Assembly (NCBI GenBank): GCA_028692715.1
Contig: JAQUWU010000045.1
Location: forward strand, 1 to 37,136
Length of the DNA: 37,136 nt
Origin: Paludibacter sp.
Lineage (GTDB): Bacteria; Bacteroidota; Bacteroidia; Bacteroidales; Paludibacteraceae
Direction of reading: 5' to 3'
Both the position numbers and the translations under genes were made by a program. Below, piece by piece: positions 1-37,136 of the stretch. The first letter of the stretch is position 1. Each line of letters begins with the position of its first letter. The notes beneath the pieces were generated by a model. The model did not search any database. It saw nothing but the letters and a program-made list of their open reading frames with translations, and was not told the origin of the DNA.

Positions 1-243
1 AGTGTTTTTGTAGGATACATTGACGAAAAACCTCAGTTCAAAAAAGATGAACGTGAGGTAGCTGAAATCATTCAAGTAGACATTGCTGAATTTTTCAATA
101 AAAATGTTATTCAAGAAAAAGAATTTGTAGTACCTTCGAACAATTATTCGGTTATAGCGCCCTATTACAAAGTGAAAAATGCCGACATTTGGGGAGCTAG
201 TGCAATGGTAATGACTGAATTTTTGGATATGATTAAACAGTGA
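1..243 (+). CDS. NUDIX hydrolase (CoA pyrophosphatase-like), C-terminal part only
   Basis: An open frame runs from the first base to a TGA at 241-243 and gives 80 residues with no start, so the gene continues to the left of the window. The visible part (start SVFVGYIDEKPQFKKDEREV, end IWGASAMVMTEFLDMIKQ) matches the end of bacterial NUDIX CoA/ADP-ribose pyrophosphatases, where a proline-rich beta strand is followed by a closing helix with an IWGxTA-type signature. The NUDIX box itself would lie upstream and cannot be seen. The family hydrolyses nucleotide diphosphate derivatives in the cytoplasm. The assignment rests only on C-terminal resemblance. Confidence 0.6.
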   Translation, partial: SVFVGYIDEKPQFKKDEREVAEIIQVDIAEFFNKNVIQEKEFVVPSNNYSVIAPYYKVKNADIWGASAMVMTEFLDMIKQ

Positions 244-295
244 ACAGTTAGCAATTAGCAGTTAGCAGTTAGCAGTTAGCAGTGAACAGTTAGCG
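244..295. repeat. short tandem GCAGTTA-type repeat after the NUDIX gene
   Basis: Starting at the NUDIX stop codon, a 7-bp unit (GCAGTTA) is repeated about four times in tandem, flanked by degenerate copies (CAGTTAGCAATTAGCAG on the left and GTGAACAGTTAGC on the right). It is not a coding continuation. Related AGCAAGCGGCAAAC-type repeats occur inside the 3' end of the next gene. Its function is unknown; it looks like expandable intergenic filler. Confidence 0.75.
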
Positions 296-346
296 TTAAA
301 ATACAAACAATAAACGTATTAACTAATTAACCAATCAACAAACAAA

Positions 347-1333
347 ATGGAAAAAATACGTCTAAATAAATATATTAGCGATAGTGGCGTTTGCTCACGA
401 CGCGAAGCCGACAAATTCATCGAACAAGGTCATGTTTTTGTAAATGGGAAAAAAGCTGCTGTAGGCAGCCTGGTTTCAAGTCGGGATAAAGTGATGTTAA
501 ATGGAAATTTGATAGAAGCAAAAAAAGGAGAAGATTTTGTATTTATTGCTTTTAACAAACCTATTGGAATTATCAGCACCACCGAAATTGGAGTAAAAGA
601 TAGTATTATTGATTATATCGGTTATCACGAACGTATTTTTCCTATTGGAAGACTCGATAAAGACTCGCAGGGATTAATTTTTCTGACCAATAACGGTGAC
701 ATTGTAAATAAAATTCTTCGCGCCGGGAATAAACACGAAAAGGAATATTCCGTAACAGTAAACAAACCTGTTACCGACGAATTTATTCTGAAAATGGGGG
801 TTGGAGTTCCAATTCTTGGCGAAATGACAAAAAAATGCAAAGTAGTCAAAGAATCAGTTTATAGTTTTAAAATCACCTTGATTCAAGGCTTGAACCGTCA
901 GATTCGTCGAATGTGCGAATATTTCGATTATGAAGTTGTTAAACTGGAACGTGTTCGAATTATGAATATTAGTCTAAAAGGAATACCCATAGGCGAATGG
1001 CGTCAACTTGAGCCAAATGAAATAAGACAAATTCTGGCTGATATTGCGAACTCAACTTCAACAGCAAGCGGCAAACAACAAGCAGTAAACGGCAAACAAC
1101 AAAAAATAAAAAGCACACAGCAAGAGCTAAGTGATAAGGGGCAAGCGGCAAGCAGTAAGCGGGTTGAAACACGAAACACAAAACAATCAGACCGATCGTC
1201 AAATCCAAATCCAAAATCAAGAGACCTGCGTTCCAATTCCAGTAATTCTAGCGGTAAAAAAGGGGGTTCAGCTATGAAAAACAAACCATCTTCGGGTGGT
1301 TTTGGCAGCAGAGGAAAATCCGGCAAGCGATAA
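347..1333 (+). CDS. rluF: 23S rRNA pseudouridine synthase, RluF/RsuA family, with a disordered tail
   Basis: This enzyme isomerises a uridine of 23S rRNA to pseudouridine. An N-terminal S4 RNA-binding domain spans roughly residues 2-60 ([20 protein letters not shown]). The synthase domain follows, with FNKPIGI at about 70 and the catalytic aspartate D104 in [23 protein letters not shown] is the RluF-type signature. The enzyme core ends near residue 232. The remaining ~95 residues are a basic tail of Lys, Ser, Gln, Asn and Arg with no predicted fold, as is common in Bacteroidota homologues. DNA for the tail (about 1062-1160) contains near-repeats of AGCARGCGGCAAACAACA, so it seems to have grown by repeat expansion. 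The ATG at 347 places the S4 domain at the extreme N-terminus as expected. Confidence 0.9.
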
Positions 1334-1378
1334 GTTCAACATTTTTTACTCAGAAATATTACTCTCCGATTAAAATGT

Positions 1379-1386
1379 TATCTTTG
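1379..1386 (+). promoter_or_regulatory. candidate -7 promoter element for purU
   Basis: TATCTTTG matches the Bacteroidota -7 consensus TAnnTTTG and lies 28 bases before the purU start, giving a short leader. No convincing TTTG -33 element is seen at the expected distance. Confidence 0.45.
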
Positions 1387-1414
1387 TATTCTGTTTTATA
1401 AAATCAAAATTTGA

Positions 1415-2281
1415 ATGAGAGGAAATGATAATACGGCAGTAATCTTAATCCACTGCCCTGACCGCCCGGGAATTTTAGCGGTTGTTACTGAATTTATCAA
1501 TCAACACAAAGGAAATATCTTATATCTTGATCAATATGTAAATCGTGAAGAAGGTGTATTTTTTATGCGGGTAAAATGGCAACTCGACGAATTTCAGATT
1601 CCCCAAAAAAAAATTGGGGAGTATTTCAACACACTTATTGGTTTACGATTTCAAATGACTTTCCGTTTATATTTTTCTGACACTAAACCACGTATGGCCA
1701 TTTTTGTTTCAAAAATGCCTCATTGTTTATACGATTTACTGGCACGATATTCTTCGGGTGAATGGTATGTTGAGATTCCAATTATAATTAGTAATCATCC
1801 TGACATGGAAGTAGTGGCAAAACGTTTTGGAATTGAATATTATTACTTTCCTATTACCAAAGAAAATAAAGCCGAACAGGAAGCAAAACAACTTGAATTA
1901 CTCAAAAAGTATAAAATCACTTTTTGTGTTCTTGCACGCTACATGCAAGTGCTTTCATCTGATTTTATCCGGCACTATCCCGACCGTATTATCAATATTC
2001 ATCATTCATTTTTGCCTGCATTTGCAGGAGCAAAGCCTTATCATGCAGCACATCAACGTGGCGTAAAAATAATTGGAGCAACCAGCCATTATGTAACCAG
2101 CGATTTAGATGCAGGTCCCATTATCGATCAGGATGTTACGCGGATTTCACACAAAGATACGGTAGAAGAATTGATAAAAAAGGGGCGCGATTTGGAGAAA
2201 ATTGTTCTTTCACATGCCGTTGAAAAACATATCGAACGAAAAATCCTGACATATAAAAATAGAACTGTAGTATTTCAGTAA
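1415..2281 (+). CDS. purU: formyltetrahydrofolate deformylase
   Basis: The enzyme hydrolyses 10-formyl-tetrahydrofolate to formate and tetrahydrofolate, balancing one-carbon pools and supplying formate. An ACT regulatory domain covers about residues 7-85 (LIHCPDRPGILAVVTEFI). The formyltransferase-fold catalytic domain covers about 92-285, with NIHHSFLP (N194, H196) and D232 in SDLDAGPIIDQ forming the expected Asn-His-Asp catalytic set. At 288 residues it has the usual family length. It stands alone between rluF and an acyl-CoA synthetase with its own probable promoter. Nothing odd is seen. Confidence 0.95.
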   Translation: MRGNDNTAVILIHCPDRPGILAVVTEFINQHKGNILYLDQYVNREEGVFFMRVKWQLDEFQIPQKKIGEYFNTLIGLRFQMTFRLYFSDTKPRMAIFVSKMPHCLYDLLARYSSGEWYVEIPIIISNHPDMEVVAKRFGIEYYYFPITKENKAEQEAKQLELLKKYKITFCVLARYMQVLSSDFIRHYPDRIINIHHSFLPAFAGAKPYHAAHQRGVKIIGATSHYVTSDLDAGPIIDQDVTRISHKDTVEELIKKGRDLEKIVLSHAVEKHIERKILTYKNRTVVFQ

Positions 2282-2351
2282 TTAGTTAATACGTCAACTT
2301 ATCAAGTTATTAATTTGCTGAAATAGATACAATTAAACTTTGAACAAAAAT

Positions 2352-4115
2352 ATGGAAGTAACACGCTTATTTGATTTACTGGATAATTATCTGGAAAAAC
2401 ATCCCAATCAAGAAGCTGCATTAGCTTGTAAGAGAGATGGTGCATGGGTTAAATTTAGTATTCAACAATATGTGGAACTGACAAGCTATATCAGTTTTGG
2501 AATGATGAAACTGGGCATTAAACCCGGCGACAAAGTAGGTATTGTGAGCAGCAACCGACCGGAATGGAATATGATAGATTTCGCTACTATGCAAATTGGT
2601 GCCATTTCAATTCCTATTTATCCAACTATCAGTCAGGATGATTACCGACACATTTTGAATCATGCCGAGATGAAAATGATTTTTATTGAGGGCAAAGAAT
2701 TGCGGAATAAATTGCAACCCATTTTGCCGGAAGTAAAAACCTTGAAAGAAATATACACTTTCAATGATCAGGGAGCAGAATATAAATTTTTGGATCAATT
2801 GATTGAACTCGGGAAAGAAAATCAGCAACCAGAAACACTTGCCAAACTTAAAGCTGGGATAAATGAAAAAGACCTTGCTACCATAATTTACACTTCGGGA
2901 ACTACAGGTTATCCAAAAGGAGTAATGCTTTCGCACAGCAATATTATAAACCAAATAAAAAACTTAGCGCCGACACCTGCAAAATGGAGCAAAACAGCTT
3001 TGAGTTTTCTTCCGCTTTGCCATGCTTACGAACGAATGCTCGTATACTTATACCAATATTTAGGCATGTCGGTATATTATGCCGAAAGCCTGGGAACTAT
3101 TGCAGACAATATTAAGGAAATTCATCCAACCATGATGTCTGCTGTACCCCGATTATTGGAAAAAATTTACGACAAACTATATTTATCCGGAAAAAAGCTT
3201 CCATTAATTCAACGCATACTTTATTATTGGGCCTTTAATCTGGCAACTAAGTATCAGTTAGAAGGAATGAGCCCGTGGATGAAAAGCCAATTGAAATTTG
3301 CCGACAAACTTATCTATTCAAAATGGCGTGCAGCTATCGGTGGCAACTTCGACATTGTGGTTTCGGGTGGTTCAGCCATACAATCGCATATTGCATCCTT
3401 TTTCTCTGCTATCGGAATGCCGGTTTTCGAGGGATATGGATTGAGCGAAACATCTCCGGTGATTGCGGTAAGTCAGCGAGGAAAACACGGTAGAAAATTC
3501 GGAACAGTAGGTCTTCCTCTTCCGGGAGTTGAAGTAAAACTCGGCGAGAGTAATGAAATAATTTGCCGGGGTCATAATGTCATGTTAGGTTGCTACAAAG
3601 ATCCTGAGTTGACAACTGAAGTCATTGATGCAGACGGTTGGTTGCATACTGGTGATATTGGAAAATTTACATCTGAGGGTCAATTGGTTATTACCGGACG
3701 TTTAAAAAGCCTTTTCAAAACGTCCTTTGGAAAATACGTCAATCCTCAAGCTATTGAATCGAAATTTACCGAATCGCCATTTATTGAGAATATGATTGTG
3801 TTGGGCGAAAACAAAAAGTTTGCAGCATCTTTAATTTCTCCTGATTTTATTTATTTAAAATCGTGGTGTAGTCATCACAAAATCAAATATACTAGCAATG
3901 AAGAAATGATTTTACAGCCCGAAGTTACAAAACGTTTTCAGGAAGAAATAAAACAATACAACAAATACTTTGGTGACACCGAGCAGATAAAACGCTATCA
4001 ACTTGTAGCCGAAGATTGGACGGGTGCAATTGGCTTCCTCTCTCCTACTCTCAAAATTAAACGGAATGTTATTGAAAAACATTATGCCGAAAAAATTGAA
4101 AAATTGTTTTCATAA
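2352..4115 (+). CDS. long-chain acyl-CoA synthetase (AMP-forming)
   Basis: This adenylate-forming ligase activates fatty acids to acyl-CoA. The P-loop TIIYTSGTTGYPKGVMLSH lies near residue 180, GYGLSETSPV is the adenine-binding motif, and GWLHTGDIG is the ribose-binding motif, followed by a short C-terminal lid (KSLFKTSFGKYVNPQAIE). The length of 587 residues fits the FadD/FAA type of Bacteroidota. An upstream in-frame TTG at 2340 exists, but the ATG at 2352 is the better start. Substrate chain length cannot be read from the sequence. It is followed by a strong hairpin terminator and is probably monocistronic. Confidence 0.9.
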   Translation: MEVTRLFDLLDNYLEKHPNQEAALACKRDGAWVKFSIQQYVELTSYISFGMMKLGIKPGDKVGIVSSNRPEWNMIDFATMQIGAISIPIYPTISQDDYRHILNHAEMKMIFIEGKELRNKLQPILPEVKTLKEIYTFNDQGAEYKFLDQLIELGKENQQPETLAKLKAGINEKDLATIIYTSGTTGYPKGVMLSHSNIINQIKNLAPTPAKWSKTALSFLPLCHAYERMLVYLYQYLGMSVYYAESLGTIADNIKEIHPTMMSAVPRLLEKIYDKLYLSGKKLPLIQRILYYWAFNLATKYQLEGMSPWMKSQLKFADKLIYSKWRAAIGGNFDIVVSGGSAIQSHIASFFSAIGMPVFEGYGLSETSPVIAVSQRGKHGRKFGTVGLPLPGVEVKLGESNEIICRGHNVMLGCYKDPELTTEVIDADGWLHTGDIGKFTSEGQLVITGRLKSLFKTSFGKYVNPQAIESKFTESPFIENMIVLGENKKFAASLISPDFIYLKSWCSHHKIKYTSNEEMILQPEVTKRFQEEIKQYNKYFGDTEQIKRYQLVAEDWTGAIGFLSPTLKIKRNVIEKHYAEKIEKLFS

Positions 4116-4136
4116 ATCATTCTATAAATAAACTCG

Positions 4137-4173
4137 CAAAATGCAGGATAACAGATGGTTATTCTGCATTTTG
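4137..4173 (+). terminator. hairpin terminator after the acyl-CoA synthetase gene
   Basis: CAAAATGCAG pairs with CTGCATTTTG, and the stem continues through a G-T pair to ATAAC/GTTAT around a 5-base loop (AGATG), about 16 pairs in all. It lies 21 bases after the stop codon. The 3' arm itself ends in TTTT. Confidence 0.7.
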
Positions 4174-4205
4174 TGTTATTATTTGAAATCAATTGATAAT
4201 TATGA

Positions 4206-4236
4206 ATTGTCAATTGTCAATTTACTTGTACTTTTG
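4206..4236 (+). promoter_or_regulatory. promoter of truA (TTG-19-TACTTTTG)
   Basis: TACTTTTG at 4229-4236 is a perfect TAnnTTTG box, with ATTG 19 bases upstream as the -33 element. The box ends only 4 bases before the GTG chosen as the truA start, so the transcript would be leaderless or almost so. Confidence 0.65.
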
Positions 4237-4240
4237 CAGC

Positions 4241-4993
4241 GTGAAAAAAAGATACTTCATTTATTTCTCGTACAAAGGCACAGCTTATCATGGTTGGCAA
4301 TTCCAACCGAATGGAATTTCGGTACAGGAAGTGCTGACAAAAGCATTATGCACTATTTTACGAACAGAAATTGAATTAACAGGTGCTGGACGAACCGATA
4401 CCGGCGTTCACGCGAAATTTATGGTGGCTCATTTTGATTTAGAAACCGAATTGCCTGTTAAGTTTAATTTAATTTCAAAACTCAATAGCTTTTTGCCTAA
4501 AGATATTTCTATTGCTAAATTAATCGAAGTAAAGCCCAATGCTCATGCGAGATTTGATGCAATATCACGTCGCTACGAATACCATGTTGTTACTTCTAAG
4601 AATGTTTTTAAAAATGAATTTGCAGCAAAGGGTTCGGAACATCTTGATTTTGATTTAATGAATCAGGCAGCAGCCACTCTGATGGAATTTAGCGATTTTA
4701 CCAGTTTCAGCAAACTACACACCGATGTGAAAACGAACAATTGTAAGATTTCGAGTGCCAATTGGAAAAATCTCAATGACGAATGGGTTTTCAGCATCGA
4801 AGCTGATCGGTTCTTACGCAATATGGTGCGTGCCATTGTAGGCACATTATTCGAAGTAGGTCGTCACAGAATGTCTGTTGAAGAATTTAAAGTTGTTATT
4901 GAAGCTAAAAACCGATGTAAAGCAGGCGTTTCGGTCCCTGCTCAGGGTCTTTATTTAGTTGATATTCAATATCCAAATGGAATTTATATTTAA
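4241..4993 (+). CDS. truA: tRNA pseudouridine(38-40) synthase TruA
   Basis: The enzyme makes pseudouridine in the tRNA anticodon stem-loop. RYFIYFSYKGTAYHGWQFQP is the canonical N-terminus, and D53 in GAGRTDTGVHA is the catalytic aspartate. FLRNMVRAIVGTLFEVG is the conserved C-terminal helix. The length of 250 residues is normal. An open frame extends upstream to an ATG at 4193, but those 16 extra residues come from a low-complexity AATTGTCAATTG spacer and from the promoter itself. I therefore choose the GTG at 4241, giving a start of MKKRYFIYFS. Confidence 0.9.
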   Translation: MKKRYFIYFSYKGTAYHGWQFQPNGISVQEVLTKALCTILRTEIELTGAGRTDTGVHAKFMVAHFDLETELPVKFNLISKLNSFLPKDISIAKLIEVKPNAHARFDAISRRYEYHVVTSKNVFKNEFAAKGSEHLDFDLMNQAAATLMEFSDFTSFSKLHTDVKTNNCKISSANWKNLNDEWVFSIEADRFLRNMVRAIVGTLFEVGRHRMSVEEFKVVIEAKNRCKAGVSVPAQGLYLVDIQYPNGIYI

Positions 4994-5052
4994 AACGCCC
5001 TAAAAATATACAATTGAATTTTCAATTGTTAATTACAAATTACAAATTATTT

Positions 5053-5952
5053 ATGTGGTTAATCCTCGCTTTTATTTCGGCTCTCCTACTAGGATCGTAT
5101 GAAGTTTTTAAAAAAGTATCGTTAAATAACAATGCCGTTATTCCTGTTATCTTTGTATCCATTTTATTTTCATGTTTAACGCTGACTCCTTTTTTAGTAT
5201 TATCGGAATTTTTTCCTGACACCCTAAAAGGAACGTTATTCTTTGTTCATCATCAGAGTTTTGAAACTCACATGCAATTTGTGCTAAAAGCAATTATTGT
5301 GCTTACTTCGTGGCTCTTTGCTTATTTTGCACTCAAACATTTACCCATCTCTATTGCATCACCAATTAAGGCCACTCAACCCATGTGGACGGTGTTGGGA
5401 GCTGTAATAATTTTCAGCGAGAAACTGAATGGCTATCAGGCTGCAGGTATTGGGATAACCTTATTTTCGTTTTTTCTTTTTTCAGTTGTAGGTAAAAAAG
5501 AAGGCATTTCATTTCGAACAAATAAATGGTTTTGGTTTATAGTCATGGCTACTTTAACCGGTGCGATAAGCGGTTTATACGACAAATACCTGATGAAAAG
5601 ATATGATGTTATGTCCGTTCAGGTCTATTATACATTCTATCAGGCCTTAATTATGGGGTTTATTACCCTTTTCTTATGGGCTCCTACACGTAAAAAAACC
5701 ACCCCTTTTAAATTCAAATGGGCAATTTTTTGGATTTCAACATTTCTGGTCATCGCCGATTTTGTCTATTTTTATGCCCTTACGTTACCTGATTCAATGA
5801 TTTCAGTTGTTTCAACGGTTCGCAGATCTGGCGTAATTGTTCCGTTTCTTTATGGTGCTTTTGTACTCAAAGACAAAAATATAAAACTTAAAATAATTGA
5901 CTTGATTGGCGTTTTAATCGGAATGTTCTTATTATACTTAGGATCAAAATAA
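5053..5952 (+). CDS. EamA/DMT-superfamily permease
   Basis: This is an integral inner-membrane protein of 299 residues made of about ten hydrophobic segments arranged as two EamA repeats. The first repeat ends near LPISIASPIKATQPMWTVLG and the second near LPDSMISVVSTVRRSGVIVP, the paired signatures of the family. Such proteins export or import small metabolites such as amino acids or sugars; the substrate cannot be told here. The frame is open up to a TTG at 5014, but that stretch is an AATTGTTAATTACAAATTAC-type spacer repeat. The ATG at 5053 (MWLILAFISALLLGSYEVFK) is the likely start. Confidence 0.85.
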   Translation: MWLILAFISALLLGSYEVFKKVSLNNNAVIPVIFVSILFSCLTLTPFLVLSEFFPDTLKGTLFFVHHQSFETHMQFVLKAIIVLTSWLFAYFALKHLPISIASPIKATQPMWTVLGAVIIFSEKLNGYQAAGIGITLFSFFLFSVVGKKEGISFRTNKWFWFIVMATLTGAISGLYDKYLMKRYDVMSVQVYYTFYQALIMGFITLFLWAPTRKKTTPFKFKWAIFWISTFLVIADFVYFYALTLPDSMISVVSTVRRSGVIVPFLYGAFVLKDKNIKLKIIDLIGVLIGMFLLYLGSK

Positions 5953-6051
5953 AAAAAGAAGGTTTATCAATTGATATACTGTGACTTATCAATTTACTCA
6001 ACATTCAAAATATTAAAATATAGCAGTAAAAGAATAAAAAAGAGGAAAAAG

Positions 6052-6082
6052 TTTGATAATTAGATGAAAATTAGTACTTTTG
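6052..6082 (+). promoter_or_regulatory. promoter of rpmE2 (TTTG-19-TACTTTTG)
   Basis: TTTG at 6052-6055 and TACTTTTG at 6075-6082 are separated by 19 bases, an exact match to the Bacteroidota housekeeping sigma consensus. The untranslated leader is about 40 bases. Confidence 0.85.
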
Positions 6083-6127
6083 CAAGCCCAAAGAATAAGA
6101 ACAAAAAAAAAATTAAAACATATAAAT

Positions 6128-6388
6128 ATGAAAAGCGGAATCCATCCTGAAAATTATCGTGCGGTAGCTTTTAAAGATATGTCGAATGACGACACCTTTA
6201 TTTCACGTTCAACCGTAAACACGAAAGAAACTATCGAAATTGATGGTGTTACTTATCCATTGGTAAAAATGGAAATCTCTAGTTCTTCACATCCTTTCTA
6301 CACTGGCAAATCGAATTTGGTAGATACTGCAGGACGTGTTGATAAGTTTATGAACCGTTATGCTAAACGCATGGAAGCTAAAAAATAA
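6128..6388 (+). CDS. rpmE2: 50S ribosomal protein L31, type B
   Basis: The 86-residue protein ([20 protein letters not shown], with [10 protein letters not shown] and [14 protein letters not shown]) is the type B form of large-subunit protein L31. It has no cysteine, so it lacks the zinc-binding CxxC pairs of type A. An open frame extends upstream to 6080, but that reading starts inside the promoter, so the ATG at 6128 is the start. It stands alone with its own promoter and terminator. Confidence 0.95.
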
Positions 6389-6413
6389 ACTTCACAAATA
6401 AGATATTCAAGAG

Positions 6414-6449
6414 CTGTCTCAAATTCACTTTTGAGACAGTTTTTTTTTT
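6414..6449 (+). terminator. rho-independent terminator after rpmE2
   Basis: A perfect 10-bp stem (CTGTCTCAAA with TTTGAGACAG) and a 6-base loop are followed by a run of ten T. It lies 25 bases after the rpmE2 stop. Confidence 0.92.
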
Positions 6450-6487
6450 AATAAATTGATCCTGCTGAAAAAAAAAAATCAAACAAA

Positions 6488-7396
6488 CTATTCTTTATCA
6501 TCCGGTTCAAAAAAGATCCATCGAACAGCTGGGAAAGCACTCCGTAGATCTTTTTCGCAAATATTGATATTGTTTATTAAATCTTCTGGTGAAGCAACCT
6601 TATTCATTTTTGCTTTTATTGCCACCATTATTTGAGCTCCCAACTGAAGGGTTATTAAATTATAAACCGTCTCTATCTCTGACCTTTCTTGGAGAAATAC
6701 TTTAATTTCAACTCGCATTAGCTCATCGGCACTTTGTCCAATCAATAAGCTTTTTACTTTAATTGCCAGAAAAAGGGAAACAATTATCAACAAGACACCA
6801 ATACCAATACTTCCTATTGAATCGTAAACAGGATTTCCGGTGACCAGTGATAATACAACCGCCAGCAATGCAAACGACAATCCGAACAAGGCTGCAACAT
6901 CTTCACCTAACACGACTATTAACTCGCTTTTGCGTGTATTTTTTACCCACGACCACAAACTCTCTTTTTTTCGGAATTTATTTATCTGAGTAATGCAACC
7001 AAACAAAGACGCACCTTCAAGCAACATACTAACGGATAAAACCACTATGGCCAATATAGGGCTTTTCAATTCTTCGTTGGTGCTTAGTTTGTGAACTCCT
7101 TCGTAAATTGAGAACAATCCACCCATGCTAAATAGCATTAGCGCAACAATAAACGACCAAAAATAAATAGACATTCCATACCCCAGCGGATGCTCCGCAT
7201 CGGGTTTCTTCTTAGAAGCATTCAACCCAAGAAATAACAGTCCTTGATTACCACAATCGGCAAAAGAATGAATTGATTCTGCCAACATTGCTCCCGAACC
7301 GGTTAAAACAGCCGCAACGGTTTTGGTTATAGCTATTCCTAAATTTGCTGAGAGAGCAAAAATTATTGATTTAATGGAAGCATCTTGATGTGACAT
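6488..7396 (-). CDS. cation diffusion facilitator (CDF) metal transporter
   Basis: This inner-membrane proton/metal antiporter of 302 residues probably exports zinc, iron or manganese. It has about six membrane segments. The first metal-site motif is H43-x-x-x-D47 in ESIHSFADCGNQ, followed by the diagnostic EHPLGYG loop. The second half of the site is GEDVAALFG near residue 165, a variant seen in the SLC30A9-like branch. A cytoplasmic domain of about 85 residues ends in RWIFFEPDDKE. The gene is convergent with rpmE2 and has its own -7 box. Metal specificity is not predictable from sequence. Confidence 0.88.
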   Translation of the reverse strand: MSHQDASIKSIIFALSANLGIAITKTVAAVLTGSGAMLAESIHSFADCGNQGLLFLGLNASKKKPDAEHPLGYGMSIYFWSFIVALMLFSMGGLFSIYEGVHKLSTNEELKSPILAIVVLSVSMLLEGASLFGCITQINKFRKKESLWSWVKNTRKSELIVVLGEDVAALFGLSFALLAVVLSLVTGNPVYDSIGSIGIGVLLIIVSLFLAIKVKSLLIGQSADELMRVEIKVFLQERSEIETVYNLITLQLGAQIMVAIKAKMNKVASPEDLINNINICEKDLRSAFPAVRWIFFEPDDKE

Positions 7397-7432
7397 ATTT
7401 TATTTAAAAATTGTAAATTCAAAAAATTTCTG

Positions 7433-7440
7433 CAAAAGTA
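7433..7440 (-). promoter_or_regulatory. -7 promoter element for the CDF transporter
   Basis: On the - strand this reads TACTTTTGCAG, a perfect TAnnTTTG box 36 bases before the ATG. No clear -33 TTTG is present. Confidence 0.6.
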
Positions 7441-7677
7441 GTTATTTAAGCTTCATTTCTAGTAATATGTTTAGAAAATAAAAGGTCAATATTATCCGGG
7501 AGATATTTGACAAAACATATGAAACAACTTTTACAAAATGATTTTTTACTGAACAACAACGACCTTCTTTAACGAATATTTCAATAGTCAAACAAGCTAA
7601 TTAGCTTAAAAAAATTGTTATTTAAAGATTATTTCTACTAATTTGCAATTATTCTGAACATTTTTTAATCAAATTGG

Positions 7678-7707
7678 TTGTAAATATTGAAATAAATATT
7701 ACTTTTG
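7678..7707 (+). promoter_or_regulatory. promoter of the pheA leader and operon
   Basis: TACTTTTG at 7700-7707 is preceded by TTG at 7678-7680 with 19 bases between. Transcription would begin near 7713, about 20 bases ahead of the leader peptide. The sequence between the CDF promoter (7440) and this point is AT-rich, and I see no gene in it. Confidence 0.75.
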
Positions 7708-7735
7708 CAGTGTCTTATAAAAAGAAAGACTCAAT

Positions 7736-7792
7736 ATGATGGCAAATCGATTTTTTACATATTTCTATTTTTACTTTTACTTTACAAGGTGA
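7736..7792 (+). CDS. aromatic leader peptide of the pheA attenuator
   Basis: A complete 18-codon frame encodes MMANRFFTYFYFYFYFTR. Ten of 18 residues are Phe or Tyr (six Phe, four Tyr), concentrated at positions 6-16. It sits just after a consensus promoter and just before a hairpin pair and pheA. This is the layout of a ribosome-stalling attenuator in which shortage of charged tRNA-Phe or tRNA-Tyr halts the ribosome on these codons. The alternating Tyr-Phe codons suggest that both amino acids are sensed. The TGA at 7790-7792 directly abuts the 5' arm of the antiterminator. Confidence 0.9.
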   Translation: MMANRFFTYFYFYFYFTR

Positions 7793-7878
7793 GAGCAGGA
7801 ATTTATATATGTAAAAAACGACCTATAATAGAAAATACATGAAAATCCTGCTCGAAATAACGAGTGGGATTTTTTTTT
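7793..7878 (+). promoter_or_regulatory. transcription attenuator: antiterminator and terminator hairpins before pheA
   Basis: Two mutually exclusive structures share one arm. The antiterminator pairs GAGCAGGA (7793-7800) with TCCTGCTC (7846-7853), 8 perfect pairs. The terminator pairs ATCCTGCTCG (7845-7854) with CGAGTGGGAT (7861-7870), 10 pairs including two G-U, around loop AAATAA and followed by a run of nine T. A ribosome that reaches the leader stop codon covers 7793-7800 and lets the terminator form. A ribosome stalled on the Phe/Tyr codons leaves that arm free and allows readthrough into pheA. Confidence 0.88.
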
Positions 7879-7896
7879 GAAATAAACGAATAAAAA

Positions 7897-8742
7897 ATGA
7901 AAAGAGTAGCAATTCAAGGTGGAAATGGCGCCTATCACGGCATTGCAGCCGAAAAGTTTTTCGAAGGCGAAGATGTTGAAATAATTCCCTGTAATACCTT
8001 TCGTGATATATTTAAAGTTCTAAAAAAAGAACCAAACGTACTGGGTATCATGGCAATTGAGAATACTATTGCAGGGAGTTTGTTGCCTAATTACGAGTTA
8101 TTGCGCGAACACAAATACCAGATAGCAGGGGAACATAAATTGAGAATTTCTCATTGTCTTGCAGCTCTACCCGGACAAACAATTCATGATATTAAGGAAA
8201 TCCAGTCCCATCCGATTGCACTCATGCAATGTGGTGATTTTATCGACACCATACCCGGAGTAAAAGTGGTGGAACACGAAGATACGGCTCTTGCTGCCCG
8301 TGATATTGCAGTTAAAGACATAAAAGGTACAGCGGCTATTTGCAGTGTTCGTGCAGCTGAAATTTATGGTTTGAATATTTTGGCTAAAGGAATTGAAACA
8401 AATAAACATAATTTTACCCGCTTTCTGATTTTTGGAAACGAATGGATGGTTGACGAAATTCAAAAAAACGATGTAATCAATAAAGCTTCTATCGTTTTTA
8501 CCCTGCCACATACCGAAGGAAGTTTATCGAAGGTGTTATCCGTTTTTTCATTTTACGGCATTAATCTTACAAAAATTCAATCGATGCCAATTGTAGGAAG
8601 AGAATGGGAATATCAGTTTCATGTCGATTTTAAATTTGACGACCATGAACGTTACAAACAGTCACTGGTAGCTATCATGCCCTTAATAAATGAATTAAAA
8701 AATCTGGGAGAATATTCTGAGGGAATAACACCGGAAATATGA
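7897..8742 (+). CDS. pheA: prephenate dehydratase
   Basis: The enzyme converts prephenate to phenylpyruvate, the committed step to phenylalanine. The PDT catalytic domain covers about residues 1-180, with AIENTIAGS at 53-61 and the catalytic T174-R175-F176 in HNFTRF. A C-terminal ACT domain (about 195-275, GSLSKVLSVFSFYGINLTKI then QSMP) normally binds phenylalanine for feedback inhibition. There is no chorismate mutase domain here; that activity is fused to the DAHP synthase two genes downstream. It is the first gene of an attenuated operon. Confidence 0.95.
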   Translation: MKRVAIQGGNGAYHGIAAEKFFEGEDVEIIPCNTFRDIFKVLKKEPNVLGIMAIENTIAGSLLPNYELLREHKYQIAGEHKLRISHCLAALPGQTIHDIKEIQSHPIALMQCGDFIDTIPGVKVVEHEDTALAARDIAVKDIKGTAAICSVRAAEIYGLNILAKGIETNKHNFTRFLIFGNEWMVDEIQKNDVINKASIVFTLPHTEGSLSKVLSVFSFYGINLTKIQSMPIVGREWEYQFHVDFKFDDHERYKQSLVAIMPLINELKNLGEYSEGITPEI

Positions 8743-8887
8743 ACCCCCAACCCCTAAAGGGGAGAAAAACAAGACAAATGATATTAAAATTGAGATTATG
8801 AATAATGATAATATAAAAAATGACTCGAACTCAATTCCCCTTCAAGGGTTAGGGGTTACTTCCTCCCCTCTAGGGGTTGAGGGTCGT
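8743..8887. repeat. REP-like palindromic repeats (CCCCTAAAGGGG type), partly inside a coding sequence
   Basis: CCCCCAACCCCTAAAGGGGAG-like sequence occupies 8745-8764, between pheA and the next gene. An inverted near-copy (19 of 21 bases equal, read on the - strand) lies at 8863-8883. A third partial copy (CCCCTTCAAGGGTTAGGGG) is at 8837-8855. The second and third copies are translated in the aminotransferase frame. Such G/C-only palindromes contrast with the AT-rich surroundings and resemble dispersed repeats known from Bacteroidota genomes. Confidence 0.75.
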
Positions 8888-10051
8888 GTAATACAACCTG
8901 CTGAAAGATTAAATTCAATTTCGGAATATTATTTTTCAACCAAATTGAAAGAAGTGGCTGAAATGAATGCCAAAGGGATGAATGTTATTAGCTTAGGAAT
9001 TGGCAGTCCTGACCTTCCACCATCTAAAGAAACGATCGAAGCACTTAGTCAATCGGCCGCACAAGACAATGTTCACGGCTACCAACCTTATGTTGGAATT
9101 CCCGAACTCCGACAAGCTTTTGCCGATTGGTATAAAAAGTGGTTTTCGGTAGAGTTGAATCCTGCCAATGAAATTCAACCGTTGATTGGTTCCAAAGAAG
9201 GAATTTTACATATTTCTCTTGCTTTTCTTAATCCGGGCGATGGCGTTTTGGTTCCGAATCCCGGTTATCCGACTTATTCATCTGTAAGCAATCTGGTTCA
9301 GGCAAAAGTTTTGACCTACGATTTGGATGAAAACCAAAACTGGCAACCTGATTTTGAAGCATTGGAAAAAATGGATTTATCCAACGTTAAACTCATGTGG
9401 GTAAATTATCCAAACATGCCTACCGGAGCAAGTGCAACACCTGAACTTTTCGAAAAATTAGTCGCATTTGGCAAAAAACACGGCATTATTATTTGTAACG
9501 ATAATCCTTACAGCTTTATTTTGAACGAAAATCGCCTGAGCATTTTACAGGTTAAAGGAGCAAAAGATATTTGTATAGAATTAAATTCGATGAGTAAATC
9601 GCACAATATGCCGGGTTGGCGTATGGGGATGTTGGCTTCGAACGCTCAATTTGTGGAATGGATTCTGAAAGTAAAAAGCAACATCGACAGTGGCCAATTT
9701 AAACCCATGCAGATAGCTTCAATTGTGGCGTTGAATAATTCAGAGGAATGGCACAAAAAAATGAATATCGAAATTTATCAGAGCAGGAGAAGTATTGCCG
9801 AAGAAATTTTAAAAACGTTGGATTGTACTTTCGACAAAAAGCAAGTAGGACTGTTCCTTTGGGGAAAAATTTCTGAAAAATATAAAGACAGTGGTGAATT
9901 GGCGGATAAAGTACTCTATGATGCCAAGGTGTTTATAACTCCCGGATTTATTTTCGGGAACAAAGGAAATCAGTATATTCGACTTTCGCTTTGTGCTAAC
10001 GAGAAAATGTTAACGGAGGCACTTAATAGAATTAGAAAAATAGTTAAATAG
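8798..10051 (+). CDS. PLP-dependent aminotransferase, class I/II (probably aromatic or aspartate type)
   Basis: This fold-type I aminotransferase has 417 residues. K267 in ELNSMSKSHNMPGWRMGM binds PLP, NYPNMPTGA (203-211) is the Asn-Pro motif, and NDNPY (234-238) carries the cofactor Asp and Tyr. Its position between pheA and a DAHP synthase/chorismate mutase suggests that it transaminates phenylpyruvate or hydroxyphenylpyruvate, but specificity is inferred from context only. The conserved family start looks like IQPAERLNSISEYYFS (from residue 32). The 30 residues before it (SIPLQGLGVTSSPLGVEGR at 12-30) are encoded by REP-like repeats. The next in-frame ATG is at residue 56, inside the conserved domain, so the extension appears to be translated. 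Confidence 0.87.
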   Translation: MNNDNIKNDSNSIPLQGLGVTSSPLGVEGRVIQPAERLNSISEYYFSTKLKEVAEMNAKGMNVISLGIGSPDLPPSKETIEALSQSAAQDNVHGYQPYVGIPELRQAFADWYKKWFSVELNPANEIQPLIGSKEGILHISLAFLNPGDGVLVPNPGYPTYSSVSNLVQAKVLTYDLDENQNWQPDFEALEKMDLSNVKLMWVNYPNMPTGASATPELFEKLVAFGKKHGIIICNDNPYSFILNENRLSILQVKGAKDICIELNSMSKSHNMPGWRMGMLASNAQFVEWILKVKSNIDSGQFKPMQIASIVALNNSEEWHKKMNIEIYQSRRSIAEEILKTLDCTFDKKQVGLFLWGKISEKYKDSGELADKVLYDAKVFITPGFIFGNKGNQYIRLSLCANEKMLTEALNRIRKIVK

Positions 10052-10116
10052 TTAATTGGTTGATTCGTTACACGCTTAACCAATCGTAAATTGTAAATAA
10101 ATAAATCGTAAATAAA

Positions 10117-11181
10117 ATGATGGAACTAGAATCAATATTATTACCCGGAGTAGATGCAAATCGTCCGCTCATAATTGCCGGTCCGTGTAGTGCTGAAACG
10201 GAAGAACAGGTTATGGAAACTGCTCGTGGATTACATTCACAAGGCATAAAAATTTTTCGTGCAGGAATTTGGAAACCGAGGACAAAACCAGGTGGATTCG
10301 AAGGATTAGGCGCAGAAGCATTACCATGGCTTCAAAGAGTACAATCTGAATTAGGGATGTACACTGCGGTAGAAGTGGCAACTGCAAAACACGTTCGAGA
10401 ATGTCTGGCACACAATGTAGATATTTTATGGATTGGGGCTCGTACCTCTGCAAATCCCTTTGCTGTACAGGAAATAGCCGATGCTTTGGAAGGAATTGAC
10501 ATACCGGTTTTAATCAAGAATCCGGTAAATCCTGATTTAGATTTGTGGATTGGCGCCATTGAACGTATTTACAATGCGGGTGTTCGTCGCATCGGAGCTA
10601 TTCACCGCGGGTTCAGTACTTCTGACAAAAAAATCTATCGTAATCTTCCACAATGGCATATTCCTATCGAATTACATCGTCAGATGCCTAATCTTCCGAT
10701 TATTTGTGATCCAAGTCATATTGGTGGAAAACGGGAATTGATAGCTTCACTTTGTCAGCAGGCTATGGACTTAAACTTCGATGGATTAATTATTGAAACA
10801 CATATTAATCCTGATAAAGCATGGAGTGATGCATCTCAACAGGTTACGCCAGAAGTATTAGAGTTTATTTTGGGCAATATTGTTATTCGTGACATGACTC
10901 AAACCACTGAGAACCTGACTGCATTACGTCGTCAGATTGACGAACTCGATAACAGTTTACTGGAACTCCTTGCACGTCGTATGCGGGTTTCTAAAGAAAT
11001 CGGGCAGTACAAAAAAGAACATAATATGCCTATTTTACAGGAACAACGTTATGATGAGATTTTACATAACCGCATTTCTCAAGCTCAACAAATGGAAATG
11101 GATGGCGAATTTATGAAAACAGTTTTGGTTGCCATTCACGAAGAATCTGTTCGTCATCAACAGGAAATTATGAAAATGTAA
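10117..11181 (+). CDS. bifunctional 3-deoxy-7-phosphoheptulonate synthase / chorismate mutase
   Basis: This protein combines the first step of the shikimate pathway with the chorismate-to-prephenate step. Residues 1-255 form a class I (KDO8P-synthase-like) DAHP synthase barrel: AGPCSAET, FRAGIWKPRTKPGGFEG, IGARTSANP, IKNPV, and DPSHIGGKREL with metal and phosphate ligands. Residues about 262-350 form an AroQ chorismate mutase helix bundle (LTALRRQIDELDNSLLELL, then ARRMRVSKEIGQYKKEH). The fusion is typical of Bacteroidales, where it follows pheA and an aminotransferase. A tyrA prephenate dehydrogenase often follows, but here a terminator comes next. The start is an ATG-ATG pair. Confidence 0.93.
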   Translation: MMELESILLPGVDANRPLIIAGPCSAETEEQVMETARGLHSQGIKIFRAGIWKPRTKPGGFEGLGAEALPWLQRVQSELGMYTAVEVATAKHVRECLAHNVDILWIGARTSANPFAVQEIADALEGIDIPVLIKNPVNPDLDLWIGAIERIYNAGVRRIGAIHRGFSTSDKKIYRNLPQWHIPIELHRQMPNLPIICDPSHIGGKRELIASLCQQAMDLNFDGLIIETHINPDKAWSDASQQVTPEVLEFILGNIVIRDMTQTTENLTALRRQIDELDNSLLELLARRMRVSKEIGQYKKEHNMPILQEQRYDEILHNRISQAQQMEMDGEFMKTVLVAIHEESVRHQQEIMKM

Positions 11182-11194
11182 AATAATAGAAACA

Positions 11195-11230
11195 AAAACT
11201 CCCGTTTTTCCAATGAAAAACGGGAGTTTT
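11195..11230. terminator. bidirectional terminator between the aromatic operon and a convergent gene
   Basis: A perfect 16-bp stem (AAAACTCCCGTTTTTC with GAAAAACGGGAGTTTT) has a CAAT loop. A-rich sequence on one side and T-rich sequence on the other allow it to end the + strand aromatic operon and the convergent - strand gene that stops at 11255. Confidence 0.92.
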
Positions 11231-11254
11231 ATTTACAACACAACCTATACCCTT

Positions 11255-11746
11255 TTAAGATCTTTTATCTTGAGCATTTTCTTGTTTCATCGGACGCTGT
11301 TCATCGTTATTCATGCTATGTTTACGCATATCTTTCATTTTTTCCGATCTGTTCATTTTCTTCAAATGTTCAATTTGCATTGCCTGCATTTTTTGAAATT
11401 TTTCATTTCCAATAATCTTAATTAATTCAGCATCCTGAGCTGTCTTTTCAGCTTCGAATTTTGCTTTTCTTTCTTCTCTCAATTTCTTCATTTCTTCCAT
11501 CTGCACTTTTTGTTTGGCAGCTTGTTTTTCGAACAAAGCCTGAACTTTTACTTTTTCGGCATCCGATAACACTAATTGTTTTGCCATAAATTCAGCTTTT
11601 TTTTCAGGAGAAATCACTTTTCTTTCTTCCTTTTTGAATTCTTTTTTACCTCCCTTTTCGTGATTTGGTTGGGTCTGATTTTGTGCAATCAAAGTTGTAC
11701 TAAACATAAAAACTGTAGCTAAAGCTAATAATGCATACTTTTTCAT
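11255..11746 (-). CDS. small secreted, highly charged helical protein (Spy/DUF4890-like)
   Basis: The protein has 163 residues. A clear signal peptide (MKKYALLALATVFMFSTTLIA, cleavage before QNQTQ) is followed by a region composed almost wholly of Lys, Glu, Gln, Met and Arg that should form long helices or coiled coil (residues about 45-140). It has no cysteine and no catalytic motif. It resembles Bacteroidota proteins with LTDAEK...ALxEK repeats, annotated as DUF4890 or Spy-like, which are thought to be periplasmic. Here the motif reads LVLSDAEKVKVQALFEKQ. A chaperone or envelope-stress role is only a guess. It is transcribed alone and converges on the aromatic operon. Confidence 0.75.
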   Translation of the reverse strand: MKKYALLALATVFMFSTTLIAQNQTQPNHEKGGKKEFKKEERKVISPEKKAEFMAKQLVLSDAEKVKVQALFEKQAAKQKVQMEEMKKLREERKAKFEAEKTAQDAELIKIIGNEKFQKMQAMQIEHLKKMNRSEKMKDMRKHSMNNDEQRPMKQENAQDKRS

Positions 11747-12001
11747 AATTCCTTTTTTTTAATTATTAATAATCATTTTATCGTTATGCTTCAATAGACT
11801 TTACAAAAAGAAAATAGTTTAATGGGAGTAATTTTGTTTGTTTTTTTTAACCGTACAGTTATTAAAACAAAAAAAAAGAAGCTCATTTCTGAACTCCTTT
11901 TTTTATAAATGGGGATTAAAATAAAATTCTTAGTCTAATTTCTTGGAAGAATTCTCAAAAACTATTGACTTAGTAGGCAAATTTGAGAACTAAAGTTTTA
12001 A

Positions 12002-14548
12002 TTAATGAATCACGATTAATTTCTGTATTTTAAAAGAATTTCCTATTTGAAATCTGACAAGGTACAATCCTGGATTTACATGTGAAACGGAATTATTCAA
12101 ATTCCATGTAAATTCATGTTTCCCAAACGATTGATAATCATTGAATAAATTAGCAACTACTTGCCCATTCATATTCTCAATACTGATATTTACAAAATTA
12201 CTTTCTGCCATGTTGTAAGCAATTCGGATTTGATCCTGCGCTGGATTTGGATATACACTTATTTGCAAATCCTGATTATTCATCATAATATCGTTTACTC
12301 CGGTATCTAGAGTATCTGCCGGATTTAAGGTTTGTTCAGGACCAGCTCCCAACGGAGAATAATTTTCATCAAGAGTCAAAATGAGTTTATCAATAATCAG
12401 ATTGGGTTCATTGCAAAATAAATCTAAACCTTTAACGCCTGAATTTAAAATCGTTAATTTAGCAGTGGCAACATGTAACCATGTAAAATCCTTGTAAACT
12501 TTTGTGCTGTTTGTTAAATCAATTTTCTCGAGCATAACTTCCGAATTTAGCCCAAGGTGATAAGAGTCTCCGTTCGCATCAAAAGCATAAACACGTGCCC
12601 AAACAGAATAATTTCCAGCATGTGGGAAATCAACGTTATATCTTAATACCGGTGCATCAGATTGAGCCGTACCAGCTGCTGCATATGTAGTTCCAGCAGG
12701 AGAAACAACGACATTTCTATTAGAAGCATTATCGAAAAGAGCAGACATCCATTTTGTGCCATTTTTAGCTGCTTTTGATTTGTTGTAATTTTCTGCTTCT
12801 ATTACAATCAAACTATCTTTTTGAAAGAAAGTGCCAATTTTATTTTCAATACTTGCAACGCAATTTTCTTTTAGAATGTCTTGAGAATAAATTGCTAGAT
12901 AATCGAGTGAAGCTCCTACTCCGAGTGACAGTGTTTTAGGTACTATTTTAATTGTATTCTGTCCTTTTATTAAATGCAAATAAAATTTCACCACGTCCCA
13001 TGTAGGTTTTTTTGTTAACACCAGATTTTTAACCCTTAATGTATCGTTAACATAGATATTAAATATAGTTGCAGATGTTGGATTGTAGTAGGATGCAGCA
13101 AAGAAAATACTATCGGTTTTTGCCACATTAAATTGTTGGGTAATATAAGCATTGGCTACGCTGTCTGTTCTCAAATAAAGTTTATAAGGCGTTTTATCAA
13201 GATTGACTTCTGCATTGGTGTTTGTTTCGCAAAAATCAGAAAACCGGATGATATTTGAACAGGGATCAAGTTTGGTTGTACCGCCTGTACATATACCGCA
13301 ATTATCATATATGGCTGTCCCATAGGCCGTACCGTTACAGTCTACAAGATTTCCAACAAAGTCATAATCGTGTGCTGCCATTGTAAAAGTGACCAAATTA
13401 CCATTCAGCGTGATATTATTAATCGTATCATTCCAGTTTTTCATCGTCCAGGTTACTATATTTCGGGCTTTTAACGTGACTGTTGCTCCAGCCGGATAAT
13501 CGCCTGAAATGGTAACCATTGCTGCCGCCGAATTTTTGATGGCAACTGCTACATTGTACAATGGTTTCAAAGCATCAGCCAATGGTGCTAATTCAGAATT
13601 CGTTTTTTTCTCTTGTATCTCCAGTGTTACCATTCGGGCCATAGCAAGAGCTCCCATTTCCTGATAATGCGTGTAAGTATCAGTATATCCATCAGGATAA
13701 TTAGAGTATTCTCCGGGTGATAGTCCCATATGTATAAAGTAGGACGCATATTCTGTCCCAATCTGTTGGTAAAAATTATAAGATCGTATATTTAAATCAA
13801 GAAACGGTACATTAAGCTCTTGAGACACTGCCAACATAGCTCCTCTGTAATCGCTTCCACTTTCGGTAAATACATTCCGAGTTCCGGTATTCATGCTCAT
13901 GGGACTTACTAACACGGGGATTGCTCCTTTTTCCCTGCTGTCATTTATATAAATCCTCAAATAAGTCTTCATATTCTCAGGAGTAGTATATCTTGAAGCG
14001 TTAGAATAATCACGATCGTTGTGACCAAATTGCACAAAAACATAATCACCACTGACCAGCTCAGCCTTTACACTTTCCCAAATACCTTCTTCATAAAAAC
14101 TTCTGGAACTTCGGCCTCCTCTTGCTCTATTATTAACAGTCACTTTGCTTGGATCGAAAAATAAATTCAATATCTGTCCCCAACCGGCCCAGGGATATTG
14201 TGTTGCACTATAGTTTGCAACTGTCGAATCACCAATCGTAAAAATTCTAATCACATTACCACTTGCATTCACACTTACCTTAATTGTACTAGTCAGCGTT
14301 TCACCATATTGGTCAACAGTCTCCACTTCGTACGTTCCTGGTAAGGCAATTTTCACTTCCCTTTCGGAGAATGACAAGGCTTGTCCATTATAAAACCATT
14401 TGTAACTTGACGATTCAGGTGCAATCAACACTTTCTCTTTACTGTCTATTTTAATTGTGTTTTGGGCTACTTCCGAAGCATTTGCTCCCATGGATAGTAT
14501 TGTAAAACAGATTGTCAAAATAGCAATAGTAAATTTCATTTTACTCAT
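12002..14548 (-). CDS. secreted SGNH esterase (rhamnogalacturonan acetylesterase-like, CE12) with T9SS tail
   Basis: The protein has 848 residues and a signal peptide ending near ANASE. An Ig-like region (about 30-95) precedes an SGNH hydrolase domain (about 100-310). That domain has the nucleophile S108 in FTIGDSTVA, Gly in ARGGRS (142-147), Asn in FGHND (174-178) and H294 in DTYTHYQEMGA. Next come a cysteine motif of DCNG...DNCGICTGG type (about 403-427) and two beta-sandwich regions like carbohydrate-binding modules. The C-terminal ~85 residues (VYPNPAQDQ to the end) are a type A T9SS sorting domain. It probably deacetylates pectin (rhamnogalacturonan I) outside the cell. Oddity: the catalytic Asp, normally three residues before the His (DxxH), appears at four (D290, H294), with Thr at the usual place. 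Confidence 0.87.
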   Translation of the reverse strand: MSKMKFTIAILTICFTILSMGANASEVAQNTIKIDSKEKVLIAPESSSYKWFYNGQALSFSEREVKIALPGTYEVETVDQYGETLTSTIKVSVNASGNVIRIFTIGDSTVANYSATQYPWAGWGQILNLFFDPSKVTVNNRARGGRSSRSFYEEGIWESVKAELVSGDYVFVQFGHNDRDYSNASRYTTPENMKTYLRIYINDSREKGAIPVLVSPMSMNTGTRNVFTESGSDYRGAMLAVSQELNVPFLDLNIRSYNFYQQIGTEYASYFIHMGLSPGEYSNYPDGYTDTYTHYQEMGALAMARMVTLEIQEKKTNSELAPLADALKPLYNVAVAIKNSAAAMVTISGDYPAGATVTLKARNIVTWTMKNWNDTINNITLNGNLVTFTMAAHDYDFVGNLVDCNGTAYGTAIYDNCGICTGGTTKLDPCSNIIRFSDFCETNTNAEVNLDKTPYKLYLRTDSVANAYITQQFNVAKTDSIFFAASYYNPTSATIFNIYVNDTLRVKNLVLTKKPTWDVVKFYLHLIKGQNTIKIVPKTLSLGVGASLDYLAIYSQDILKENCVASIENKIGTFFQKDSLIVIEAENYNKSKAAKNGTKWMSALFDNASNRNVVVSPAGTTYAAAGTAQSDAPVLRYNVDFPHAGNYSVWARVYAFDANGDSYHLGLNSEVMLEKIDLTNSTKVYKDFTWLHVATAKLTILNSGVKGLDLFCNEPNLIIDKLILTLDENYSPLGAGPEQTLNPADTLDTGVNDIMMNNQDLQISVYPNPAQDQIRIAYNMAESNFVNISIENMNGQVVANLFNDYQSFGKHEFTWNLNNSVSHVNPGLYLVRFQIGNSFKIQKLIVIH

Positions 14549-14574
14549 TTTTCACATTTTAATTTTTAATCTTG

Positions 14575-14582
14575 CAAATGTA
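14575..14582 (-). promoter_or_regulatory. candidate -7 box of the secreted esterase gene
   Basis: On the - strand this reads TACATTTG, matching TAnnTTTG, 26 bases before the start codon. No -33 TTTG is seen at the usual distance. Confidence 0.45.
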
Positions 14583-14663
14583 TTAAACATTTATATCATC
14601 TATAATAGAATATAATACAATCAAATAGAAATTCATTCGCTTACAAACAATTTTAGGCAAATA

Positions 14664-14705
14664 AAAACAGGACTTTCCACTAATTAAAGTGAAAAGCCCT
14701 GTTTT
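14664..14705 (-). terminator. terminator of the RND operon
   Basis: AAAACAGGACTTTCCAC pairs with GTGAAAAGCCCTGTTTT (15 of 17 positions) around an 8-base loop. Read on the - strand the hairpin is followed by TTTTTATTTG. It lies about 340 bases downstream of the last RND gene and upstream of the esterase promoter, so it most likely ends the RND transcript. Confidence 0.7.
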
Positions 14706-15046
14706 AGCAGCAAACTATAATGAAACATCTTACTGTAAAAATATTAGGGGCTTCTTTTGGTTCGTAGAATATCTCTATTTTCTTGAGGAATAGCTTATTT
14801 GAATTTATAAATATTTATTTATTGTGTAATCGCTGTACAAAGGTTACAAAGTTTTTTTAGTGTTTAAAGTGATTTTAGACCATAAATGAATATATTATGT
14901 TGAAAACACTTTTTAAATATTAGTGTTTGGTAATGAGAGTTTTTCATGTTCCATTCTCAATCTTTATCAATCTTGTAATGAAATCATACAACATCTAATT
15001 TTGTTAATTAGAAAACCAGATAAATGTTACTTTTAACAAGTAGATA
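14706..15046. other. AT-rich stretch with no recognisable gene
   Basis: This lies between the end of the second RND permease gene and the hairpin at 14664-14705. I see no credible frame, promoter box or repeat in it. It would be the 3' untranslated part of the RND transcript. Confidence 0.5.
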
Positions 15047-18000
15047 CTATTTAAACTTATTGATTAAAAATAGGGGAAGAATAAAAAAGATTCCTATAAA
15101 TGACATTAACAATCCTCCAATTGTTCCAGCAGCCAAAGGATACCAAAATGATTCTTTAAATCCAACGATGAAAGGTATAAAGCCTAAAATTGTTGAAACG
15201 ATGGTAAGGAATAAGGGGCGAATTTTTGCATTCCACGCCTTTATATACGCCTTAAGAGGCGATATATTTTTGTTTTTACGGATATTGTTAAATTCATCAA
15301 TGATAAATATATTTGCATTTACTGTAAGTCCTGAAAGGAGTATAAAGGCTGCAAATCCTCCTGAATCAAAATTTAACTTGAACCAATAAAAAGTGAGAAA
15401 AATACCAATAAATGATATTGGAATTATAAAAACAATATACGTTGCTTGTTTTAAGGAATTAAATAAAATGCTCGAACAGAAGAATATTATCACAAACACA
15501 ATTCCAATCAACCAATACTGCTTGCTTTCTTCTTTGCCCCAGCCCCAAGTTCTTTTGGAATTATTTTTTATGGAATATCCTATTGGTAATTCTTCCTGAA
15601 ACGAATTTACAGTCTCTTCTAACACTTTATGTCCTTGTTGATAAGCTCCAATATATTCATATTGGACACAAAGCTTGTATTGTTGATCTTCTTTTGATAT
15701 TTCCTGTGGTGTCTGATATTTTTCAATAGTGGCCAACTCTGACAGCTTAAACTCTTTTTCTTTTAGTATTATAGGGATATTTTGTAAATCCCAGATATTA
15801 TATTTTTGCGACTGTTTAGATTTAGCCACAATATTTTCTGTATATTCGGAATTACTCATTTGAGCTACATAACTGTTGTTTTCAAAATAAGGTTTAAGCG
15901 ATGCATACAACTGATAAGGTTCAATGCCGGCTTTTGCCAATTGCTCATATTTAAGCTGGAGCTTGAATTCCTGATAATCATCTTTATAATAACTGAATTT
16001 TGAATTTATCAGAACTTCTTTAATTCGTCGGTATTCAAGAAGCTTCGTCCTAAACTTTTCGGCATATAGATATAAGTCATCGTAATTATACCCAAACAAC
16101 TCGGCGCGATATGAACCGGCACTTTCTTTAATGTCATTACTAAAACCATCGCCGACACCATATACACTCCAGCTTCCCCCTCCAAGTTCGAGTGACTTAC
16201 TAATAAGATTCGATTTAAGTTGATGCGGGAAGCCACTTTTTTGATGCTCTTTTGTAAAACGGATAGTAATATTGGCCCTCTTTGGATTCATAATATTAGT
16301 CTCAAATTGCCGTACCTCCGGAAACTGTCGAATATAGTCCTCCATGCGTTGAATCAAATAGTTCATTTGAACCAAAGTAGCACCATTTGGAAGCGTAGCC
16401 GTAACAAACAAACTGGTTTCTTCTCTGTCGTTATTGAAATATGAACCATTGTAAACCTTTTGTACAAAAAGTCGCCAAGTACCTCCAAGTGCATTATGTA
16501 AAGGAGTTTTCAGATGCTCTTTAAAAAACTCTAATCCAAAGGTATTATTGTATAAATCAGCAAAAGTTCCTTCTTTTTCAATTTTATCGGGTAACATAAA
16601 TACCGGAAGGCCAAACAGTAAAATGATAAAAACAAAAACCAGTATGCGTTTATTTCTCAGAAATTGACATTGAACAGCATAGAATCTATTGAAGTATACT
16701 ATTAGTCGTTTTGATTTTAATATTGAGAAGAAACGTTGAATGCGATTTGTCCGATTTGGAATTTTTCGGTTATTTAAATCATTTGAGATATTTAGTTTAT
16801 CAATTAATGCAGGAACTAAAAATAAGGCAACAGTCAGTGAAACGGATAAATTAATGATAATAACGGTAGCAAAATCTTTTAAATTCAAACGAATCTTTTC
16901 TTCCAAAAAAAAGATAATTACTAATGAACCGATAGTTGTAAGCGTGGCAGCAAGAATTGCCAAAAAAGCTTTCATATTTCTCCTATGAATTATTTGATCG
17001 GAAAGTACTATGATATTGTCAATAATAAGTGTGAGCGAAATAGTGATACCGGCCAATGAATAGAGTTGTATTTCTACATCAAATAAATAATAAAAAATAA
17101 GCGCAATAGCTATATTCATGATAAGTGAAATGCTTATCAACAAAGTGTATTTTAACTTTCTGTAAACAAGAATTACAAAAAGCAGGAGTATCAAAATTGT
17201 CAATCCGGAACGAAAGTAGATTTTATTCAATTCTTCCTGAATATATTCGGTTGCATCGTATGCCGGATTTACTTGAAAATCAGCAGGAAAACTTCTTTGA
17301 AGTTCGGCTAACTTTGATTTAACCGCGACACCAAGATTAAGTTGATTTACAGACTCATCGGCAACTACAGACAAATAGATTGTATTTAATCCATTTATCC
17401 GGTAATAACTCGTTGGCTGCGATTCTACTTTTTTAATTGAAACTATATCCGAAAGTCGAATAATTTTACCGTTAATCTTTTTTACATTAATCTGATTTAA
17501 TGCAAGTTCTATTTCTTTTTCAGTTCCAATTTCTGAAACCAGAGCAATCCGGATATATCTCTCCTCATTGTCATCCCCTAAAATTTTAGCTACACCAAGC
17601 GATTCGTTTTTAAGATATTGATTCACCAAGATTTTAACATCGCCAATACTCAAGCCTAAAGTCTCTAATTGTTTTACGTCATATTCCAATTGCCATTCCA
17701 TAGGGTTTGCACCACTAACATTTACCTGATAGACCCCATCAATCTGTGCTAAGTAGTTTTTTATTCTATCTTCGGCAAACTGCTGAATAAAAATGGGGGA
17801 AGCGGGAGCAATAATTGAATAAGTTAGAAATGTTTTTTTTGAATTGTCATCAGAGTTTCTTAATGATATACTTGGATATGATAATTCTTGAGGTAATTGT
17901 GGCCATGCTTGTCGGATAATCGTAGAAGCTTCAAATCGTGCCTGATCAGGATTTACATGTTTATCTAATTGTATTGAAACATTCCCCCAACCATTACCCG

Positions 18001-18247
18001 ATGATGAATTAATCTTCTTCACCCCTTTCATACGGCTGAGCATGGCTTCGAGTTTTGATGTTACCTCCATTTCAATAACTATGGGCGAACTGCCATACAT
18101 TGAAAATGAAACATTTATTTGTGGCAATGTTTGTGAAGGCGATAGTTTTATAGGCAATCTACTAATCAATGACAAGCCAACTATTGTAAAAAACACAAAA
18201 GTTAGTATGATCGAAAATGAAGATAATTTTTTACTCATCATATTCAT
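15047..18247 (-). CDS. RND-superfamily efflux permease (second pump of the operon)
   Basis: This inner-membrane, proton-driven pump has 1066 residues. It has the RND plan: one N-terminal helix (FSIILTFVFFTIVGLSLISR), a large periplasmic porter/docking loop, a membrane bundle near residues 340-480, a second loop and a last bundle from about 900. TM4 reads LTLIIDNIIVLSDQI, with one acidic residue where AcrB has an Asp pair. The TM10 region reads SGLTVNANIFIIDEFNN. Its ATG directly follows the stop codon of the outer-membrane channel gene, so translation is likely coupled. It is only distantly similar to the first pump, so the two could form a mixed trimer as MdtB/MdtC do, or act separately. The substrate is unknown. 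Confidence 0.88.
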   Translation of the reverse strand: MNMMSKKLSSFSIILTFVFFTIVGLSLISRLPIKLSPSQTLPQINVSFSMYGSSPIVIEMEVTSKLEAMLSRMKGVKKINSSSGNGWGNVSIQLDKHVNPDQARFEASTIIRQAWPQLPQELSYPSISLRNSDDNSKKTFLTYSIIAPASPIFIQQFAEDRIKNYLAQIDGVYQVNVSGANPMEWQLEYDVKQLETLGLSIGDVKILVNQYLKNESLGVAKILGDDNEERYIRIALVSEIGTEKEIELALNQINVKKINGKIIRLSDIVSIKKVESQPTSYYRINGLNTIYLSVVADESVNQLNLGVAVKSKLAELQRSFPADFQVNPAYDATEYIQEELNKIYFRSGLTILILLLFVILVYRKLKYTLLISISLIMNIAIALIFYYLFDVEIQLYSLAGITISLTLIIDNIIVLSDQIIHRRNMKAFLAILAATLTTIGSLVIIFFLEEKIRLNLKDFATVIIINLSVSLTVALFLVPALIDKLNISNDLNNRKIPNRTNRIQRFFSILKSKRLIVYFNRFYAVQCQFLRNKRILVFVFIILLFGLPVFMLPDKIEKEGTFADLYNNTFGLEFFKEHLKTPLHNALGGTWRLFVQKVYNGSYFNNDREETSLFVTATLPNGATLVQMNYLIQRMEDYIRQFPEVRQFETNIMNPKRANITIRFTKEHQKSGFPHQLKSNLISKSLELGGGSWSVYGVGDGFSNDIKESAGSYRAELFGYNYDDLYLYAEKFRTKLLEYRRIKEVLINSKFSYYKDDYQEFKLQLKYEQLAKAGIEPYQLYASLKPYFENNSYVAQMSNSEYTENIVAKSKQSQKYNIWDLQNIPIILKEKEFKLSELATIEKYQTPQEISKEDQQYKLCVQYEYIGAYQQGHKVLEETVNSFQEELPIGYSIKNNSKRTWGWGKEESKQYWLIGIVFVIIFFCSSILFNSLKQATYIVFIIPISFIGIFLTFYWFKLNFDSGGFAAFILLSGLTVNANIFIIDEFNNIRKNKNISPLKAYIKAWNAKIRPLFLTIVSTILGFIPFIVGFKESFWYPLAAGTIGGLLMSFIGIFFILPLFLINKFK

Positions 18248-19729
18248 CTATCGGTTGATCATTAATTCGTCGAACTGATAAGAAAGTGATACTTTTTTCT
18301 CGAAATCGTACAAGGTTAGTTTGCGTAATTTATAAAAACTTAGCCAATAATTTTTCAAAGCTATTATATAATTTTTTTGAGCTGTATTTAATCGACCCAA
18401 CGAAAGTGTTAGGCTATTCACATCAGCTTTACCTATCATGAATCGTTGTTTGGTGCTATTGTAAGCCAAGTTGGCTAAACTTTGAGCTTCTTCAGCACTT
18501 GCAATCATATTCTGTTGTACACCATAATCACTCACTGTAAGCATCACATCCTGCTCTAAATATGTTTGAGATTGTTGTACCGAAATTCTCGCAACATTCA
18601 AATTACTTTTTGCCATATTTGCATTTCCTTTACGAACCCCCCAATCCACCAATGGAATGCTAAGGCCTACTCGCACGACATCTTGTTCAAGTGGATTCTG
18701 ATAAGCACTAATAAAATTATCAGCTACCTGATTAAACCCAACACTCGCAGTAATATTTGCATCAAAAGCTGTTTTTTTTTGAGTACGTTCAACTTCTTTT
18801 TCTGCAGCTAATATATTTAATTGGTATTCTAAATAATCGGGATTATTTTCTTTAGATAAGCTTAATGCCTGATCGAAAGCAACTTCAATATTGGTTGGAC
18901 GATCTGGCAGTTCTAAGTGAATTTCTGTATCCTTTGGCAAATTGAGGTAAGCCAAAAAACTTAACATAGCTCTTTTAAGTCCAATACTTACACTCTTCAA
19001 TGTGTTCTTCGCATTCAGCGCATCTAATTTTAATGTCAATAAATCAGCTTGTGAAATTGATGCAATTTTAAGTCGTTCAGATCCAATATAAAAAAGCGAA
19101 TCGGAAGATGTTACATTTTCTACTGCCAAATCATACTCCAGCTGAGCCATAGCCAAATTAAAGAAGTATTGTATTGATGTTTCCGATATTTCTTCACAAG
19201 AATATAGAAACTCTTTTTTAGCTTTCTCGTATTTTAGAGGTTCAATTTTTCGCTCCCATTTAAAACTATTATATCCGAAAAGTGCTTGAGAATAGCCAAC
19301 ACGAAAAGGCACACTCGAAAATTGAGAATAGGCATTATCACCAATATTACGGAAATAACCGAGTTCAGAATCAATAAAAAATGTACCTCCTGTAAAATCC
19401 ACATTTTGGGTTAATGATAAGTTTCCATAAGAGGATAAGGACTGTTGTTGACGATAAATATCAATATTATTTTCCGAATCATACCGACTTACAAAGTCAC
19501 GATTGAAACGAATCGGAGTCAGTGAGAGTGTTAATGAAGGCAACCGAGCCGCTTTATACGATTTATATTCCCAATAACTAGACCGGTAAAGGTTCTTCAC
19601 ACGAAATGTCTGAAGGGAACTGTCAGTAGCAATAGCAATACTTTGTTGTAAAGTCAGTGTTTGCGTTTGAGCAAACAAGCTATTAGTGCATATCAAACAA
19701 ATAAATAAATATAGATTCTTTTTGAACAT
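18248..19729 (-). CDS. TolC-family outer-membrane channel protein
   Basis: The protein has 493 residues, with a signal peptide (MFKKNLYLFICLICTNSLFA) and then two TolC-type repeats. Each repeat contains long helices, and strand segments alternate with aromatic residues (for example SLSSYGNLSLTQNVDFTGGT). The sequence NVARISVQQSQTYLEQDVML and the closing YIIALKNYWLSFYKLRKLTL fit the outer-membrane efflux protein family. It forms the exit duct for the adjoining adaptor and RND pumps. It lies 13 bases after the first pump gene and abuts the second, so the genes form one operon. Confidence 0.88.
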   Translation of the reverse strand: MFKKNLYLFICLICTNSLFAQTQTLTLQQSIAIATDSSLQTFRVKNLYRSSYWEYKSYKAARLPSLTLSLTPIRFNRDFVSRYDSENNIDIYRQQQSLSSYGNLSLTQNVDFTGGTFFIDSELGYFRNIGDNAYSQFSSVPFRVGYSQALFGYNSFKWERKIEPLKYEKAKKEFLYSCEEISETSIQYFFNLAMAQLEYDLAVENVTSSDSLFYIGSERLKIASISQADLLTLKLDALNAKNTLKSVSIGLKRAMLSFLAYLNLPKDTEIHLELPDRPTNIEVAFDQALSLSKENNPDYLEYQLNILAAEKEVERTQKKTAFDANITASVGFNQVADNFISAYQNPLEQDVVRVGLSIPLVDWGVRKGNANMAKSNLNVARISVQQSQTYLEQDVMLTVSDYGVQQNMIASAEEAQSLANLAYNSTKQRFMIGKADVNSLTLSLGRLNTAQKNYIIALKNYWLSFYKLRKLTLYDFEKKVSLSYQFDELMINR

Positions 19730-19742
19730 CGTAATTAGCTTT

Positions 19743-22700
19743 CTATTTTTTGATTTTGGTAGTACGATTGAAAATTCGTTTAAATGAGTTGGGCGTATAA
19801 ACCCACCAATACGCCAATGGAACTACAAAAAGACTGATCGGCGTACCTATAAGCATTCCACCAATTATGGAGATAGCGAGTGGTTTTTCAAGTTCCGAAC
19901 CCATATCGGAACTAAAAAACAAAGGCAACATACAAACAATTGATGTCAAACTGGTCATTAATATAGAATTCAATCTTCGTCTACCGGCTTCATGTATCGA
20001 TTTCATAAGCGACAAACCTGATCGACGTAATTGATTCATAATATCTACTTTCAAAATACTATCGTTGATAATAATACCGCACGACACCACTATACCAATA
20101 GACGACATTAAGTTTAAGCTGTGCCCCAGTAGCATTAATAAAGCTAAGGAGGCGGTGATGTCAATTGGAATTTCCAACAATACAATAAACGGCTGTACAA
20201 AACTCTCGAACTGGGCTGCTAAAATAAAATACATTAGCAAAATAGAAATCAATAAAATGACTATCATTTGACTCATCATATCTTTGTTCGTAAAGAAAGT
20301 TCCTGAAAAGACAACGTCCCAACTGCTATCCATTTTTGCTTTTTCTTTCAATTTACGGACAATTTTTTCAGGTTGCTTGGCATTGTAAAAGTAAAAAGGA
20401 ATGTATTCGCCATTTTTCCCCGCTATAATTGTTTTCACATCTTCAGCAGTGGATAGGTTTACAAAGTTGCTCAGTGCAATGCTGTTTCTTTTTCCACTTT
20501 CATCGGTAGTGGTATAAATCATGGTATTATCAATTACTTCCCGAACTTCATTTTCTTTTCCACCAAGCACTATGGGCAAATATTGTTGATTGGAACGCAA
20601 AACAGAAAAGTTATTTTCTTTAAAACCTGTTTTCACAACCCTGTAAATATCATTGTAGGAGGCGCCATACAAAATCATTTTTTGCTTGTCGATATCCAGA
20701 TTCAACTGACTCTGAAATGAAATTCCAGTTGGTACTTCACCTGTTGCTGATGAGATTTCATTTTTCAAATTATTTATTTGTCCGGAGTTGAGATGAAGAT
20801 CATTGTTTTTTTTATAATATTCAGCAACAATATCCGGCTCACCGGCAGTAAAGATCCGCTCAAAGATAGTGATTGAGGGTGAAAAAGAGACAATTGCTTT
20901 TGGATAATTGCGATTAAAATACTTTTCAATTTTATCTTTAATTATCAGAACATCATCCTTTGTTGGGACTTTCAGGTAAATTTCAGACTCCGACGATGAT
21001 TTGTCTTGTTTGCTATTCAATAAAAATTGTTGCTGACCCACTAATGCTGAGTTCTCAACAGTACCGGCTTTTATTGAATTTGTAAATAGCTGCACCCGAC
21101 TTCCATTCTCATTAACATTTATGTTTTCGTTCCACTCCACATTCACCAGCAATTCATTTTGGCTAATGTCTGGCATTTTTTCTTTCCGTATAGAGTTAAA
21201 GAGAATAAAACAAATGGGGAATACAGCTATCAAACTAAATAACGTGAGTGATTTATGAGCAAAAATCCAGTTTACACTTTTATGATAATAACGTTCATGA
21301 AAAGAAACTTTAGATTTATTATTCGCTTTTATTTTATGTCCTTTTGATTTAAGTTTCTGAATAAATTGGGGCGTTTTTAAAGAAAAAACCAATTTATACA
21401 TCACAGGTAGTAACATGATTCCAGTAATATACGATACCAATAGGCCGGCTGTTACAGAAAATGCCTGATCATAAAAAATTGCGCCTGCAATTCCGCTCAA
21501 GAAAATAAGAGGAAAAAACACCGATATGGTTGTAAAAGAGGAACTAAGCATAGGAGCTATCACTTCGTTGGTACCACGTATGCACGATTCGTCAAGCGAG
21601 TAACCACTTTTGTGGTACTGACTAATATTATCTGTTACAATAATGGAACTGTCTATCATATTCCCAAAAGCCAGAATGAGCCCGGTGAGCGATACGATAT
21701 TAAGTGAAACATTAAACAAATAAAAAAATAACAAACTGATTATGAGTGAAACAAACATGCTTAAACCTATAATCAGTGGCGATTTTAAATCACCCAGAAA
21801 AAATGCTGAGACCAAACAAATAAATATAAACGCCAGAATCAGGTTCTGTTTTAGGTTCGAAATTGTATAGTCAAGTAGTTCGGTTTGATTTTGGGAGATT
21901 TGAAAATCGATAGTTGGATATGTTTTTCTTAAACGGTCTATTTCTTTATTGATGGACGATTTCATATTATCCATATTTTCGTCGGCCTGTTTTATTACTG
22001 CCAATGTAACAGCCCGTTGTCCGTTAAAATAAGCCATACCCCTTTCTTTTTCAGGCACAAGATTTACTTTTGCCAAATCTTTCAACTGATATATTTTGTC
22101 ATTTTTTCGGATATAAATATTTTGCATATCCTCAATGGTTCGCATTACTGCCGAGAACTTAATATTGTATTCGTAATGACCATCTTTCACGGTCATACTT
22201 CCGGGTTCAATATTGTTGTTATTCAATGCAGATTCTATATCAGCCAAACTAATACCGGTAATCTGGAGCTTATTTTCGTCTGGTTCTACAAGCACTTGCC
22301 TATGCATAAGTCCAGTCATATCTACCAAAGCTACCTGTGGTAATTGTTCAATGCGACGTTTGATAACCGCTTCTGAGAATTCTGATAAATCCAAAAAGTC
22401 ACTTTCTGAAGCGGTTTTGTTTTTTAGTGTAAGATTGAGATTAAAGACAGGAATATCAGTGGCACTAGCTTTTACCACACGGGGGCGGTCGATGGTTCGA
22501 GGAATACGCCCCATGGCAGCATCTATTTTTTCGTTTACCTCTACAAAAGCTAATTCGGTATCAGTTCCATGATTAAATTTCAGGTAGATTACCGCATTCC
22601 CATCACGAGTTTCAGAGTGAATATCACTTAATTTACCAACCTGAAGTAATTGATGCCGAACAGGTGCAACAACAGTATTTTCAAGTTCGCGAGCCGAATT

Positions 22701-22853
22701 TTCATTCCCGCTAATATGCACTGTAATTTCGGGTATGGCAATGTCTGGCAACAACGAAACCGGAATATTCATATAGGTAATAATCCCTAAAATGAAAAAT
22801 GCCGTGAAGGCCATAAACACAGCTATGGGACGTTCAATAAGAAATTTAATCAT
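19743..22853 (-). CDS. RND-superfamily efflux permease (first pump of the operon)
   Basis: This RND pump of 1036 residues begins with the classical MIKFLIERPIAVFMAFTAFF and the IPVSLLPDIAIPEITV strand. TM4 has LILAFGNMIDSSIIVTDNI, a single Asp at the proton-relay position. The second half has QPFIVLLEIPIDITASLALL and GIIINDSILKVDIMNQLRRSG. It extrudes a substrate from the periplasm through the adaptor and the TolC-like channel. There are 9 bases to the adaptor gene and 13 to the channel gene. It could export drugs, lipids or, given the surrounding genes, processed peptides; the sequence does not decide between these. Confidence 0.9.
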   Translation of the reverse strand: MIKFLIERPIAVFMAFTAFFILGIITYMNIPVSLLPDIAIPEITVHISGNENSARELENTVVAPVRHQLLQVGKLSDIHSETRDGNAVIYLKFNHGTDTELAFVEVNEKIDAAMGRIPRTIDRPRVVKASATDIPVFNLNLTLKNKTASESDFLDLSEFSEAVIKRRIEQLPQVALVDMTGLMHRQVLVEPDENKLQITGISLADIESALNNNNIEPGSMTVKDGHYEYNIKFSAVMRTIEDMQNIYIRKNDKIYQLKDLAKVNLVPEKERGMAYFNGQRAVTLAVIKQADENMDNMKSSINKEIDRLRKTYPTIDFQISQNQTELLDYTISNLKQNLILAFIFICLVSAFFLGDLKSPLIIGLSMFVSLIISLLFFYLFNVSLNIVSLTGLILAFGNMIDSSIIVTDNISQYHKSGYSLDESCIRGTNEVIAPMLSSSFTTISVFFPLIFLSGIAGAIFYDQAFSVTAGLLVSYITGIMLLPVMYKLVFSLKTPQFIQKLKSKGHKIKANNKSKVSFHERYYHKSVNWIFAHKSLTLFSLIAVFPICFILFNSIRKEKMPDISQNELLVNVEWNENINVNENGSRVQLFTNSIKAGTVENSALVGQQQFLLNSKQDKSSSESEIYLKVPTKDDVLIIKDKIEKYFNRNYPKAIVSFSPSITIFERIFTAGEPDIVAEYYKKNNDLHLNSGQINNLKNEISSATGEVPTGISFQSQLNLDIDKQKMILYGASYNDIYRVVKTGFKENNFSVLRSNQQYLPIVLGGKENEVREVIDNTMIYTTTDESGKRNSIALSNFVNLSTAEDVKTIIAGKNGEYIPFYFYNAKQPEKIVRKLKEKAKMDSSWDVVFSGTFFTNKDMMSQMIVILLISILLMYFILAAQFESFVQPFIVLLEIPIDITASLALLMLLGHSLNLMSSIGIVVSCGIIINDSILKVDIMNQLRRSGLSLMKSIHEAGRRRLNSILMTSLTSIVCMLPLFFSSDMGSELEKPLAISIIGGMLIGTPISLFVVPLAYWWVYTPNSFKRIFNRTTKIKK

Positions 22854-22862
22854 AAATAAAGT

Positions 22863-23924
22863 TTATTGCATTACCGTTACAGGCGATTCGTGCGCCAAAT
22901 TGACATTCCCATCGTAAATTACGCTATCGCCTACATGTAGGCCATCGGTAACAACATAGCCCGACGAGTTTTCCAAACCGGTGGTGACGTAGTTCCAATA
23001 TGCCACACCTTTTTTTAGCGTAAATACCACTTTTTTATTCGTCCTGAGTACCAATGCTTCTTTTGGAATAACCAGCTGTCTTGAAATGCTGCGTTGAATA
23101 AGTACTTTCACATTCATTCCATCTACTAATTTCGCCGATGCAGGTAAAATAGCCTTTACATATACCATCCCATTTTTATCTACCAATGGATTGATCTCTG
23201 TTATTCTTCCTTCCGAAATATAATCTGTTATTGAAAAAGGTGACACGCTGACCCTATCACCCTTGTTTACCAAAGTAACTTCATTTTCAAGAATTTTAAA
23301 TTCAACTTCGGGATGATTATTGTCGATAATGGAACAAAAAGGTTCAGAACCAGATGGATAATTAAATTCTTTCGTAAACAAATTAGCCACCACTCCAGTA
23401 AACGGAGCATATAGTACTGCGTTTTTTAAATTATATTCTGCCATTTGAAAATTAAGCATGCTCTGGTCATAATTACTTTTCACTTTGGCTATTTTCATAA
23501 CATCGGCAGGTATTTTCAGGGAGTCACGCAACGAATATCCCTGACCAATCAGTACATCTTGTAATTCAAGTTTTGCACGTTCCAGATTATCTTTTGACTG
23601 TAACATAGTACTGCGAAGTTTAAACTGATCCAATTCCGCAAGTTTCTGTCCTTTAACAACCCGATTGCCATTTTTCACGTATATACCCGTAATCTTTTCG
23701 GAAGTCAGGAATTTCAATTCGGCTACTTGCTGTGATGCAATCGTTCCGTTGGCAATCAAATCATGATTAAAATCGGACATCTCCAAGCGTATTGTTTTTA
23801 CCGGAGTTGGCTTGTCAATAATTTCCTTATTGTTTTCCTCCACTTGTTCTGATTGCTCACCTTTCGTCGGAGAGCAAGAATAGATTAGGAGCAATGCTGC
23901 TGCAAAAGTTAAGATATTTTTCAT
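22863..23924 (-). CDS. RND efflux periplasmic adaptor (membrane fusion protein), lipoprotein
   Basis: The protein has 353 residues. The lipoprotein signal ends at C17 (LLIYSCSPT). A lipoyl/barrel-sandwich domain is split by a helical hairpin (about 100-160): KITGIYVKNGNRVVKGQKLA before it and LYAPFTGVVANLFTKEFNYP after it. Beta-barrel and membrane-proximal domains follow, with GMNVKVLIQR and LVIPKEALVLR. It links the RND pump to the outer-membrane channel. It is the first gene of a four-gene operon and is preceded by an 84-base leader and the repeat-containing promoter at 24014-24078. Confidence 0.9.
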   Translation of the reverse strand: MKNILTFAAALLLIYSCSPTKGEQSEQVEENNKEIIDKPTPVKTIRLEMSDFNHDLIANGTIASQQVAELKFLTSEKITGIYVKNGNRVVKGQKLAELDQFKLRSTMLQSKDNLERAKLELQDVLIGQGYSLRDSLKIPADVMKIAKVKSNYDQSMLNFQMAEYNLKNAVLYAPFTGVVANLFTKEFNYPSGSEPFCSIIDNNHPEVEFKILENEVTLVNKGDRVSVSPFSITDYISEGRITEINPLVDKNGMVYVKAILPASAKLVDGMNVKVLIQRSISRQLVIPKEALVLRTNKKVVFTLKKGVAYWNYVTTGLENSSGYVVTDGLHVGDSVIYDGNVNLAHESPVTVMQ

Positions 23925-24013
23925 TTAATTCTGTTATTTCTTTTTAAACAATAAATTGTTGAATGATTACATGAAAAGATGAAGTAAAACCGAAAAGACA
24001 CAAAACTTACTGA

Positions 24014-24078
24014 CAAATTTAAGAATTTAATTTGTCTACACCTAGTTAAAATCCCTTTCGATTCTGACTCAATTCTGA
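24014..24078 (-). promoter_or_regulatory. regulated promoter of the RND operon with 11-bp direct repeat
   Basis: On the - strand, TCAGAATTGA (24069-24078) and TCAGAATCGA (24058-24067) are direct repeats of one helical period. After 36 bases comes TAAATTTG (24014-24021), a TAnnTTTG -7 box. There is no TTTG -33 element; CTAGGT stands about 19 bases before the box instead. A missing -33 plus an upstream direct repeat suggests activation by a regulator bound near -60. The same arrangement with the same 36-base spacing lies before NVEALA peptide 1. Confidence 0.6.
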
Positions 24079-24116
24079 ACTTAGGTTTGATTATTTTTTG
24101 AATTTCTTCCCTCATT
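24079..24116 (-). pseudogene. relic of the 3' end of the O-antigen-ligase-like gene
   Basis: Read on the - strand, this stretch starts MREEIQKIIK, matching MREEVRKILE at the end of the O-antigen-ligase-like gene at 26697. It is followed by the same TCAGAATTGA repeats as that gene's 3' end. An open frame of 64 codons continues to 23921, but it looks non-coding after the shared part. It appears to be a copied gene tail carried along with the promoter. Confidence 0.45.
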
Positions 24117-24349
24117 TAGTATAAGCATGTTTAGTCTAACTTCTTCACGTACCCTTACAAAAAGCCAGTATATGGTTGGGATATTCAAAAAACTAGTCTA
24201 TAGGTTTTTATTATTCTGAATATAATATGAAAAACCAGAGCCTCTTCGTTAACTTTGATATAGTGAGATTTTATATAATACGAGGATTTAATAAATATAG
24301 TAGCTACTAGTATTATGTAAACAACCAATACTTATTAAATACTGTTTTC

Positions 24350-24699
24350 TTATTCACATGAAATGTCAAATCTTTTGACATCTATTGACCCATTTCCCAA
24401 GTGAGTTGCAATAGATATAAAAGAACTGTCTTTTTCCTTTTTAATCATTGATTTTGCCTTAGTAAAGTTATAAAGTTCCGTACTACTTTTGTTTATTAGG
24501 AGTTTTAAAAAAAAACCCCTTTAGTTTTTGTTTTAATTTCAATTGAGTAAATTTTAGTCTTTACATCAATTTTCTTAGTAAGCACAGTTCCTCGCAATTC
24601 TAAAGGTTTAATTTCCTCATTTAGATATTTTGTACAATCAATTGCAAACAAAGTTGAGAATACTAAGAGAAAAAAAGATATTAATAGTAGGTGCTTCAT
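24350..24699 (-). pseudogene. small secreted protein split by a frameshift in a T9 run
   Basis: A frame of 64 codons begins with a signal peptide (MKHLLLISFFLLVFSTLFA) and stops at 24505 just after a run of nine T (KGVFF, then TAA). A -1 shift at the run, or one extra T, lets the reading continue for 52 more residues (beginning LKLLINKSSTELYNFTKAKS, ending DVKRFDISCE) to a TAA at 24350-24352. The joined product would be about 116 residues and looks like one protein: strands rich in Lys and Ile before the run, and ELYNF...MIKKEKDSSFISI after it. It could be a broken gene, a phase-variable gene, programmed slippage, or a base error. The family is not recognised. It lies downstream of the propeller gene that starts at 25862. 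Confidence 0.55.
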
Positions 24700-24746
24700 G
24701 ATTTATTTCTATTTTAATGTCAATTGTTTAATACTGTAAGATATAT

Positions 24747-25862
24747 TTATTCCTTAAATTGATAAATAATAACGATTGGATTAGCTTCACTAGTGATATT
24801 ATCTAAATTATTAGTTTTTAAAATTTCATTAGAAAATTCGTTCAAATGATTGGTTGAAACTGCTGATACAAATTTTCCATTATTTGTTGTATAGGGATAA
24901 AAAGAATTAAACATCTTACTCATTTTTTCATCATAAAAAACATTCGTTTTCTTAGTATCCTTATTGTATACAAAAAAATAGGGTGTTTCTTTATAGTAAA
25001 AGTCAGCATAGACAGTACTTTTCGAGTCTAATACAGTTAAAAAATAAATAGATTTTCCATTATTTAATTTCTTAAAAATATCTGTAGGATTAGAATAATT
25101 TTGATTATATACATCTAAATCGATATTATTTTCACCAAAATTGAACGTGTATTTCTCTTTGATTTCATCTTTCTTTATTTGAAATAACTTTTGACTGTAA
25201 ATTGGTAAATAAAAAAGCTGATTTTCTGAATTTTGCAAAGAAATTCTTGGACTAAGCAATAAAGAAGTAGTTTTTTTGCATGGGAATATCTTTTTGATTT
25301 GTGTAAAATCTTTGGAGCAAATCACTATTGAATTATCATCATCATTCTTAATAAAAGATTTGTAAAATACTAAAGTGGCAGAATCTAAATATGCAAAATT
25401 TGCGAGAGGATCTTTTAATGGAATTTTCTTTTCGCTGACAAAGCTTCCATTTGCATTAAATTCTAAAATTTTATATTGGGCCTCATCTAATAGTGTTATA
25501 TGTCCATTTCTTTTATTTATTTGCATATCCGTAATTCCAATGTATTCTTCAGGTCCATGTCCTATCTTATTAATTGAATATAAATATTCTCCTTTAATGC
25601 TAAATATTTGAACTTTTTGTGTTTTACTATCTATAATATAAATTTTATCTCCCTCAATCTTAATCGATTGAATCCGCCCTATAATACTTGAGTCATTTGT
25701 CTCTAATGGAATAAATTTAATTTGATCAAGGTGTGAGACAAAACTCGATTTATTAGTATTTGAGATATTTATTCTAAACTCTTCTGATTTTGAGTGTTCT
25801 TTTTTAACTTCGCAACTAATAAAGAAAATCATTGCAAAAATTACAATATATATTTTTTTCAT
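24747..25862 (-). CDS. six-bladed beta-propeller lipoprotein (DUF5128-like), partner of NVEALA peptide 1
   Basis: The protein has 371 residues. The lipoprotein signal MKKIYIVIFAMIFFISC puts the lipidated cysteine at C17. After a linker it has the pattern of Bacteroidota six-bladed propellers: FIPLETNDSSIIGRIQSIKI, a strand with DSKTQKVQIF, then GEYLYSINKIGHGPEEYIGI, where GxGPxEY is the hallmark. Blades continue to the end with no catalytic motif, so it is probably a surface-exposed or periplasmic binding protein. It follows NVEALA peptide 1 after 298 bases that contain a strong hairpin. Such propeller/NVEALA pairs recur in Bacteroidales; their role is unknown. Confidence 0.8.
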   Translation of the reverse strand: MKKIYIVIFAMIFFISCEVKKEHSKSEEFRINISNTNKSSFVSHLDQIKFIPLETNDSSIIGRIQSIKIEGDKIYIIDSKTQKVQIFSIKGEYLYSINKIGHGPEEYIGITDMQINKRNGHITLLDEAQYKILEFNANGSFVSEKKIPLKDPLANFAYLDSATLVFYKSFIKNDDDNSIVICSKDFTQIKKIFPCKKTTSLLLSPRISLQNSENQLFYLPIYSQKLFQIKKDEIKEKYTFNFGENNIDLDVYNQNYSNPTDIFKKLNNGKSIYFLTVLDSKSTVYADFYYKETPYFFVYNKDTKKTNVFYDEKMSKMFNSFYPYTTNNGKFVSAVSTNHLNEFSNEILKTNNLDNITSEANPIVIIYQFKE

Positions 25863-26084
25863 ATTTTTAATTATTTGAAAGAAGACAATATTCTTACAGT
25901 CCTACTAAATCAATACTTTTATGTTCTAAAGAATTTTAATCAAACACTATATCTTATTCTGTGTAAATTTATATGGAAATACAAGAATGTTCTCAATGGA
26001 TTGTAACCTGCTCTTTTTTAGCCTTAAACTGATTTTTTAAACACATTTTTGTATTTAGGATTACTTAGTTATATAAGGGGAAAT

Positions 26085-26138
26085 ATGGGGGAAGTACTTT
26101 GACAGTTACTTTGCATTTTGATTGTCAATTTCCCCCAT
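26085..26138 (-). promoter_or_regulatory. stem-loop directly downstream of NVEALA peptide 1
   Basis: ATGGGGGAA (26085-26093) pairs perfectly with TTCCCCCAT (26130-26138), and inside it TTGACA (26099-26104) pairs with TGTCAA (26123-26128). The hairpin begins 22 bases after the peptide stop. No U-run follows on the - strand, so it may be a 3' stabiliser or partial terminator that makes the peptide more abundant than the propeller. Confidence 0.7.
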
Positions 26139-26160
26139 TATATTTCACTTATCACTTATC

Positions 26161-26400
26161 TCATGTAAAGCAACAATAAGTTCCTGAATAGTAATCATGA
26201 CATGTATAGTAGTCTATAGAACCATGAAATGTTATTAGCCAATAGCAACCACCCGTTCCCTCACTTTCAGCTAACGCCTCTACATTCGCCAATGCCAATA
26301 AAGAAGTACTATTCGTTTTACTCATATTCAAATTTACATTAAAGGCTACTGCTAGAGCAATAGCTGACATGGCAAAACTGCCAACTATTTTCTTTTTCAT
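26161..26400 (-). CDS. NVEALA-family secreted peptide precursor 1
   Basis: The precursor has 79 residues. An N-terminal hydrophobic segment (about 5-24) is followed by NLNMSKTN and LLALANVEALA, the motif that names the family, ending at residue 44. The ALA triplet is an A-x-A signal-peptidase-like site. Cleavage there would release a 35-residue core starting ESEGTGGCYW. The core has four Cys (GGC, YTC, YCC) and many aromatics (YY, YY, W, F). The first 44 residues share 35 identities with NVEALA peptide 2, while the cores are unrelated. That is a conserved-leader, variable-core pattern typical of peptide precursors. The activity is unknown. Confidence 0.85.
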   Translation of the reverse strand: MKKKIVGSFAMSAIALAVAFNVNLNMSKTNSTSLLALANVEALAESEGTGGCYWLITFHGSIDYYTCHDYYSGTYCCFT

Positions 26401-26503
26401 AAAAATTCTATTTAAAATTTAATTTTAATCAATAATAACTAATGCTGTATCTATCCTTTCAACAGATGGAAAGTCGATAACCGAATTTCTCGTTCTTTTT
26501 GTT

Positions 26504-26597
26504 TACTTTTGCCGCATACTTCTACTTTTTTGGAGGAAGCCGGGGCGGAGAGCATTGTTTTGATACTTTTGCGAGAATTTGACAATTATTCCGCCCC
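26504..26597. ncRNA. conserved hairpin element upstream of NVEALA 1 (5' leader structure or opposite-strand small RNA)
   Basis: GGGGCGGA (26542-26549) pairs with TCCGCCCC (26590-26597), and the inner ATTGT (26554-26558) pairs with ACAAT (26582-26586). The same two-part stem with a matching layout occurs before NVEALA 2. A consensus TACTTTTG box on the + strand lies at 26504-26511, about 30 bases ahead of the hairpin, as it does in the other copy. The element may be a structure in the - strand leader of the peptide mRNA or a short + strand RNA; the sequence allows both. Confidence 0.5.
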
Positions 26598-26641
26598 TTT
26601 ACCATGTTAATACTAAAAATTGTAAATTATTAATCGAATTG

Positions 26642-26706
26642 CAAATTTAAGAATATCAATCCCCAAAACCTAGTCAAAATCCCTTTCAATTCTGACTCAA
26701 TTCTGA
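26642..26706 (-). promoter_or_regulatory. regulated promoter of NVEALA 1 with 11-bp direct repeat
   Basis: On the - strand two identical TCAGAATTGA units (26697-26706 and 26686-26695) are one helical turn apart. After exactly 36 bases comes TAAATTTG (26642-26649). The direct repeat overlaps the last codons of the preceding O-antigen-ligase-like gene. Transcription would start near 26635 and give a leader of about 235 bases containing the conserved hairpin. The layout duplicates that of the RND operon promoter. Confidence 0.6.
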
Positions 26707-28589
26707 TTTCCAACCTCAAGAATTTTTCGAACCTCTTCCCTCATTTCATCAATTGCGGGTGAATGCACTTTTGGTTCTTTTTGTAAAACGAGCCGGGCAG
26801 TTTCAATAGCCATTTTTTTATTGCCGGTTTCTGTGTATAGTTTCGTCAACAAATAGTATGGATAAAGACGGTTGGGTACAATAGAAGCAGCCATTTTGAA
26901 ATTCTGTTCGGCCAATTTAATATATTCTGAGTGTAACTTTGTTTTTTTATCCGACTGTAGTGAGAGACTTTGATAATTCTTCCCCAGAATATTAAATAGC
27001 ATAGGATCACAACTAATTCGTGTAGCACGTTTGAGCACTACATTACTTTTATCGTACGCCCCAGTTTTCGAAAGAATTTGACCATACTCGAACAGGAATT
27101 TGACTTCGTCATTCAAGAATGGTTCAAGTTTCCCATAACTATCTATTACATCAGCATAAAGATTCATTGAGTACATCATTTTCGCATTTTTCCAGTCTTT
27201 ATAAGCTTGATAGGTAGGATAGCGATTGTAGAGGCAAAATGTCACAACTATAAATAATGAAATCAAGCTTATTATAGTCGGAATGCGATTTAAATTCTTG
27301 ATCTTATTGTATTTCAAATTCTCATATTGTACTATTTGAACATCAGCCAATAGAAATGCGAAAACGATAAGAAAAGGTAATACGCTAAATGGATAGGACA
27401 TTGATGCAAATATCAAAAGTGCAATCAAAGATCCTAAAGTTACATAATGTTTATTCTTTATGCCCTTATACAGCGCAAAGGCTACTATTAAGAGGAATAA
27501 CAGCAATCCGGCAATCCCCATTTCCAAACCAATTTGCAAATATTCATTAAATGCATATTCCGGATTTCCTGCCACCAACTTTTCTTGTTCGGTACTTCTC
27601 CCCGATTCAAAATAAGCAGCTTGTTCCAAACCATAGATACCGGCAAAGTTGCCAATACCAACTCCCCACGGATTTTTCACGATGGCTGAAATTGTATTTT
27701 TCCATATGAAAGCCCTACCATCTGCAGAATCTTTTTTCAGAGCGTACATGCCCCAAGTTGCAGCTATTAAAAACACAAAGACTATTCCTCCAATTTTCAA
27801 TACCCTTATACGATGTACTGAAATATATTCTTTTATTCTGTATTTTTTTGAAAGTAACAAAAGTCCGACTACTCCACATCCTCCCAAAGATGCTAACCAT
27901 GCTGCACGACTCATAGCGGCAGGCAAGACCAGTAGAATAGCCAGTATAGTAGTGGCAGAAACAATCCAACGAATATAGAATACTATATATTTGTGATTGA
28001 ATTTTCGATTCCATACATTATAATCGGTTAGCATATAATAAAATGTCATAGGCGAAATCATTGCCAGATAACCTGCATAGGGGCCGGGATTAAAGAATGA
28101 ACCCGTAAGCAAAAACAAACTATGCTGCGAAGGTATAAAACCATAAAGCTGACGTAAGCCCCAAATACTCTCAACCAAGGCTGTGATTATTAGAAACAAA
28201 ATCAAAGTATATCTGAAAACTTTGCACTTAGAAAGTATCAGTCGGGAATAAAAATAGAATACAAAAAGTAAAACAAAGAGAATAAATTTAGAATTGACCG
28301 CTTCCGCCCTAACCAGAAACGGAAGCGAGCCAATCATCACAAACAGAAAAAGTAAAAGGTCTGAAATTAAAAGCTTGATTCTGAAATTACTAAAAAACGA
28401 AAAATATATTGTTTGACTTATAGCGCAAATACCTATTGAAATATAAAACCAAAAATACTTTGTACTTACTACATCGTTTGCCAGTTCGGTATTTAGTACA
28501 AAAACAGTAGAGAAAATAAGTAGAAAAGGAATAAGAAGTAATAAGTTAACCCTTCTCACTATATCTTTCAGACAATTCAAAATTCGCAT
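26697..28589 (-). CDS. O-antigen ligase / Wzy-like membrane protein with C-terminal TPRs
   Basis: The protein has 630 residues and about eleven to twelve membrane helices up to residue ~440. A Wzy/WaaL-type periplasmic loop carries FIWKNTISAIVKNPWGVGIG and NPEYAFNEYLQIGLEMGIAG (about 290-365), the O-antigen ligase signature. The last ~190 residues are helical tetratricopeptide-like repeats (YADVIDSYGKLEPFLND, YDKSNVVLKRATRIS, PNRLYPYYLLTKLYTETGNK). Enzymes of this fold transfer lipid-linked glycans to lipid A, to growing polymer or to protein (PglL type). It starts 15 bases after the signal peptidase gene, so the two are co-transcribed. A GTG one codon upstream (28592) is an alternative start. 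No other glycan genes are nearby, which is unusual for a ligase. Confidence 0.8.
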   Translation of the reverse strand: MRILNCLKDIVRRVNLLLLIPFLLIFSTVFVLNTELANDVVSTKYFWFYISIGICAISQTIYFSFFSNFRIKLLISDLLLFLFVMIGSLPFLVRAEAVNSKFILFVLLFVFYFYSRLILSKCKVFRYTLILFLIITALVESIWGLRQLYGFIPSQHSLFLLTGSFFNPGPYAGYLAMISPMTFYYMLTDYNVWNRKFNHKYIVFYIRWIVSATTILAILLVLPAAMSRAAWLASLGGCGVVGLLLLSKKYRIKEYISVHRIRVLKIGGIVFVFLIAATWGMYALKKDSADGRAFIWKNTISAIVKNPWGVGIGNFAGIYGLEQAAYFESGRSTEQEKLVAGNPEYAFNEYLQIGLEMGIAGLLLFLLIVAFALYKGIKNKHYVTLGSLIALLIFASMSYPFSVLPFLIVFAFLLADVQIVQYENLKYNKIKNLNRIPTIISLISLFIVVTFCLYNRYPTYQAYKDWKNAKMMYSMNLYADVIDSYGKLEPFLNDEVKFLFEYGQILSKTGAYDKSNVVLKRATRISCDPMLFNILGKNYQSLSLQSDKKTKLHSEYIKLAEQNFKMAASIVPNRLYPYYLLTKLYTETGNKKMAIETARLVLQKEPKVHSPAIDEMREEVRKILEVGNQN

Positions 28590-28604
28590 CACATTATATT
28601 TTTG

Positions 28605-29483
28605 CTATTTGATAAACTTCATCACTCTATTCCATCTTATTTCCCCTGAATATTTATCTTCAGATTTCCATATTATGGAAGCTTTACCCACAATGTGGTC
28701 TTCGGGCAATAAACCCCAGTATCGAGAATCCCGAGAATCCAGGACATGATCACCGGACATAAAGTAATAATTGGTTTGAAATGTATATTTAGAGATACAA
28801 CTATCGTTTAATAAAACTTGTCCACCTTTCTGTTTTATATACCTTGCAGTTTCATATTCTATCAGTTGTCTATAAAGTGAGATATTCATTGTATCAATAT
28901 TTAAACAATCCCCTTTATGGGGTACATAGAGCGGACCAAAAAATTTTAAATTCCAATGATAAGAACTTCTTTTGGGGAAACATTGAAACACATTAGACTC
29001 AAAATCTGACTCCAACGAATGTGACATTCGCATTTGATTTTCAATATTACCCAAGGTGTCTTTACAACCTTTTACTTTATAAATTCCATTGTCGATATAA
29101 AATGTATCGCCCGGAATGGCAATACAGCGCTTTACATAGTATTTGTTGATATCTAAACTCAATTTTCCTTTTGTTGAGTAGGGAAAATTAAAAACGAGAA
29201 CATCATTCCGCTTAATGCTTCGTACACCTTTCAACCTCCATAAGTTGGGTTTTGAATTATTCTCCAAAAAGTCATAATCCTTAAATATCCTTGCACCGGG
29301 AATTAATTTATTTACTATAATATAATCGCCGGATTTCAATGCCGGCTCCATCGAAGGGCTCGGAATTTTAAAGGTGGAAAACACAAAAATCCGTAATGTA
29401 ACTGCCAGTACAACTGCAACCAGTACTAATACCAATATTTGCCAACTATTTTTCAGGTATTTGTTGAGTCGATTAATTTTCAT
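28605..29483 (-). CDS. lepB: signal peptidase I (S26 family), accessory copy
   Basis: This membrane protease of 292 residues cleaves signal peptides on the periplasmic side. One N-terminal anchor helix (about 13-34) is followed by the nucleophile S44 in IPSPSMEPALKSGDYI and the general base K118 in YYVKRCIAIPGDTFYI. The closing motif is GDHVLDSRDSRYWGLLPEDH, then VGKA. A loop of about 80 residues separates the Lys and the closing motif and contains several Cys. Its place between propeller and O-antigen-ligase-like genes, close to two peptide precursors with an A-x-A motif, suggests a dedicated role in trimming those peptides. That link is inferred from position only. Confidence 0.9.
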   Translation of the reverse strand: MKINRLNKYLKNSWQILVLVLVAVVLAVTLRIFVFSTFKIPSPSMEPALKSGDYIIVNKLIPGARIFKDYDFLENNSKPNLWRLKGVRSIKRNDVLVFNFPYSTKGKLSLDINKYYVKRCIAIPGDTFYIDNGIYKVKGCKDTLGNIENQMRMSHSLESDFESNVFQCFPKRSSYHWNLKFFGPLYVPHKGDCLNIDTMNISLYRQLIEYETARYIKQKGGQVLLNDSCISKYTFQTNYYFMSGDHVLDSRDSRYWGLLPEDHIVGKASIIWKSEDKYSGEIRWNRVMKFIK

Positions 29484-29554
29484 GTTATTTGTTCATGTAA
29501 ATTCGTGTTATTCGAGATTGAAAGAGTATTGATTTTGTAAGCCTGTAAATGGTA

Positions 29555-30553
29555 CTATTCTAAATCAATTTTCACAATGCAATATTCCGGATTAATGGCT
29601 ATTGCATAAACAAGGTTTGACTTTTCGTTTGAAGCAAGTCGCATTATAGGAATTTTTGTATCAATAATTTTCACCAAATTCAGTTTATAATCGTATACAT
29701 AAAGAGTTTTAGGGATATCTTCAGATAAATTTTGCTCTTTAGGTCGTTTCTTATACTCCTTTTTCTGAGCAGCAACAATATAATCTTTTGTTAATGTCAA
29801 TTCGCTTATAAGTACCATTTTATCTTTTATTTTCATTTCTCCATGCGAAATTGTATAATCAGGCTTAACTAAAGTTTTTTCATGTTTCAATTCAAATACA
29901 TCTCCACTTTTTCTATAAACTGCTAAATAGGGATAAAAAAAGATACTATATACCAGCAACTCTTTTTCTCTATTGTATTTCAATACCCCTTGATATGTAT
30001 TATAACCATTTGAGATTGGGTCCACAATTGGATACTTACCAAATGCAATGAGATGCTTTTTTGTTATTACCTTAAAAGGTTGTTTTTTTTCCGGATAAAG
30101 GCCTAAGAATCTGTCATCATCGATTTGCACAATTCGGGTTGCCCTCTTAAAATTTGTTTTATCTCTGAATTCCATGCAATTGCGACCGGCAACCAGATTA
30201 TCAATTGATAAAGTCGCAAGTTTCTTCGAATTCAAATCAGCAATCATAATATTGTTCCCTGAAGAGATATGCACTGTTGGTGTCATAAATTCAAGAGGAC
30301 CCATCCCCTTATTTCCCGTCTGTGCAATTTGTTTTCCCGTTTTCAGATCAATTACTTTTAAAAAATCATAGACAGCAAAGGGATCAAACCAGACTAAATA
30401 ATCGTCGCACAACATAAGATTTCCGGGCATACTAGTGTAAAGCGAATCAGTAATCAAAACAGGGTCAATAATACTGGTTTGTACTGGCTTGTTTTTAACA
30501 GTGCATGCATTAAGAATAAGTGCAAGAAATAAAAAATTTAAGATATTATTCAT
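29555..30553 (-). CDS. TolB-like six-bladed propeller lipoprotein
   Basis: The protein has 332 residues, with a lipoprotein signal ending LILNAC (C16). The propeller has the motif GNKGMGPLEFMTP, a variant of GxGPxEF, and repeated strand pairs such as KTLYVYDYKLNLVKII. It is more like the BF3351/TolB-like group than the other three propellers here, and its GHG motif is GMG. No enzyme residues are seen. It sits 71 bases upstream of lepB in the same direction and is probably part of one transcript. It may bind a protein or peptide at the cell surface. Confidence 0.72.
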   Translation of the reverse strand: MNNILNFLFLALILNACTVKNKPVQTSIIDPVLITDSLYTSMPGNLMLCDDYLVWFDPFAVYDFLKVIDLKTGKQIAQTGNKGMGPLEFMTPTVHISSGNNIMIADLNSKKLATLSIDNLVAGRNCMEFRDKTNFKRATRIVQIDDDRFLGLYPEKKQPFKVITKKHLIAFGKYPIVDPISNGYNTYQGVLKYNREKELLVYSIFFYPYLAVYRKSGDVFELKHEKTLVKPDYTISHGEMKIKDKMVLISELTLTKDYIVAAQKKEYKKRPKEQNLSEDIPKTLYVYDYKLNLVKIIDTKIPIMRLASNEKSNLVYAIAINPEYCIVKIDLE

Positions 30554-30661
30554 TTTATGTTATTATAAAACTCGTTGCAATAGCTAAAATACAATCATTA
30601 TCTTACCGTTAACTGAAATAAAAATGCTGTTTATTTAACTTTATATTATATATAAATATTC

Positions 30662-31822
30662 TCAACCTTTTACACTTTTCATAAAAAATAAAATTGGATT
30701 TGAGTCTATATCAATCGTTGATTTTAAAACAGAGTTAATTTCTAATAAATCTTGATCATCCATATCATATGGTTTTACTATATATATTGACATGTCTTTA
30801 GTTACTCCTACAGGATATGACAAAACTAAATGTTTAAAATTGAGTTGGCTCTCAGTTGGTGATTTATAATCAAGAATATTTTTAAATACATCTATCGTTT
30901 TTTTCTTAATATTGTAACAACCATGATATTGTATAGATTTCTTTTTAATTTCAGAAAAATTAAAATGAAATTCATCACCTGTAAACATAAAATCGCAGAT
31001 TCTACCCATATATCCATTATTTTGAACTAACTGATCATATTGCATTTCATCATACAATTTTTGTATTTGTGAATAAGGCAAAGTTTGGCGACCAAAATTT
31101 ATTTCAAAAAAAGGACTTAAATCATTATCATTAATTTTATAAACTATATTACTAAATGGATAAATAAAGAAGTTTTCATTACTCGAATTTTGAAGAAATG
31201 TTGAACGGAAAGAAGTTCTAAAGAAGTTCTTTTGAGGAAAATAGCCGCACAATATCTTTTCAAAATTATTCCCAACTTTCATAATACTATAACCATTTGG
31301 ATTTCCAGTTTTATAACAACTATAGATCCAATACCCATCTTCTACTTTACAAAAACTTCTGAACATAAATTGTTTTGTTGGGATTTCAGATATTAATTTC
31401 CCAGAAATATCATATATATACATGAATTGTTTAATCCCTTCCTGTGCATACATTAACTTAGAAGAATAATCATAAAATACATCATTGAACATTATATGTT
31501 CTCCTGGACCATTTCCCTTTGATCCAAATTTTCGAATAAATTCACCATTAGACTTAAATAGAAAAATTTCATTTTGTTTATTGTCAAATATTACTATTGA
31601 GGAATCTATTACATATATCTTCTCTATTTGTTTTATTAAAGATTCTGAAGTTGTTTCTAAAGGAACACAATTATAAATATTCAATTTTCTTGATAAATCT
31701 AATGTTTTATCCTGCTTGACATCTATATTTACAGTGTCAACAAATGTGTTATTTTTTTCGCGATTAGCACAACTATGAAAAAAAATTGAAACACAACAAA
31801 AAACTAAAAATTTTATTTTCAT
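30662..31822 (-). CDS. six-bladed beta-propeller lipoprotein (DUF5128-like), partner of NVEALA peptide 2
   Basis: The protein has 386 residues from the ATG at 31822 (MKIKFLVFCCVSIFFHSC). A longer frame reaches 31870, but it would start inside the hairpin region and lacks the expected signal. The lipidated cysteine is C18. The propeller has CVPLETTSESLIKQIEKIYV, then GEFIRKFGSKGNGPGEHIMF with the GxGPGE motif, and blade repeats to the end. It follows NVEALA peptide 2 after 82 bases, mirroring the NVEALA 1/propeller pair. Confidence 0.8.
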   Translation of the reverse strand: MKIKFLVFCCVSIFFHSCANREKNNTFVDTVNIDVKQDKTLDLSRKLNIYNCVPLETTSESLIKQIEKIYVIDSSIVIFDNKQNEIFLFKSNGEFIRKFGSKGNGPGEHIMFNDVFYDYSSKLMYAQEGIKQFMYIYDISGKLISEIPTKQFMFRSFCKVEDGYWIYSCYKTGNPNGYSIMKVGNNFEKILCGYFPQKNFFRTSFRSTFLQNSSNENFFIYPFSNIVYKINDNDLSPFFEINFGRQTLPYSQIQKLYDEMQYDQLVQNNGYMGRICDFMFTGDEFHFNFSEIKKKSIQYHGCYNIKKKTIDVFKNILDYKSPTESQLNFKHLVLSYPVGVTKDMSIYIVKPYDMDDQDLLEINSVLKSTIDIDSNPILFFMKSVKG

Positions 31823-31849
31823 TTTATTTTCTAATATTACAAATATTAT

Positions 31850-31892
31850 CACCCCAACAATAAAACACAAAATTTTGATTATTATTGGGGTG
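31850..31892 (-). promoter_or_regulatory. stem-loop directly downstream of NVEALA peptide 2
   Basis: CACCCCAA (31850-31857) pairs with TTGGGGTG (31885-31892), and the stem extends weakly inward through AT pairs. It begins 11 bases after the peptide stop and ends shortly before the propeller start. No U-run follows on the - strand. Position and GC-rich base match the hairpin after NVEALA 1, though the sequence differs. Confidence 0.65.
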
Positions 31893-31903
31893 AATTTTAA
31901 ATT

Positions 31904-32287
31904 TTAATTCTCACAAACAGGATAATCTTCACAACCATTTTCACCATAAGGTTTACAACATGAAGTAGTTATAGTATAATATCCAGTTTCATAAGTAGCA
32001 TCACTTGGCTCCTGATTAGTATTAGAAGTCATATACATCCAACATTGATCTTCCATGTTCCAATCCCACCCAATTTCTTTGGTAAAACCAGTTGTAAAAA
32101 ACCCTGTTTCAGAAGTTTCGCTTAGAGTCCCATTAGGTTCAGAAGACTCAATGAAGGCCAATGCCTCCACATTCGCCAATGCCAACATCGAAGTATGATT
32201 CGTCTTACTCATATTTAAATTCACATTAAAAGCTACAGCTACAGCAATCGCTACTACAGCTATAACGCCAAATACTTTCTTTTTCAT
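31904..32287 (-). CDS. NVEALA-family secreted peptide precursor 2
   Basis: The precursor has 127 residues with the same 44-residue leader as peptide 1 (35 of 44 identical), including FNVNLNMSKTN and LALANVEALA, then a longer core of 83 residues. The core is acidic and rich in Thr, Ser and Glu near its start and has five Cys near its end (DQCW, SCCK, NGCE, PVCE). The odd Cys count leaves one free or available for pairing between chains. The core shares no visible sequence with peptide 1. It is followed by a hairpin and a propeller gene. Confidence 0.85.
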   Translation of the reverse strand: MKKKVFGVIAVVAIAVAVAFNVNLNMSKTNHTSMLALANVEALAFIESSEPNGTLSETSETGFFTTGFTKEIGWDWNMEDQCWMYMTSNTNQEPSDATYETGYYTITTSCCKPYGENGCEDYPVCEN

Positions 32288-32383
32288 AAAATTATTTTTG
32301 AAATTATTTAAAAATTTAATTTTACAATGCTGTATTTATCTTTTCAACAGCGTAAACCATTTAGGTTTTCAATATTTTTTCTG

Positions 32384-32490
32384 TACTTTTGCCGGGCAAT
32401 CCTCCTTTCATTTTTTTGTTGAGTGAGTGGAAGTGCAGGGGCGGAAGTGCATTGTCTTTTCTTTACTGGAGCTGACAATATCTCCGCCTC
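32384..32490. ncRNA. conserved hairpin element upstream of NVEALA 2
   Basis: GGGGCGGA (32438-32445) pairs with TCCGCCTC (32483-32490, one G-U), and inner ATTGTC (32451-32456) pairs with GACAAT (32474-32479). The outer and inner stems match those upstream of NVEALA 1 while the loops differ. A + strand TACTTTTG box lies at 32384-32391. A conserved stretch nearer the peptide start (CTGTTGAAAAGATAAATACA on the - strand) is also shared with the other copy. Confidence 0.5.
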
Positions 32491-32554
32491 TTATTTATAT
32501 CCAAAAGAATCATTTTAATCTAGTATAATTTACACATCACTGCAAATATTAAAA

Positions 32555-35149
32555 TTATCTCACAATAATTCCATTTTTAGTAATACCTTCGTTGAATATG
32601 GAGATATACTTACAGTTTCTGTTATTATAAAAACTTACAGAGACTTTCCCTTCTTTATCCGTTTTTACATCTGGATTCCAATACAGCGTACGACGAAAAT
32701 CTTTCTCGTCGGGTAAAACTACATCTTTGTAATTTGGAGCGAAAAATTCTCTGACATTCGAATAACCTTCAAAAGATGTTTTGCGAATACCATTCTTGTG
32801 TCTATTAGCACCTTCCTTTTTAGTATTTATATAAATTATGGTGTATTCTTTGCTTCTATCACAACCCTGACAATACCCAAGTGCAAATTTACTATCTTCA
32901 GCTATCACAATAGACTCCACTGTTCTTATATCCAGGTCACTTACACACAAATTTACAAAATCATTTGCCGGACTACTTGCATTGTAATTATTAAATGCCT
33001 CTTGGGTAAAATCGGAAAATGGGGTTACTCGTGCTATTGAGTTATTAATTAGAAAAATGACATCTTTACTCATGTATTGACATATAACTTTGTATATTAC
33101 TGTATTAAGTGTGTCTTTTACTAAGTAACTATTACATATAAATAAATTGTGTTGTTGACGTATAAAATCAAGTACATCATAAGGTTCACTTTCCCCAACA
33201 TCTTCTAGCTTTTCAATTTCTTTACTGACATTATAAATAACACTAGCCTGACTAATTGCTTCTTGTTCGCGTTTCCATTTCTTCTTTTCTGTTACTGTTA
33301 TTTCTCGGAGCGAAAGTGTTTTTGCTATGGAGTCCGACTTTACCGTAATTTCTGAAGGTTTATAAACTTTTGTTTTTTCAATCGGTTTTTCAATCGTTTC
33401 TTCGGATAATATCTGACTTTTAGGGGCTGTAAAATTGAAATTTTGTTCATCATATACAATGGTTTTTGGTGTAGGACTAAAAACCCGATCTAACAAAACC
33501 CGATACTCTTCTAGTTTCGATTTTTTTCTAGTTTCGATATTCAACTCTGTCTTACCATAAAAATCATTCAAAACCAAATTAAAATTACCTTGACTGTCGG
33601 TTATACATTTCCCTTTTTGGTAGGGTGTAAGCATCCACATGGTTACTTCCACGTTTTCCATTTCTTTCCTTTTAACAACGGATAAAACTTGTCCTTCTAC
33701 TATCAAACTTTTTTCAATACCATACTTTATCTCAATGGGTTCAATTCCTGCCAATTGATTCCATGCATATCTGCGCCAGCCCTGAGTTAACATCAATAAA
33801 TCCAATGCAAATTTATGTTTGTTGTCATCCTTTTCGAAATAATATGCAGGATTCTCAATATATCCTTTTAGCTCGGAAGAAAGTAGCAAATTCGTGTTTA
33901 TGTCATCCGTATAACCCGTTTGAATTTCTGTTCCCTTGTCTCTTACTGATAATGAAAATGTCGTTTCTACAGGATTTCCTTGCTTATCTTCGACCCTAAA
34001 ATCAATAGAAATTGGACTCAATGGTGCATAGGTAGCATTTATGTCGGATTTAATTTGCAGCGTATTATCATGATTGATAAAAGCCAGGCGTTCGGCAAGT
34101 ATTTCACCCAACTTATTGAAAACAGTAATCTGGATAACTCCTGAAGGCAAATTGCTTTTGAGAATCGTAAGCAATGAAGGCTCACCTTCTGTTATACTGA
34201 ATTTTTCAAAAGCATACACTTTACCCCGACAGGTGAATGTAACTCCTAAAGTATCGTTGGGAAGATCAGCCGTTTTATTTAGTTGTACACGTAAGTATTG
34301 CGAATTAAGATTGTCCGTCTGAAGGGTATATCCACTTTCTAAACTTTCAGGCAGATCAACTTTAGTTTCGTCTTTACCTGCTATAATTTTGGCAGTATAT
34401 TTTTGTCCATCCGGATAAAGAATGAAAGAACCCATACCCTGATAAACGCTTGAAAAGGTAGTGATTTCATCTCCTTTTGAGTTGTATATTATTCCTGAGA
34501 CATCAATGCTTTTCCCTTGTTTGTCTGTTGCTTTAAATGCAATTTTATTCGAAAGGCCGTAAACAAGATTCCCTCCTTCAGGATAAAAGCTAATATCTAT
34601 TTTATCAAGTTTTTCTGTTTTTTCACGATAACTCAACACACGTTTAGTTTTTGGTCGAACTGTCATCGTTTTGCTGGAGTAAACACCTTCCACCCTCGGC
34701 TTGTCATAGACAGGAAACACGCGCGAAAAAATCCCATTTTCGTCAAAATTAAGCATGCATTTTGTGTATGCCCTCACTTCATAGAAACCACTGTAGAGAC
34801 TATCTTTCAACGTAAACTCTCCGTGAGCTTGTCCGTTTTCTATTTTCAACTTTTTAGTTTCCAGAATGTCTCCTTCAGGTGTAAGTAATTCTACATAAAG
34901 CACCTTACTTAAAGGAGAAAGCATATTGTTTTCTGCAGTAACCACATAAGATTTAAACCAAATTGTTTCACCCCTATAATAAGCAGTATTGTCAAAGTGC
35001 AAGTATACTTTCTCTTGTGGATAGAGGAAATTGAACTTCTCAATGTTATCCACAAATTTATTCAATTTCAAAATAGTACTATCCTGTTGCCCCAATAGTG
35101 AACCGGACAATAAGAGCAATAGTAATAAGAGAAGATTTGTTTTTTTCAT
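32555..35149 (-). CDS. large secreted MG2-domain / TonB-plug-like surface protein
   Basis: The protein has 864 residues from the ATG at 35149 (MKKTNLLLLLLLLLSGSLLG, a signal peptide). An N-terminal MG2-like module has EKVYLHFDNTAYYRGETIWF and GFYEVRAYTK. Several beta-sandwich repeats follow. A carboxypeptidase-regulatory-like strand region is near GQVLSVVKRKEMENVEVTMW, then a plug-like domain near DVLDFIRQQHNLFI. The C-terminal module has RRTLYWNPDVKTDKEGKVSV and ends EGITKNGIIVR. This is a common Bacteroidales layout, probably envelope-anchored and involved in import or surface binding; its role is not established. The frame extends 23 codons upstream to 35218 without a signal, which I reject as coding. 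Confidence 0.75.
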   Translation of the reverse strand: MKKTNLLLLLLLLLSGSLLGQQDSTILKLNKFVDNIEKFNFLYPQEKVYLHFDNTAYYRGETIWFKSYVVTAENNMLSPLSKVLYVELLTPEGDILETKKLKIENGQAHGEFTLKDSLYSGFYEVRAYTKCMLNFDENGIFSRVFPVYDKPRVEGVYSSKTMTVRPKTKRVLSYREKTEKLDKIDISFYPEGGNLVYGLSNKIAFKATDKQGKSIDVSGIIYNSKGDEITTFSSVYQGMGSFILYPDGQKYTAKIIAGKDETKVDLPESLESGYTLQTDNLNSQYLRVQLNKTADLPNDTLGVTFTCRGKVYAFEKFSITEGEPSLLTILKSNLPSGVIQITVFNKLGEILAERLAFINHDNTLQIKSDINATYAPLSPISIDFRVEDKQGNPVETTFSLSVRDKGTEIQTGYTDDINTNLLLSSELKGYIENPAYYFEKDDNKHKFALDLLMLTQGWRRYAWNQLAGIEPIEIKYGIEKSLIVEGQVLSVVKRKEMENVEVTMWMLTPYQKGKCITDSQGNFNLVLNDFYGKTELNIETRKKSKLEEYRVLLDRVFSPTPKTIVYDEQNFNFTAPKSQILSEETIEKPIEKTKVYKPSEITVKSDSIAKTLSLREITVTEKKKWKREQEAISQASVIYNVSKEIEKLEDVGESEPYDVLDFIRQQHNLFICNSYLVKDTLNTVIYKVICQYMSKDVIFLINNSIARVTPFSDFTQEAFNNYNASSPANDFVNLCVSDLDIRTVESIVIAEDSKFALGYCQGCDRSKEYTIIYINTKKEGANRHKNGIRKTSFEGYSNVREFFAPNYKDVVLPDEKDFRRTLYWNPDVKTDKEGKVSVSFYNNRNCKYISIFNEGITKNGIIVR

Positions 35150-35267
35150 TTTTCTTCGAATAAAAAAAAATTTTGTATTGTATTGACCCGAACTGGCGTA
35201 GTCTGCGACCTGTGCCATACAAAGACTTACTAATCAATTAAATTTAAACCATTTGCATTTGCACGGA

Positions 35268-35927
35268 TTATAAATATACGCCAGCAGGGAAGTATCTATC
35301 ACATAATGCTTTTAAATAGACTTTTGTTAATTCAGGCAATTCTTTATGTGGAATAAATACGAATCTAGCTCGCATTGAATTATCTAAAATAAAAAAATGT
35401 GGTTCATTCCTTTCATCAATTTGCTTTAAAATATCACCTTCTACATTATAGATAGCGTATTTAGTTTTATTTGTCATATTAAACATTTTTAAGTTACGTA
35501 AATTATCATATGAAGCTATAAATATTACGTTTTCTGCTTTAAAATTATGACTAAATTCATTTATTATTTTAATCTGAGATTCAACACAAGCTTCGCAATT
35601 TAAATATGAAAATCTAACAATTAGCCTTGCGCCATTTTTAACAATATTTTTAAGCATAATTTTCTTTCCTTTATCTGACGTTAAAACCATATTAGAATCA
35701 ATTGGAAAATATTCAGAATACATATACGATTTGAATTCGCTTTTAATAACATTTAAGTTTGTGTTTTGAGCACTGTATTTCTCTATAGTAATATCATAAT
35801 AATTAAGTAATTTGTTTACATTATTTTTATAATACTGAAAATAAACAAATACACCAACAAGCGTAATTATTAGTAGAAATATTAAACCTTTCTTAGTCAT
35901 CATTCTATTTGATAATATTTTAATCAT
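35268..35927 (-). CDS. membrane-anchored thioredoxin-like protein with CEAC active site
   Basis: The protein has 219 residues. One N-terminal hydrophobic anchor (LIFLLIITLVGVFVYFQYY, about 15-33) leads to a periplasmic domain. RLIVRFSYLNCEACVES puts a redox CxxC at C111 and C114 after a strand, the thioredoxin arrangement. NVIFIASYDNLRNLKMF and EPHFFILDNSMRARFVFIPH give the next strands and the cis-Pro region. The likely role is making or reshuffling disulfides, or TlpA-like reduction, in the periplasm. Both peptide cores nearby are Cys-rich, so they are plausible substrates. The start could also be at codon 9 or 10 (MMTKKG). It lies just downstream of the truncated propeller. Confidence 0.7.
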   Translation of the reverse strand: MIKILSNRMMTKKGLIFLLIITLVGVFVYFQYYKNNVNKLLNYYDITIEKYSAQNTNLNVIKSEFKSYMYSEYFPIDSNMVLTSDKGKKIMLKNIVKNGARLIVRFSYLNCEACVESQIKIINEFSHNFKAENVIFIASYDNLRNLKMFNMTNKTKYAIYNVEGDILKQIDERNEPHFFILDNSMRARFVFIPHKELPELTKVYLKALCDRYFPAGVYL

Positions 35928-35957
35928 CTTGTTATATTTGTAATTATATTCTATAAA

Positions 35958-37019
35958 TCAAAATGAAAATTTTACAATAAGAGGATTGTCAAACTCACTT
36001 AATTTCATTTCCTTTAAAGAATATAAAATAGATTTTTTTGATGCATTTAAAATATACAACGGTTCCACTAAAGCATAAAAAGAGGTAGCATCGGAAGATA
36101 CAATTCTAAAACTACTATCAGAATTAAATTTACCGGTATAACTTTCTTTTTCGTTTTTATTTAATAATACCTCATAATATTTACCTTCTGGTCCAATTGC
36201 TAAAACATATAACCAATCTTTTGTTTCTTGAATATTTGTAATACGCTTAAAATAATTGCCTCTACCAATCTCATCAATATTATTCTTTGTAGCAATAGAA
36301 TTAATTGGTAATGCTAATTCACCGAAATCAATACTATATTTAACTGACATTTCTTCTTCAGTTATTTCATATATATTAAAATCACCATGTGGTGGTACAA
36401 GTAAATAATTACCATTCCATTTCTTTGTAAATCTATCTGTTTCAATTATGTAATTATCATTTTCCAATAATCCCTGTAGATTTCCATCTGATTCTCGAAA
36501 AAAACAATTTTTGTCATCATTAGTAGATGTTCCATTCCAAAAATAATTCACATTATTTTCGAAGCAGATAAGTTGTAGTGGATTAATTTTCTCATTAATT
36601 TTTACTTTTCTTACAAATGCGCCATTTTTAACATTGTATTTAACAACATTTTTATAATCAAGTATAGAAATTATATCTCCACCCTTATTTAAATCAAAAT
36701 CACGGATTTCTACATATTCCTGAGGACCATTACCTTGTCTACAAATTTTTGAAATAAACTTACCTTCTTGATTAAACTCAAATATTGTTTTATTTTTACT
36801 ATCAAATATGTAGTATTTATCTCCTTCAACAATTATTTTTTTTACTGATCCTATTAAAACGGAGTCGCATGTTTCAAGCCTAACACACCTATCAATTTTT
36901 ATTGATTTAGGCCACTCAAAAACATTGTCTACAATACTCTTTTCTATAGAGAATGTTTGCTCACATTTATATTTCGATTCCTGCTTGTTGCACGATACTG
37001 TAAATAATAATATAAAATG
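35958..37019 (-). pseudogene. six-bladed beta-propeller lipoprotein, 5' end lost at an insertion element
   Basis: The frame has the lipobox region FILLFTVSCNKQ but no usable start. Upstream the only in-frame start-like codon is a TTG at 37040, which gives an odd lead (MGAKADSHF) inside what looks like the end of an insertion sequence. A stop codon lies shortly before it. The positively charged start of the signal peptide is absent. The rest is a complete propeller of the same kind as the others (CVRLETCDSVLIGSVKKIIV, GKFISKICRQGNGPQEYVEI with GNGPQEY). It is probably inactivated, or expressed only from a transposon promoter. Confidence 0.65.
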
Positions 37020-37051
37020 ACTATCGGCTTTTGCACCCAATAGAAAATTAT

Positions 37052-37059
37052 TAACTTTG
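37052..37059 (+). promoter_or_regulatory. -7 promoter element of the transposase gene
   Basis: TAACTTTG matches TAnnTTTG and lies 14 bases before the ATG at 37074, on the strand opposite to the preceding genes. Confidence 0.5.
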
Positions 37060-37073
37060 CAAGTAAAAAAATC

Positions 37074-37136
37074 ATGAATTTACTTGACTTTAGTAATTAT
37101 TTTCCAAATGAGGAATCCTGTATTGAACACTTTAAA
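37074..37136 (+). mobile_element. IS1595-like transposase, first 21 codons
   Basis: From the ATG the reading is MNLLDFSNYFPNEESCIEHF and one more residue before the window ends. The pattern FxxxFPxEExCxEHF is the start of IS1595/ISXO2-type transposases, where it precedes a zinc-binding region. The left end of the element probably lies within about 50 bases upstream (near 37020-37030, GGCTTTTGCACCC), but its inverted repeat cannot be confirmed without the other end. Only this edge is visible. Confidence 0.65.

Follow-up and report, generated by a model that had tools for sequence, protein, structure and literature searches.

Can ribosomally made peptides leave a Bacteroidales cell through an RND pump? 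RND pumps are familiar as exporters of drugs and small molecules, while ribosomal peptides usually exit via ABC exporters. The question is raised by a run of minus-strand genes at positions 15047-37040 of a 37,136-nt contig of Paludibacter sp. (the whole stretch analysed, hereafter the window), which a preliminary description had interpreted as a system for the maturation of NVEALA peptides and their export by an RND set. Every gene listed in that description is present, and its interpretation was partly supported. With moderate confidence, we propose that the genes encode a secreted-peptide system built on Sec, signal peptidase and RND proteins and placed under peptide-pheromone control; its logic would resemble that of a class II bacteriocin regulon, run on other machinery.

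The first of the two expected precursors, NVEALA 1 (26161..26400), combines a leader and a Cys-containing core around an A-L-A site and scored 40 bits against PF14055 (cut-off 27). The second, NVEALA 2 (31904..32287), stood below the cut-off by hmmscan (26 bits) and above it in the genome search (34.6 bits). Upstream of the NVEALA genes of this genus, a 5' UTR hairpin (26480..26640 in the window) is conserved by alignment and fold of six copies, with little covariation; an Rfam search of this stretch gave no match at the gathering threshold. When we looked for a double-glycine leader across precursors, 68 of 73 instead carried an A-x-A-like motif from a list of such motifs, and GG directly followed that motif in 4 of the 68. 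The remaining five were omitted from the leader and core counts. Among the motif-bearing precursors, 65 of 68 follow the signal peptidase I rule at -3/-1, 51 of them with ALA; A1 was built on 50 of the 68 leaders. The shared leader, an N-terminal membrane segment followed by xN(V/I)EALA, would direct the precursors across the inner membrane via Sec. Cysteines make up 249 of 2,896 core residues versus 25 of 2,910 leader residues. The cores are diverse and often several per cluster, with as many as eight tandem units at locus L064; CxxxC...CxC cores are recurrent, and some core families are shared by distant genomes. Marginal NVEALA matches, such as the long frames in genomes G111 and G359, are probably false; the counts include them.

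Three of the four propeller lipoproteins previously noted matched DUF5128: the partners of NVEALA 1 (24747..25862, 204.9 bits) and NVEALA 2 (30662..31870, 126 bits), and one whose gene has been broken by an insertion sequence close to the 5' end (35958..37015, frame to 37040, 118.8 bits). These are six-bladed propellers; the structure predicted for the first (pLDDT 85.5) has 4raa BF0058 as its nearest solved structure, with a TM score of 0.80. The fourth (29555..30553) is divergent and merely propeller-like: it had no DUF5128 match and shared with that profile a single short stretch (probability 48), while eight relatives at E<=3e-36 were found among the fetched propeller-type proteins. A propeller is commonly encoded after a precursor gene, and it may bind, display or confer immunity to the core of that precursor. 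We compared cores with propellers in 74 unique pairs drawn from 123 precursors. Of the precursors left out, 20 were without a motif; the rest lacked a propeller at 500 bp or less, had a core shorter than 18 aa or repeated a core already included. For the 30 most similar core pairs from different genomes, the mean similarity percentile was 0.93 for propellers and 0.51 for leaders; none of 1,000 permutations reached the propeller value. The global correlation over the 74 pairs was null (Mantel test, r 0.049, 106 of 1,000 permutations), and two pairs of the RPDG family failed to match. With pairs labelled as signal class (see below) removed, the top 12 core pairs gave 0.70 (28 of 2,000 permutations), two of the 12 remaining signal-like. 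These comparisons support a matching of cores and propellers solely where the cores are recognisably similar.

Such matching, together with the tandem precursor-propeller units and the recurrent CxxxC...CxC cores, would also suit peptides that act as bacteriocins against neighbouring cells, with the propellers as immunity proteins and ordinary environmental control by the kinase and regulator, free of peptide sensing. We consider this unlikely. The propellers are far larger than known bacteriocin immunity proteins, and 87 of 154 propellers had no NVEALA gene within 400 bp upstream. The sensor genes described below argue against it as well.

The signal peptidase I anticipated at this locus was found at 28605..29483 (TIGR02227, 107 bits versus a cut-off of 47). 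It is a compact form, probably dedicated to the system, and would cleave after A-x-A. Ser44 and Lys118, the Ser/Lys dyad, are invariant in 20 of 20 sequences. A scan for named LepB loci kept the top 80 from 580 confirmed stretches; in this set, all 22 loci with the compact LepB contained other genes of the system. The 58 other LepB loci of the same set held no NVEALA, Wzy_C, RND-set or TG genes; propellers occurred at one, an MG2-like gene at one and a kinase at two. In a LepB tree built by a quick method, 53 of 54 compact rows and one other row fell on the same side of a branch (SH-aLRT 98). The tree omitted signal peptidases shorter than 200 aa and, for loci before L148, those that scored below 280 bits (L076, L085, L108, L124, L132). 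By tree and locus counts, this lepB subtype forms a group of its own that goes with the system.

Further candidates for maturation are encoded nearby. The O-antigen-ligase-like membrane protein (26697..28592) was confirmed by a Wzy_C match of 72.3 bits (cut-off 31.7), with a TPR-like C-terminus whose matches lay below cut-off; in 28 of 54 cases, the gene that immediately follows the one for the compact LepB encodes a relative of this Wzy_C-TPR protein. The protein may modify the product. Cysteines could be handled by CxxC proteins, one of which is indeed encoded at 35268..35927 as a membrane-anchored, thioredoxin-like protein. All 10 aligned relatives share both of its cysteines and one proline (C111, C114, P176). 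A Pfam search with it returned no match, and its profile gave a weak thioredoxin match in the PDB (E 0.014). The gene for the proposed MG2/plug-like surface protein is present at 32555..35218; its MG2 match is weak (24.4 bits, below the cut-off of 32.8), and this large protein is probably accessory.

Domain matches bore out the exporter genes in the order adaptor, RND, TolC, RND. The operon begins with the periplasmic adaptor (membrane fusion protein; 22863..23924, HlyD_D23 37.4 bits, cut-off 30), followed by RND1 (19743..22853, ACR_tran 559.7 bits), the TolC-type outer membrane factor (18248..19729, OEP 100 bits) and RND2 (15047..18247, ACR_tran 368.7 bits). RND, adaptor and TolC-type genes stand together as in a tripartite exporter, and transport by this set is a prediction from the gene content. 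Mature cores would leave through it.

To what extent is the RND set linked to NVEALA across genomes? RND2 relatives of at least 214 bits were found in 26 of 29 PF14055-positive genomes, other RND proteins among the matches listed reaching at most 117 bits. In a sample of the order, this RND2 type occurred in 30 of 35 NVEALA-positive versus 48 of 357 NVEALA-negative genomes. Co-occurrence across Bacteroidota was the check that the preliminary description had called for. Of the 30 genomes with both, 18 had RND2 and an NVEALA gene on one contig, no more than 40 kb apart. Against the link, many NVEALA-propeller pairs have no RND set near them. G350, a complete genome, has 11 NVEALA model matches; RND2 has none of these within 800 kb, though it shares a 20-kb stretch with one lower-scoring NVEALA. 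Repeatedly in Bacteroidales, NVEALA genes, propellers, the compact signal peptidase I, Wzy_C-TPR and the adaptor/RND/TolC/RND set were found in company; one such genome is that of the commensal type strain Phocaeicola vulgatus ATCC 8482 (NC_009614.1:82079-102981). We rejected chance adjacency of RND and NVEALA genes on the co-occurrence among genomes and the locus counts of the compact LepB.

The peptides might instead exit via an ABC-C39 exporter or type 9 secretion, the RND set being an ordinary drug pump that lies nearby by chance. RND pumps are common and generic, and a C39 protein is encoded somewhere in 17 of 27 NVEALA genomes. But the RND2 type is distinct and co-occurs with NVEALA, and the RND operon has a promoter box and -7 spacing of the same kind as NVEALA 1 (see below). 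Furthermore, a comparison made by eye and limited by contig ends placed no NVEALA gene less than 40 kb from any of the 30 C39 matches in the 27 genomes. Neither G000 nor G373 yielded a C39 match, and C39 ABC export was rejected for the source genome on that ground. We regard this reading as highly improbable.

Another reading takes the RND, LepB, Wzy_C and propeller genes as an envelope or surface-assembly system with a different main cargo, in which the NVEALA peptides would be sentinels that report to the kinase through their cleavage or passage. Clusters of RND and propeller genes in which NVEALA is not detectable are in its favour: a propeller was present at 11 of 22 loci examined in NVEALA-negative genomes, and two of these 11 loci (L091 and L133) contain a lower-scoring ORF that resembles NVEALA. 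Transglutaminase-like and DUF1573 partners likewise suggest more than peptide export. Against a role as sentinels stand the core families that recur across distant genomes, and the diversity and multiplicity of the Cys-rich cores fit products better. We judge this reading somewhat unlikely.

A motif common to the promoters of NVEALA 1 and the RND operon had been noted earlier, and we recovered it: there were two matches, and none in 100 shuffles. It comprises two CAGAATT repeats 11 nt apart, which form putative response-regulator boxes. At NVEALA 1, the box (26688..26705) is an exact CAGAATT-N4-CAGAATT that overlaps the end of the ligase gene, with a -7 element TAAATTTGC at 26641..26649. At the RND operon, the box (24060..24077) has the same 11-nt period with one mismatch, and the -7 element TAAATTTGT (24013..24021) fits TANNTTTGY and lies 45 nt past the start of the second repeat. 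A Bacteroides -7 site was located exactly 45 nt downstream in four of four two-repeat promoters. Genome-wide, a shorter form of the motif with at most two mismatches was found only at the NVEALA 1 and RND-operon promoters. The exact repeat pair occurs twice in G000 and five times in G373, always inside NVEALA clusters; with one mismatch allowed, each genome had nine further matches outside the clusters (controls 1 and 0). In a second lineage (G248), two of four exact pairs were at NVEALA promoters. The promoters of the signal precursors had no strict -7 match, and a scan for sigma-70-type promoters was at chance level. Within the window, the motif is part of a duplication, about 100 nt long, that takes in the 3' end of the ligase gene, so duplication alone could account for its sharing there. 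However, the same repeats occur at two promoters of G373 and between a signal precursor and its kinase, and we rejected the idea that the motif simply duplicates the end of the ligase gene.

The window ends within a mobile element (37016..37136) that resembles IS1595/ISXO2 and whose other end is found where contig C26 begins. The inverted ends on the two contigs match and their 8-bp flanks are identical, and the cluster probably continues across the insertion. The sensor-regulator half of the system is absent from the window contig and located on C26. There, an NVEALA gene and a histidine kinase/response regulator pair are divergently oriented; a precursor gene beside a sensor and a regulator is the arrangement expected of peptide-pheromone quorum sensing.

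This arrangement recurs. In a first set of loci, 15 precursors in nine genomes, including G000 and G373, lay no more than 300 nt from a divergent gene for a kinase or a ToxR-like protein, and L158 (P. vulgatus) provided a further precursor beside a sensor. A core of the form C-x3-G-x2/3-C, a motif defined after inspection of the sequences, was present in 16 of 18 regulator-adjacent precursors and in 25 of 105 others. The sensor regions of the kinases and the ToxR-like proteins are homologous (probability 96.9). A distinct core class thus adjoins sensors that differ in output type and have homologous sensor regions, which counts against bacteriocins under ordinary environmental control. For the secreted-peptide system, we propose that the mature form of the C26 precursor, with its conserved C-x3-G-x2/3-C core, is sensed by the divergent histidine kinase, and that the OmpR-type regulator would then bind the tandem CAGAATT repeats and control the NVEALA cassettes and the RND operon. 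The products would be disulfide-type peptides, one of which would activate the very system that makes it, the others being possible bioactive effectors.

How does this compare with known systems? In class II bacteriocin and peptide-pheromone regulons of Gram-positive bacteria (blp and pln type), pheromone and product precursors likewise share a leader, a partner gene follows the product genes, and the promoters of product and exporter genes carry direct-repeat boxes that go with a kinase/regulator pair. In contrast to their double-glycine leaders and C39 and ABC proteins, the genes described here comprise A-x-A leaders with an N-terminal membrane segment, a signal peptidase I and an RND set; the propeller partners are peculiar to the NVEALA system. 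We tentatively suggest a pheromone circuit in which signal and effectors share a leader, a dedicated signal peptidase, a dedicated two-RND tripartite pump and propeller matching, with a membrane sensor domain that evolution has fused to either of two outputs, a kinase/regulator pair or a one-piece regulator of ToxR-like type. Such a circuit would have converged on the logic of the Gram-positive regulons and would share no secretion machinery with them. Adaptor, RND and TolC are also the parts of AcrAB-TolC and MdtABC-TolC, the latter with two RND proteins. Unlike these pumps, the NVEALA RND set is tied to ribosomal peptide precursors, a compact signal peptidase and a shared promoter box. Bacteroidetocins, too, are peptides made by Bacteroidetes; by description, leader and exporter type set them apart. 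They are described as anti-Bacteroidales peptide toxins related to class IIa bacteriocins (PMC6671954), and enterobactin secretion is described as dependent on tripartite RND pumps (PMC8277102).

By profile, precursors and propellers are members of NVEALA (PF14055) and DUF5128 (PF17170), whose library descriptions give no function and do not describe the assembled system. In the open-access literature searched, preprints being outside its scope, we found no description of the system and no paper with the term 'NVEALA'. Our results offer a working hypothesis for these two Pfam families without assigned function. If true, maturation in the periplasm followed by exit through a dedicated RND pump would represent a new class of peptide secretion, and a controlling peptide signal would open cell-cell communication among gut Bacteroidales to direct tests, with Phocaeicola vulgatus ATCC 8482 as the strain.

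The window is contig C76 of genome G000, whose genes and relatives indicate a Bacteroidales-type genome. Reading the minus strand from the right end of the window, we found a propeller lipoprotein, a CxxC protein, an MG2-like protein, the NVEALA 2 precursor (31904..32287), a propeller, a propeller-like lipoprotein, a compact signal peptidase (LepB), a Wzy_C-TPR protein, the NVEALA 1 precursor (26161..26400), a propeller, and an adaptor, RND, TolC, RND set ending with RND2 (15047..18247). The gene list of the preliminary description was correct overall, except that its fourth propeller (at 29555) gave no match to the propeller profile DUF5128 and the MG2 match fell below the cut-off. One IS1595/ISXO2-like element has matching ends in the window's terminal 121 bases and at the start of contig C26 of the same genome (locus L036); it interrupts the propeller gene 35958-37040 close to the 5' end. 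Since these ends match and an identical 8 bp (TAATATAA) flanks the element on both contigs, the cluster probably extends past the window edge onto C26, an adjacency read from the contig ends. C26 encodes three further NVEALA precursors with propellers and CxxC proteins; the last precursor, 70 aa long, is encoded divergently from a histidine kinase (455 aa) and an OmpR-type regulator. A comparable arrangement exists in a second genome of the genus, G373, all on one contig (L037, L038). Beside the C26 cluster lies an IS21-type istA/istB gene pair (L036:10276-12793). The window also encodes an SGNH-hydrolase-like protein (12002-14548) whose C-terminus resembles, by eye, a type 9 secretion sorting domain.

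The window contains two copies of a block of about 100 nt that takes in the Wzy_C 3' end, one at 26642-26746 and one before the RND operon at 24014-24117. This duplication suggests insertion of an NVEALA-propeller cassette between the Wzy_C and adaptor genes; among the 59 adaptor genes examined, 10 have Wzy_C immediately upstream. A small ORF with a signal sequence between propeller and RND operon (24505-24699) resembles a remnant disrupted by a frameshift, and a T-run lies at the break.

The preliminary description had linked the NVEALA precursors to the RND set and to this LepB subtype, and both associations recur across genomes. Among 392 genomes of the order, the NVEALA profile PF14055 matched in 29 and a leader model in 35. 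A sample of 374 genomes from across the phylum gave four with a match to the leader model, three of them order members (the window's genome included) and the fourth (E 5.8e-5) a genome outside the order. With the window RND2 as query, high-scoring relatives (E <= 1e-60) were found in 78 of the 392 order genomes, that is in 30 of the 35 NVEALA genomes versus 48 of the 357 others. Where both occur, they share a contig in 20/30 genomes and lie within 40 kb in 18/30. In NVEALA genomes a clean score gap separates the RND2 type from the other RND proteins listed; order-wide the gap is less clean, with a few intermediates at 24-25% identity. For NVEALA-negative genomes, 22 RND2 loci were examined: one or more other system genes accompany RND2 in 13 and a propeller does so in 11, and several of the remaining loci stop at contig edges.

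Searching 29 genomes with the window LepB yielded two groups: compact full-length matches at 163-344 bits, and matches of at most 124 bits, mostly housekeeping enzymes of about 450-500 aa. All 20 aligned compact proteins have serine 44 and lysine 118. Named genomes were scanned as well; the 80 best loci, out of 580 confirmed stretches, comprised 22 compact and 58 other LepB loci. Among these best 80, all 22 compact loci were accompanied by system genes (Wzy_C in 19, propellers in 18, transglutaminase-like partners in 15, RND-set genes in 14, NVEALA in 13), versus 0 of the 58 others for NVEALA, Wzy_C, transglutaminase-like or RND-set genes; these 58 had propellers in one, an MG2-like gene in one and a kinase in two. 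Compact carriers include Phocaeicola vulgatus ATCC 8482, Bacteroides timonensis, B. rodentium, Paraprevotella xylaniphila and Prevotella aff. ruminicola. A quick tree, built without the intermediate-score signal peptidases of RND clusters (L076, L085, L108, L124, L132), placed 53 of 54 compact rows on one side of a branch (SH-aLRT 98), together with one 265-aa row labelled housekeeping (L198); an NVEALA-linked 454-aa signal peptidase (L063) fell on the other side, on a long branch.

A cleavage-type motif, from a list drawn up from the sequences themselves, is present in 68 of 73 precursors. Scored by the signal peptidase I rule for positions -3 and -1, 65 of these 68 fit; ALA occupies the site in 51, and K or M stands at -3 in three. 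The predicted site lies 18-27 residues past the most hydrophobic stretch in 65/68, a longer spacing than that of an ordinary signal peptide. Cysteine accounts for 249 of 2896 core residues versus 25 of 2910 leader residues. An NVEALA gene lies no more than 400 bp upstream of 67 of the 154 full-length propellers. In genome G316, eight tandem precursor-propeller units (L064:4658-18398, one propeller split in two frames) combine very similar leaders with very different cores. Seven NVEALA genes are arrayed in Prevotella aff. ruminicola Tc2-24 (L164:15734-20589), the last five without propellers within the stretch covered; several of the cores have an HG stretch in common, along with several Cys. 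The propeller structure model (pLDDT 85.5) matched B. fragilis BF0058 (4raa, TM 0.80), entitled a putative exported protein.

The putative signal precursors are divergent from a kinase or a ToxR-like regulator. Of 18 such precursors, 16 have a C-x3-G-x2/3-C core, a motif defined after inspecting the sequences, versus 25 of the 105 other precursors; one of the two exceptions lies 760 nt from the regulator. The sensor regions of these two kinds of regulator are homologous (probability 96.9, E 1.8e-10), and their outputs differ: a kinase with separate regulator versus a C-terminal Trans_reg_C-like domain (26.0 bits, cut-off 26.2).

Four CAGAATT-type repeats, 11 nt apart, separate signal precursor and kinase in the window's genome (G000) and in G373. 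Exact pairs (two and five, respectively) occur only within NVEALA clusters; allowing one mismatch gives 14 pairs per genome, five in the cluster in each, and 1 and 0 for the reversed-repeat control. Two-repeat sites precede NVEALA 1 and the RND operon, upholding the earlier claim of a common promoter motif, and also two NVEALA genes in G373. The published Bacteroides -7 consensus, TANNTTTGY (PMC12632263), starts exactly 45 nt past the second-repeat start in 4/4 two-repeat promoters (background density 96 per 183,596 positions); signal-precursor promoters have no strict match. G248, from another lineage, has TGTCATT repeats of the same period, with nine matches at up to one mismatch. Its four exact pairs divide evenly between NVEALA promoters and sites next to a repeated gene adjoining propellers (two each); the five pairs with one mismatch comprise one at an NVEALA promoter, another close to an integrase-like gene and three at other places. 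The G248 repeats thus support the repeat-box reading only in part. Near-identical gene starts at two G248 contig ends (L228:7880-8253, L229:1-374) each adjoin a propeller gene and have the TGTCATT box upstream.

Six NVEALA genes of this genus carry a GC-rich 5' UTR hairpin of the GGGGCGGA ... TCCGCCCC type (window 26480-26640, 32366-32500; L036:590-740, 3510-3660; L037:12880-13030, 18820-18960). None was seen by eye before the two signal-class genes, the copies show little covariation, and an Rfam search gave no match.

Across 74 pairs, a global test found no correlation between core and propeller similarity (r 0.049, a value reached in 106 of 1000 permutations). Because most cores are too different to align, we turned to the 30 cross-genome core pairs of highest similarity. 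In these, the majority of which belong to one core class, propellers stood at a mean similarity percentile of 0.93 and leaders at 0.51; permutations averaged 0.50 (sd 0.06), and 0 of 1000 reached the observed value. With signal-class-labelled pairs removed, the top 12, two of them still signal-like, gave only 0.70 (reached by 28 of 2000 permutations). Thus, matching is clear for the signal and CxNGC classes and suggestive for the remaining ones; two RPDG core pairs contradict it.

Related clusters often add a lipoprotein of about 650 aa with a discoidin-type C-terminus and a putative transglutaminase-like middle, and a TlpA-like protein with DUF1573 is a frequent further member. A C39 protein occurs somewhere in 17 of 27 NVEALA genomes, within 40 kb of an NVEALA place in none of the 27, and the search found none in G000 or G373. 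The system is similar in logic to class II bacteriocin regulons, but is not a member since it lacks their defining double-glycine leader and C39 exporter. Gene content, subtype specificity and repeat pattern were observed; all biochemical steps of the most likely mechanism are inferred: precursors would cross by Sec export and undergo dedicated cleavage at A-x-A, their cysteines would be handled in the periplasm, and the RND set would then export them, while one family member would turn production on via kinase and regulator.

In the open-access library searched, "NVEALA" returned no paper and related searches no description. In PMC10352776, on Bacteroidales RiPP mining, one cluster is noted to include a kinase and a regulator, and a text search found no mention of RND, signal peptidase or propeller. 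As an assembled system it would be categorically new, provided that the RND set does export the peptides.
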